Of a stretch of DNA of 64,000 nucleotides, positions 1 to 64,000 are shown piece by piece. The translations under genes and the position numbers were made by a program. The notes beneath the pieces were generated by a model. The model did no database searches. It was not told the DNA's origin and worked only from the letters and a program-made list of their open reading frames with translations. The DNA is from Thuidium tamariscinum (lineage: Eukaryota; Streptophyta; Bryopsida; Hypnales; Thuidiaceae), in contig OX344752.2 of NCBI GenBank assembly GCA_947034885.2, forward strand, positions 31,230,386-31,294,385, given 5' to 3'. Position 1 is the stretch's first letter; each line of letters starts with the position of its first letter.

Positions 1-105
1 CTTAGGCAACAAGGTAGGAATCAAGCAACATCCAAATAATATTGTGGACTTTGCATACTCTATTAATTGGATATTATTGTCTTACTTATTAATAAGAAAT
101 AATTG

Positions 106-408
106 CATTAGATGAGATTTGGCTCTGTAGAGAGCCGTTTCTAACTAGTTTCCTTTATTATTCTTGTAGTAGTGAGGGAACAGTTGATTGTTATTAATCA
201 TCATAAATTAAAAAATAAATTAAAATAAAAACCAAAGGCCTTTGAAATTGAAAATTTTTTTGGAGAAAAATAAAAATAAAAATAAATCTAAAGTGGTCAT
301 TGCTCTACTACGTCAAATTTTCAGTAGTTCTATAGTTTTTAGAATTTCCCATCACATGGGAATTCGTAGTCTTCTAATCAACCAAATCTCTTCTAATGCC
401 TTTTAAAC
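106..408. repeat. CATTAG-ended MITE-like repeat (copy 1)
   Basis: The left end reads CATTAGATGAGATTTGG and the right end CCAAATCTCTTCTAATG, so the termini are inverted. Inside lie an early GAGAGCCGTTTC block and a late GCTCTACTACGTCA block that match the order seen in other copies of the family (15.9, 19.6, 20.6, 20.9 and 62.8 kb). No coding frame is seen. It is a non-autonomous element whose superfamily could not be fixed, because target duplications are unclear. Confidence 0.6.
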
Positions 409-478
409 CATTCCTTCAATGTTCATACATTATGACTAAAAATTTGATTGAATTCAAGCATTCACCAAATCAAGTTAA

Positions 479-1694
479 CCCCTAAAGCCCTAATGTACGT
501 TTTTTGGCATTATAAATTTTTTGGGTAGCTCACTACGAATGGAGTTTTTATTTTTTTTCACTGAAATTTTTACACAAGATGTGCCCAAGGAGTAGCTTTA
601 AGGCCCAACAATTTTTGTAACTTTTGACTTTGTAGTTAAAAAGTTATGGCATGATATGTTGTTTTCTTTACTCAGAAGGCAGCCCGGGCAGCTGAAAAAA
701 ATTCTTTAAAAAAACTATTTTTTTCAAAAGTGAAATTTCAAATTGATTCTTTAGGTTTTTATAGACATGGAAAGCTTTGTTTCATCCCACTTGGATTAAA
801 GAGTCAAAGTTATGAGCAATTATAGTTTGAAGGTAGGTATGAAATTTTTGAAAAGATGAATCTTGTATTCAACTTGTTTGAGAAGATGTGGAAAAAATTT
901 CAAAATTTTCCACTAGGTAGATTGCAAGATATGGAGTATTAGCATTTGAAGTTACAAAATTATTTTTTTTACCACTGCAAAAATTAGGGCAACTATACTT
1001 TAGAAGGTCACATTTGTATGAAAAAAAAGTTCAAAATGGTTTTCACTCTTTGGATTCATTCTTGAAGGCAAGTTGGCTAAATGCTGCAAAAATTTCAAAT
1101 CATTTGGAATTGTACAACACATGGAAAAATAACAGTAAGTAGAAAGAAGTAGAAAATGAACTAAAATACTAAATTGTAAACAATTTATTTATGGAATTGA
1201 AAAATGCCAATCCCAATTGTTAAAATGTTGTAATAAACAATCTTCACATGCTCTTTCTATTTTTTTTCCAAAAATATTAAAAATTGAGGATTTCAAATTT
1301 TTTTTGTAGCATAGAGATTCTATAACTAGTTTCAAACTACTTCAAACTAAAACTCCTCATAACTTTTGATTCATTGATTAAAATCAAGTGATTCAAAGCT
1401 TTCCACTTAGGCAAAAATATAATAAACCAATTTCAAATTTTTATTTCTCAAAAAAGTAATTTTTAAAGAAGTTTTTTTTCTTGCCCGGATTGCCCACAAA
1501 GTAAAGAAAGTGACATATCATGCCATAACTTTTTGACTATGTAGTCAAAAGCTATGAAAATTGTAGGGCCTTGAAGCTACTCCTTGGGCGCATATTGTGT
1601 GAAAATTTCAAAAAAATAAAAATAAAATCTCCATTTGTAGTGAGTTGTACAAAATTACTATATTGCCAAAAAATACAGTTTGGGCATTTAGGGG
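479..1694. mobile_element. piggyBac-like foldback element, long inverted arms
   Basis: The element begins CCCCTAAAGCCCTAATG just after TTAA (475-478) and ends GGGCATTTAGGGG just before TTCA (1695-1698), which I read as a decayed TTAA. The two ends are inverted copies of each other for about 350 bp (roughly 479-835 against 1330-1694), including a shared block around CCCAAGGAGTAGCTT and another around GTTATGGCATGATATG. The whole element could fold into one hairpin with a spacer of about 500 bp. It carries no transposase frame. Ends plus a TTAA target are what piggyBac elements show; the assignment is inferred from termini only. Confidence 0.65.
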
Positions 1695-1698
1695 TTCA

Positions 1699-2789
1699 AA
1701 CAATACTATTATTGAGGTTTAGGTGTCATGATAGAATTAGAAAAATCCATATAATTATTGTCTTCGATCTACAACATTGATTATTTTCTTAGTATTGATT
1801 AATAAAATTTTTTTAATGCATGGAGTTAATTATGATCAAATTATTCTATTGTCAATGAAAAATGTCACTCCACAATTGCCCAGAAAATTGATGCCCATTA
1901 ATCCCTTGATTAGTGCCAAGGCAACAAAATACTTCCTTTTTTGAATGTATTTTGAGATACTCTAAGTATTGAGGGTTAATATAAATTGAAAACTGAAAAA
2001 AAAGTATGAAAATTGTAGTGGTCTTACAAAATTTAATGTTCTAGAAAAGTAATTTTCTCATAAAATCTCAATCTCAAATTGAAAAAAACTAGGTGCATGT
2101 GATCAAAATATTAAAAAAAAATAAATTTAGAAACTTGATTTAAAAAACAAAACAATCATAAAGTTTGTAGTATATTTTGGTCATTGACACACTCAACTTC
2201 AAACTACTTGTAAAAACTTCAATTTTTAGAATTATTTCATTTTTGTGGTGTATGATAAACCAATCATCTAGAGTTCAAAGAATATCAAATGAAAGGTGAT
2301 AATATTGTAATTATAGTATTCAAGTACTAATTATGTGCATTTAAAGCATCTACTCTACGATATGCAATATAGACTAGATATAATGTGACAAATTATAAAA
2401 ATCTACAATCAATCCTAGCTTGAATCCTAGTAAGATAGGACTTGCTTCCATCTATGTTAAGCTTGGCATAAGTAGAACTAGTGCAATCAATTCTTTTATC
2501 ACTCACAATACATTGATTTATCCTATTAGAGCATCCTCAATCCAATTGTTAAATTAGCCTTTCAAATTTATTTCTAACTTTTAATTGGTATGTAATTAGA
2601 ATTTGAAATCATTATTATTGAAGGTGCATCCAATGGCCATTTTGAATAGCATAAAAACACTCAAATTTTGGCATTGGACAATGAAATTAACTTATTTTGA
2701 AAGCAAGCTAAAAAACCAAAAAAAATAGAGGCTTTCGCAAATTACATTTATTAAAGCAAAATTTGGCTAATTGCACATACCAAAATGTA
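1699..2789. other. AT-rich intergenic DNA without a gene
   Basis: No gene is visible. Two small items stand out. A stretch at 1899-1979 is bordered by TTAA on both sides and reads TTAATCCCTTGATTAG to ATTGAGGGTTAA, and may be a deleted TTAA element. TTAGAGCATCCTCAATCC at about 2525 resembles the left end of a Tourist-type MITE, but I could not find its right end. Confidence 0.4.
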
Positions 2790-2793
2790 TTAA

Positions 2794-3708
2794 CCCCTTA
2801 AGGACTAGCATGGTTTTGACAATGGAGGTTTTTAATGAATTTTAGCACTTTGATATTTTTTGCACATAGATGTCAATAAATTTTTTAATTTTAACAGTAT
2901 AAAAATAAAGATTACTTTATCTAGTATGCATGGAATGAATTTTAGAAAATTTGGACCATTAGATCTTTAGATTATAACAATTTTGGATGATTAACTTCAT
3001 AGGCCTAAACTGCAGGTTTTGGAGAAAAATATTAATAAAAAGATGAATAAATATTTTTTAACCCCCTCCAAAAAAATTATTTGGAATCTAAAGAAAATGC
3101 TGTATTTTTTTATTTGAAAATTCAAAGAAAAAAAAATCTCTCAAATTTGTACACATTTTCAAACATGAATACTAGAAAGTCATTTCCAAACAAATTGGAA
3201 CCTACAAAGTTCCTTAAAATTTATATATGGATAAATTTTTGAAATTTTACAAAAAATGTTATTATTATATTGTTTGGAATATCTTAAAAAAGTTAGAAAT
3301 AATTTTAATTATTTTATGTCATTAATTACACTTGATTGAACCTTTTATTCAAAATATTGTTAAAAACAAGAATCTGAATTTTTTTTCAAATTTTGTTTGT
3401 TTGTGGATTATAGAATAGAATTGTGTAAGAAAATGGTTTTTTTTTCCATCTCTACTATTATTTTCATGAAAAAACATTATACTTGCTCTCTTTTCCTAGT
3501 AGACTACATTCTTGACTACATTTTGTAAATGAATTTTTAACTTCTTCTATCATTCAAAATTTGAGAATCGGAAAATGCAAAAAGTATCTAAACTTCTTTT
3601 TGTACAAGATCTTAGTCCCCAAAATATTGAGATATATTTCACCTTTCTAAAAAATTGCCATTGAAAACTTTGGAGAAGACACATTGTGTTCTCTTAATCC
3701 TTGAGGGG
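2794..3708. mobile_element. piggyBac-like TTAA element, 0.9 kb
   Basis: Perfect TTAA borders lie at 2790-2793 and 3709-3712. The ends are inverted: CCCCTTAAGGACTAGCA on the left and TAATCCTTGAGGGG on the right, a terminal repeat of about 14 bp. The interior is AT-rich without a transposase frame, so it is non-autonomous or decayed. It belongs with the 44.5 kb element, which has the same CCCCTAAGGAC-type start. Confidence 0.6.
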
Positions 3709-3726
3709 TTAACAGGGATTTAAAGG

Positions 3727-4027
3727 CATTAGAAGACTATAAGTTATCTCAAGTTGTTGCACTATGAGAACTTGTGACATTAATAGTTTGGCATGGTTGA
3801 TAGACCACCATGTCAAAAATATGAATTAAAATTTTTTTAATTATTTTTTTTGCAAACAAAATATTTTCTAATCAATTTTAAATTTTTGTCTAACTTTTTA
3901 TACTTTAAATTTTTTTTAATTCAAAAATTCAAATTATTAGTGGCTAGTCCACAACAATGGGACAGTTGTAGACTTGTAGTGAACATCCCCAAAATAGTTT
4001 ATTGGAGGCCTCAAATCCCCTTTAATG
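3727..4027. repeat. CATTAG-ended MITE-like repeat (copy 2)
   Basis: The right end is clear (GGAGGCCTCAAATCCCCTTTAATG) and matches the family's right end in reverse-complement sense. The left end, near CATTAGAAGACTATAAG, is less certain. It starts 15 bp after the TTAA element at 2794-3708 and ends 8 bp before a CACTA MITE. Confidence 0.45.
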
Positions 4028-4035
4028 CTTACTAT

Positions 4036-4239
4036 CACTACAAGAGAAAGGGGTGTTTTAAGTAGTGTCCTAGACATCACGTCTTTTAAGTAATGTCTTT
4101 TAAGTAATGTCTTTTAAGTAATGTCTTTTAAGTAATGTCTTTTAAGTAAAATTTTACTAAAAAGACATTACTTAAAAGACATTACTTAAAAGACGTGATG
4201 TCTAGGACACTACTTAAAACACCCCTTTCTCTTGTAGTG
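4036..4239. mobile_element. CACTA-type palindromic MITE with TAT target duplication
   Basis: It starts CACTACAAGAGAAAGGGG and ends with the exact reverse complement, CCCCTTTCTCTTGTAGTG, with TAT on both sides (4033-4035 and 4240-4242). CACTA ends plus a 3 bp duplication are the hallmark of the En/Spm (CACTA) superfamily. The element is almost a perfect palindrome. The left arm is lengthened by a run of a 14 bp unit. A shorter 99 bp copy with the same ends sits at 55094-55192, so this family was active recently. Confidence 0.85.
4081..4149. repeat. 14 bp tandem repeat inside the CACTA MITE
   Basis: The unit GTCTTTTAAGTAAT is repeated almost five times without change. The same unit appears once in inverted form in the other arm, so the array grew by slippage in one arm of the hairpin after the element formed. 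The 55.1 kb sister copy lacks the expansion. Confidence 0.85.
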
Positions 4240-4942
4240 TATTTCAAATTTGAGCATTTGTGTATGTATACATATATAATTCTACTAATTTTCACAACAT
4301 CATTAATAGTATCTATTATTTGAAGCCTCACTAGTATTCTAAAGTAAGGTATAGTAATTGCATCTAAGATAGACCACTCCTCACAATTGATTTTTAATAT
4401 TGAAGGATAAATGAGTAGAGAAAAGACCCAAAATAGTGCACATTACAAAAACAAGAGCAAGGATTAGTTAGGCACCATTTTGAGTAGTGAACAATTCTAT
4501 GTATAGTACTTTGGAGGTGGAAACCAATCCTTTTTTTTGGCACCATAGTGCTTGAAATTGCACCACTTCAAAATAAATGTCTACTTTTTGCCAAATAAAC
4601 TTAATATTTTTCACTAGAAATTTTTCATTTCTATTCAAAATGTAGATGAGATTGCTAAATTTGGATGAAAAATTGCATGATTATGACTAGATAGTGTTTT
4701 TTGGTCCAAAAGATGGATGGATGTAGAAATACAAAGCTTCACCAAATTTTAATTAATCACAATCTTAGCACTTTCTAAAAAATGAAAATAAAGGGCTGGT
4801 GGCAATTTTGCAAGTGGTTAATTTTGAACACACTTTCTATCTTCTACTCTGTAATATGTTTTTGATACCATTAACATCATTTCTTCATGTGCATCAAATG
4901 CACTTTGGCATCACCTACATGACCCTTTTAGCACCCTACACC
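4240..4942. other. AT-rich intergenic DNA
   Basis: I see no gene, RNA or clear repeat end here. Short open frames in it look random. Confidence 0.4.
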
Positions 4943-4946
4943 TTAA

Positions 4947-5584
4947 CCCCTAAATGCCCAAGGCATCAAGATGTGGTGTTTGCAAAACTTTAAAGTTAAA
5001 TAAAACCTAAGCAAATTGCTATGTTTAGTAGTTTATATTTTTGGAAATTTCTTTTTGAAGTCTAGTTTAAGCATCTTGATTATGATTGATGATCTTTTTG
5101 GAGATTACAAAATCTTGACTTTCTATAGAGAGTTGAGGACTTTCTGGAGATTGTTGAGGGCTTTTAGAAATGAGCCTCAAATACACTAGATCTTGGAGAA
5201 AAAACCACATTTGAAATTCATTTAAAAAAATTATAGAGTAGACTTTGAGAAGCTATAAATTGAATGGGGTTATGCAATCTAGACACTTTAACCTCATATT
5301 TTTTTGGCAACCAAATTTTTAGATTTGACATGTGAAAAATAGGTTGAAAGACCTTTTAAGGCACTTTTGCAATTTTAACACCCTCATGATCAAACATTAT
5401 AATCTTTCCATCCATAAGTGATATTTTTCATGTAATCTTTTCCTAAGTGATCTTTAGCATGTCTAGATTGAATTTGTACAGTTACATTTCAAAAAAAATT
5501 GATAAAGCTTATCAAAATGTTGACTTTATGTTGAATATAGAGCAAATTCCTAGAAGCTTAGAAAAGGCCTTGGGCATTTAGGGG
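4947..5584. mobile_element. piggyBac-like TTAA element with 18 bp perfect inverted ends
   Basis: The cleanest member of the set. TTAA borders lie at 4943-4946 and 5585-5588, and the ends CCCCTAAATGCCCAAGGC and GCCTTGGGCATTTAGGGG are exact inverted repeats of each other. It is 638 bp long with no transposase frame. An element starting at 63559 has the same first 16 bases, CCCCTAAATGCCCAAG. Confidence 0.75.
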
Positions 5585-5691
5585 TTAATTGCATCTTTGA
5601 AAATTTATAATTAATTCACAAGGCATTCAGAAATGATGAAACCACTTGCATTTTGATTCATAGTGCTTCCCCAATGTGCAAAAATTATTCT

Positions 5692-6769
5692 TCATTTTTT
5701 TGTTTTGTTTTGGCACAAATGAAACGGAATTTCATTGCATAAAATAGAGTACAACGCCCAGCCACAAGTGGCCTGGGGAGAAAGACCATTATTCTTCATT
5801 TTCAACAGAGTGTTTGGGGAGCAGCCACTGACAGCGCTTGTTTTCAACAGCATATTTGGGGAGCAGCCACATGCAGAGCTTGTTTTCAACGGCATATTTG
5901 GGGAACAGCCTAATGCAGAGCTTGTTTGTGCCAATTTAGCATTTAGTTTCCTCAAATCGGCAGCCGTCTCTGCACCAGAGTTTTGTATCTTTCTCAGTTC
6001 AGGACAGTCCAGTAATGTGCTGCTGTAGGACAAGTACAGTACAGTATCGTATCGCACAGGACTGCAGTACTCACTAGTGCCGGCGGGTGCTTATTACAAT
6101 GTCCTTCTGAGAATGCTGTGGCTCCTGAAATCCGAGAAGAATTACAACAAACACGAAATACATACTTCTGTTTCCAGGATTTAGCTTTTCATGGCGGCTT
6201 CTGGGTGCGTGATGGGCTTTGCGTTGCCTTCGCAGTTTGGATAGATATTGCATTCAATTCGCAGCAGAAAGTCGTATGAGAATTTTTAGAAGGTGGAGCT
6301 GTTGCAGTCGCGTAGGAGGAGGTGGGAAGAGACTTCGTATTTAGGGTTAGAATTAGGGCACAATTGCGCTTGTCAAGCAAATCATGACCCTGACTGCACG
6401 AAGAGTATGAATCCCATGCCAAGCGGAAGGTCTCGAATTGAAGAAAATGCTTGAAGAAGTTTGCTTCTGTTGCTGAGACTCCTGTTCCTGTTAGAGAACT
6501 ATCGAGTGGGGAAATTTCAGGTGCGGCATCTTTGGGAAGGTTTGGGGGACGCTGGATTGCTTATTACTCTGGATCGGATTGTTGCGTATTGTGTGCCATA
6601 TTTTTCAAGTTTCTTGTGTTTCTTTGAATTCTTTGCATATTCTGCTAATATCATGCTTCCAACAAGAGTCTGGATCTTTTGAAGAGCATCGCGAGCTCAA
6701 GATTAAAATCTTTGTTAGCAATAATTAGCACTTCTGTACTCACTTCAACCGTGCACTAGTAGGATTTTA
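5692..6769. other. Less AT-rich island, possible remains of a host gene
   Basis: Base composition changes sharply here compared with the repeats around it. On the minus strand an open frame at 5692-6057 reads through three 14-residue repeats (SACGCSPNMLLKT-like). On the plus strand 6451-6627 is an open frame of 58 residues containing PVPVRELSSGEISGAASL and GGRWIAYYSG, which reads like protein but which I do not recognise. I cannot connect these into a gene. The island seems to resume at 9094-9300 beyond the Copia fossil. Confidence 0.35.
5799..5924. repeat. 42 bp tandem repeat, three copies, frame-preserving
   Basis: The three units start at 5799, 5841 and 5883. Each begins TTTTCAAC and contains TTTGGGGAGCAGCC or a close variant. 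Because 42 is a multiple of three, frames on both strands stay open; on the minus strand each unit encodes 14 residues with a GCSPN core. Divergence is a few bases per unit. Confidence 0.85.
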
Positions 6770-6923
6770 TGTTGACAGATGTTCATCCATCCACCTCGAT
6801 TCTTCATCCAGTTATACCTGGATCTTGTATATATTACCCATGATCTCTTTGATAATACAGTTTTCGAGTTATTCAACTAAGTATGTATGTATGAGTGATT
6901 GTTGATCTGTCGATGTTTGAACA
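6770..6923 (+). repeat. Copia LTR, inverted relative to the internal region
   Basis: The stretch starts TGTTGACAGATG and ends GATGTTTGAACA, typical TG...CA LTR borders, about 154 bp. Its last 81 bp (6843-6923) equal the reverse complement of 9013-9093. Confidence 0.7.
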
Positions 6924-6962
6924 TTTGTCAATTGCCTCAGATTTGTTTCGCAAAAATCTCAC

Positions 6963-7643
6963 CTAGATGTATCGACTGAAGTCATCAATAATTACCAAGA
7001 AGAAAGATGATCCGCCGAGTGATGGTACTGGAAGCGGTCCGCAAAGATCGATATGTAGTAACTGGAGAGGTCGTGAAGCTCGTGATAAACTTTGGTGAGG
7101 AAAACTTTCTCTGGTTTGTTTCCCTGCTTGACAATGGTCACATATTTCTTTGTGTACTAGAATGTATGGGATCCCTGTAGCGAGTCTCTTGGCTGAGAAC
7201 TCATGTAATCGATCATAACTGATATGGCCTAGTCGATGATGCCAAAGTTTTGCAATGTCTAGATCCGTTTGAGCTATATTGATGTTTACATCTGACTTTA
7301 TGGTTGAGAGATGATAAAGACCATTTCGTTTGTTTCTCAAGCCCTCAGCTACAATGTGTTTGTTGCCTCGGCTATACAAAATGCATTTCTGATCATCAAA
7401 GCATGCAACAATTCCTTTGTCGGTTAAAGAACCGATAGATAGCAAATTTTTGCTGAAACCAGGAACGAATAATATTTCATCGACTTTCTTTATTTCTCCA
7501 GATGGAAGAGTAAAATGCACAGATCCTTTTCCCGTAATCTGGTGTCTTTCACCATCCGCGGTTCTCACACTGCCGCTATACTGATCTAGTGTCAAAAAAC
7601 TACTACGATCTCCGGTGACATGTTGAGTTGCTCCGGAGTCCAA
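6963..7643 (-). mobile_element. Copia protease, pre-integrase and integrase start (fossil part)
   Basis: The family is shown by the aspartic protease signature MDSGATQHVTG, the GAG-pre-integrase zinc region with LWHHRLGHISYDRL, and the beginning of the integrase core (LHIDLCGPLPVPSLGG, then VIIDDFSRY). It belongs to the partial Copia element at 6770-9093 and is treated as a fossil. Confidence 0.85.
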
Positions 7644-7721
7644 ATACCAGCCTGAGTCTGTGTTGTTAATATCAAGAGAAGAAATAGCGGCCTCGAATAT
7701 TTCAAAGTTATGCTCAGATGG

Positions 7722-8660
7722 CTACTCAATATTCTCGGTCACTGCACAGGCCTCAGGGTTCGTCCAAGACGACTCTTCTTGAGCTAAATTTGCAGAAAAC
7801 GGTTTGATCCCAAGTCTTGTACGTCTATCGGCCTCTAACTTCCTGATGTCAGCTAGTCTCTCTGGACACATATCTTTGGGATGCCCAAAGCGTCCGCAAT
7901 AGAAACAACGAATCTGACGAGTTTGAAAATTTCCAGAGGAGTTACCTTGGAAGTTGCTCGATGAGCCTTGCTGACGATAAGGACCGGTGGATTGATTTTG
8001 CTGGCCGTTGTAGCGTTGAGGCGGCCCTCTGAAGTATAATGCTTCTGACTCGGGTGCCTTAGTGTTGATTTTTGATTGTCGGCGACTTTCTTCCAACAGT
8101 AGTCGAGTCTGTAACTGATCGAGAGTAGGAAAGCTGCCAGAACTTGTATAGTTCTTCAAGAAGTAGTCAAAACTGTCAGGAAGAGCCTTCATTACAATTT
8201 GCACTAGATCCGTGTCATCGATCTTTACACCAATTGCCGATAACTGTGCAAGATTCTGTCGAAACTGAGAAAAGTAAGATTCGACTCCAGTGCTCTCAGA
8301 GAAACGTAGAAGAGAGAGACGATTCTTTAGCTCAAACTTCCTGCTATCATTATCGACCTCAAATGATCTGCACAAGAAATTCCACAACAGTCGAGGTTCC
8401 TGATATTCGGTAAGTTGTGTTAACAGTGAGGGCTTGATGGACATAGTAAGAATGTACATCAGTCGCTCTGTCTCCTCTTCATCTTCATCAGACTCTGTGG
8501 AGCTGTCTGAATTTGCATTAGAAGATGCACCAGGTGACGATGATAGGAGATACCACAGTTTTTCCTTCTTGGCTATCCTAGTAATCATGTACTTCCAAAG
8601 ATGGAAGTTTGAAGAGCCTACGAGTTTCACCTCGTCTGGGACTGTATTGTCTCTCGACAT
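7722..8660 (-). mobile_element. Copia gag-like region (fossil part)
   Basis: It has the gag polyprotein layout of plant Copia elements: an N-terminal region with LVGSSNFHLWKYMITRIAKK, a helical UBN2-type middle with LWNFLCRSFEVDNDSRKFEL, and a CCHC zinc knuckle, CFYCGRFGHPKDMC. It is part of the element at 6770-9093. Confidence 0.85.
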
Positions 8661-9000
8661 TCCTGTCTATCGACTTGAAGCTTGAAAAAGTTCTACGGTC
8701 GAAGCAGGTATCGGACAGAAAACGAGCTGCTACGGTTCGATCGATCGACCGGTACTGAATCTAAAGCGGCACGACTTCGGAAGAAAATCTGAAGAGACGG
8801 GATTGACAACGACTCCACAGATACAGTCCAAAGTGTGGCTGTTATGTAACGAAGCTTAGTAACGTAACTCAGTAGCGTGAACTGCTAGATGTAAGCGCAA
8901 ATCAACAGACTGATCATACACTCTGTAATCACAGATTAACAGGATAATTACACACAAAAGACTTAACGAGCTTCACGAGCATCACAAGATTCTCACCACC

Positions 9001-9012
9001 GCTCTGATACCA
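9001..9012 (-). other. Primer-binding site of the Copia element
   Basis: On the minus strand the twelve bases read TGGTATCAGAGC, the complement of the 3' end of plant initiator-methionine tRNA, directly next to the LTR end TTTGAACA. This fixes the element's orientation. Confidence 0.9.
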
Positions 9013-9093
9013 TGTTCAAACATCGACAGATCAACAATCACTCATACATACATACTTAGTTGAATAACTCGAAAACTGTATTATCAAAGAGAT
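9013..9093 (-). repeat. Copia LTR 3' part
   Basis: The terminal 81 bp of the LTR lie next to the primer-binding site and are identical by eye to 6843-6923 in reverse complement. The rest of this LTR is absent. Confidence 0.8.
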
Positions 9094-10328
9094 TTTACAC
9101 TGGGAACAATGGGACCTCCCCACTGCTCTGGAATGAACTCGTGAGAACCTATGGTTTGTAGGTAATTTCGACATTTCGAAATTTTTGAAGTCGTTTCTCT
9201 TGAATTTGAAGAATAGTAGGTTTCGCTTGTAAATTAATCTACGTTGAGATAAGGTGGGTGATCTCAGAACAGATTCAGGAGTTTGAGCCAAATGTTCATT
9301 TTTGGAAGATTTTTAAAAATTTATACAAAGGGCATGAAAAAATTAAGTAGAAAATGAGCGAAATTTAGCCAGTTTGGGGAGTGCCCTTGAAACCGCCACT
9401 TTTTGCTAGTTTGTCTCCTTAGGCTACTGTTATTAGGATTGCCAAATTTTCATGTTTTCTTGCTGTCAACTTGAAGGAAGTTCTTATGCACAAAAGAATG
9501 CAGTATTCGGATACCAAATGCAAAAGTTACATAAAATCAAAAAAATTGGTAGGTGTTCTAAAATTGTTTTTCAATACATATACATGTTGTTGGTTTTGGA
9601 GATGTGATGATGGTGGTTTTAGGCAAGGTGTGATTTTAGATGTATCCACCTTATACAAGGATAACCAAGTTCATAAGCAATCACCGTGCTTAGGCTTTGT
9701 GTTCAATTAGCAATTTTGAATAGGTTATATGGAGATTTTTTTGGTCCCCTTTCTCTGGTTTTTGACCTATGCATGTAATGTTTTTCACTAATATAATGAA
9801 TTTTAAATTTGGACACATTTGTTTGTTTGTTTTTCTCAATATGATCAATATTGGTCATTTTCATCTATGAAGTCTTGGTCTCTTAGCGGTCAAACTTTGA
9901 TATTAATGGTTGAATAATACTAAAAAACTAGATGCACAATCATGTAAATGTGAACATGATGTTTATTGGATAGTCACAACCTATTAGGGTACTATAGAAT
10001 GTGAAATTAGACTTAAGCTTAGTTAATTTCATTTTACTAGTTGAATTCAAATTCAAATAAGATCATTTTGGGGTCTAAGTTTTTCTTAAAAAGGAGGTAT
10101 AAGTTGCCAAAATACATTTAAAATGTATATATTATGATTTGTTTTTTTGACATCTTTTTTTTTTGAGAAGTCAATACTACTTTAATGAAGGAATTTTGAC
10201 CAACATTTGATAACAACACATTCAAAGTATTTTTTTTAAATGAATGAAAAAGAATATTATTCTTTATCATGTTTCATTCACCCCAAATCATCTAAGTGCC
10301 ACCTATTGACTTAGTGGTTTTTTTAAGA
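9094..10328. other. End of island, then AT-rich DNA
   Basis: 9094-9300 is less AT-rich and may be the continuation of the 5.7-6.7 kb island, with an open minus-strand frame (SVLRSPTLSQRRLIYKRNLL) of unknown meaning. From about 9300 on, the sequence is AT-rich intergenic DNA and I see no gene. A plus frame at 9471-9710 is most likely chance. Confidence 0.35.
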
Positions 10329-10350
10329 TTAACCCCTCAATGTCAAAAAT
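10329..10350 (+). repeat. Single end of a TTAA (piggyBac-like) element
   Basis: TTAACCCCTCAATGTC looks like the left end of the TTAA family. No matching right end was found, so the element is either truncated or decayed. Confidence 0.35.
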
Positions 10351-10862
10351 TATGTTTTCTAAATACTTTTGTCAAATTTTATTTTCTTTTTGATTACCAG
10401 ATGCAATATTCTTCATTGCATTGATACTAGTGATATAAAATATAGCCTCATCTTGAATATATTTTTCACAACATGATCATTTAAATAGGTATTTTATAAA
10501 CTCTATAATCAAATATTTTTCCTATAAGGCTTAAAATGTCTTAAGAAGTGTCTTTGTACAATGATCTTCATAGTTGTAGAGATCATATGAATTATGAGTA
10601 GAGAGCATCTTTATCAAATTTCTTTAGAATGGTAATATTCCATATGCCATTTTTCCATTCATTTCTAGGATTATGCCAAATGTGAAAGTGCCAAGTTTGT
10701 GGAATATGACGATTTTAATTAAATATCAATTTTCAGCTCATGGAGAACAATTAGTGCATTCCTTTGATCTCACCATTTAGAAGCATGATTATAGTAGTTC
10801 TTTTTGTATTTAGGTTGCATTTTTAGACTATTTTGAATATCCCTTTGTATCAAAGTGTGGTA

Positions 10863-12503
10863 GGTGATTGCAAGAAACACTTGCCCTTTTATAATCCCTT
10901 TGACCTTTTTTTATTCATAACTTTTGTTTTTTTTGTTTTTTTGATTTGAAATTTGGTATGAAGGTAAACAAAAAAGTTTAAGATGTTGATTAATTTTTGC
11001 AAATTTTTTTAAAAAAATTTATTATTTTTAAATTTTCCCCAATTGGATGTCTACCTTGGCCATTTGGGGGGGATTGAGTTCTATTTTTGACTCAAAAATT
11101 CAAATTTGAAGCCACAAATTGGAAAAGTTAGAGGTTTATTAACATTACAAGGATTGACAATGAGTTTTTATGAAAATAGTAACATATCTGTTGCGCACAT
11201 GGGGGCAAACTGACATTCCTGTGCACAAAGACTACAAAGAAGGAAATTTCTTTTAGAGGAATTCTTTATTGCAATGTCAATAGAATTTTGTCTAGAAAAA
11301 TAGATTTTTTTAAAATAATTTTTAAAAATCTTTTTAAATTACTAAAAATGAAAAAGTCCACATACCCTTTTTTTACTATTTTCTATTCCTAGTAGCCTAT
11401 GTATTACTTTGCAATAGTCTATAGTATTACGTAGTGTAGAATTGATGGCCCAAATCTACAAGCACCCTAAATCAACAATTTAGATTCATAGGCACACTAC
11501 TAACCTGCAGTATTGGCAGTATTATTGGGTCAAACCACACTGAAAGGTACCAAAGGCATTACTTTACTAGGACATGATTAGAGTCCTTTTTTAAAGTTTC
11601 AAAGCTTTAGATTACTTTGATGTTGTCATTTTAAAAAGAAAATAATTGATGGGTAGTATTGCAATGGGTTCTTTTGATGATTTTGAAAAAAAATTCATGA
11701 AAAAAAATCCTTAAATAGATGTAAATTAGGCTAAATTTAGGAATTTTCTTACAATATAGCACTTAAGAAGGATTTTTTATCAAAAAAATTTATTCTTATC
11801 AAGTATACAGTTATAAAAAAGGATTTTATGAAAATGATTATTAAACTAAAAATAGTATAATTTTTTAATCAATTAATTGATTATTGACAAAGTATTAATT
11901 TGTTCTAAGAACAAAATTAAACATTTAATTTCAAAAAATAATAATATAGAGACCTAGATGTCAATAATATATACACTTTTTGTTTTCATTCAATCATCAT
12001 TTGGATTATTTAATGTATTGAAAAAAACGTTCAAAAATTCTTACTTCTGAATATTATAGAAAATAAAAATATAATCAATTTGTATCAAAAATGTCCTTTT
12101 CTACTCTATCATATGAATGTATATATATATGATTTTTTTGGATTCAATCACATTATAATTCATTAGAAATTAGACTCCTTTTTGTCTATTTAAAAAGCTA
12201 CGCATTGACTGTTCAAGTACAATTGGATTTTTAGTAAAGAATTTTTCTTTTTTTTATGAATAAAATACTATTAGTCTTAACATGACTTGAAGCTCTAATA
12301 AAAAAGGACTAAATTATCTAAAATTAGTGGATTAGCATTAGAAAATAATAGATTAAAAGAAGTTACATTGCAGATTTTGGTGTGTCTAACCCCTTTTGTG
12401 GTACATTTGAGTGTGATTTGACCCTATTGCATTATACTATTTGTCCTATGGCCAAAAACTACATTTTTGAAACAAAAACATGGAGTGTTTCTTGCAATTA
12501 CCC
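10863..12503. mobile_element. CAAGAAACAC-ended TIR element, 1.6 kb
   Basis: The left end GGTGATTGCAAGAAACACTTG and the right end GTGTTTCTTGCAATTACCC are inverted. The interior holds a block (CCTAGTAGCC ... AGTATTACGTAG) with a counterpart in the shorter element at 16456-17108. No transposase frame is seen. 10600-10740 just before it carries a GGTAATATTCCAT ... GGAATATGACGATTTTAAT palindrome like the one at 41.7-42.0 kb. Confidence 0.5.
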
Positions 12504-12704
12504 TAGTAGTATGGTTTATTAACTTACCTCTTCTATATTATGGATGTTGTATAATCTAGGTTTTGTCAAATAACGTGGGGAAGGTTTTGTTACATTGAAA
12601 ATCCTATTATAGATTGGAATTCTAATATTCACATTACTTGCACCCACTTTGAAGGTGTCATGTATTTTTTAAATGCTTGCTATATTTTTTGGCATATCAC
12701 TTAC

Positions 12705-12904
12705 TAAATGTGTTTGATGGATGACAGAGAATTCTTGCATGTAAGACAAAAGGGTAATTGTTCATCATTGGAATTTTGTGCAAAAGGAGGAGGTCTTGCA
12801 TAGTAGTATGGCCTCCAATGAATACTTTTGGTTTGTTTAAAGTAGATGATTTGCAATACTTCAAAAAGGATAATTTCCATGAAAACTAGACCATCCTTAC
12901 AGGG
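12705..12904 (-). mobile_element. Short piggyBac-like TTAA element (copy 1 of the short subfamily)
   Basis: The right border is TTAA at 12905-12908 after TTACAGGG. The left border, TTAC (12701-12704), is degenerate and is followed by TAAATGTGTTTGATGG. The interior (GACAGAGAATTC, then GTGCAAAAGGAGGAGGTCTTGC, GGCCTCCAATGA and AAGTAGATGATTTG) matches copies at 21.4, 21.6, 39.6, 55.0, 56.0 and 56.8 kb in the appropriate orientation. About 200 bp, non-coding. Confidence 0.55.
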
Positions 12905-13352
12905 TTAACCAATCTCTTGGCACTAGAATGAACCCCATCATTTTTCATTCTATAGATTTGGAGTTGTGTTGCTTCTCAATGAAAATGAATTAATGTTAGT
13001 AGTCAAGTCGGCCCATGGTGACTTGTTGTTTGTGCCTTCTTTCACTCACCCCACTTTTGTCGCTATTTCAGGGAATGAAAGCAACGGGTTTTGCAGTACT
13101 GTGGTTTCTGATTGACACTTTCCTGTTCTTGGTGACAATTTTCGTGAAGATGTTATAATAAGAAGTGCTTGTATTTTTGTCTTCCAACGAGACACCGCAA
13201 TTCTCATACTTGTATGCTGTCATGGCTGAATTTTTTGTGCAGGAAAACCATCAGTACATGCAGTCATTATATACACGTCCTTTGTATAAAGAATACGAAC
13301 CAATTACTTGCAACAAATCATCTTTGCTTGTGCTGAAACGATGCACATAAGC

Positions 13353-14714
13353 TTAGGTATTAGCTCGCTCGCTTCCAAGCATCGAGAACAGCGGCAACCC
13401 AAAGCAAAGTCTGTAAGTCCAGCCCTCCTTAGTCCCTTCCAAAGAGGCATCCTCGTCAACACATGAGATTGTCACCTGAAAATAATGATGCAGCACCACA
13501 GAGCATACATAGAATAACAGAGATTTGTGTTGATGGATACAGAGTTCCGGACTAATTAAGTGCAGGCAGGTGCTGCTGCAACAGTGCGTTACAGACTCGC
13601 AAGGCCGGATGATTGTGCGCAATCAGATTAGTGAATACGAATCTTTGACAATGCAAAGGCCCGACAGTACCTGGCTTACCACTCATCAGGGGGCTTCTTC
13701 ACTTCATTACTCCAGCACCATAATTTCCAAAAAACTGACACAGGATCCCTGTGGGACTGTGGGAGGCAATTTTATCAGGGTTTGATTTGATTCTCCTTTA
13801 AGAGAATGATGAGTAAAAGTCAGTGCAAGAAGACAAATGAAAAATCCAATTAAGAAACGCGAGTTTAGATGCGTCAAAGTTCATTCTGCGAAGAGCGGAA
13901 TAAAATATCAGCATGCATACATTCTAAGTTAAGCCGCATTGATGGTTCGAAGTTGGTCGTCATACTTGCTAACAAGATTGAGATGACAGCACCGCATACA
14001 AAGAGGATTAAGTGGAGTGTATAAACCAGTGAGAGTTTCTTTGATTTGGAGCCAACCGCAGGCAAGAGGTTGAAAGTAAGGTAGACATGCACGAACTCCA
14101 AAGCCATCCTTTGGAAAAACGGTCACCTTCAAGTGATAAATCTGAGGTTAGAGCTGCGCGCTAGTAATCGACAGTCTTCAATTCAAAGTCTCGTATATTA
14201 ATTGTTGACTCTCCATGGCCTCGAGCAAGAAAATAAATAGACTTGAACCACAGGTAAGGTATATTCTCCAAAAAGTGTCCTGGCAACAAGCATCTGAGCA
14301 AGGTTCTGATCATTCAAGTAAGTTCCTTTATTTTTGTAAGCAATTGGAAGTCATTCAAATCATGCATCTTTTTGGCCCTTGTTTGAATAAACTGGTAATT
14401 TTTGAAGTGCTGATTGAAGATGTATCCAATTGTAGGCTCTCGTATTCAAGCGATTTACAAATGAGGCGAGTTCTAGACAGGGTCACGCCTGGATGAATGT
14501 CACAAGTTTTGTAGGCAGATGTTAGTTAGGAGGAACAAACGAGAAGCTAGGAATTGAAACAACTCTTCCGACATAGTTTAGAGGCCTGAAGCAAACAACT
14601 CTTACCTCGATCAAGAGCTTGAAATTCATGGTCTTCATCAATAGCATCCAGGAATGCCTCCACCCACACAATGCAAGTGCTTTGAAAAGGGATATTTGAG
14701 AGCACTGGTTCATG
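13353..14714 (-). CDS. Unidentified multi-exon gene or gene relic
   Basis: I do not recognise this protein. Two exons join convincingly on the minus strand. 14714-14606 reads HEPVLSNIPFQST, then CIVWVEAFLDAIDEDHEF and QALDR, up to a GTAAGAG donor. After an acceptor at CATCCAG, the exon from 14488 restores a Gly codon and continues VTLSRTRLICKSLEYESL. Further down, 14126-13932 opens after an acceptor with VTVFPKDGFGVRACLPYF, but its frame closes with a stop unless spliced. The last likely exon, 13475-13353, reads VTISCVDEDASLEGTKEG, then WTYRLCFGLPLFSML and a stop. Exon borders in the middle are uncertain, and the 5' end is not found. The region is clearly less AT-rich than its flanks. It may be a live gene with short exons or a decaying one. 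Confidence 0.35.
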
Positions 14715-15012
14715 CTACGCTAGCCTGCGTCCAATACATGAAAAGTTCCGTGAATCCTAGCTTTACATATATCCGTTCAAGAATTTATCATCTGATTGAC
14801 GAAACTAGTGCACTAGACTGCGCGCCATTCCAACGCTGCAAAGGAGGTGTGCCTCATGGATCGATCTCCACCAGTTGATTTCTAATGACACATAAGTGCA
14901 ATGAAATCCCGTTTCAGTTGCTTCAAAACAAAACAACACAAAACTAAAAAAACTAAAGACAAATACTCCGTAAGTTAAACCCATGCAGTGAAAATGGTGA
15001 GTTGAGCTCCCC

Positions 15013-15271
15013 GATGTCAAAAAGATGAAGGAAAGAATCCAATCCTTGGAGGGCCAGCACCACCTGATCGAGTATACAGTAATGTAAGTCCCAAGTCCTC
15101 TAATTTTTCTTAGTCAAAGATGACAGGGTTTGTCCCTCACATAAGATAGTATCTGCTGTGTCTCCATATTTCTAGCTTTCGGTACGGACCACAAGGAAGT
15201 CCGCAACTGCTGTGGAATGGTGTCCAACAAGAATCAAAGGAAAAGGGAGATACCGTATGCTGAAAGGCTAA
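15013..15271 (+). pseudogene. Bet v 1 / START-like (SRPBCC) gene fragment
   Basis: An exon-like piece at 15013-15083 encodes DVKKMKERIQSLEGQHHL and IEYTVI before a good GTAAGT donor. PR-10 and polyketide-cyclase-like plant proteins have a similar segment (K-E-R-I..LD.E.H...Y.V). A second piece, 15182-15271, reads SATAVEWCPTRIKGKG, resembling the later ..VEW.....KG.G strand of the same fold, and then stops. Upstream and central exons are missing, and I could not place an acceptor that joins the two pieces in frame. Most likely it is a relic; the family call rests on short segments seen by eye. Confidence 0.25.
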
Positions 15272-15349
15272 GGGCGGCCACGCCACATTCGAGCCCAGTC
15301 ATTTTCCTTGTAACTATCGGCTTTCCTTCACGAGCCGTGAACACAAATC

Positions 15350-15898
15350 ATGGGGTTAGTCACTTGAAAATGTGTGCTTAGGCAACAAGACCTTGAGATA
15401 AAATAAAAAACCCTCTTTAGATTCTTTTAACTCCTATGACTAAGTCACTTGAATATTTGGATTATTTGGATCAATAGGTGCAATTTTAAAGTCTTCATAG
15501 TGTAACCATTCTATGTAAGCATGAAAGCTTGTGTCAAATTTCTTAGTGGCACTTAAATAACTCTTTAAACTTACTAAAGTGTTTTAGTGGCACTTCACTT
15601 CTAATGATACCAAGAATCATGATCTTCTAACATTATACATGCTAAACACTCATGCATGGCATTAGGTTTCAATACTCGTTATTGGTTTCCTACTTTTTCA
15701 TAACTCACATTAGTCATTTGACTTCAACAAGATACTAGACATGTCATTTGATGATATGGGATGGAACTCTTAGTCTTGTCTAAGCACTTGGTAGGGGCAT
15801 GACTCATCCTAGTGTTAATAGTGCTTGAAAAGTATCCAACTTTCTACTAGGTCTGTTGGTAAATAATCTCACTATAAGAACTTATCTCAGGATTCATT
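15350..15898. other. Intergenic DNA without a gene
   Basis: Moderately AT-rich, with no gene seen. A block around ACTAGACATGTCATTTGATGA (15730-15770) has a looser relative at 53466-53500 and may be an old dispersed repeat. Confidence 0.35.
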
Positions 15899-16223
15899 CA
15901 TTAAAAGGGATTTGAGGGCAAAGAAAGCCCATTTCAAGAGTGTTCCCTTGCATATTCCTTGTGCTATTTAGAAACTATAAACCAACCTTGTTAGCTCAAA
16001 TTTTCAAATTTTTTTTTCAAAATTCTAAAAGTATTTTTTTAAACTAAAATTTATTTCTTAAAACTATTTTTTATCAAAAAAAATATTTTAATTCTTTTTA
16101 ATTTTAATTTTTTAATGATGTGGCAATATCTCTACTACATCAAACTACTGATGTAGTACATTCTTAAATCCAAAAACTCACAAAAACTTGCAAGCTTCTA
16201 ATGCCCTAAAATCTCTCCTAATA
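15899..16223. repeat. CATTAG-ended MITE-like repeat (copy 3)
   Basis: Left end CATTAAAAGGGATTTGAGGGC, right end AAAATCTCTCCTAATA. The interior contains GAAAGCCCATTTCAAGAG near the left end and AATGATGTGGCAATATCTC in the middle, the same order as in the 19.6-21.2 kb copies. Confidence 0.6.
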
Positions 16224-16455
16224 TAGGACTTATCTTGGGGTTCACTTGGGACTTATTTGAAGAATGAAGATTCACTTAGAACTCACTTTAGAACTCATTT
16301 AAAATTCATTTGAAGGCTTAACATTACAACCTCGTGTAGGACAAGATACCATGTATCTAATATCAAGGAATGATAAAGAACACTTGGCAACATCATAGAG
16401 ACAGTGGTCAACCTCCAACACCAATTTCACCATGTGTTATTACTTTGATTTACAT

Positions 16456-17108
16456 TAGGGTCATTGCAAGAAACACCTGTCCTATTTCATGTCACAATTG
16501 AAACCACTTTCTCTTCTTGTACTCTAACTTTTGAATCCAAAAATGAATGCTTTTGAGTTGATATTTTGGTGGTGTGTTCCTCCACCTAATAAACTTATGA
16601 ATATGGTTTGGAATCCAATTTTTAGTTATTTTTGTATGATGTATATGATATATAATATAGCTCAATGGTGCGCACATTTACAAATTCTAAAAATATTGTA
16701 ACTCTAATTTTTTTTGGATGAAAGTGATGATAAGGAGATTTGGAAAAATGTCCATAATTAAAAATAAATAAATCATTTTTAATTTTTTATGAATTAAAAT
16801 TGGATCAAATGTTGTATTTTTTGAAAAAACTGCACTCTTCTGTTCCTAAGTACTACTACGTAGACATAGTACTCCCACATCTGACTTTAATCCCACATTC
16901 ATCTACTTGTCAAAAATTTAAAATGATACAATATGTAAGATAATGTCATTCAATGGCCACAATAACTCCTGACTCTAGTACACGTGTCAAAAGCACATTG
17001 CTTTGGCAGTTTGCTAATAGTACTCGTAGTACTAGCAATACTATGCGGCAAAAATGCAATCCCCAGTAAAACGCTACAAAAAGTGGCAAGTATTTCTTGC
17101 AACCACCC
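16456..17108. mobile_element. CAAGAAACAC-ended TIR element, 0.65 kb
   Basis: The left end TAGGGTCATTGCAAGAAACACC and the right end TTTCTTGCAACCACCC are inverted. It is shorter than the related element at 10863-12503, with which it shares a CCTAAGTACTACTACGTAG-like block. No coding frame. Target duplication not resolved. Confidence 0.55.
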
Positions 17109-17301
17109 AATAACATCATTTGGAAGTGGGATCACCCTTTTTCATAAGCTAGAACCACTTATAACCAATCATTTAAGGTAATTTAGACATAATTTGGTAT
17201 AAGTCAATGCAAAGAAAATATATCTAGAGGTGTATTGATAGAAATGATGCAAATTGCAAAAACTTTAATAATTTTATTGCATGAATTGAAATTACTATGA
17301 A

Positions 17302-17497
17302 CACTATAAGAAACTCATGTTTGAAGTGATGGATTTTAAGTGACATTCAATGTAACAACACATGTTTTTATATCACCAATGATGTCCGCCACAACATCTT
17401 GATGTTATGGCAGACATCACTCTTAACACAAAAACACAAGTTGTTACATTAGATATCATCTAAAATCCGTCATCTAAAACATGAGTTTCTTATAGTG
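17302..17497. mobile_element. CACTA-type palindromic MITE, subfamily 2
   Basis: The ends are CACTATAAGAAACTCATG and CATGAGTTTCTTATAGTG, with GAA on the left and AAA on the right as a decayed 3 bp duplication. The two arms pair through nearly the whole 196 bp (GATGTCCGCC ... GGCAGACATC at the centre). A sister copy at 18668-18852 lies 1.2 kb away with an open frame between them. Confidence 0.75.
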
Positions 17498-17920
17498 AAA
17501 TTTTGAAAGGCAAAAGTTGACCTTGTCCCATGATTAACATCTAAAGTCATTCAATTTTGATCATCCAAGAATTACTTTATCACTCATTGCTCCATACTTT
17601 CTCGCTCACTTATGTGTCATTAAGTTATTGGTCTAAACCTTGAAAAAGTACAAAACACATTTTCCAAGGAAAAAACAAAAAATCGTTTCAACCTTAGTTG
17701 GAAATATGGTACCCTATTAATTGCGAATAAAAGATCAAAACAAAGGCACAAAAGCATCCAACTTGAGCAAAGCAGTTTTCTTCCTCACATATGTAGAAAA
17801 GGAAATATCATCACAAAAGGCACCGTAAAACAAAAGGACATAAGGACACATCTCCGAAATAAGTTACCTTGTCAAGCTGGACTGTTGTTCACTTGGTGTC
17901 CAAGCATTAGTGTTTGAGCA

Positions 17921-18517
17921 TCATTCGTGAAAATCTATCGTGAAACTGGGGTCCATGGCATTCCCCATTTCAATCACATCCTTTGGCTCCACTCCAAAGT
18001 ATGTGGTAAAAAGTCCATATACAAAGGGATTTATATTTGGGAGCTTCTCGAGCACGTACGCCACTTGGATCGGCTTGGCGCTGTGAGTCGTCACCTTACT
18101 TGCACTCTTCGATATCTGCCTCAAACTCCGCATGAGCGTGAGTGTGTCCCCATCAATCTAGATGTTTCGTTTGCCAATTAATTTTAGGTTTCTACCCTTG
18201 GATATAAAAGCTTCCGCATCCTGGTTAAACAACCACCTGGCCCGCTCTTCAAACCCCAAAGTGGCCTTCCCTGCAAAATCGTAGAATAGTTGGAGGATTT
18301 TGTTTACAAAAGCCCTCAATGATAATATTTGTCTATCCTCCATGAACAAAAGGAACATCCTCCTGTCCTCCTCCAATGATTTTATTTGTTTCTTCATCCT
18401 CTCTCTATCTACTTCTAGAAAAGTCAAGCGCTTTTCCATTCTCCCTATGACATTGTCAGAGTCCGCTTCTGCCAATAAAGACAGCGGAGAGACTTCAACT
18501 GAGGTTATATCCTCCAC
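17921..18517 (-). pseudogene. Orphan coiled-coil open frame with one internal stop
   Basis: I do not recognise this protein. On the minus strand the frame starts MEDITSVEVSPLSLLAEADS, runs through a charged coiled-coil stretch (RMEKRLTFLEVDRERMKKQI, SLEEDRRMFLLFMEDRQ), then FEERARWLFNQDAEAF and KLIGKRNI. After a single in-frame TAG it continues without further stops through MRSLRQISKSASKV, AYVLEKLPNINPFVYGLFT and GVEPKDVIEMGNAMDP to a natural stop at 17921. That is about 198 codons with one break. Upstream, SLGPEVEDIT is also open, so the true start may be earlier. It lies exactly between two copies of the same CACTA MITE subfamily, which suggests a captured or trapped host fragment. Codon composition is far less AT-rich than its flanks. 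Confidence 0.5.
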
Positions 18518-18667
18518 TTCTGGTCCAAGGCTCTACAACCTGCTGTGAGCCCTCAAGATGGTACTTGAAACTCTGGATCCATTTTTTGCAAATGATTTGC
18601 GAAATTTAGTTAAAAATACAAGAAAAAAAATACATAAAAAGAGAGTTAGGAGAGTTTTGGTAGTAGT

Positions 18668-18852
18668 ACTCATATTTTAGATGACGGATTTTAGGTGACA
18701 TCTAATGTAGTAACTTGTGTTTTTATGTCAACAATGATGTCCGTCATAACATCAAGATGTTATGACGGACATCATTGTTGACATAAAAACACAAGTTACT
18801 ACATTAGATGTCATCTAAAATCCGTCATCTAAAATATGAGTTTCTTATAGTG
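18668..18852. mobile_element. CACTA-type palindromic MITE, subfamily 2, left tip lost
   Basis: It is near-identical in arms to the element at 17302-17497 (GATGACGGATTTTAGGTGAC and its inverted partner, and GATGTCCGTCATAACATC at the centre). It ends GAGTTTCTTATAGTG followed by TAG. The first dozen bases of the left end are gone; GTAGTAG just before may hold the TAG duplication. Its arms agree with each other more closely than those of the 17.3 kb copy, so it is younger. Confidence 0.75.
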
Positions 18853-19423
18853 TAGTCTCTACCAATATTTTTAGGATAACCTATTTAATAAAACATATTA
18901 AAATTTGATTTTTGGATGTAAAAACAAGCGTGGATAAGTTGCCAAAAATAAATTCAATCTTTGTGATTCACATTAAAAGTCTTATGTCATATCAATGATG
19001 ATAGTGGATCTCTCAATCCCTTGTGTTTTTTCAAGCAACTAGAATAGATTATTGTTTCCAAAATTTTACTTTACTTAAACAAAATTGAACTTTTTTTTAG
19101 TTTTAATATTAAATTGGGTTTCCATTTGGCTCTAGTTCTAAAGAAGCCCAACCACCTATTCTCAAAAAAGAATATTGATTCTTTTTCAACCAAAGTTGGG
19201 ATTTGTTATTTTTCCTCAACTTATCAAGTGATGTGTATACTTCTAAATAGTTACAAGTTTGGAGATGGGTTCAATAATTTATTATTAGATTTTTATAACA
19301 CCTAATGAATAAATGATCTTTATAACATTTATTCTAAAATAGTTTGGAATTCCACAACACTAATATGTGAAGATGGATGTGCAAGCCTATAAATCTTGAA
19401 TGTATGTACAAATAAATATTCTA
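18853..19423. other. AT-rich intergenic DNA
   Basis: No gene or repeat end is clear. A plus-strand frame at 19114-19305 (LVLKKPNHLFSKKNIDSF) has no supporting features. Confidence 0.35.
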
Positions 19424-20465
19424 TAGCCATTGAAAGTGTTTATAATATAAACACCTATAACATAGGTATTATAGCATAGATATAGTATAATTATAGATAC
19501 CCTATAATATAGATGTAAAGACTCTTATGCTCATATGCTTATATACCTAGGATGATATAAGAAGGTTGTCATTATGTGAGCCTAGAAGTGTGAGCTGATG
19601 AACCCATTAGAGGGGATTTGAGGCCTCCAAAGGGCTGTTTCAAGGCTGTTCTCCGAAACTGTTCCCATAACTGCTAGCTGCTGTCAAGCCAACATTTACC
19701 AAAATAAAATAAAATAAAATAGGGTCCTGAAATATTAAAAAAGCCCCCCCACATTTTTTTTCAAAAAATAAATAAATTAATGACGTGGCACTCTCTCAAC
19801 CATGTTGGATTTCTGTTCACGCGGCAGAAACTACGTTCAGGGTTGTGTTGTTGGACATATTTTTGGGTTTGGGTGTCGTGTAAGACGTCCAATGTCGCGT
19901 GTCACAGTGACAACTTGTTACAAAGGGTGTCACACCTCGTCATGAAAGTCCATTTTCAACAGCTCAAAGAAATGAAAATCTTACTATTGCTATGAACCTA
20001 AATGAAGAATGTAATATGTATTCATAAAATTGAGACACTTAATTGAAACCGAACTTAAATATGTCAAAAATTTTAATTTTTAATGATTTATTATTAAGTC
20101 AACTTGATTTTGAGTCTTTGAGACGTTACAAGGGCTCTACTAGACGTTGCGTGACGTCTGTCTGTCGTGATGTTGCACTGTCCTGCAGAACAACCCTAAT
20201 TGCGTTCCTACAATCCGGGAACCTGCAATCTTCTAATAGCCTCAAAAATCCTCTAATGCTAGAAGACTACATAACTATACTATATGTGTCTATAGTATAG
20301 AAGTTTTCTAAAATTATAGTGCAACTATTCTATAATACCTATATTATAGGTGTTTAAGTTATAATCACCTTCAATGGTTGTTGTATATCTACTTATATAT
20401 CTACTTATGGTTCTCATGATTGCATTTTTATGCTCACATACTAGCATTGTTGGCTCATATAATAG
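19424..20465. repeat. Older foldback repeat split by a CATTAG element
   Basis: The outer arms 19424-19600 and 20275-20465 are inverted relatives (GTTTATAATATAAACACC against GGTGTTTAAGTTATAATCACC, then TATGCTCATATGC against GCTCACATACTAGC). The uninterrupted counterpart at 21885-22110 reads straight through GTGTGAGCCCATGAG to AGAAGACTATGC. Here the same point holds the whole element at 19605-20258. So the outer repeat was there first. Confidence 0.5.
19605..20258. repeat. CATTAG-ended MITE-like repeat (copy 4), long form
   Basis: Left end CATTAGAGGGGATTTGAGGCC and right end GCCTCAAAAATCCTCTAATG. It holds the family's AATGACGTGGCACTCTCTC box at about 19779. At 654 bp it is twice the usual length; the extra part (roughly 19840-20200) is rich in GACGT and CGT words. 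It lies inside an older repeat, a clean case of nested insertion. Confidence 0.65.
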
Positions 20466-20602
20466 CAATTGTGGTTTAAAATCAATGAATTTGGATTTGA
20501 AAATCATACAATATAAGTTATATTACATTAATTGGACTATTACCATCTAAACTATAGTGAGATGAGAGTGGTAATAGGTTGGATGCTTGATTCTATTTTT
20601 GA

Positions 20603-20908
20603 CATTAGATGAAATTTCAAGCTTCGGAATGGCCATTTTAGGCCTATTTCCAAAATTGTTTCTAAAATTGTTGGCTGTTGTTAGGCCAATAATTTTCAAA
20701 AAAATAAAATTTGGTCTTGAAATGCAAAAAAAAATCCAAATATTTTTTTCAAAAAAATTAAAAAATAATGACATGGCACTGTCTCGATCACATTGGATTC
20801 CATAGGTTTTAATATTCTTGCGACAATTTTAGCACTCCCACATTAGTTTCAACATTTTCGGAGTTTGGGAATCTGTAGTCTTCCAAAGGTCTCAAATCTC
20901 ATCTAATC
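20603..20908. repeat. CATTAG-ended MITE-like repeat (copy 5)
   Basis: Left end CATTAGATGAAATTTCAAG, right end GGTCTCAAATCTCATCTAAT, with AATGACATGGCACTGTCTC inside. It abuts the next copy, with which it shares the terminal TAATC/CATTA bases. Confidence 0.6.
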
Positions 20909-21194
20909 ATTAGGAGGGATTTGAGGGCCCCCAAGGGCCGTTTCAAAGTCTATTCCCAAAATTGTCAAGGGAATTGCTGGCTGCTTTTAGCTGGCAATTA
21001 ACTAAATAAAATTAAAAATAAAATAAAATTAGAGGGTCCTGAAATATGAAAAAAAAGTCTAAAAGAAATAAATTATGACGTGGCAGTCGCTCGGCCACAT
21101 AGGATTCTTACAAAACTGTGTTCCTGTGGCCGATTCTACTTTTTTAAGTTGTGGGAATACGTAGTTTGCCAGAGGCCTCAAATCCCTCCTAATG
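20908..21194. repeat. CATTAG-ended MITE-like repeat (copy 6), best preserved
   Basis: Left end CATTAGGAGGGATTTGAGGG, right end GAGGCCTCAAATCCCTCCTAATG: a perfect inverted match over the first 17 bases. Inside are TATGACGTGGCAGTCGCTCG and GGGAATACGTAG. This is the copy from which the family can best be defined. Confidence 0.7.
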
Positions 21195-21383
21195 GTTTTT
21201 GGACATTTTTTTTATATCTTCATGAAAATGTATTTCTTATGCCAATTCCATCAAATTGACATTAAAAAAATGTATACATGAAAGATTAAAAAATGGCTTA
21301 GGATGAATGAGAAGATATTTAAAAAAATATTAACCTTAAAACAATGCTCTTTTCATCTTCTAAAATATGGATATTAGAATTAA

Positions 21384-21603
21384 CCTTTTATAAATGTCGA
21401 GGATGAAAAGTAGTCAATGGATTACAAAGAACAGTGCTATTTAAAATAGAAGTGTATATATTTATCTTTGAAATTTCATGCAAAAAGGAGAGATTTTGCA
21501 CTAAAGTTTAGCCTCCAATGACTACTTTCGGAAATTTTAAGAAGATGATTCATACAATACCCAAAACTATAATTTTTATGGTAGTTGGCTTATTGATTTC
21601 AAA
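21384..21603 (-). mobile_element. Short piggyBac-like TTAA element (copy 2)
   Basis: Bordered by TTAA at 21380-21383 and 21604-21607. The interior (CATGCAAAAAGGAGAGATTTTGC, GCCTCCAATGACTAC, AAGAAGATGATTCATAC) matches the other short copies. It touches the next element and shares one TTAA with it. Confidence 0.5.
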
Positions 21604-21607
21604 TTAA

Positions 21608-21828
21608 TCCTAAGACATTGTAGACACTAAGACATCCAATGGATGAGATCTTAAAGAATCTTTTTACATTGGATAATGGGGACATTCTTTCATAGAATTT
21701 TATGTGAAAAAGGAAGATCTTGCACAATAATTTGACCTCCAATGAGTGCTCTTGATTTCTTCTAAGCAAATGATTTATACATTCAAAGCCAAGTAAATTA
21801 GTACTATGATCAACCTATCCTTTTCGGG
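21608..21828 (-). mobile_element. Short piggyBac-like TTAA element (copy 3), head-to-tail neighbour
   Basis: TTAA lies at 21604-21607 and 21829-21832. The left end reads TCCTAAGACATTG and the right end CTTTTCGGG. The interior AAAAAGGAAGATCTTGCAC, GACCTCCAATGAGTGCTC and AAGCAAATGATTTATAC match the 12.7 kb copy. The orientation is the same as copy 2, so the pair stands head to tail. Confidence 0.55.
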
Positions 21829-21884
21829 TTAACTTTGTCTTACATTTCTATTGCATATTGCTCCCAACGAGGTAGAGGGGTGCT

Positions 21885-22110
21885 ATTATGTGACTTTAAA
21901 AGTGTGAGCCCATGAGCTTAGAAGACTATGCAACCTTGATATAAGTGTGTCATTATAGTAACCTTCTATATAGTGCATATATTCTATAAAGACCTATATT
22001 ATATGTGTTTTTGTTATAAACACCTTCAATGGTTGCACAATATCTACTTATATACATGCTCAAGGCTTAGATGCTCACACTTTCATACTCACATACTAGA
22101 ACTGTTGGTG
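21885..22110 (+). repeat. Uninterrupted copy of the 19.4-20.5 kb outer repeat
   Basis: GCTATTATGTGACTTTAAAAG, then GAAGACTATGCAACC, ACCTATATTATATGTG, CACCTTCAATGGTTGCAC and CTCACATACTAGAACTG follow the order of the split repeat at 19424-20465. It serves as the empty-site reference for the CATTAG insertion there. Confidence 0.5.
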
Positions 22111-23019
22111 GCATGATTAATATGCTTTAGAAAATGAAGAACATTTTTTGCTTGTTGATGAAGGACTATGAATCAAAATGCAAGTGATTCCATAATTTTT
22201 GGATGCATTTTGAATTAGTTACAAATTTTTAAAGATGAAAGGTGTAGGATGCTAAAAGTGTCATGTAGGTGATGCCAAAATCCATTTGATTCACATCAAG
22301 AAATCACACTAGTAGTATGGAAGCATGTCATAGAGAAGAAGTTAAAACAACATTCAAGAAGTATATTCAAAGTCGATGACTTATAAGGTTGCCACCTTCT
22401 AAGTAATATAAATAAAATTGCACACTATTCAAAATGGCCTTTAATCCCTTAGCGCTCAAACGACCATTTTTTGGTCATTGTCTGACTTCGGGCAAAATTT
22501 CGGGAAAAAAAAAAACTTTTTTCAAATTTTTTTTTTCAAATTTGAAAAAATTGGGTTCTCTTTGAACATTTATATTCAAAACTAAGATCAATATGGTCAA
22601 ACAAAAATCATGAGAGATATAGCACAAAAGGTTTAGAATTGCCTAGTGTTGAAAAACTTACTATTTTGGAAAAGTGTTGATGGTCTCATTACTAGATCTT
22701 TTGCATTTTTTCACAAATCAATAGAAACCACAATTTTGACTAATCAACAATAAAAAAATTCATATACTAAATAAAGAAATTGTATTTTTGGTGAATTTTT
22801 GAAGTTATATCTTCAAAATTCATTTGAAGAGAACCTAAAAATAATTTTATAATTTTGATTGTACAAATGCTTTTTACATTTTGTACTCTACATTATCTTC
22901 TTTGATACTAACTTCAAAAAAATTACATAACTTACATTTTTTAACACATTTGTATTTTGTCCTAATCCCTTGGACTTTTCGGCAGGCCATGTGCATTACT
23001 AAAGGACAAATGTAAAGTG
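22111..23019. other. AT-rich intergenic DNA, one possible TTAA-element end
   Basis: No gene. TTAATCCCTTAGCGCTC at 22441 followed by GACCATTTTTTGGTC looks like one end of a TTAA element, but I found no partner end. Confidence 0.35.
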
Positions 23020-23285
23020 TAAGGTAGGCAACCCACAAGCACGACCATCTATAATTTGTGTACATTTCCAAAATCTCTTACGTACCTATGTGGTAGAACT
23101 GCTTTTAGAATCAAACTTTGTTCCTTCATGACTTTACCTAAATGTCCATTCTTTAATGCGTTGGAACCTCCTTTCACTTGCAAATAAAAAAATATAAAAT
23201 TCGAATAGACAAATAATACTCCGTAGTGATCGAGCACAGTATGAATTAAGTTAGTGGCGCTTTTGGTTACCTACGAAGTTACCTT
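23020..23285 (-). repeat. TAAGGTGGGTACACC-family MITE, diverged copy
   Basis: The stretch runs from TAAGGTAGGCAACCCAC to GGTTACCTACGAAGTTACC. It shares with the copies at 28.9 and 49.2 kb the internal marks ACCATCTATA, TTTTAGAATCAAACTTTG and GCGTTGGAACCTCCTTTCACTTGC, although it is clearly more diverged. It lies about 1.3 kb before the dioxygenase start. Confidence 0.6.
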
Positions 23286-24169
23286 CAGAATGTTTTGAGA
23301 GGCGACTTGCTCATCTTGAGTTTTTTCATTTTTTTGTGAGGGTGGGTGCATCAGTGTCTTCAGAATCTGTAAGTTGGAGAATGTTTGGGAAACACGCAAC
23401 TGCACCGACTCCCTTCTGTACTGTACAAATCTGGAGGTGCCGAGGTACTGTACAGTACTGTATAGCTCCCCCATCTTCCACTTCACTCATCGCAAGAAAT
23501 CCCACAATGATTCCACAAGCATTCCTTTCCATGAACACTTCGTGAACTGGCTCTCGCATCTTCAGTTTCTCAGCTTGATGGTAAGTTTCTGGAAATCTTT
23601 TGCAATCTCTTGCAATCTTTGACTGCACGCTCGTTGTCTAAATATCTGCAATTTGGAAGGAAGCTTTGACGGAGACCGTTGCAGGACTTTTTGCTCGAAA
23701 TGCATTCCGTCTCTTTCAGTTTTGAAGTGCTTCATGGATCTGGAAATGTGGGGTTTTAGCAACCGGTTGATTTGAGTGTCAGAGGGGAATTTGCATCGTT
23801 GAAATCTCCACCTGTTTGAGGATCGAATTGAGAGTTGTGTTACAATTTAGCTGATAATCTTGTTTCGGTTTCTTTCGATTTGAGAGTGTTGACGAGAGTT
23901 AGGGTTTGCTGAGGTTGTCCATCGCGATGCTGAAGTTTTGAACGTGGAGTTGTTCAAGATTCTGTGGTTGGGGCGAGTGCATTGTCGGGGTCCATACTTT
24001 CGGACATCTATTCAAAGGGCACGGCACCTAACCCTGGTTGGAGAATTTGAGTTCGGAGGAGAGTGAAGACCACGGCAACTGTCTGTATGATTTTCGTTGA
24101 ATTTGTCAAGGATTTGGTCAAGGATTTGGTGTTTCTTCTACTACTTTTTTGTTGGTTTGCAAGGGTTCG
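23286..24169. other. Island DNA upstream of the dioxygenase
   Basis: Less AT-rich. On the minus strand 23590-23462 is open and protein-like (KMREPVHEVFMERNACGIIV, FLAMSEVEDGGAIQ), but I cannot name it or extend it. TACTGTACAGTACTGTA-type palindromes lie at about 23446-23463. The stretch may contain the dioxygenase promoter and 5' untranslated part; no TATA box could be assigned with confidence. Confidence 0.35.
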
Positions 24170-24173
24170 TTAA

Positions 24174-24369
24174 CCCTTGCAGACGCCAAATCTTTTCGTA
24201 CTGGTCTCGAGTTTTCAACTTCTAAAAATAGATATTAATTGCATTATAACGTTCTCAGGGTGCACACCACATCATGGGCGGTGTCTAGAGCCAGAGATTC
24301 CCCGAACCCCTTTTTCTGTCACGGTCAAGGTGAATGGTGACCCGAGGGATCGCTTTTTTCCTTTACGGG
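24174..24369. mobile_element. Possible TTAA element in the dioxygenase 5' flank
   Basis: It starts CCCTTGCAGACGCC after a perfect TTAA (24170-24173) and ends CTTTACGGG before TAAA (24370-24373). The right end matches the CTTACGGG right end of the large element at 59795-61024. It ends about 170 bp before the ATG at 24544, so it may lie in the promoter or 5' untranslated region. Confidence 0.35.
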
Positions 24370-24543
24370 TAAACACCCCCTAAGTTGCCAACCGAGTGCA
24401 TGGTTGATCCTCTGTTTATGAAATTCATCTAACGTGAAACGTGTGCTTGTTTGGAATGAAGCAGGTTTGAAAGAATCATTTTGAAGGACAGTGTTTATCA
24501 TTGTGAAGAATCGTTGAGAAGACTGTTTCTAGTGGAGTGGGCA

Positions 24544-27500
24544 ATGGCTTCCACGGTTGTGGAAGGAATCTGCTGGTCCCATGACAGGGTGCAGTCCGTG
24601 TCCGAGCAAGGGCTTCTAGAAATACCCGCCTCGTACATTCGACCTGCCGAGGAACGCCCCAACATCCGGATTTCGTCTTCCCTGAAGAAGATTCCGGTCA
24701 TTGATTTGGCGGAAGGGGGCCCAGACATCAGTGTCCAAGTGGGGCAAGCCTGCCGTGATTGGGGCTTCTTTCAGGTCAGCTTTTGAGGCTTATACCTTAA
24801 ACTTTTGTTTCTTTTGCGTTCCTTTTGTGTGCATGTTGTTTGTGTGGCTTATTTGATATCAAGTATTGATTAGGAAGAGTTTCCCTACACATGATACTAA
24901 AGCTTGATTAGCTTTTGGGATGAAACTTTTAGTTGTGGACTGTTGGAGGTCCTAGCAATCTTCATCCCTTTTTGATTGTTTTCTTGCATAGAAGCATGTC
25001 TAGGTTTTGCAGGGATGATCATTCCACATTGTGGTTGAGATTGTGTTAATTTCAAAGTATAGCAATAAGGACTCATTTGTGGCCATTATGGTGCAACAGG
25101 TTGTGAATCATGGAGTACCTTTGGAGCTTCTGGAGCGGATACGCCTGATCGGTGCGCATTTCTATGCAAGGCCACTGGAGGAGAAGCTTGTCTATGCCTG
25201 CAAGGATGTCGGGACAGCTCCCGAGGGCTATGGCAGCCGCATGCTTGTGAAGGATGAGCAAGTGTTGGATTGGAGAGATTACATCGACCACCATTCATTG
25301 CCCCTTTCTCGCCGCAACATCAATCGTTGGCCTGCCGATCCACCTCACTATCGGTACGTTTGTTGACACTTGGGAGGGTGGGTGGGTGGGTGGGTGGGTG
25401 GGGGGTGGGAGGGGGTAGGGGGTCTGGTTTTAATTTTGCCTCTCTAAATTATGGGGTAGGATTATGCTTGATTTCATGCAAGTCTGTGAATGGTTCTAGG
25501 TCAGCTGCCTATCCTGCAGGATGTGATCCTTTTAGAGTAGTTGATGCACGGTGTGATAGAGACTTATCTTTAGGGATGCAAGGTGGTCAGCTTTTGCCAC
25601 GTTTGCTTCAGAATGCTTTAACCAGCTTTGTCTCGCTGTTGTGGTGCAATCTCATTTGTCACAGACACAATGCTTGTATTTCATATTTTCCTGCCTTCCC
25701 GAAGTCGTCCAGTCTTTTTGATTCACAAGACCACCTTCCCAATTCATTTTTAGCCTTGTATATGGATACAAATCCTCATATCCATCTGTGTACTTGGGTT
25801 AAGAGTTGTGAGTTATGCATTCAATTTTGTCATACTCATTTATATGAAGAGAACTATTCATGAATTTTGTTGCATCTACCTTGTCACTTCTCCTGTTGTC
25901 GTAATGATCTGCCTCTCTCTTGACTGCTATATTTGGTTACTACCTTGGTGCTCCCACAGCTGGTTATGTCTGGTAACCGGTGTGATTATGGAGGTTTTAA
26001 AGATCAGTCACACCAGCTTGGCTGTTCCCCTAAACCTCTCTGCTTATGCTGGTTACAAGAAACTATATGCGGAAGAGAAATGTCCATTGGAAGTCATTTT
26101 CTCTCTTTTTTGATTGCACAGTTGGGATCTACTACTTGATTCCTCCGTTAAAAATATGGCGATGTTTTGATTTTTCCAGGGGCACTATAGGGGAGTTCAG
26201 TGATGAAACGTGCAAGCTGGCGCAGCGACTACTGGGCTTTATCTCGGAGAGTCTTGGATTGCCAGCACAGTCTCTGGAAGAGGCAGTTGGAGAGCCTGCC
26301 CAGAACATTGTCATCAACTATTACCCTCCCTGCCCACAACCAGATCTCACGCTTGGTCTCCAGGTACTTATGTCTTGTATGTGTTCTACAAAGTAGAGTT
26401 TTGCAGGCCTTGATTTCGTCTTCTTTAGTGCTTGTTGTCTCTACTCGAAAGAGAGAGACTAAACAATGGATTCGACATCTTGAACGATTCGGTGACCATA
26501 TTCCAAAGAATGAATATCTTATGTCTCGTAGAGTTGTGACATGGCTGTAGGAATAGTTGCATTCTAAGATAGTTGAATTGGATTTTTGAATTTTTCAAGC
26601 AGCAAGTATCATACTGAATATCGCATTAAGGATTATATTGATAGACATGACAATTGTTCGGTTCTTTTTCGGTTTGAGTCACTTGTGAGTAGCTGCTTGT
26701 TTTTGCTTTCCTCCTCTGGATAGATACTGTGATTGATGTTGTGTATTGTTGCTGTGTGGGCAGTCACATTCAGACATGGGAGCCATCACATTGCTTCTCC
26801 AGGATGATGTTGCGGGATTGCAAGTCAAAAAGAATCGTGAGTGGTTCACTGTACAGCCGATACCTGAGGCATTTGTCGTGAATCTCGGTGACATGTGCCA
26901 GGTAATCTTTTCTGCCCCAGCTCTTTTCTTTTAATCATCTTTTTTTATTTTTATATGGGGTTTCTTGTTAGAATATTCTTGCAGACAATTGATGAGCTTT
27001 AGTGCCATTTTTTATTGCACATGTTTGAGATGAGAAGTCCTGTACCTTGCTTTGTTCAATAGAAATTTAAATCTACGCCAATGAACAAGAATGAGCAAGA
27101 ATGACATAAAGAGGTGGCGCTTAAATGGCTCCCATTTATGCAACATGCAAAATTACTTCGTTATAGCAAGGTTTCAAGCGACCTTTTTGAGGTGGATCGA
27201 ATACTTGTTACCTCGAATTCAACAGAAGGTGTCATAAGGTGTCAAAAAGTGATAGCAAGAACTCTTTACTCCTGTATTGGTGTAAAAATCATTTTTTATT
27301 TGTGTCACCTTGTTTTGTCCAATACTGACTTGATAGTGGTTCAAGAATGAGCATGAAGAGGTAGGTTTTATAGAGTCAATTTGAGATAACAGGGTGCCAG
27401 CTACCTCTGTGAGGTGGATTGGACACTTGTCACCTCAAATGCATCATAAACGCAATGGAATATATATATATACACACACACCACCATTAGATACACATGA

Positions 27501-27837
27501 TGTTGGTTCAAATTTTTAGTTTGTTGCAATCTAAACTGGTTTACAGTGAGCCCAGTGAATGAAGCTAATAGTAATTTTATTGGCGTCACAGATATTGACG
27601 AATGACAAATACAAGAGCGTGGAGCACCGTGTGGTGGTTAATGGAGAGAGATCCCGGTGCTCGGTGGCCACTTTCTACGATCCTGCCAAGACCAGGCTCA
27701 TCAGCCCAGTCCAGGCGCTGGTAGACAAAGACCATCCTGCGCAATTCCCGAGCATTTTGTACGGAGAACATGTTAAAACGTGGTACTCCAAGGGTCCCGA
27801 TGGCAAGAAGAACATCGACTCCCTTGTCATCGAATGA
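24544..27837 (+). CDS. 2-oxoglutarate/Fe(II)-dependent dioxygenase (DOXC class), five exons
   Basis: Exons: 24544-24774, 25100-25353, 26180-26363, 26764-26901 and 27592-27837, all with GT/AG borders and consistent phase, giving 350 residues, the family's usual size. The start is the ATG in GCAATGGCTTCC. The N-terminal DIOX_N domain holds [10 protein letters not shown] and [11 protein letters not shown]. The catalytic 2OG-FeII_Oxy domain has [16 protein letters not shown], iron ligands His225 and Asp227 ([15 protein letters not shown]), His281 ([11 protein letters not shown]) and the 2-oxoglutarate-binding Arg291 and Ser293 (RCS). It hydroxylates or desaturates a small molecule using O2 and 2-oxoglutarate, in the cytosol. 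The segment [19 protein letters not shown] and the C-terminal [11 protein letters not shown] recall jasmonate-oxidase/anthocyanidin-synthase-like enzymes, but the substrate cannot be read from sequence. Intact; no breaks seen. Confidence 0.93.
25372..25422 (+). repeat. (GGGT)n G-rich array at the start of intron 2
   Basis: Starting 19 bp after the intron 2 donor, the coding strand carries at least ten runs of three or more G (GGGT units, then G5-G6 runs). Such a run pattern can form G-quadruplexes in the pre-mRNA. This is the only G-rich array in the window. Confidence 0.9.
27040..27450 (+). repeat. Degenerate tandem duplication in intron 4
   Basis: Two related stretches lie about 250 bp apart. 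Both hold a CTTGCTTTGTTCAAT/CTTGTTTTGTCCAAT word, AATGAGCA(a/t)GAA and GAGGTGGAT(c/t)GAATACTTGTTACCTC or its variant. Divergence is high, so the duplication is old. It lies within the dioxygenase intron 26902-27591. Confidence 0.5.
27459..27481 (+). repeat. (AT)n(AC)n microsatellite in intron 4
   Basis: A compound dinucleotide repeat, ATATATATATACACACACAC, within the last intron of the dioxygenase gene. Confidence 0.9.
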
Positions 27838-28069
27838 TTCAGGCTCTGACTGCAGTGAATCCTCACGATTGGAGTCGAGCCTCAGTACGAGAGACATAGC
27901 CATTGATGGCTTCTGCACCGATTAATTTTGCGAAAAACGTTTGTTAGCCCTTCTGTATATGTTGTAACTTGTAATTCTTTACACATAATGTTTGAATACT
28001 TGTTGAAAGTTCACCTTCTATCTTAATTGGTTCCGGGGTTTTCGAACGCACCTGAGTCGTATTCAAGGT

Positions 28070-28129
28070 TAATGTTTGAATACGACAAGATGAATTCAAG
28101 CTTTATTATTAATGTTTGAATACGACAGG
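28070..28129 (+). repeat. Direct repeat 3' of the dioxygenase
   Basis: AATGTTTGAATACGACA occurs twice, 42 bp apart, in the downstream flank of the dioxygenase gene. Confidence 0.7.
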
Positions 28130-28164
28130 TGTTTAATTCAGGGTTCAGGGTTTTGGGTGTTTAA

Positions 28165-28385
28165 CCCTGAAGCGCTCCGACGTCCATATGCTGGACGATG
28201 AACAGAGGGCTTCAAGGCACTGTTTCATTCAATTAACTTCTCATTTATCAAATGTAACACTTGAATCTAGAAAAGACAACCTTCCTTAATGACCAAATTC
28301 ATTAAATTATGGTAAATGATATATCTATACAAATGTATAAGTGAAAATGCACAAAAATTCAAAAAAGGATTGAGACATTTCAGGG
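28165..28385. mobile_element. piggyBac-like TTAA element, 3' of the dioxygenase
   Basis: TTAA borders lie at 28161-28164 and 28386-28389. The left end is CCCTGAAGCGCTCCGACGTCC, the right end ACATTTCAGGG. The left part holds GGACGATGAACAG, also found in both arms of the large element at 59795-61024, which ties the two into one subfamily. A second left end, CCCTGAAACGCCGGAGG, starts at once after the right TTAA (28390) with no partner found. Confidence 0.55.
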
Positions 28386-28549
28386 TTAACCCTGAAACGC
28401 CGGAGGGACGGAGTGGAATGACAGATGCTGAAGCCCTGAAGACGCTGTAGCGCATGGTAGGAGGCAGTAATACTGCAGAAAGAAGGAAGTGCGAGATTAA
28501 TGAAGATGATTCCCCCAGAAAACCAAAGTCCGGGCAGTTTGATTTGTGA

Positions 28550-28920
28550 GTGATTCCGAGTCGAGTAAGAGTAACACGGAACAGTTTGATGATGCAGCAG
28601 TGTCTACATTCCCAATCTGTCTTTCGAATACAAGCAAGAAATTTACAGAAGACGCTTTCTATTGCAATAAAAGATCCTTGTAATCATTATCAGTTCACTG
28701 ATGACTTGGCAGGTTGCCCGTTGTTAAATTTAAAAAAAAATTCATTAGCTTCCAGTATAATTGAAGGGCACCCTCTGCCTACTCACGGCATTGCAAATGC
28801 CTAAATTTCATAGCAGTTGGACGGGGAGTCACGTAAGGGGAAGCACCCAAATGTGACATAAGTCATTACCTGACACCTAAAAAATGATCTAAATCCAAGT
28901 GTAAGTGGATCTGGAGTAAA
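28550..28920. other. Intergenic DNA without a gene
   Basis: Composition is intermediate, and I see no reliable frame, RNA or repeat end. Confidence 0.35.
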
Positions 28921-29197
28921 TAAGGTAGGTACACGCAAAATGGCATGTGACCTAAAAGTGCCATCTACACTATGCATATATTTCCAAAATCAGTCATGTA
29001 TCCAGACTATAGATGGCACTTTCAGAAACAGACTTTGACCGTTAATAACTTTTGCATATGGTATCCAAATCCTATGTTCTTTGGTGCATTGGAACATGCT
29101 TTCACTTGCCAACAAGACTGTATAAAAATCTGGATAGCATGATAGCAAGAACTAGGCACAATAAGAATAAGTGGCACTTTTAGGTGTACCCACCTTA
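28921..29197. repeat. TAAGGTGGGTACACC-family MITE
   Basis: The ends are TAAGGTAGGTACACGCAAAA and CTTTTAGGTGTACCCACCTTA. The interior (AAGTGCCATCTACACTATG, CAGACTTTGACCGTTAATAACTTTTGCATA, GGTGCATTGGAACATGCTTTC) aligns throughout with 49185-49460. It is 277 bp and non-coding. Confidence 0.75.
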
Positions 29198-29703
29198 GGT
29201 GGGGGGTTCCAAGAAAATGTCACTCTTCTAAAAACTCATCAATCCCCTACACATGATCCAAGCTTACATTCTGTTGCTTTTGGGTGTTTTTGTGCCCATT
29301 GTGGTATTAGTCTAGTGTCCACAGTAGGTGTATCTATGTAATTCTTTCCAAAAATCTGTAATACATCCATATAAGTTCAAAAAAATACCAAACCAATTCT
29401 GTTGGTTTACTACACCATTTCCTAACAAATGCATATCATTTTTTTCTCTATGCACATCACATTTAGGTGCTTAAACCTAAAACCACTAAAGCGATTGAAA
29501 TTTGTAGTTTCCATTTCTACAAATTTTGACATAGCCTATCTGATTGACGTAGGTAGCTCATCAACAATGTGGACAATTCATCAACAACACTGGTACATCA
29601 CCTTTTAATTCATTGAAATTTTCTCGGATGAAAAATATTCTCTTTGTAGTGAGTTTATGTCATTTGAAGTCAATTGATAGCTGAGTTAGTTTTGTTCTAG
29701 GGC
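29198..29703. other. AT-rich intergenic DNA
   Basis: No gene or recognised repeat end. Confidence 0.4.
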
Positions 29704-29706
29704 TAA

Positions 29707-30114
29707 GAGCATCTCCATGCCAACACAGCCAATGGCGCAAACTGGGCATTTGGCTAGGCCCAGCCAAGTTTATTGTCACACGGCTCACAAAATAAGGCTC
29801 AACAAATGGCCAGGCCCAGCCAAATTTCCCGAGCAAATAGGGAAATGGAGAGTGCCCGGCTTGGCTTGGTATATGCTTCCGAGCGGCTTCTAAGGTACAA
29901 TCAACACATCGGAGACCTTTCTCATTATGACAACAAGCAAAAGGACTTGACCACTTCATCTCCATGTCATATTTCTCATTATGTTGTGCTAGTCCCCCCC
30001 CTCCCATTTTTTGTGGTGAGTATAGCCGTAGGGTGACCTCCCTCTATATTGCGCAACCAACCTCTATTTGATACCATGACCGGGCTTTTTGCCATCTAAG
30101 GCATAGAGATGCTC
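29707..30114. mobile_element. Tourist-type (PIF/Harbinger) MITE with TAA duplication
   Basis: The ends are GAGCATCTCCATGCC and GGCATAGAGATGCTC, with TAA on both sides (29704-29706 and 30115-30117). GAGCATCTCCA ends with a 3 bp TWA duplication are typical of plant Tourist elements. Inside are GGC(t)AGGCCCAGCCAA words repeated twice. It is non-autonomous; the Harbinger transposase relic at 45.9-47.2 kb is the only such source visible here, but a direct link is not shown. Confidence 0.7.
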
Positions 30115-30117
30115 TAA

Positions 30118-32970
30118 TCTCTAGTTCTTAAGCCCTCAATCTCTATCTTCTTCTTCCTAGAGTTTATTGTGGACTTACTTCAAAACTAATTCAATCATTA
30201 GGGTGGTTGCAAGAAAGGCTTGCTGTTTTTTACTTTTTGTAGCACATACAAAAAACTTAATTGTAGATGTTGAGTACTATGAGTACTTTGTAGTTAGTGG
30301 AGCAATATCAATTGGTGAATGGAAAAATCAATGGATTAAAGTATTGTTGCATATAATATGAATTACTTGTGAGTACTAAGGTCTAGTTTATACTTGAGGT
30401 TAGATTGAAGGCTATATGAAACCCTCCAATTTTGAACCAATAGGATCATTCAATTTCTCAAAATTTGATCTAGGAAATATGTACTTGGATTTTACAATGT
30501 AGGTGGTATGGTATTGACGCCAAACCTTTTGGTTCTGAGGGAAGAATTGGGACAAGGTTTTGGATGCTTAGAATTCCCATGTAGGGCTAGTTTAGACTCC
30601 TCTATTGAATGAAAGAAATATCTACCATCAGTTTTTAGAATTTTATTTTTATCTTCCTTACAAATTCCTTCATTGTGTTTCTTATATATTTGTACTTTAT
30701 CTTTTGAATTCACATCAATCCTTGTCACATAGGTTTGTTTTATTAATAAAGTAGGAGCATCCATAATTTTCAATTTAAGCAATTTCATCATACTTGGAGA
30801 TGCCTTTGCCTAAAAAGAATATTTTTTTCAGTATTAGCAATTGAAATTCGTAAATTTTGAAAAAAAAAGTAGAATTTTTGAATAAGGCATCTAATTTCTA
30901 TGAATTTTCTAAATAAGATTCACTGAGGCACCTAAATAACCACTCATAGGAAATCTACTTGATTTTGATATTAAAATCTAAAAAAATCAAAACTCACCAA
31001 TAACAATTAAGCATAGGGATGGTTTCAAGGTACTTTTGGAGACACTTTTAAAGGAATCTTAGTATCAAACAATAGGTACATTGAAATCAATAGATACTCC
31101 TACCTTATGCTAGACAAATTGCTTTATACAAGTTGGTTTTTAAAATTTTATTTGGACATAATAATTTATATAATTTATTAGGAAATTAAATTAATTTCAG
31201 ATGGTTAAGTGAAAAAACATTTTAATATTGTTTACCTTGTTGAAATAATTTAATTGCCTACTTGCCAAAAGTTATCATTATTGGATTGTTCATAATTCTA
31301 TATTTTATTGTTGGCTTTAGATAAAAAGTTCCTACACACCAAAGAAGGCAACATTTGGATATTGTTTTATATTTCTATATTTTAAAATAGCTTAGGCAAC
31401 ATAAATAAGCTCACTCTTGAAGTAACCATTCAAAAAATCACTTGCCTTTTCATGGAAGTTGAATTTTTTCAAACAATTTTCAATCAATTGTAATAAGAAT
31501 AGAATTGAATTTGGCATCTAATTCAAGTCTTTTCATATTTTTTGGACCTTAGTGTAAGTATTTAGGAAATTTTTGAAGCTCAAATGTAGTGGTCACTAAG
31601 TCACTAGCCACCTCCTTCAATTACATTGCTACTACATTGAAGAAAGCAAAATAGTGTACAATCAAGTACAAGAAGTTATTGAACTTGCCTTTTAGAGCCA
31701 TTCAAAGATTTGTACATAATATAGAATAAAATTGGTTTTGTTTTGTCTTGGATAGTTATCATTCAATTTTTATTTATACCCAATTTAAACATACCAAATT
31801 TCAATTTAGAAAAATTAAAATATCATTTTTGGTGAATTTTTAAAGTCAATTTTTGAGATTTTTCATAATATTTTATTGAAAAAAATGGTAATTTTTTTTT
31901 GGTTTGATTGCATGAATATGAAGGAAATATCCATGTGCACATCTCTTGTATTAGAAAACAACCCCTTAAGTAACAAAAATATGGCCAATGAGGAGTTCAA
32001 TGTAAGGCATTATATGACCAACCTTTGTAAAATAAATATTTATAGCTTTTAACTAGATTTTGCTATTTGAACCTCACACTATTACTAATTTTCTACATTT
32101 CAACATAATAGTACATAAGTACAATTATTTTGCCAAAATCTAGTTAAGATATAAAAATATCTATTTTACAAAGTTTAGCATATGACACTTTATATTGACT
32201 TCTTTGTATAATATATTTTTGTTACTTAATAAGAAGTTTTTTAATATGAAATATGTGCATATAGATGTTCCCTACACACCTATCAAGTTGAATTAAAAAA
32301 TTCATCAAGAGTTGTTTTTAGTAAAATATTATATAAAACCAAGAAATAGACTAAAAATTTTTCCAAAAATAAAATTTTAGTTTTTTGAAACTAAAATTTG
32401 GTAAACATGATTGGAATTACGTAAAGATGCAATGATAATTATGCTAACCAAAATATACCAATTATATTGCACATTGTAAAAAATATGTGAAAGGCTCAAA
32501 TAGGCAATTTGTAAGGTTTTAGTACTTGACTGTACCTTTGTGCCATGATCACTTTTAGAGCATAGGTGCTTTTAGAACAAATTACCTTATACATTTATTG
32601 CTTTACATTCTACCTTTGAATAGTGACCATGTTGCAAAAGAAGAAAATAGGGAGTGTGACTTAATGTATATTCAATTAATAAATGATTCAAATGTATATA
32701 AAAAATGAATAGATGCATACATACATTCAATGAAGTAAAATTAATAATATATAGAAAATTATGAACTAAAAAACACTAAAAATTAGCAATTTGTGAAGAT
32801 TTGATGGTGATCACATTTCATTAGAAGAATGAATTTGAAATCATCTTCAATGTTCATTAGTGTGTAACTGTGTATGCCAAAGAGCTATATTTGTTCCACA
32901 TATGAATATAGAGTAATTTATTTTTAGATGCCTTTTTGTAGGCACATACTTGCCTAGTAGAGAAATAGAC
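30118..32970. other. AT-rich intergenic DNA, no gene
   Basis: A long desert. The only element trace is a left end, TAGGGTGGTTGCAAGAAAGGC, at 30199 belonging to the CAAGAAACAC family, without a clear partner. A minus-strand frame at 30492-30791 has low-complexity composition and no supporting features. Confidence 0.4.
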
Positions 32971-33710
32971 TACGAGTGATTACAAGAAACACCTGTACTA
33001 TTTGTTGCGTTTTACTACAATACTCATGACTTTTTCTAGAGTACTTTAAAATTAGAAAAATAATTTTAAATTTTTTTGAAAAATATGAATAATGTATACA
33101 CTTCTAAGATGAAGGTTTTCACCGAAGGAAATTGATAGAAAAATTCTCTAAGTAGGAGAACTTAAAAAGCGCCAAACCTCAAGAAAATACATACCTTCAT
33201 GTTTTAATTTGGGAAAAATAGTAAAAATGAGTAAATACAAAAAATAAAAAGTGTCCATTTGCAACAATTCTATGGAGATGGTCATTCACCAAAAAACACA
33301 CCAAAATAATATTTTATATGTTTCAAAATTCAAGCAGAAAGAACCTCACTTTGTAGACTTCCACACCACATAAAAATAACTTTTTTCAAAATACCTCATG
33401 TGGAGAGATGTAAGTCTACTAGAAGACCATCTCATCCAAATTTCATCTCAAAATCATTAAAAAAAAGGTACTCCTTAGTACTAAAAACCTCAAAATTCTC
33501 ATTTGTGACATTTAATCACTAGTACTATTTTAGTATTAAAATATTTTAAAAAATTATGAAGAAATTATGTAAGATGTATGATAGTCATGAATACCTTCTT
33601 TAGAAATCTTGAGTCATTTTGAGCAAAAATGAAAAAGTTATGACCAAAAAACAGATCAGCACTTAGGTTGTGACGGAAAATAGTACAAGTGTTTCTTGCA
33701 TTCACCCCTA
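32971..33710. mobile_element. CAAGAAACAC-ended TIR element, 0.74 kb
   Basis: The left end TACGAGTGATTACAAGAAACACC and the right end GTGTTTCTTGCATTCACCCCTA are inverted, and the match extends inward over TGTACTATTTGTTGCG against CGGAAAATAGTACA. The first 490 bp align directly with 52703-53185. No coding frame. Confidence 0.65.
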
Positions 33711-35270
33711 CAATAATTTGAAATTACAAATCTAAATCATTACTGATTTTGAGTACTTTCCATGTTAAAAACCCATAAAATCCTAAACCTCAAAGTGTGA
33801 TAAATTAGCAAAATTAAATTTTTAATACAAAATCACCTTTTAAAATTTTTAAATAAATGGAATATGATTACAATCAAGTTTAATCATCTCCAATAAAAAT
33901 TTCAAGTTCATCACATTCATGCTTTCAAAGGTAGATGTTTGGATTATAGTTCGTTAATTTTAAATGTGATTCAAAATAGTTAAATACTTAAATCCTTTTT
34001 ACAATGACCCTTAGAGACCTATCATGTAGAGTTTCATTTGATCACACGGCATCTAACTAGCTTGCAAAAGCTCCCTTGCTATATTGAAGAAGGAATTTTG
34101 TGAAAAGACCCTCATAGATAAGTCTTTGTAATTTTTCTAGTCAAACTCCCCTCTACACTACATAAGTGATCCTTGAAGATAAGTCTCTTGTACACCACAT
34201 AATCTTGATCCTTATCAATAAGACCCTTGAAGTGTGGTAAGACCCTTGTAGATAAGTCCCATATATACCACACAAGCCCCTTGTGAAGGTGTCTTATCCT
34301 ATCAATGCATTTAATTTTGATTTCTTGTATAGAATATTAGAAGATATTATTTAATTAGTGATTCATTTAGGGATAAATTTATCATTATATTGACTCAGTG
34401 AGGATTTAAGGTAATTCCACCTATTGTAGCCCCTTTCTAAATCTAGTCCCTATAAATTCTTGCATAAATTGTACTAATTCTATTGATGAGAGTTTAGGGT
34501 CAATTTAGAAATACCTTTTATCAACACTTTGAAAATTGATAATTTATTCTTCTAATTTATAATATATGTAGAAGAAGAGAATACAACAACATCAAACCAA
34601 ACATTAGATAAGAATAATAAGAATAATGCCCAACATTTTAGTGCAAATTTTTGTGAAGTTACATTAGTTTGATATTGGTACATTCGACATGAACTCATAA
34701 AGAAACGTGTTCTAAAATACTTCATTGTGATATTAAAAAATTAGAGAATGAACATTTGATAAGGTAGGTTTGCGTATGACAAATTAAATGCCATCTAGTC
34801 CATTAGATGCAAATTGTACTAATGGTGTACATATCCTAATTTGAAAGGTGCACAACTAGAATATGTTTGCCTGTGATGGGCTGGCTAGCATTTGGCCTAT
34901 CATAGGCAAACTTAGTTTAATTATTGGGCAAAAGTTCAAATTGCAATAAAATCTTGAATTTTTGGATTTTTTCAAGAAATCAAATTGGAGTGAAAATTAA
35001 ATTTGAAAAAATCCATTAATTAGGCTCAAAACAAGAAAACATCACTCTTATGGCAAAATTCAAATCCAGAAAACAGAGCAAACCTTCCCTATCAAACACT
35101 TCTCTACACAATGATCCATGGATTTACCATTTTCATGCATACAAAAACCAAAAAAATATCATGAGGGCAAATTTCACACCATTTTACTGAAAATGAGTTC
35201 AAGCAACTCTTCACCAAAAAATTGAATGAAAGAAAACAATTATTCCATTTGGAGACTTGGAGAGCTCCTT
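33711..35270. other. AT-rich intergenic DNA with a weak repeat
   Basis: No gene. Around 34090-34290 the words AGACCCTTGTAGATAAGTC and TACACCACA recur three or four times in degenerate form, about 60 bp apart. Confidence 0.35.
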
Positions 35271-36259
35271 GAAATCATCCAAAGAATGATACAAATCGTC
35301 CTCTCAAGCGTTTCAGGGTTATGAGCCGGCCAGAGAAGGAAAAGAAGTTCAAGAAGAAAAGAACTTGAAAGAGAAACGTAGTGAAGTCAGTCGTATTCAC
35401 AAAGGGTAGTGGATATCCAAAATTCTTAATCCTCACTTTCCCGGAGGCAACGTAAAACATGCAAACTTCCGCAATAAAAGAACTTTCGCTCCAACTGCCG
35501 AACGTAGTCGGTGGCTGCCACTGGGGATTAACACTTCAGTCACTACATCTCTTTGAGTTCCAGAGAACTTGAGATCAGTGTGAGCTTGCAGAGGTACTGC
35601 AGTGCTTCAAGAATTTCAGCTACACCCGGGATACACCAATTTTCATTCGAGCATGTAAATCACTTCATTTCAGGCAATAACTTCTCTATGCATGCCACAC
35701 AATTACATTTTCGAAGATTGAAAAGGGCGAGGTACAGGGACAATATCATTTTGACACAAAGCGATCTGATATCGATATTCACTACGGAGTACAACCCAAT
35801 CTTATTTAAAACAATCCACCGGGGCTATCCACCGACTTTCGTTACAGGATGAACCGAACTTTTCAAACCACTCGATCTTTCATGACGTCTTTTAATCAAC
35901 GCCTGATTAAGAACTTTTCGAATTTCTAGTTGCAAACCAGAATCCTTTCAAGTCCTACTCTCACTGTACTGTACAAAAAAATGTCTGAAAACCTTAGAGA
36001 GAATCAACTGAAGAACAAAGACGATGCGGGAGATGATGCAAATGTAGAAAAATGTTTGGGTCACAATGCTGGACACGTACCTCCGACATTGCGAAGGCGA
36101 GACGGACAGTCCTGTCCATTTCCTTCGCCGCAGTGTTGGCTTCTGGCTCATTGTTGGCTCAGAACGAAAAATCAAACACTAAAAAACGACGGACAGTACG
36201 TTAGGCCTGAAATCCAGTAGACAATCAGATGGAGTGCTTCAGGCGACGTCCTGCGAAAA

Positions 36260-36860
36260 TCAACCATGCCAAGACGTAATGCGACGACTGAATGAACCCC
36301 CTCCAGGCTCTCCTGCCCACGCACAAGTTCTCAGCTCTTCGCATGTGACAAATCGACACTAACACAACTGGTCCGTGTAAGAGAATACCCTGCACTTGCA
36401 CTGCACACGCGGGGAACAAAGTCAGAGAATTCATGCATGCATTCCAAGGGAAGTACTGTGCCAAATATCCCGTTCCTCAGAGTACGTATTTCCGTCCTTC
36501 CCTTTCGATCGCTACGAACGGGTCAACCTCCATAATTGGGTTCTTTACGTGACTTGACCTGCAAGAAGAGACGGTCATGCAAGAAGTTTCAAGAGATGAA
36601 TCTCCATCTCTTGCACCTCCTTGCATGACCGTTCCTCCTCGCTGACAGTCGCGTAAGGCAGTACCGCACTACAAAATTACAAATGACAGAATTCAAGTAC
36701 TGTAACTGCCCCAAACCTGGATCGTAGGATCCTCTCTCCAAGAGCTTCCGCTTGACAGAGATGATTGAACTCTGACGATTTGGCCTGGCCTCCTGCACTC
36801 ATCTGCTGATGGGTTGCACACCTTGCTGCATCTGTTGAACCAAATCCCAGTGACAAGCTT
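36260..36860 (-). pseudogene. Unidentified gene-like frames, unit A (disrupted copy)
   Basis: Minus-strand frames match those of unit B: an EKEPSLSLGFGSTDAARC start resembling an EAR repression motif (LSLGF), VQSSLSSGSSWREDPTIQ before a CAG/GT donor at 36716, and after a TAG acceptor (exon from 36668) CGTALRDCQRGGTVMQGGAR, ETSCMTVSSCRSSHVKNP, then DPFVAIEREGRKYVL. There a 4 bp loss relative to unit B shifts the frame. Net +3 indels upstream and this loss suggest relaxed constraint. The putative intron is only 48 bp, which weakens the model. Function unknown. Confidence 0.3.
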
Positions 36861-36991
36861 GGCTCCTTCTCCACACAGTACGTTAAATTTACGCAGAAGA
36901 GGACAAAACGGCAGCTAGCCAGTACGTCATGTACAGCTCGCGAGCTCTCAACAAGACAACAACACCGAAGACGATCCAGTGACAGTGAATG

Positions 36992-37016
36992 CTCTCTCTC
37001 TCTCTCTCTCTCTCTC
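36992..37016 (+). repeat. (CT)n microsatellite in unit A
   Basis: About twelve CT units. Unit B has only a short CTCTCTTTCTCTC stretch at the same place, so the array grew after duplication. Confidence 0.9.
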
Positions 37017-37299
37017 GCATTAAGAAACACGGCCAGGACAGCAGTAGCTCTGTCCAGTTGCGGGCCATACATGTCTTACAGGCAATTTAGTCGACTGAGA
37101 ATAACGGCACAATCAAAGGGGACAGTCAATCGAAGCCCCGATCGAAGCAGTCCAAGGAGAGCAGACTGACCTCCAAATCGTACTGCATCCAAAAGAAAAT
37201 CAAGCCAAAGAGAAAATAAAGAGGAAACGAATCGTCCAAGAGTCGTTCAAAGTTCAAATTGCAATAACTGTATGGTTGTATTGAAAGAGAACTCACAAA

Positions 37300-39200
37300 A
37301 GAGGAGTCTCGGTGGAGATCTGTGTAAGCTTCCTGAGTGCAGTGATTCAGGCAAATTCAGGTGCACTCGGGGGTACACGAATGCTCATTCGAGAACGTAA
37401 ATCAATTTCTTTTGGCAATAGTTTCGTAATGCACTGAGAGCAAAAACGTCGCTTAGCCCGAGCGATAAGGGTGGAAAATGTTTAATTAAGTGACCAAGCT
37501 CACCAGCTCTGGCGCATGCTCATGATCAGTGCTTGCAGTGCCACACTACCACTCACTTTCGACCTTTTCAAAACTTGAAGTGAGAAATGACGCAATCCTT
37601 GTAGCGATGACACTTAGATTTTAAAAGATTGCTAAAGGACTCGTGAAATCAGTTCATCACAGTGAGGATATATATGATTCATTAATTACAACCCACTTTT
37701 GTTTCACGTAAATGCATGCTATTCACCGGGGCTATCCACCGACTTTCATTACAAGACGAACCGAACATTTCAAACTACTCGGTCTTCGTAATATTCTTTG
37801 AACAACGCATAAATTAAATCTGAATTATCAAGTTGAAATTTTCCACCTGATCCCTTCAAGTGTCACTTACTGTGCTGGGAAGCGGTTAGGTGGATCAGTT
37901 GCAAGTTTCTTCAAGTGCTACTTACTGTTCGCCGGCTGAATGCCCATGCCCTCTTGGTACCTATCAACTGCCTGAAAATCAAAAACCTTGGACATTCAAC
38001 TGATGAACGAATATAATTCAATTATAGAGAAATGTTTGGATCTCAATGCTTCACACGTACCTCCAATGTTGCAGTGGTGACATGGACAGTCCTGTCCATT
38101 CACTTCGCTGCAAGTGATGGCTCCTAGCTCAGGATTTCTTAGAGCGAAAACTAAACACTAAAAAACAATGGAGAGTAAGTTAATTAAGAATTCCAGTAGA
38201 CAATCAGCTGGAGTGCTTCAGGCGACGTCCTGCGAAACTCAAGCCACGCCAAGACGTGCTGCGACGGCTGAGTAAACCTATCCTGCCCACGCACAAGTTC
38301 TCAGCTCTTCAGTCTTCACATGTGACGAGATCGACACTAACACAACTGTTCCGTGTAAGAGAAGACCCTGCACTTGCACTGCACACGCAGGGAACAAAGT
38401 CAGAGCATTCATGCATGCATTCCAAGGGCAGTACTGTGCCAAATGTCCCGTTCCTCAGATCTAGTACGTATTTCCGTCCTTCCCTTTCGATCGCTACAAA
38501 CGGGACTACTTCCAAATTAGAATTCTTTAAGTGACTTAACCTGCAGGAAGAGACGGTCATGCAAGAAGTTTCAAGAGATGAATCTCCATCTCTTGCACCT
38601 CCTTGCATAACCGTTCCTCCTTGCTGACAGTCGCGTAAGGCAGTACCGCACTATAAAAATCACATTTAACAGAATCCAAGTACTGTAACTGCCCCAAACC
38701 TGGATCGTAGGATCCTCTCTCCAAGAACTTCCGCTTGATAGAGATGATTGAACACGATCTGACGATTCGGCCTGGCTTCCTGCACTCATCTGCTGATGTT
38801 GCACACCTTGCTGCATCAGTTGAACCAATCCCAGTGCCAAGTTTGGCTTCTTCTCCACACCGTTCGTTAAATTTTCGCTGAGGGGGACAAAATGGCAGCC
38901 AGTACGTCATGTGTACTGAGCTTTCAACTAGGCAACACATCCAAAGACGATCCAGCGACAATGAATACTCTCTCTTTCTCTCGCATTAAGAGACACGGCA
39001 AGGACAGAAATAGCTCTGTTCAGTTGCGTGACGGAATGCAATTCAATTGGCTGAACCCAAGAAACAATCAATCCAACAATCGATGCCCCAATCGAAGCGA
39101 ATAATTCGAGAGGAGCAGAATGACCTCGAACACGTACTGCACCAAAAAAACAATCAATCCACAGAGAAAGGGGTAAGAAATCGTTCAGATGCGACACCAA
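37300..39200 (-). repeat. Tandem duplication unit B
   Basis: Direct neighbour and same orientation as unit A. Matching blocks are spread over the whole unit, with conserved stretches concentrated at 38200-38900 and weaker similarity at 37380-38150. In the right flank, AATCGATGCCCCAATCGAAGC corresponds to CAATCGAAGCCCCGATCGAAGC of unit A. Confidence 0.85.
38309..38858 (-). CDS. Unidentified gene-like frames, unit B (open copy)
   Basis: I do not recognise the product. Minus strand: 38858-38700 encodes EKKPNLALGLVQLMQQGVQH, QQMSAGSQAESSDRVQSS and SSGSSWREDPTIQ up to CAG/GT. After a putative 49 bp intron ending TATAG, 38650-38309 encodes CGTALRDCQQGGTVMQGGAR, DGDSSLETSCMTVSSC, NLEVVPFVAIEREGRKYVLD and LRNGTFGTVLPLECMHECSD to a stop. 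The upstream start is unclear. Further segments conserved between the units lie downstream on the same strand: CSEVNGQDCPCHHCNIG before a GTACGT donor near 38059, and FGSSCNESRWIAPV near 37740. It may be a real cysteine-rich or regulatory protein gene, or a transcribed non-coding locus. Confidence 0.3.
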
Positions 39201-39566
39201 CCACCAGTCTTTAATGAAGCCGGAGCGACTGTGAAAAGAAACTCTTGGCAGGGACGAAGAAGGAAAACGACACTTGATAGCGAACAATTCAGTCGGCGCG
39301 CGTAGCTGAAAGCCGGCCACAGACGAGCTGCGATCGCAGCAGTCTTGAAAGACTGATGAGAAAAGCATCTGGCTCTTCTCGGACGAACTTATAAGTTACA
39401 TAAAGTTCACGGAAGGAGCGTTGTGTTCGTTGCCCTTTCAAAGGTCGACTCCGCAATCCCGACCAGGTGCATGCATGTTCGCTTTTGGTTCCCATGCGTG
39501 CGTTCTAATGTGGCTCCGTTCGACTGAACTAAGTGCTCTTGTTCATCCATACATCCATACCTTTAA

Positions 39567-39793
39567 CCCTTCAAGGATGCTGCGGCCGTTTTGGGGGTCG
39601 ATGAATGACAAAGAATCTTTTTATGGAAGTAGGATAGAAGTTCTATCGTTCATCTACAGAATTTCGTGCATAAATTTCGTGCATAAAGGGGTGATCGTGC
39701 ACAATAGTTTGATTTTCAATGAGTATTTTTTTTAAAGGAGATGATGTCATATAGCATCAAAAAGGATGATTTTTACACTCACCAATGATGCTT
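39567..39793 (-). mobile_element. Short piggyBac-like TTAA element (copy 4)
   Basis: TTAA at 39563-39566, then CCCTTCAAGGATGC; the right border TTAA at 39794-39797 is less certain. The interior GATGAATGACAAAGAATC, GAAGTAGGATAGAAG and GATCGTGCACAATAG matches the reverse complement of the 56.0 kb copy. A small direct duplication of TTTCGTGCATAAA lies inside. Confidence 0.5.
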
Positions 39794-39845
39794 TTAAGGT
39801 CAAGACATGTTGTTTGATTGTTTGTTTGTTACAATAAGATCTTCT

Positions 39846-40172
39846 CACTAGAAGAAAACTACGTTGTATTTGACAAAAACTGTGTTGAAACCGTGTTGCA
39901 TTCAACATAACGCGTGGAGTGTATTGTATTGAAGTCCTGCTTTGTCATGCGGAATTTTTCATTCTAACACAAAATATGCGTTTTCTTTGTTCAATTTTGT
40001 GTTAACACGTTGAAACGCAGAATTTTATATTATGAAGGGAGAACTCAACACAATTCACTCCACATGTTATGTTGAACGCAATGCAGTCCCAACACAGTCT
40101 TTGTTAAGTAAAACGCAAATTTGGCAAGTTTAACGCAGTTTTTGGCATGAATAGTGTAGTTTTCTTCTAGTG
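39846..40172. mobile_element. CACTA-type palindromic MITE, subfamily 3, TCT duplication
   Basis: It starts CACTAGAAGAAAACTAC, ends GTAGTTTTCTTCTAGTG, with TCT on both sides (39843-39845 and 40173-40175). The arms pair over most of its 327 bp, although many sites differ (AACGCGTGGAGTGTATTG against CAATTCACTCCACATGTTA). Older than the 4.0 kb subfamily. Confidence 0.8.
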
Positions 40173-40175
40173 TCT

Positions 40176-41637
40176 AGACCATATCCCCCTTCATTTACAT
40201 TCTCTGTACCGTTGTAGGCCCTTTGTGAGTAGGGATGCACTCACTTTGTTTCATGGTGTTCCAACTTATGAAATGAAAGTTATTGAATTTCAAAGTTTTA
40301 TTTTTATGAATTAAAAATTTAGAAAATTATTTTTTATTTTTATATATTTTATCATATTGCAGCAATGACACAACCCTACAAGGCACACAAAGTTAGGTTG
40401 TTTGTTTCTTTGTTTTGTTTGTTAGGGCATATTAGTGGTAGTGAAAGTTGGAATGTAAAGCAGAAGATTAATCTTTAAATCCCAAGGCTTTTTTTCATCA
40501 AAAAATACTCAAAAGTCAAAAATGTTGTTTCCATAGCAACTTGGGGGGGTACTTATTGCATTTAAGGAGCAACACACAATAAAACATAGATATGAGCATT
40601 TTATTCATTTTGTGTAAAATTAATAAAAAGAATTTACAAATAAGGTAGGGGCAATTGAAAGTGGAAAGTCAATTATAAGTAATGTAGATAGCCTACAAAT
40701 TTGGGCCATTAGAATTTTGTACATATAATTTAGTGTCTAAAATTCTGGATCTTATTTATTTAGTATCTTTACTACAACCCGTATGCACAACTAGGTGCAT
40801 AATTGGGTCAAAAGTATTTTGAATGAAAAAGACTTCATTTGAGTTACAGGCCTTAAAATATTGACATATGACTTTATAACTACATTCAATTTGTGACATA
40901 CAGTGACATTAACTACTCAATTAGAACAAAGTTTGAGATGTACATTGACATTGAGTACTTTATTAGCATTGCCTTATATTTTTAATACGGAAAGGATAAT
41001 TTTTCACCAAGCAAAGTTTTTCAACAAGTATAGTTTTTATTATTCTCAAATTGTGTTCAATTCTTTTGTTGTGATGTTTTATGTTTGTTGAAAAAGATGG
41101 AATTTATTTGGACAAGTGAATGTCATTGAAATTTTTTAAGTAAATTTCCTTAGAAGATGAATGAAATTGCCATCTAATCCAAGTTATTTCACACATTTCG
41201 AAGCTTTGTGGAATGAGTTATGAATTGATGACATGTCAAATGATATTGTTAGGTCCTTGTGTATTTCAATTTTGGACATATTCTCTTATTTTTTCTTATA
41301 GACAGGATATTAGTAAACTTCAATCACATGCTATTTGAAAACCCATGAAAATAGGCAAATTTCCATGCATGTAAGTTTTGTACTTTTATTGTCTAATCTT
41401 CAGTCTCTTTTCACCTTCCTTTTCTAATTTCATTTTTTCTTTTACAAAAAATATAGCCTAGAAAAAAATTCATTTACATAGAAAATATAAATAATGATAG
41501 GGTGCTAACAAATAGGCCATTTTGTGAAATTAAATAACTATAGGGATCCTTTATTTTTTGCCTTGGAGCTAAATAGCCCTCTAAAAAATATCCCTTGCTA
41601 CATGTGGTGCTCAATATATACATAGATCCTGACATAT
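40176..41637. other. AT-rich intergenic DNA, no gene
   Basis: I see no gene, RNA or convincing repeat end. Confidence 0.4.
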
Positions 41638-42083
41638 AAACTATTAGAAACCCATATGTGATGTTTTCAAATTTTTTGTGACAAATTTTAGGTGATGTTG
41701 AAAATAACAATCCATTTTTATATTAGAAACTATGTCTAATGAAACATCTTTATGGTGAATTTCATTAAAATAGCAGTATTCCAAATGCCATTTTCAAACC
41801 GTATAGTCTGGACTAAAAACTGACATCTAGGACAAGTATAGATTTTTGACATCTATAATATGTATAGATTTCAAAATTTTATAACAAATGTAGATTTTAG
41901 ACTGTGCAGTGTGAACTGTTAAAAATGTCAAATTTATGGAATATCGCCATTTTAACAAAATTCGCCATCTTCATGTTACATTGGACGTCATTGCTAAAAT
42001 AAAAATATGAGTTGTTATATTTGACGTTATCTAAAATTTGTCACAAAATTTGAAAATGTTACATAAAACAAGGATTTCTTGAA
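41638..42083. repeat. Old foldback element, CACTA-like ends
   Basis: The arms are inverted over more than 200 bp: TTTTGTGACAAATTTTAGGTGA against ATCTAAAATTTGTCACAAAA, and AGCAGTATTCCAAATGCCATTT against AATTTATGGAATATCGCCATTTT. The outer ends read CTATTAGAAACCC and GGATTTCTTGAAGAAAGTG, which could be decayed CACTAnAAGAAA ends. A related half-palindrome lies at 10600-10740. Confidence 0.5.
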
Positions 42084-42129
42084 GAAAGTGACCCCTCCAA
42101 ACATAAAACAAAGCAAAAAAACTTTAAAA

Positions 42130-42310
42130 TTGTGGGGTTTTCTTACATATCTAATCATAGGATCTTGTACTAAACTAATGTGAAAATTCTTGGAAGAAAT
42201 TTCAAAAACTTTAACTTTGTAAATTGAAAGGTACTTGCATTTTAATTGGAGAAACAAAAACTTTAATTTTGTAAATTACAAGATATCTGCATTTTAATTG
42301 GAGAAAATTT
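42130..42310 (+). repeat. Fragment related to the 44.5 kb TTAA element
   Basis: ATCTAATCATAGGATCTTGTAC, TAATGTGAAAATTC and GGTACTTGCATTTTAATTGG match 44653-44750 (ATCTAACCATAGGATCTTATAC, TAGTGTGAAAAAAAATTC, ATACTTGCATTTAAAGTGG). No terminal CCCCTAAA was found. A partial second copy of the end follows it directly. Confidence 0.45.
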
Positions 42311-43628
42311 GAAAAATTTAACATCTCATTCAAAAACTGAACTAGATTTGTATGGTTGATTCTATTGTTGAAATTGAAAAGTTGAAGATTGAAGTTGTCT
42401 TGAAAATGCACAATGACAATTTGGTTGATTGCTAAGAAAATCAAAAATTGGAGCTTGAATTGTTTCAAATGCAACAAGCCAGTGGTGAGAAGATATATGG
42501 CAGTTCTGTTTGCTAATGTCGTAAAGAAGAATGCAGAGTAGCTTCAAACTCTCAATTTATACTTTCTATTGCACTATTTTATTTTATTTTTTCAAATCTC
42601 TATGGTTTTATTTCAACTGTGACAATGCAAACCTCGTTTGCATTGATTTATTCAATACAACCTCTAGATGTTCATGTTCATTTGAAACAAAGTTCAATTT
42701 TAGTTTTGTAGTGTTGCAAATTGTATTCAATTTTTTGGTACTTTTGAAAATTAAATAGGCCTCAATCTTAACTGTTCAGTTCCTTTATTTTAATCTTGGT
42801 TTATAGGGCAAGGACTAATCACTTCTACTCATCTATGGATTCCTTGCAATGACTGTGTTTCGAGGTTCTTATTGAGCCTCGTCAATGTTCATTTTTTGAA
42901 GATTTTTTTTTCCCACTTATTGAGAGTCTGTTTTGATTAGTTTTAGTAACATCAAATAAGATGTAAAATGAATTTAGTACTAGCTTGGAGTCTTTCCAGT
43001 CTTACATTTCTTTCCATCTAATTAGTTCTAAATTATTGGAGTTCAAACTTATTGATAACTAAACCTTTTGATGCCATTGTAGTCGGACCGTTTTTGGATT
43101 TCTTCTACACAGGTTTCAGGTTTAGTCTTTCAATGTGAGCTTTGAAGCTCAATTGTTTTTTATGCTCCAGAAACTCAAATTGATGAGCATTGCAATTAAA
43201 ATCTATTTGATGCTAGGTTAGAGAATTATTCCCAAATTTTGTTATTTTAGATTTATTCATTATTTGGCTTCTTCAGTATTCAATTGATAATTCATATGAT
43301 TAGGATGTATGACTAGAGGTGTTTTTTTTGTTTTTTTTTAAACACATGAAATATTAATGAGTGTAGTTCAATTCCTCTCAGCACTGCATATCTTTTGTTC
43401 TTCTATTCAAAGCATTTTTAAATTTGGTTGTCATCAAATTTTGAAGTTAGTAGAATGAAGTGAAATTTATGTTGACACATCACTTACACAGTTTGTTAAA
43501 TTAATTAGAAATGGTCCATCTTTTTTGGCTTCCTTTTATTTATTCATTGCATACTTCAAGTTTAGTGCTCGCATTTAGTCATCTTGAATGTTTATTAAAA
43601 CTTTAATCCACGATGCATTTCTAAACCT
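42311..43628. other. AT-rich intergenic DNA, no gene
   Basis: No gene. Composition is slightly richer in T runs on the plus strand, with several long poly-T tracts. Confidence 0.35.
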
Positions 43629-44125
43629 TGAATTATAAATTGTGTCTTGTAATTTAGAATGAATTAAATGAATTAAATGAATGTGTTCATTAGGATTCAT
43701 TTAATCAATGTTCAATTTATTCACAATGTTTTTTTAATCTCTGAATTGTGAATGGTGTCTTATTTTTTAGAAAGAATTAAATCAATGTGTTAATTAGAAA
43801 TCATTTTATCAATGAATTAATTCACTATGTATTTTGAATGTTGAATTATGAATGATGTCTTGTTATCTAAAATGAATTCAATCAATGTGTTCATTAGAAT
43901 TCATTTTATCAATGAATTAAATCACTATATATTTTATATCTCTGAAATATGAATGATGCCTTCTTATTTAGAATTACTTCCATCAATAAGTTAATCAGAA
44001 TTCATTTAATCAATGAAATAATTCACAATCTGTTCTCTGGATGATGAATGGTCTTGTTTTGTAGAACGAATTAAATTGAAGTGTTAATTACAATCCAACT
44101 AATCAATGAATTAATTCAGAGTGAT
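43629..44125 (+). repeat. Degenerate satellite, about 100 bp unit, five copies
   Basis: Units start near 43629, 43742, 43842, 43943 and 44040, each beginning TGAATTATGAATGATGTCTTG or a variant and containing ATCAATGTGTTAATTAGAATTCATTTTATCAATGAATTAA in more or less altered form. Spacing is 113, 100, 101 and 97 bp. It is a short diverged array, not part of any TIR element I could define. Confidence 0.75.
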
Positions 44126-44552
44126 TGATAATATTATTTTTTTGATCATTATTAATTGTAAACACTTTCTTTTAAATTTGTTCACATTTGATTTTTGGTT
44201 TAGTATCATTGGTAAAGCCAAAAAAATTTATTAATTAATTTTGTGCACATCATTGCCTTCTAGTGGTATGAAAGCTCTCCAAACAATCATGCAATTTTGT
44301 TTTTCTTGTGAATGAAAGTGTTGAAAACACTTAATATAAGTTGTTTCATATTTCTCATTATTCTCTCAAGTTAATATAAATTCTTTTCTTTTTCAAACGC
44401 ATTACCGGTAGTCTCAAAATCATTGAAGTGTCTACAAACTTTTTTTAAAAAGAAACAAAGGGGAATTTAAATCATTCATGTCTTGGTGGAAGTAGTTGAA
44501 TAATAATTAAGGTTGTATACAATGATTCAATAAAAATTTCATTCCTTCTTAA

Positions 44553-45471
44553 CCCCTAAAGGACCAAGTCCTATTTTCTGCCCAAAAACACTAAAAACTG
44601 CCAATTCTATAACAAAGAGTAAAAATAAAAATTAATTCCTTTTTTTCCACATCTAACCATAGGATCTTATACCTCACTAGTCTAAGATAGTGTGAAAAAA
44701 AATTCAGAATTTTTGACCACACAGGTTGCAAGATACTTGCATTTAAAGTGGGAAAAACAAGTTTTTCAGCACATTACGAGACTGGATTTTTTGACTTTGA
44801 ACATTTTTAACTTAAAAATTTTGCACTAAAGAGTTTTGAGCTTAATTATTTCTAATGAAAAATTGAGTTGAGAATCTAGGTAAAATAAATAAATTCAAAA
44901 AAACTTAATTTTCATTCTTAAAAAAATTGTTAAGTAGAAGTAGGTACGAGATAGAAGGAAAATCTAAAATATTAATATCTTTTAAATGGAATTAAAATGC
45001 ACTAATCCTAATGGTGAGATTGCTCTAGCAAGTAAACTAAACCATGAAAATTTTGTTTTTTCAAAAATTGCAAAAATTGCATTGAGAAATGAATCCTACA
45101 AGTTATTTTTTTCAAGAAAATGCTCTAATTGCCCAAAAAACAAGAATGTCCATAACTTTCTCCTAACAAATCCAAATAAAATGAATCAAAGCTTCCTAGA
45201 TAGACAAAACTATAATCTATAAGAAAAAAATTCAAAAAAAAAATTCAAAATTTTTCTTTGCTGCCCGAACTGCCCGCCGTCCCTTGTTTTGAGGTTATTT
45301 GGGCATAACTTTTGTTCATGGTCACTGATTGAAAAAAAATTATATCCCCATGAAGATATTCAATTTTTCTATCTGTAAAAAAAGTTTCAAAAAAATAGGA
45401 CAAAAATTCAGCCCGAAGGTACCTGCCCAAAATTACATTTGTCCCCCGAAGGGACAATGGTCCTTTAGGGG
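44553..45471. mobile_element. piggyBac-like TTAA element, 0.92 kb
   Basis: TTAA at 44549-44552 and CTAA (decayed) at 45472-45475. The ends CCCCTAAAGGACCA and TGGTCCTTTAGGGG are exact inverted repeats of 14 bp. The right half holds CTGCCCGAACTGCCCGC and TTTGGGCATAACTTTTGTTCA, recalling CTTGCCCGGATTGCCCAC and ATGCCATAACTTTTTGAC in the 479-1694 element, so the two subfamilies are related. No transposase frame. Confidence 0.65.
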
Positions 45472-45475
45472 CTAA

Positions 45476-45990
45476 AAACTACATTTCAAATTTTCAAGCT
45501 TGAAAGGAAAAGGTAACAAAACCATTTATGTTTTGTTTTTTTATTAGTTACAACTTTTTGAAGTTGAAACATAGTTGTACCTTAAACAAACTAATTGAAT
45601 TTTGGTCATTCAACATTTTCAGGTTTCTAGGATTAGTCTAAACTCTAGATAGGCACATGAGTATTTTAAAAACTAGTTGAAGTCAATATATTGTTCAAGA
45701 AATTGGCAATAAATACTCTTCGAAGTTACAATACTTACTAATTACTAGGGAATGACCAGAAAAATTAGTTTTTGAACACTCATGCAATTGAAAACAAAGC
45801 TATCTTGTATAGAGTATTAAATGAGCTCATACCATTTATTGAACACATTGTCAAGTGAGAATGAAGGAACAATTGGAAATGAATTCCTCCAAAAATTAGG
45901 CCTACATATTGAATACATTTAGAGTGGATTGCACTCTAGCCAAGATGCAAACAAAATGTCTCTTGTAGCCTCTCCTACCAACTTTGTAGC
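45476..45990. other. AT-rich intergenic DNA
   Basis: No gene; leads into the Harbinger relic. The outer ends of that relic could not be located. Confidence 0.35.
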
Positions 45991-45999
45991 CAAACCTTC

Positions 46000-47200
46000 A
46001 CGAGGAAGTTACATTCTTCCCACATGAAACCTCACATAAGGGTCATTTGGAAGTCTAACATCTGTAGAAACAGGCACATGTTGCTTATTTAACTTGTAGT
46101 AGTTGTGTAGAACACAACAAGCTAATGTTACAAGACTGGCCTTTTCTACCGACATGTTGAATGCTTTTAGAATGCACCAACGATTCTTTAAAGCCTAAAA
46201 TGCATGCTCGATAACAACTCTACTATTATTAATGGAGGAATCAAATCTGGTCAAACCACATTAGTTTAAATTAGTATAGGAATGAAAGTGAAAACTTTTG
46301 AACATAAATATGAAACACATTATAAGTTTTAAAAAAAAAACATACCTATTTTGATCTACCGTTGCAAGATCATCTGTTTTGAAATTCCTTAGCATATATG
46401 GTCAACTTGGGTAAGTTGTATATCCAATTAAATATGGCCTTATATCCATTCCATTCAATCAGATAATTGGTGTCCGTAGAATTTGTCTTGTGTTCAATTG
46501 AGCAGCAAGGAAAGACACAACAAATTGACTAGCATCATACACACCTCCAGGTTGGCCCGTACAGACATTCCAAAACATCCTATTTGTATCACACATTCCT
46601 TGTAAAACAATGCTATGAAATTTTTTTTGATTGAAAAAATCTTGTGGCATGGGAGTGTAGCATCTAGTAGAGTGGCACATCAAAGGTATGTAGGTGCCAT
46701 CTATCACACTAGCTATGTTTAATAAGCCTATATAATGTCTCTAAAACTATCTATAATACTTTGTAGCCCATTGCCATGAGGTGTATGAATAAATTGAAAA
46801 AATAGACCATCTTGTGCACTCTCCAAAGCTCAACATACAATCATAGTGTACTTCCAAATAGTAGACTCCCTACATCCATATAAGTTGTGTATTCTAGTAC
46901 AACTTACACCATGTGCTAATTAGTACAAAATAAGCTTAATTTATTTTTTAATAGGAATTGGGGATCTCACAAATGTAGGTGTAGTAGGACGCAAAAGGGT
47001 GTCAATAAATCAACTTAAGTTTCAAATGCTAAGAAATCAATTTGGTAGATTTGCCAATACCTCATATCTAACATTTGTGACAAAGTATGCCGCACATCGC
47101 CTTCTACAACGTTGTGGTGGATGTACTGCCAAGGCTCAACCCACCACATGCAAACTAGAGCACGTTGTCTCTACACCATAGCAACAATAATTGGAAGTAA
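46000..47200 (-). pseudogene. PIF/Harbinger transposase relic (DDE_Tnp_4)
   Basis: On the minus strand the catalytic region reads IDGTYIPLMCHSTRC, PQDFFNQKKFHSIVLQGMCD, FWNVCTGQPGGVYDASQF (46707-46459), then PYLIGYTTYPS and PYMLRNFKTDDL. Further down follow NNSRVVIEHAF, ALKNRWCILKAF and SLVTLACCVLHNYYKLNK (46000-46250). Upstream, 46750-46940 gives CTRIHNLYGCRESTIWKY and a continuation to ASVIDGTY. These are the ordered blocks of plant Harbinger nucleases, which cut and join DNA at TWA sites. Several in-frame stops (for example after MIVC and after TTYPS) and frame changes show it is dead. The partner MYB-like protein was not found. Confidence 0.85.
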
Positions 47201-49184
47201 CCGTCGAACTTGGTAACCTCCCACAATATCAAATGGAACAAAGGCACTTAATGACGACAATGTTTACGACCATGGAAGGTCACTAATACCACAATAAATG
47301 CAAACAAAACAAGAAAGGTTTGGTTTGCCATGTTTACCCTAAAACCTTCACTACAAACTCAAGCAGTTTCTTCTAAAAGCTCTAAACTAGAAGTAAGTGC
47401 ACCTAAACTGTTAGACCATAACCCAACAAATAAAAATGAGGAAGACGTTTCTAGCCTCTGGGCCTTGAATTCACTATCTTTGGCAAGGCATGGCAGGGTG
47501 CGGTAGAAGAGCTCATGTGCATGGAAGAAGCTTCCTTGCCTCGTTGCCTCCCAAAAATTTAGGGCTATCCAATCCCCACTTGCACCTAACTAAACGGATG
47601 GCAGATGGCGGATGGAGACTCTAGCATATGCAAAGCCCCAATGACCTCACTTCTCACTCGTAGCAGCACTAAAGCACTTCAACATTCTTGACATTCTAAA
47701 TTGAGTGCAATCACAAAGTGTATAGAGTACTCTACATTGAATGGTCTCGCACAAATGTCATTGAGTAGTCCCCTTCGTGAGTACACTCTGACAAGGATTG
47801 ATTTTGTACTAGAATTTTTTTTCTATTAAGTATCTAACTAGGCCCTTCCACAAATCCACACTAATCCTCGATTCCTCGGGACACAAGTGTAATAAGTGCA
47901 GTATTTACTACTTATCTATGTCAACTATTTGTCTTTCCTCACAAAACTTTTAGTACAAGTGCAAACAAGCCAAACAGTATAGAGGTCACATATTGAAGTG
48001 CTTTACATGAAGCTTAGCCTCGCAAGCGCTGCCCATTTTTAAAATTAAATCAACTCTAAAACTACAGATTTAGTAGTCAAACCTAGCTGGGTCCTAATGC
48101 TAGGTTTGTTGAGACTTTAAGTAATTTCCAAATTTACCTTTTGTGATAATAGGTCAATGAAGTTGATGTGGCAATCAATATTTTTGTGGATGATATTCAA
48201 GACATCAACTTGCCTGCAACCATGTCAAAGAAAATCTCCATATTAATGGCAACATCAATTTGTTTTTCATTGTAATTTTTCACCTTTATCTCTAACATCC
48301 ACAAAAATCTACTGACTCCAAATGTTGAGGTGCATGATGTGACATACAACAACTACCAAGACATACATATGTTTAGTCATAGATATATATATATATATAT
48401 ATATGTTTTGGTCAAACAATAGAGAAAACACAATTTTCTTATAGGGATTTATAGAAATGAAAGCATGGTGAAACCCAACCAAGGTACTTTCTAATCTAAG
48501 AAATTTGAAATTTTTTCTCCAATTTTGACATGGTATGAAAGATTTTTCCTTTATTCAATCACGACTTTGAAATACTCTTCATATTGTACTTTTTAGTCTT
48601 AACAATAATAAGTTGTCTCCCTTCTCCAATACAAACCTCTTTTTTTATTCGACAATCTCTATACATAGAATTCTTATCAATGAGATAAACATCCGTTTAA
48701 CACCCTTCAAAAGGAGACTCTTAGATTGAATAAACTTAACTTCTATAGGTCCCTAGCCAACCAAAATCCTTGAATTAACTAATAATCCTTCTTAAGTGTA
48801 TGATACCTTCTTAGCATGGAGAGGAGCAGAGGATCATTGCCTACCTATACAATGACATTCTAGAATAAGGTGGTTTGCTCAAAAAATGCACATGCTCTAA
48901 AAGCAATCATGACATGAGGGAACATTTTGCTTTCTTCAACATATCAGTAGTATACATTTGACGAGGTGGTTGTTACTAGTGACCATTATATTCCAACTTC
49001 AAAATTTGTAACTAATTCCATGAAGGTCCACAATATATGAAACAACTTGGATTAGATGCCACTCCCATTTTTCTTCCCACAAGAATTTCCTGAAAATTGT
49101 TTCAAGGAGTTTTAGTTAGCTTCTCCCCAAAGACAATCAGCTCTCACGGGGTTGCACTTGTAAACTATTTGAACAGGACTAACT
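47200..49184. other. Intergenic DNA, upstream flank of the transposase relic
   Basis: 47200-47700 is less AT-rich and may be the 5' part of the Harbinger element; I could not find its inverted ends. The rest is AT-rich without a gene. A (TA)n microsatellite of about eleven units lies at 48382-48404. Confidence 0.4.
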
Positions 49185-49460
49185 TAAGGTGGGTACACCT
49201 AAAATTGCACCTCACCTAAAAGTACCATCTATAGTTGTTGTACATTTTTGAATTCCATTATGTACCTATTTGGCTGGAGCACTTTTAGAAACAAACTTTG
49301 AACCTTAATAACTTTTGCATACTGTATCCAAATGCTGCGTTTTTTGGTGCATTGGAACGTGCTTTCACTTGCCAAGAAGACTATATGAAAATTTGATCAA
49401 AACAGTAATAGTTACTAGGCACAGTACCCAAAAGTGGCACTTTTAGGTGTACCCACCTTA
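49185..49460. repeat. TAAGGTGGGTACACC-family MITE with ACT duplication
   Basis: The ends TAAGGTGGGTACACCTAAAA and CTTTTAGGTGTACCCACCTTA are inverted, with ACT on both sides (49182-49184 and 49461-49463). It is 276 bp and non-coding. It ends only 22 bp beyond the stop codon of the reductase gene on the minus strand, so the transcript's 3' end must run into or through it. Confidence 0.8.
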
Positions 49461-49482
49461 ACTGGTTTTGGGGACCACAGTT

Positions 49483-51658
49483 TCAAGGGGTGGACAGCAA
49501 CACTTTCCCCGCTCCCCCAGGCCCAGCATTTGCTTTCTGAAACGCCTCCTCAATATCCTCCAGCGCCACCTTCTCCCCGCCCACTTCCGGCAACACCCTC
49601 GTCTTCACAAGCTTCCCAACCTCCTCCGCGAACACGTTGCGCTTAGCCTCCCAGGTGCGCAGCAACCCCCAGCCGGTGAGCTTGACGCCGCGGAAGAGGT
49701 CCGGCATCGACGCTGTCGCGTCGAACGTCCCGCTCATCGACCCGAACAGGATCACGGTGCCGTCGTCGCGCACGCTCGCGCACACGGGCTTCGTCGCGGC
49801 TCCGCCCACGCAGTCCAGACCTGCGTACGCGCCGAGGTTGTTTGTGATCGACTTCACGCGGGTGACAATGTCCTCGTCGATGGTGCAAATCACCTCGTCC
49901 GCACCCAAAGCCTTCAGCTCGGAGACCTGCAAGGAAAAAGCAGGATGTCGCTGTTAGGGACAATAGTGACTCATTGCAAGAAAGTTGTGGGCAAAATTCA
50001 ATTAGGGATGGAGGTTGCAATGTAATTAGAGATCCAGACCCTAGTAGTTGTCGTAAGGGACGTCAGGAAATTCTCAATATTCAAAAGAGGCTTAAAAATT
50101 TAGAAGAGTCTCGAATGTCGGAAGAAGTCCCAAAAATTCAGAAGAGCCCCGTTGCTGCTAAAGAAGAAAAATTTTATGCGGATTTGCCGGAATTGGTAGA
50201 ATTCTTGGAGGGTTTAGGTTGAAATTGCATGAAGAGAGGAGTGCTGACCTGTTCCTTTCGTCTGACCACGTTGATGGTTTTGATTCCGAAGTAGTGCTTC
50301 GCGAGAGTGATGACGTAGCGTCCCAGGACCGAGGCGGCGGCGGTTTGAAGGAGATACTCGCCTTTGGGGATTTGCAGATCCTCCACGAGCCCGAAGGCTG
50401 TCCAGGGGTTGATGACGAACTGCGCGGCGGTTTCGTCGGAGACGGAGTCCGGGACGGGCCACACGTAATCTTCGGCGACGGTGATGTACTCCTGCCAGGA
50501 GCCGCTGCCTTGCTCACCGTGGTGGAGCAGGAATGGCACTACGCGTTGGCCCAGTTTGAGCTTTGTCACGCCTTTGCCCACCTGCGTTCATGCTTGGATT
50601 CAGTGAAGCGGTCGCATTCTCGGGTAACAGAGCTCAAGACATGTGTTCCAAAAATGATGCAATTGACTATGACATCCCTATTGGCTATTGCGTGTTTTAA
50701 TGATCAAGACTTCTAGCGCGACATTTCTTTGTTTCTTTCCCATTTGGACAGTACGCAATTTTGCGTCCTCGAACCTCATCTCAGAAATTGCCAGACTCTG
50801 CCGAAAGTTCTCAAATTGCATAAGAGAACTGCTTGTCATTGCGGAACAGAAAGCTCGCGCTTTTCACACCCCTTGTAATTCTTCTCCAGACAGGTTAGGA
50901 ATCAGGCAGTTTCTTTTTCACAGGCAGTTTCTGAAGAAATATTATAAATTGAACTCTTCAGAGGGCTACCTAGAAAACCAAAGAATGCACCAAAAAACGC
51001 ATTTGACTAGTATTTTCTTACAAGGAATGCATACTAGGTCAGATGAATCAAGGTAAGAAACCAACTTAGCAGCTCGGTCTATTCGCATTTACGTCAGCTG
51101 AAGCGGACGATCTGCACGTTCGCTCGAAACGAAATGTATCCAAATTCAAATTTGATACGAGAACTCATTCTCAGTACAAAAACATCCCCATATATGGACG
51201 GACAAAATTTTGCCGACACAGATTATAGTGATAAAATTACCAGCTGATTGACGAGTAGACATCCAACACAGAAGGTTACCAACTTTCCAAGCGCTCGTGT
51301 GTTGGATCCTGTCTACAAGAGTTCCAATCAGGAGTACGCAATCAATCGACTCAAACCAGCAAGCCATAGCTAGCTGGTTCAGTTACATTACCGACTTTAA
51401 CTCCCCAGCAAAGACTCCATTCCAAGGTTCACATGAGGCCGGTCTTACCGAGTGCACAATGCCGAATCCTTCATATCCCGGAATTATGGGCTTCCCGAGT
51501 TGCCGAGACACAATGGGCGCGAAAATGGGGTCCATGATATTCAAAGGCCGCAAGGTGATGTGCACCACCACCTGCCCAGGTTGCGGTTCCGGCACTGGTA
51601 AATCCGTGACCACCTCATACGTCTTCGTGTCACCCTTGTACACAATCGCTTTCGCCAT
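49483..51658 (-). CDS. MDR-superfamily NAD(P)H-dependent reductase (quinone/enoyl reductase type), three exons
   Basis: Minus-strand exons 51658-51449, 50581-50249 and 49926-49483 join with GT/AG borders, all in phase 0, giving 328 residues. The GroES-like N-terminal domain starts MAKAIVYKGDTKTYEVV and holds RPLNIMDPIFAP and PIIPGYEGFGIV. The Rossmann domain has NPWTAFGLVEDLQ, YLLQTAAASVLGRYVITLAK, then INVVRRKEQ, ALGADEVICT and GLDCVGGAA. The zinc ligands of alcohol dehydrogenases are absent, and INVVRR resembles the NADPH-binding region of 2-enoyl thioester reductases. Reduction of a quinone or an activated double bond is likely; the substrate is unknown. No transit peptide is obvious. The last exon is strikingly GC-rich compared with its surroundings. 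Intact; no breaks seen. It could also be called a MECR-like enoyl reductase. Confidence 0.88.
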
Positions 51659-52702
51659 CGCTGCTCTAGCTTACTACCCCCTCACGTCAACTCTAGCTCT
51701 CAATCCACACAATCTAAGTACAGAATTGCACAGAACTGTAGAGAATTGAGTAGTTCAAGTCCCGAACTGATGAGTACCTGTTTATGATCGATACACTAGC
51801 TAGCTAGCACGACGGAAATGATGTATGCTTGCAACGAGCTTTAGTCTGCACATCCATTTCCTGGCAAGGGATGATTCTGAGCTCCAGGCTCACTCAATCC
51901 CAAGGAATTTGTCTACGAAATGTACACGAAGGTGACATCGAAATTCTCAGTTGATGGGAAAGAGAGTAGCTGTCCATGGTATTCCTGCCCATGACGTAGG
52001 CCGTCCGTTGTACTTCATTGATTTCAAAGGACTGCCATCGTGTCAAGGAGAAGACCCAATCCGCAATCGCCTCTGTTGGGTCAGTTCCATCGCAGCTTCG
52101 GCTTGCTTGCGGCCTACGGTGAAAGCATCCCCAAATGCCACTTCTGGGGGGGACTGCAGTCTCCGTGGTCAAATTTGTCAACATGTAGGGAGGAGGGTTT
52201 GCATCCTACGTGTTCAAGCTACTCTGAGGAATGCTTTGTTTTGTTTTGTTCATGCAGAAGTGGGTAAAGTGGCCCTTGCAAAGAACGACCCGACACAAGT
52301 CATGGCAGCCCATGGACCGATCCCTGTCTTGAATAAAAAGAGGAATATATCCCCTTATCCTAAGGAAGTTTGAGTAGCTACCTTACTCAAAACTTTGTCC
52401 CTGAAAAATAATACACATCATATTATTTTTTTTTACACAAATGAAATGAATATGCCAATGGCGAGCAAAGTATGAGAAGAGAAGGAAAAATTAAGTCTTA
52501 CAAGGGCATAGAGGTGAACTCAATTTTATGGGAAGAAAACTTATTATTCTTTTATTAAGAATCTCTTACCATCTTATGGTATATATAAATGTTTTCAAAT
52601 TGGATCAAAGTCTTAGAATTGTCATTTGAAAAGGTGAGATTTTACCAATATTGTCATTTATTTGCATGTGGTATGAGAGCCATTTTCTTGCAAAACGAGG
52701 AT
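51659..52702. other. Upstream flank of the reductase, then AT-rich DNA
   Basis: 51659-52380 is less AT-rich and should contain the minus-strand promoter and 5' untranslated part of the reductase. CTAGCTAGCTAG at about 51790 is a small palindrome. Frames on both strands are short and unsupported. From 52400 on the DNA is AT-rich. Confidence 0.35.
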
Positions 52703-53185
52703 TGGGTGATTGCAAGAAACACCTATACTATTTGTTGTGTTTTGCAACAATACTCATGACTTTTTCTAGAGTACTTTAAAATTAGAAAACTAATTTTAAA
52801 TTTTTTTAGAAATATGACTTATGTATATATCTTTAAGACCAAGGTACACACAAAAGGAATTGCATAGAAAAATTGTCAAAGTAGGAGAACTTGAAAAGTA
52901 CTAAACCTCAAGAAATACATACTTTCATGTTTTAATTAGGTAAAAATAGTAAAAATAAGTAAACACAAAAAACAAAAAGTAATTATTTGCAACAATTCTA
53001 TGGAGATGGTCATTCACCCAAAAAATCACCAAAATAATATTTTATATGTTTCAAAATACAAGCAGAAAGAAGCTCACTTTGTAGACTTTCACACCATGTA
53101 AAATCAACTATTTTTGAAAATCATTCTTTAGAGAGCTAGAAGTCTACTAGAAGACCATATCATCTAAATTTTATCTCAAAATCGT
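52703..53185 (+). mobile_element. CAAGAAACAC-ended TIR element, right end missing
   Basis: It starts TGGGTGATTGCAAGAAACACC and aligns directly with 32971-33455 over its full length, including GCAACAATTCTATGGAGATGG and AGTCTACTAGAAGACCAT. At CAAAATCGTTA the alignment stops and another member of the same family begins. Confidence 0.65.
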
Positions 53186-53447
53186 TAGGGTGATTGCAAG
53201 AAACACTTATCCTATTTGTTGCATTTGGTTGATTTTTTGGGGAGCACTTTAAAATTAGAAAATTAATTTGTAAAAAATTTGAAAAATATGACTTATGTAT
53301 AGTAGGGTACCTTCTTCTTAAAGGTGTATACATTGAACATATTTTTCACATTTAAAAAAAATTCTAATTTTATATTATTGCCAAAAAAATTATGAGTACT
53401 ATGTAAAATGAGACAAAAAAACAAGAGGCCTTCCTTGCAATCACCCC
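53186..53447. mobile_element. CAAGAAACAC-ended TIR element, short form
   Basis: Left end TAGGGTGATTGCAAGAAACAC, right end CTTCCTTGCAATCACCCC, inverted. It is 262 bp and was inserted at or next to the end of the element before it. GGGGAGCACTTTAAAATTAG relates it to the longer forms. Confidence 0.6.
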
Positions 53448-55022
53448 ACACACTTCCCTAATGACATTAGACATGTCACTTGGTAATATGGGGCAAAAAT
53501 TCCATCTTATTGTACAAGGACTTATGTAAACACTATTTGCCACAATCCTAATTGCCCTTGAAGATCACCCCACTTCATTCTAGTCCATTTATATTTGCTA
53601 CCTCTAAACTATGGCTAAGTAACACTTATAACTTGAGACACACCAAGAATAGCCAAAAAAAGAAAGGAACTTCAACAACCAATGCCACATGACAAACACA
53701 AGTGTCTTATAGTGCCTTGGAACAGTGGTGAAGTCATATCACTAACCTTGAGTCACTAAGACTCACCAATGCTCTAAGAAAAAGGGAAGAAGGAACCTCA
53801 TGCCCTCCTATAGTATTCTCTCTAGTATTCAACAACCCTCCTCTTGCATATAAAAGGAACTTCTTAAATTCACTTGGATTTTGGAAAACCACCCTATTTC
53901 CAATTGAAATCACAAAAGACACAATCAACTTTCAACAATTATAACACTTAGCCTACTAGTCCAAATCATAAATTCTTTGGATGGTTGGAAGTACCTTTTC
54001 AAGAGCTTTTCAAACATGAATGACACACCACCAACTTCAAAGATTGTTTATGAGAAAGTTATAAACAATCTTGTTTTGGGGGCAATCTAAGCTACTTCTT
54101 TGAAAAATCACTCGAAGGCTAGTTTTTTTTTAATGCAATTTATACAATTGTGCAATGAGGTTAAATATTCTTCTTAGAACAATCTCACTAAGCATCTAGA
54201 TTTATGTGTTTCTAATCCATCTTAAAGCTATTTAAAATTTAGTTTTTTGTTCAATTTTAGACTTCTACATGACAATTTTTAAAGAATGAATATTAAGTGT
54301 GTTTGTTTGTTTTTTAAATTCCTAGACTTTTGAGTCAATCCTTCAAAATAAATTTCCTTGGTCTATAGTGAAAAACTTTTCACAAATGGCAATCAAAGTC
54401 ATTTGAAATTGTAAAACAGTGTTAAAAAAAAATCCCAACTTTGAATGCTAATATCTTCCAATCTATGTGGTCAAACTTCATAAAAATTTTACCACATGAT
54501 TTTAGATAATTGAAGTACAAGGTCTCGCCATTTTATCCTAAAAAATTTATTTTCTACTTTTTTGGATGAATACAATAGAAATGGTAGTTTTGAGTGGTTT
54601 TGGGTAGAAAAATGTTCTTCTAATTGGGACTTTAGAATTCAATTTCCTTTCTAAGCAATAATTCATTCTCCACCTTCAATATTTGTTCATGAATTTTTTA
54701 TTTTTTGAATATTATATATATATATTTTTTTATTTTTTTATTTTTTTTTATTTTTTTTATTTATTTTTTATTTTTTATTTTTTTTTGTGAAGTAGAGTAG
54801 CTAGCAAGAAATTTAGAAAAACAATCATCCCTTTGAGACTATTTGTTGACTTCATTTGAGTTTGTAATGCAACACTTGGTATTTACAAATAGAACCTCAT
54901 TTAGTACATCCTCTCTGAGTGCATAATTGTCAATTATGCAATTTGTAAGTGGGTCCAATTTGAAACATTTCTTTTGTGAAAAGTAGTGTAGTTAGAAGCA
55001 ATACTAGTAAGGTGGCCATTAT
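53448..55022. other. AT-rich intergenic DNA with a T-rich tract
   Basis: No gene. 54713-54787 is a low-complexity (AT)n plus T-run tract of about 75 bp. Confidence 0.4.
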
Positions 55023-55026
55023 TTAA

Positions 55027-55350
55027 CCCTTGAACAACGGACTAGTAACTATGGAAATCATGCATTTTGATTCCGTGTGACATCATCTACTTTCACTACA
55101 AGAGAAAGGGGTGTTTTAAGTAGTGTCCTAGACATTACTTAAAAGACGTGATGTCTAGGACACTACTTAAAACACCCCTTTCTCTTGTAGTGTTTAGAAA
55201 AGCCAAATATATTAATTGGAAGTCAAAGCACTGTAAAAGATCTCCCCTTTCCACCCCTAAAACCGAGGACCAATAGTTGCACTTTCATTCTACAAAGGAA
55301 GATTTTCTATCATTCTATGGACACAAAACATCCTCTTTGATGTTTAAAGG
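55027..55350 (+). mobile_element. Short piggyBac-like TTAA element (copy 5) carrying a nested CACTA MITE
   Basis: Perfect TTAA borders lie at 55023-55026 and 55351-55354. It begins CCCTTGAACAACGG and ends TGATGTTTAAAGG. Its order (GGAAATCATGCATTTTGAT, GTGTGACATCATCTACTTT, AAAAGATCTCCCCTTTCC, GGACACAAAACATCCTC) is the same as at 56041-56366. A CACTA MITE sits at 55094-55192 inside it. Without that insertion the element is about 225 bp. Confidence 0.65.
55094..55192. mobile_element. Minimal CACTA-type palindromic MITE, TTT duplication
   Basis: It is 99 bp, CACTACAAGAGAAAGGGG to CCCCTTTCTCTTGTAGTG, with TTT on both sides (55091-55093 and 55193-55195). Its arms appear to be a perfect palindrome and match the outer parts of the element at 4036-4239. 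Its perfect arms show that it is young, younger than the TTAA element it entered. Confidence 0.9.
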
Positions 55351-55354
55351 TTAA

Positions 55355-56036
55355 ACTTCCGTTAATTAGTGCATAGTTCCAATATTGTATAACATATAGA
55401 TGAACATATAGATCTGGCAATACATAATAATTATTGTAACTACTATAATCAAGGGAAAAAAACAAAAGTAATAGATGATCTATAAATTCATATCTATTTC
55501 AAATAGAAATTTGTTGTCAACATTTCAAGTTTGTGTAGTCAAATAACAATCCAACCATCCAATGTCTTTGTTCAAATTCTCCCTTAAAGGACATTTTATG
55601 TTTGGGCTCTGTCAAAAATCATTAGATTTTTACATTAGAATACACATTTCAAAATTTTGATATTCTTCACATATAGTAATATATGTCTAAAATTTAATTT
55701 AATTTATTTATAATTAAAAATATAAAATTAGATTTTATATGATTTTATAAAGAAATTTATTTAGACAATTCATAGTAATTACAAAAATATTATAAAGAAT
55801 ATGAAATCTCCAATATAAATGGAGATAATAGTAACACCATAGTATAATTGATGCACTCCAAAAGATCACATTAACAAAAACTTGCTAGAAAAAGTTCAAA
55901 AAGTAGTGTATTTTGAACTTTAAAGATGCTATCTTCAAAATGTGACAAAAACAACAATGTAACAATTTTGAAGAAATTTATATGAAGTAAAAAATAAGTC
56001 ATTAAAATAATATTTCCTTGGTTAAACTTAAAACAT
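55355..56036. other. AT-rich intergenic DNA
   Basis: No gene or repeat end seen. Confidence 0.4.
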
Positions 56037-56040
56037 TTAA

Positions 56041-56366
56041 TCTTTGAAGGACAAACTCATGGTCATAAAAATCATATATTTTAATACCATGTGACATCAT
56101 CTACTTTGAATCAACCAAATATATTCATAGGAAATCAAATCATTACAAAATCAAGAATATAAATTACTTGTTTACAATGACCATGAAGGCAACAATGACT
56201 ATTATACAATCATTGTTGCCTTGACTTTACAATCATTGTGGACAAGTTATTTATACCCATATTTTTTTGGTAGTAAAAGCACTATAGAAGATCTTACACT
56301 TCTACCCTACAACAGAAGAATCTTTGTCATTCATCAACACAAAATGTCCACCTCAACATTTAGGGG
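56041..56366 (+). mobile_element. Short piggyBac-like TTAA element (copy 6) with a nested hairpin
   Basis: TTAA at 56037-56040 and 56367-56370. It begins TCTTTGAAGGAC and ends ACATTTAGGGG. It is in the same orientation and of the same subfamily as 55027-55350. A hairpin of about 108 bp is inserted at 56158-56265. Confidence 0.6.
56158..56265. repeat. Small hairpin insertion
   Basis: ATAAATTACTTGTTTACAATGA and AAGGCAACAATGA on the left pair with TCATTGTTGCCTT and ATCATTGTGGACAAGTTATTTAT on the right. It is absent from the sister copies at 55.0 and 56.8 kb, so it is an insertion, probably a tiny MITE of another family. Confidence 0.6.
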
Positions 56367-56460
56367 TTAAAATAAAGAACTATGTGAAAAATAAAGACTT
56401 GACTTTTAAAATGCCCATCAAACTTGCAATGTCCTATAAGGGTCAAACTAACTTCCCGTT

Positions 56461-56572
56461 TCCATGGGGGAATGATCCAAGCTACTAAACAATGTTTAGA
56501 ATACTCAAATACTAAATCCATGGGGGAATGATTCAAGCTACTAAACAATGTTTAGAATACTCAAATACTAAA
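56461..56572 (+). repeat. Recent 56 bp tandem duplication
   Basis: The unit from TCCATGGGGGAATGATCC to ACTCAAATACTAAA occurs twice in direct succession (56461-56516 and 56517-56572) with one difference (GATCCAAG against GATTCAAG). It is very recent and lies in intergenic DNA. Confidence 0.95.
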
Positions 56573-56792
56573 AATGTTTGCAGCAACAATCTCTACAATG
56601 CTAGAAGGCCACCACTTATATCCACACAATGCAAATTTTCAACAAACAATAACTACATCTAGGAAGTGTATTTCACAAACCCATCTAAAGGATATACAGT
56701 TACAGCCGGTATACCACAAACACCGTAAGAACTTCACAACAATTTTGCAGGAGTCCTGCCTGAACAAAGACCCCACAGAACTATCCATTTAA

Positions 56793-56996
56793 CCCTAGAA
56801 GGCTAGGCTAGTCATTGTGGAAATCTTTCTTTTGGGTACTGGGTGAATCATTTGCATTAAAAAACCAAGAGTAAACACTGCAGGCCAAACCACTGTGCAA
56901 GACCTCCCTTTTCACACAAAATTCCAAGGATAAACATCTACATAGAGGGATTCTTTGTCATCCATCAAACTTTTAGGCCACCGCATTCTTTCAGGG
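56793..56996 (+). mobile_element. Short piggyBac-like TTAA element (copy 7)
   Basis: TTAA at 56789-56792, then CCCTAGAAGGCTAGG; the right end TTTCAGGG precedes TTAC (56997-57000), a decayed TTAA. The interior CACTGTGCAAGACCTCCC and GATTCTTTGTCATCCATCAAAC matches the other short copies. The start CCCTAGAA is the same as in the well-known moth piggyBac terminus. Confidence 0.6.
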
Positions 56997-57183
56997 TTAC
57001 GTAACAAGCGATCATTGTTAACAAATTTACTACTCAAGACACTAGAGATAACTCGTTTCAGTCTCTACGAAGCGACTTCCTGGTGTCCAATAAGTGATGC
57101 AAGCTAATTACAACATTCATTAGCAACCAATGCTAATAAGATCTCTGGTGAACTCGAACGTCCTAATTGTGAAACGGATAACA

Positions 57184-59790
<2,607 letters not shown>

Positions 59791-59794
59791 TTAA

Positions 59795-61024
59795 CCCTGG
59801 AGTGCACCGACATCCAATTTCTGGACGATGAACAGATTCAAAATTATTTTTTTGTCTCGTTACTACTTCGATGGAAGTCATCTTAATTTTTAGAAATTTT
59901 TTATGAAGTTTTTGTTCTATCAAAGGGTTGGATTTGGATTACATTATTTTTTTACATTATTTTTTTAAATTACATCTAGATTACATTATTTTTTTTACAT
60001 TATTTTTTTAAATTACAAATGTGAAAGTATGTCAAGTGGTTGACTTGTGTTGACTATAGTTCAAAACCAAATTTACAAAAATGAGGTCATAGAATTAAAG
60101 AACAAAAAATATTCAAAAAAATCATCACATGAAGAGAACCTCATTTCAAACCTACTCCAACAAGTTTTACTTGAAAAATGACAATATTTTGCTTGTAATT
60201 GAATTTTGAAGGGATTTTGAAATTTTCCTTTTAGAATTTATAGAAAATATTGGTGAAAGCATTGGAGAATCTAATCATATAGTTGAAATCTAAAACTCAA
60301 AATTTACAACTTTTGTTTGTATCACGATCCCAAAATATTCTTCCTCATAGTACTTTATAATGATTTTTCCCAAATCGTCAATTTTAAATATCTAATTGTG
60401 ATTTGTTTGCAAAATCATTCCCCACTTAGATTTGTGCACACAATGTAAGTGCTTTAACCCTAGAACGTCTAGATCCATCTCCAAAATTGGCTACTTTGGA
60501 AAAATCATTATAAAGTATTATTTGTTGGAATATTTTGGACTTGATATACAAATAAAAATTGTAGATTATGAATTTCAGATTCAATTTGTACAATTAGATT
60601 CACCAATGCTATCATCAATTTTTTTTTATAAATTTTGAAAAAGAAAATTCTGAATATCTTCTGAATTCAATTACAAGCAAAATATTATCATTTTTTGAGT
60701 GAAACTTGTTGGAATGGATTTGAAATGAGGTTCTCTTCATATGCTGATTTTTTGAAATTTTTTTGTTCTTTCAATCTATGACCTCATTTTTGCAAACCCA
60801 ATTCTGAACTAAAATCATTGCAATTTTTGGCTTGACAAACTTCCACATTTGTAATTTTAGAAAAATATAAACTCTAATAACACCAAATCCAACCGACAAA
60901 AAGGACAAAAACTTGATGAAGTATCACCACAAATTAGATGACTTTCATCCAAGCTGTAATGAGAAAGAAAACTGAGTTTCATTCTGTACATCGTCCAGAA
61001 ATTAGACGTCGGCGTGCTTACGGG
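59795..61024. mobile_element. Large piggyBac-like TTAA foldback upstream of the aldo-keto reductase
   Basis: TTAA borders at 59791-59794 and 61025-61028 are perfect. The outermost 41 bp are inverted copies: left CCCTGGAGTGCACCGACATCC, then AATTTCTGGACGATGAACAG; right CTGTACATCGTCCAGAAATT, then AGACGTCGGCGTGCTTACGGG. Pairing continues inward for about 400 bp (GAGAACCTCATTTCAAACC against GGATTTGAAATGAGGTTCTC; AATATTTTGCTTGTAATTGAA in both arms), leaving a loop of about 400 bp. The left arm also has a small TTTTTTTACATTA duplication near 59960-60010. No transposase frame. A 28.2 kb element shares GGACGATGAACAG. Confidence 0.75.
60454..60475 (+). repeat. Extra TTAA-element left end in the loop of the large foldback
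   Basis: TTAACCCTAGAACGTCTAG stands alone inside the loop. It may be an old nested insertion that lost its right part, or an internal relic from an ancestor of the element. Confidence 0.35.
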
Positions 61025-61028
61025 TTAA

Positions 61029-62805
61029 ACATAAAAACCTCATATGTGTTTTTTAAACACTTATTTTAAAAACTTTGAGCATTTGTAGATTATTCATTTT
61101 TTGTTCCAAAAATGCAGATACAAAGAATCTAAAATTCCATTTTGCCTCCCAAAAGGTCCATTGATAATTTAGACAATTTATTAATGGGAAATCAAGCTCA
61201 ACTAATGCTTATTGAGTAAGTTGGTTTTAAATGTAGCTACCTCATCCAATCCACATTATACTTCATATGTTCTTTATCAAGGAGTATTTACACTTAATAT
61301 TCAAATAATGGATTAACTAGTATGGTTATTTTTGGGAAGGAACATGCTTCATGAATTTGAAATGAGGTTTTCTTCATTTTTTCATGTAAATGTAGTAAGT
61401 TTTTGTATGAAATGGAGATCTTTGTAAGTTATACAAACAATAGTATGAAAATCTGACCTACAAACAACTATAAAGTTGTAGATTTATAAATTAGCTATCA
61501 TTATTGTTATTAAAGTCTTTCAACTCTTATGCTACATTCTATCATGTCAATGAAAACAAAGGTCATGTTACCTTTCTAAAGCCTTTGAAATGGGAGCACA
61601 TTAAAGAATACCATGGAAACCCTTGGGGAAAAACGCTGAAATTTTTTATTTTTTGCATTTTTTATTTTTTTCAAATTCTGAATTCAGATTCAGAATCAGA
61701 AACCCCAAATTAGTGAGGGGAACCCTAAATGTACCAAAAAACCCAACACAAATATAAACCCCAAACCCTTGTCAAACCCTTGTAAAATGACATTTGCCTC
61801 ATTGGCCCCCTTTCAATGGTATTCTTTAACGTTTTGCTTTGACATGGACTTGAGAAAGAAAGTTAGAGAAATTATTGGCTTTTAGATATTGTTAGGTTTC
61901 ACAAAATCGCATACAAAAGTAATAATGAATTCAAAAATTGTATGAAATAATTATATAATACATTTCTAGGTCTACACTTTCAACCATGGATTTAATTATC
62001 ACTAAAACTAGAGACATTTAAATGATGTGAAGATGAAGCCAAGTAGGCATGAATTTAATGAATGATCCATCTCTTATACACAAGCACTTCTTACCAATGA
62101 TAAAAAAAACTAAACTTTAGCTAGTTCAAAGATAGCTAGTGGACTGGTAAAAAGAACATTTTCATTTTGAAAATAAAGGATGCAAAAGTAGTAAGAAATA
62201 TGTAGGGTTGGAAATCAATCCATCCCTTCCAAAAATTAGAGGATATTTTACTACCTTCTTCCAATATTTGGCAAATTTCACCTACTATAGAAAAATTTCC
62301 AATAGCGTATACCTCAATTTCCCATGTATCAACTTCCTAAGTGAGCCTCAAAATCAAATGTACACTCTTAAATTCTAAAAAAGTATGAAAAGAAATAGAA
62401 GGGAGGGATTGGGATTACTTTATCAAAGTGTCAATGTGTGAGCGCCATGATGTACGCACCATCTTTTTCTATCCAAAACAACATCAAACAAAAGCTTTAA
62501 AATGGCATGAGAGCATTAACTTTGGATTGATGTTTGTGCTATCTTTTGGATGGACAGTGAGAAAGTGTTCATTTTTTTGAAAACCAATCATGAAAAAATA
62601 GAGCAGCACATATGTCATTCAATCCTATGTGGTTAAGCTTTTATTGGATCTCTAAAAGAGGTATAAAAGATTTTTTCTACTAGTTGTTAAAATTCATTCC
62701 AAAAAGCTAAATGAAGTTCTTATGTAATTCTTTCTATAAAAAGTTCATGAGTTGTGTTTGTTTGCATACTTCCTACCTCCTATAGTTTGTATTGTTCAAG
62801 AAATA
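61029..62805. other. AT-rich intergenic DNA, no gene
   Basis: I see no gene or clear repeat end. 61690-61800 carries several CAAACCC/AACCCC words of no evident meaning. Confidence 0.4.
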
Positions 62806-63149
62806 TACTAGATGAAATTTGAAGGCAACAAAAAGCTTTTGCAGGGTTCTTCCGCTAGCTATTCCTTATGTTGTGCAAGAATTGCATATCAACCCTTGCT
62901 ACCTAATTTTGCAAATCTTTGTAAATTTTTTTAATTATCATTATTTTAAATATTAATAAATTAAATACCAATTTAAATAATCATGTTTTTTCAAAATAAT
63001 ACTAAAAATAATTTATAATTTAATTTAATTGATTAATTAATATAATTTGGCATGGCATAGTCTCGACCATATCAACATGTTCATGTAACAAGTTCTTAGA
63101 GTCAAGTAACAATTTAGAAACTTGAGGGAAGCCTTATGGGCTTCTAATG
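62806..63149. repeat. CATTAG-ended MITE-like repeat (copy 7), diverged
   Basis: The left end TACTAGATGAAATTTGAAGGC is weak and the right end GGGCTTCTAATG is clear. The interior has TTGGCATGGCATAGTCTCGACC, the diverged form of the TGACGTGGCA box. Confidence 0.5.
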
Positions 63150-63463
63150 TCCCCAAATTTTTTTAATGGATTAGGCTGCACTCTATATGGAATAAATCTA
63201 TATTTGTATAATTTGTATATGTATTTTGTAAAGATATGTGTATATTCTATGTAAACTTTATGTGTCATGTATTTTGTGCTCCAAGCATCATACTCCATAT
63301 CAATATTTTGTATCCTTAATGGCTTTAGTACTTTTTGCAAATCAATCTCATTTGGGGAGCTCCTCATTTTCTTTTGAGATCCAACAGTGGTCATTCAACA
63401 TTATTTTATTGTGGAAAAAAACAACCAAGATTGACAGTATGATGGATAGTTTCATTTTTTAAT

Positions 63464-63552
63464 CTCAAATCTAATGGTGCATTAGGGGAGATTTGAGGGC
63501 ATTAGAAAGCCCACAAGGTTTTTTTGAGTTCCCAGACTATGGGAATGTACCA
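63464..63552. repeat. Two CATTAG-family ends back to back
   Basis: A right end (ATCTCAAATCTAATG, to 63476) is followed after 3 bp by a left end (CATTAGGGGAGATTTGAGGGC, from 63480). The second copy runs through AGAAAGCCCACAAGG and GACTATGGGAATGTACC and is then cut off by the TTAA element that begins at 63559. Confidence 0.5.
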
Positions 63553-63558
63553 TATTAA

Positions 63559-64000
63559 CCCCTAAATGCCCAAGCCTTTTCAAGTGTGTTTTGACTATGA
63601 ATAAAGTGCATGGACTTGTAGTCATCCCTAGTGAAGCAAATTGATTTTTTTTCAAAATCTAACCGCATAGATGTTTAAAGAGCTTGTTTATTAGTGAGTA
63701 CACAAATTTTGAGCATAAAACTACATTGGAGTTGTGAGATTATAACGAGAGAAGAGTACATTTTCTATATTTAGTATGCTGCCTTTTCCCACAATGTTTC
63801 TCAAATTTGCATATAAATGTTTTTGGGGATTTGAGGTGACATGAACAACTACAAAAAGTGTTAGCACACTAAAATGCACTTCTAAAAAACTTAATTTCAC
63901 ATGAAAAGCTATTAAATTCATTACACAATCCACCTTGCAATTGTTGAAATGCAATTATTTTTATAAGTAGAAATTGCAAATAACTCCAAATCAATAGTTG
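63559..64000 (+). mobile_element. piggyBac-like TTAA element, runs off the window
   Basis: TTAA at 63555-63558 is followed by CCCCTAAATGCCCAAGCC. The first 16 bases equal those of the 4947-5584 element. An internal AATCTAACCGCATAGATG recalls AACCATAGGATC of the 44.5 kb element. The right end is outside the window. It cuts a CATTAG element and is therefore younger than it. Confidence 0.55.

What the first reader, a model, noticed from the sequence alone, without database searches (positions are those of the whole stretch)
479..63999. A multi-subfamily set of piggyBac-like TTAA elements in a plant genome
Seen directly: elements beginning CCC(C)T and ending A(C)GGG(G), flanked by TTAA on both sides in at least seven cases (2794-3708, 4947-5584, 21608-21828, 28165-28385, 55027-55350, 56041-56366, 59795-61024) and by TTAA on one side plus a one-base variant on the other in several more (479-1694, 44553-45471, 56793-56996). 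Established: TTAA target duplication with CCC...GGG ends is the signature of the piggyBac superfamily, including the CCCTAGAA terminus of the moth element. To my knowledge the superfamily is described from animals, fungi, oomycetes and algae and is not a recognised part of land-plant genomes. Inference: this plant hosts, or recently hosted, an active piggyBac-type transposase that moved these non-autonomous elements.
Basis: partly seen in the sequence, partly recalled or inferred. Interest (0 to 1): 0.85.

Follow-up and report, generated by a model that had tools for sequence, protein, structure and literature searches.

The report
piggyBac-like mobile DNA in plant genome
This stretch of plant DNA holds about a dozen old jumping-gene copies with no recognisable protein, carrying the cut-and-paste marks of the piggyBac group, which is well known in animals but little documented in plants; the enzyme that moved them was not found.

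Summary
All ten listed elements are at the stated coordinates, seven with TTAA on both sides. TTAA precedes 20 of 297 CCC(C)T runs, about 2 expected. I count 12 two-ended elements and 4 single ends: 24 of 28 ends have exact TTAA, the other four one substitution each, at four different positions. The 12 cover about 10% of the window and show no Pfam domain. Ends fit piggyBac (CCYT, TTAA), not Kolobok, PIF/Harbinger or Tc1/mariner. That TTAA is a duplicated target is probable, not settled: two neighbouring copies share one TTAA, and one host-repeat terminus fits modestly better with one TTAA; but the related unoccupied copy of the 4947-5584 site is 4 bp short and lacks TTAA. No piggyBac transposase domain in the 59.5 kb scanned. 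Family copies are 49-71% alike, so recent activity is unsupported. 'Not recognised in land plants' is overstated: a review lists PiggyBac among angiosperm MITE superfamilies. Verdict: ancient piggyBac-type non-autonomous elements; transposase and membership unproven.

The parts
479..1694 (.). TTAA element, CCCCTAAA ends, long inverted arms 479-844 / 1330-1694
   Evidence: TTAA left, TTCA right; arms 76.8% over 371 aligned columns
2794..3708 (.). TTAA element, ends CCCCTTAAGGACTA / CCCCTCAAGGATTA, at the terminus of a family-B repeat
   Evidence: TTAA both sides; blind TIR+TSD scan; host repeat terminus compared with and without TTAA
4947..5584 (.). TTAA element, perfect 18-bp TIR CCCCTAAATGCCCAAGGC
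   Evidence: TIR 100% over 18; flanks match contiguous 22131-22347 minus
   Evidence: alignment, end table
21608..21828 (+). family A copy, TTAA both sides
28165..28385 (+). TTAA element; left 42 bp match 59795-61024 at 35 of 42; its right end does not match beyond the first bases
28390..28402 (+). single end CCCTGAAACGCCG next to the right TTAA of 28165-28385 (partner end not found)
39567..39799 (+). family A copy, TTAA left, TCAA right
12690..12904 (+). family A copy; right end GGG|TTAA kept, left end not recognisable (start approximate)
44553..45471 (.). TTAA element, 14-bp TIR CCCCTAAAGGACCA, TTAA left, CTAA right; decayed inverted relative at 54042-54524
55027..55350 (-). family A copy carrying a nested 99-bp CACTA-type MITE (55094-55192, TTT on both sides)
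56041..56366 (-). family A copy (weakest member), TTAA both sides
56793..56996 (-). family A copy, TTAA left, TTAC right
59795..61024 (.). TTAA element, imperfect palindrome over nearly its whole length
   Evidence: 59807-61012, 70%
60458..60480 (+). single end CCCTAGAACGTC after TTAA (no partner)
63559..64000 (+). left end of a CCCCTAAATGCCCAAG element, cut by the window end
22131..22347 (-). related unoccupied copy of the 4947-5584 target
   Evidence: 79.7% over 222 bp across the junction; 4 bp shorter at the junction, no TTAA
46102..46701 (-). PIF/Harbinger-type DDE_Tnp_4 remnant, not part of the set; inverted arms 45543-45578 / 48982-49016 of GTTACAA type lie around it
   Evidence: PF13359 E 2.7e-11; arms; that the arms are its ends is inference

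Best explanation
The set is a collection of old, non-autonomous cut-and-paste DNA transposons of the piggyBac type. A transposase encoded elsewhere bound the CCCYTNAARG ends, cut the element out together with TTAA overhangs through a hairpin intermediate, and joined it to TTAA targets, which were duplicated. Shown here: the 4-bp TTAA boundary, the shared CCC ends, one multi-copy family, no Pfam domain inside the 12 elements. Inferred: the transposase, its superfamily, the duplication (probable), and the hairpin chemistry (known from the moth element, PMC7351741, abstract and passages).
For: 28 ends: flank positions -4 to -1 read T,T,A,A in 27 of 28 each, positions -8 to -5 unordered; element positions 1-3 C in 25, 27, 23 of 28, position 7 A in 27 of 28 (most ends were found through TTAA+YCC, so the counts for those letters are biased; element positions 5 and up and flank positions -5 and out are not). 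Ends found by the element motif alone: 11 of 27 TTAA. Family A: of 14 ends in 7 copies, 11 have exact TTAA, 2 a one-off variant, 1 is not recognisable. Copies 21384-21603 and 21608-21828 share one TTAA. The flanks of 2794-3708 joined with one TTAA align without a gap in the first 15 columns to 12 other family-B termini and match better than with no TTAA in 10 of 12, by 1-3 letters of 15; equal in 1, worse in 1. Terminal rule CC[C/T]T plus TTAA for piggyBac: PMC2872659, PMC10175614; arms up to 528 bp occur in piggyBac (PMC10813416).
Against: The one contiguous related unoccupied site (22131-22347) lacks TTAA and is 4 bp shorter than flanks joined with one TTAA, at the exact junction. In family B only 3 of the 12 other termini have TTAA at that place, the others TTAG, and the margin is small. 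No DDE_Tnp_1_7 domain at E up to 0.1 in both strands of 1-49500 and 52001-62000 (49501-52000 and 62001-64000 not scanned). The only DNA-transposase domain matched is PIF/Harbinger type. Inverted pairing of ends is not enriched in a loose scan. Sola3, which I recall also uses TTAA, could not be excluded: its termini were not found in the held papers.
Confidence: 0.7

Rival explanations
1. Sola3-type elements: another TTAA-targeting superfamily moved them.
For: Sola1 is recorded from Physcomitrella in a review table (PMC9033089); Sola is listed in the fern repeat table; TTAA for Sola3 is my recollection.
Against: CCYT ends are the stated piggyBac rule. Sola3 termini could not be checked.
Confidence: 0.1
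2. TTAA is part of the element and nothing is duplicated (an unknown TIR type ending TTAACCC).
For: The 22131-22347 site is 4 bp shorter and lacks TTAA.
Against: Two adjacent copies share one TTAA; the family-B terminus fits better with one TTAA in 10 of 12 comparisons, by a small margin.
Confidence: 0.1
3. PIF/Harbinger-like elements, moved by a relative of the DDE_Tnp_4 remnant at 46102-46701.
For: A DDE_Tnp_4 remnant is in the window.
Against: PIF/Harbinger uses TWA and its first base is usually A or G; the related groups use AT, ANT, CWG, TNA or no duplication (PMC4482050, passages). Here four bases are fixed and ends start with C. Arms near the remnant are of GTTACAA type.
Confidence: 0.04
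4. Kolobok elements with TTAA duplication.
For: Kolobok also makes TTAA duplications (PMC9587614, passages).
Against: Kolobok ends are 5'-RR and YY-3'; here C is first in 25 and second in 27 of 28 ends.
Confidence: 0.03
5. Chance or interstitial telomere repeats (CCCTAAA) in AT-rich DNA.
For: CCCCTAAA resembles the plant telomere unit (recalled).
Against: Single units in inverted orientation at both ends; other subfamilies read CCCTGAAG or CCCTTGAA; enrichment P 5e-13.
Confidence: 0.01

Closest known systems
piggyBac-derived MITEs of corals (CMITE families, PMC2872659, passages seen)
   Same: TTAA flanks, CCC(C)T ends such as CCCTTTAAGCCCTA and CCCCTCAGTGTCCG, several families, tandem copies
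   Different: coral elements are about 100 bp with conserved interiors, beside resident piggyBac-like transposons; here 204-1230 bp, some long palindromes, no piggyBac domain seen
piggyBac elements of small animal genomes (PMC10813416, passages seen)
   Same: CCC ends, TTAA, occasional one-base TSD variants, arms up to 528 bp
   Different: many of those encode transposases; host is animal
PiggyBac MITE superfamily of angiosperms (named in PMC10004981, one passage seen)
   Same: plant host, assigned from TSD and TIR
   Different: no sequences were available to compare

Membership tests
piggyBac | TTAA as the 4-bp target next to the element | tested here: met
   24 of 28 ends exact, four one-off, bases further out unordered
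piggyBac | that TTAA is duplicated on insertion | tested here: inconclusive
   shared TTAA and family-B terminus for it; 22131-22347 site against it
piggyBac | termini CCYT / CCC | tested here: met
   C at positions 1, 2, 3 in 25, 27, 23 of 28 ends (partly used for finding)
piggyBac | terminal inverted repeats, usually 12-19 bp | tested here: inconclusive
   18 bp perfect (4947-5584), 14 bp (44553-45471), but 366-bp arms and a near-full palindrome in two others; no end-to-end arms reported for 2794-3708, 28165-28385, 55027-55350 and 56041-56366 in the same search (other four elements not given to it)
piggyBac | DDE_Tnp_1_7 transposase with these ends | not testable with these tools
   none in the 59.5 kb scanned; no genome held
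piggyBac | seamless excision restoring one TTAA | not testable with these tools
   no orthologous alleles available
Kolobok | 5'-RR...YY-3' termini | tested here: not met
   ends begin CC (rule)
PIF/Harbinger | 3-bp TWA duplication, first base usually A or G | tested here: not met
   four fixed flank bases, first base C in 25 of 28 (rule)
Tc1/mariner | TA duplication only | tested here: not met
   outer T and inner A are as fixed as the central TA, 27 of 28 each
Sola3 | termini and DDD transposase | not testable with these tools
   termini not found in held papers

The most novel reading that the evidence does not exclude
This plant lineage carries, or carried, its own piggyBac transposase lineage that seeded several unrelated-looking non-autonomous subfamilies amounting to about a tenth of this window, so the superfamily would be a major, overlooked part of some land-plant genomes, inherited from algal ancestors or gained by horizontal transfer.
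Probability: 0.45. Interest if true: 0.7.

Novelty: new member of a known kind. Interest (0 to 1): 0.5.

Why it matters
If the elements are genome-wide, piggyBac belongs in plant repeat libraries, and an endogenous transposase would bear on the use of piggyBac vectors in plants and on how the superfamily reached land plants. The subfamilies are directly searchable by their ends.

Tried and rejected
Exact-pattern scans for TTAACCCCTAAATGCCCAAG in viral contigs and genome contigs, and for a looser pattern in viral contigs, gave 0 matches; blastn of 4947-5584 against plasmids gave none; Rfam and tRNA scans of the window gave none. Those collections are not plant genomes, so the zeros mean little.

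A partner scan seeded at TTAA+YCC gave partners for 479, 2794, 4947 and 44553 (4 of 22 plus-strand seeds) and for 3 of 14 minus-strand seeds (2794, 4947 again and one non-CCC pair); 74 of 476 control TTAA seeds also had some partner at the same threshold, so that scan shows no enrichment. The blind TIR+TSD scan returned 2 of my 12 elements. Searching the joined flanks of 13 elements for empty sites found only the 22131-22347 site across a junction; the 21608 hit was a self-match. A third copy of that site (48991-49053, E 1.5e-4) starts to the right of the TTAA and says nothing about it.

Literature: nine searches, of which I saw capped listings; none of the listed rows was about a piggyBac transposase of a land plant, which does not prove that no such paper exists. 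A 207-genome plant MITE survey (PMC12550479) was seen in the listing only, where 'piggybac' had 0 occurrences. PMC10619864 was a false lead ('piggybacking').

I considered that 49188-49457 (TTAA|GGTGGGTACACC), 61605-61825 (TTAA|AGAATACCAT) and 31970-32225 (TTAA|GTAACAAA) belong to the set and left them out: their ends are not CCC, and in the first family the outer flank base varies.

Mended after re-checking: the family-B margin is small, so I lowered the main confidence from 0.75 to 0.7 and raised the 'TTAA is part of the element' rival from 0.06 to 0.1; the nested CACTA MITE is 55094-55192, and the piece left out (55087-55195) was 10 bases longer than that MITE; exact excision gives 48.6-71.2% instead of 48.6-71.6%, with 3 of 21 pairs below the shuffled maximum of 54.2. 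The end table had one start two bases off (21382); one search uses 21384.
Full report
The window. It is 64 kb, 35.3% G+C, with plant genes: a 2-oxoglutarate dioxygenase in exons between about 24544 and 27837 (PF03171, PF14226; best PDB match At5g05600, E 1.2e-75), an aldo/keto reductase at 57184-59453 minus (ORFs, PF00248), a quinone-reductase-like gene at about 49483-51670 minus (recognised by eye; mostly outside the scanned part), a copia gag/pol piece at 6963-8666 minus and a PIF/Harbinger-type remnant at 46102-46701 minus. No whole genome is held for it, so copy numbers and orthologous alleles cannot be had. The species is unknown to me.

The observation. All ten coordinate pairs hold. The TTAA signal is far above chance in three ways: among the 4-mers before CCC(C)T runs (20 of 297; P 5e-13), in the count of TTAACCC(C)T (20 against means of 2.1 and 3.6), and when ends are found by the element side alone (11 of 27 for CCC[CT]TNAA, 9 of 14 for the longer motif). 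I assembled 28 ends: 12 two-ended elements and four single ends (12904, 28390, 60458, 63559). Flanks are exactly TTAA in 24; the exceptions are TGAA, TTGA, TTAG and GTAA, one change at each of the four positions, and positions -8 to -5 show no clear preference. That is what a 4-bp target with neutral decay would leave, and what a 2-bp or 3-bp target would not. Most ends were found by way of TTAA+YCC, which inflates those letters; the flat outer flanks and the A at positions 6, 7 and 8 (18, 27 and 23 of 28) are not affected. Two scans gave less: a blind TIR+TSD scan returned only 2 of the 12, and a loose partner scan showed no enrichment over control TTAA sites.

Families. Family A has seven copies (12690-12904 with one end lost, 21384-21603, 21608-21828, 39567-39799, 55027-55350, 56041-56366, 56793-56996), found by self-comparison and alignment. 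Pairwise identity is 48.6-71.2% over 21 pairs against a mean of 40.5 and a maximum of 54.2 in five shuffled sets; 3 of 21 pairs fall below that maximum. The family is real but old, and 56041 is its weakest member. A second group has CCCCTAAATGCCC-like ends (479-1694, 4947-5584, the start at 63559). A third shares a left end, 35 of 42 letters (59795-61024, 28165-28385), while their right ends differ. 44553-45471 has a decayed inverted relative at 54042-54524 (65% over 522 columns). 479-1694 has 366-bp arms and 59795-61024 is a palindrome almost throughout. The lengths of the 12 elements add up to 6667 bp, about 10% of the window.

Is TTAA duplicated target or element? Three tests. (1) 2794-3708 lies at the terminus of a family-B repeat that reads CATTA[AG]RGGGATTTGAGG; the flanks joined with one TTAA align without a gap in the first 15 columns to 12 other termini, one of them the other end of the same copy. 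Over 15 letters the one-TTAA joining matches better than the no-TTAA joining in 10 of 12, by 1-3 letters, equals it in one and is worse in one: modest support. (2) Copies 21384-21603 and 21608-21828 are separated by a single TTAA, as expected when one inserts into the TTAA at the edge of the other; the right end of the first has lost its GGG, so its placement rests on the alignment. 28165-28385 and the end at 28390 show the same arrangement, but the partner of 28390 was not found. (3) The flanks of 4947-5584 match 22131-22347 (minus) continuously (79.7% over 222 bp), which shows an insertion, but that copy reads ACACC-TTTC-ATC where one-TTAA joining gives ACACC-TTAA-TTGC-ATC: four bases short, no TTAA, in an alignment with otherwise only single-base gaps inside. 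A later deletion or an imprecise excision in the related copy could explain it; read alone it would favour TTAA as part of the element. On balance duplication is probable, not settled.

Which superfamily. TTAA with CCYT ends is the stated piggyBac rule (PMC2872659 and PMC10175614, passages; CCCTC, CCCTT and CCCAT, besides CACTA, in PMC10813416). Kolobok has RR..YY ends (PMC9587614, passages). PIF/Harbinger uses TWA and usually begins with A or G (PMC4482050, passages). The DDE_Tnp_4 remnant in the window lies between GTTACAA-type arms. Sola3, which I recall as TTAA-specific, remains open because its termini could not be read. No DDE_Tnp_1_7 domain was found at E up to 0.1 in both strands of 1-49500 and 52001-62000. 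Membership therefore rests on ends and target alone; 'works like piggyBac' is better supported than 'is piggyBac'.

Mechanism. By analogy with the moth element (hairpin formation on TTAA, TTAA-specific integration, seamless repair; PMC7351741, abstract and passages), a transposase supplied in trans would have moved these copies. Nothing here shows that it still exists.

Novelty. Land plants are not a blank: a plant MITE review names PiggyBac among seven angiosperm superfamilies (PMC10004981, one passage), and fern and grass repeat tables carry PiggyBac lines. None of the rows listed in nine paper searches was about a land-plant piggyBac transposase; the listings were capped (see Tried and rejected). 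The finding is thus a well-supported local case of an under-documented kind.

Noticed in passing
6843-6924 and 9012-9093: An 82-bp perfect inverted repeat flanks the copia gag/pol piece at 6963-8666; LTR fragments should be direct repeats, so a local inversion or other rearrangement is possible.
   Followed up: no
36033-37215 and 38013-39169: A 1.2-kb direct duplication, 82% identical, with no Pfam match above its cut-off there.
   Followed up: no
about 3713-4022, 15900-16220, 19605-20260, 20603-21200, 63033-63550: Family B: repeat with terminus CATTARRGGGATTTGAGG; 12 other termini were aligned; borders by eye, its own target duplication unclear.
   Followed up: partly
49188-49457 and 28921-29197: Repeat with GGTGGGTACACC ends, TTAA/TTAA in one copy but ATAA and TTAG in the other, so probably TA-type rather than TTAA.
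   Followed up: partly
61605-61825: Single element TTAA|AGAATACCAT...ATGGTATTCT|TTAA with purine-purine ends, the Kolobok-type pattern; one copy only.
   Followed up: no
4036-4239, 39846-40172, 55094-55192: CACTA-type MITEs (CACTACAAGAG or CACTAGAAG ends) with 3-bp duplications TAT, TCT and TTT; the last is nested in the family A copy 55027-55350.
   Followed up: partly
29707-30114: MITE with GAGCATCTC ends and TAA on both sides, PIF/Harbinger-like.
   Followed up: no
22131-22347: Related unoccupied copy of the 4947-5584 target is four bases short at the exact junction; unexplained.
   Followed up: partly
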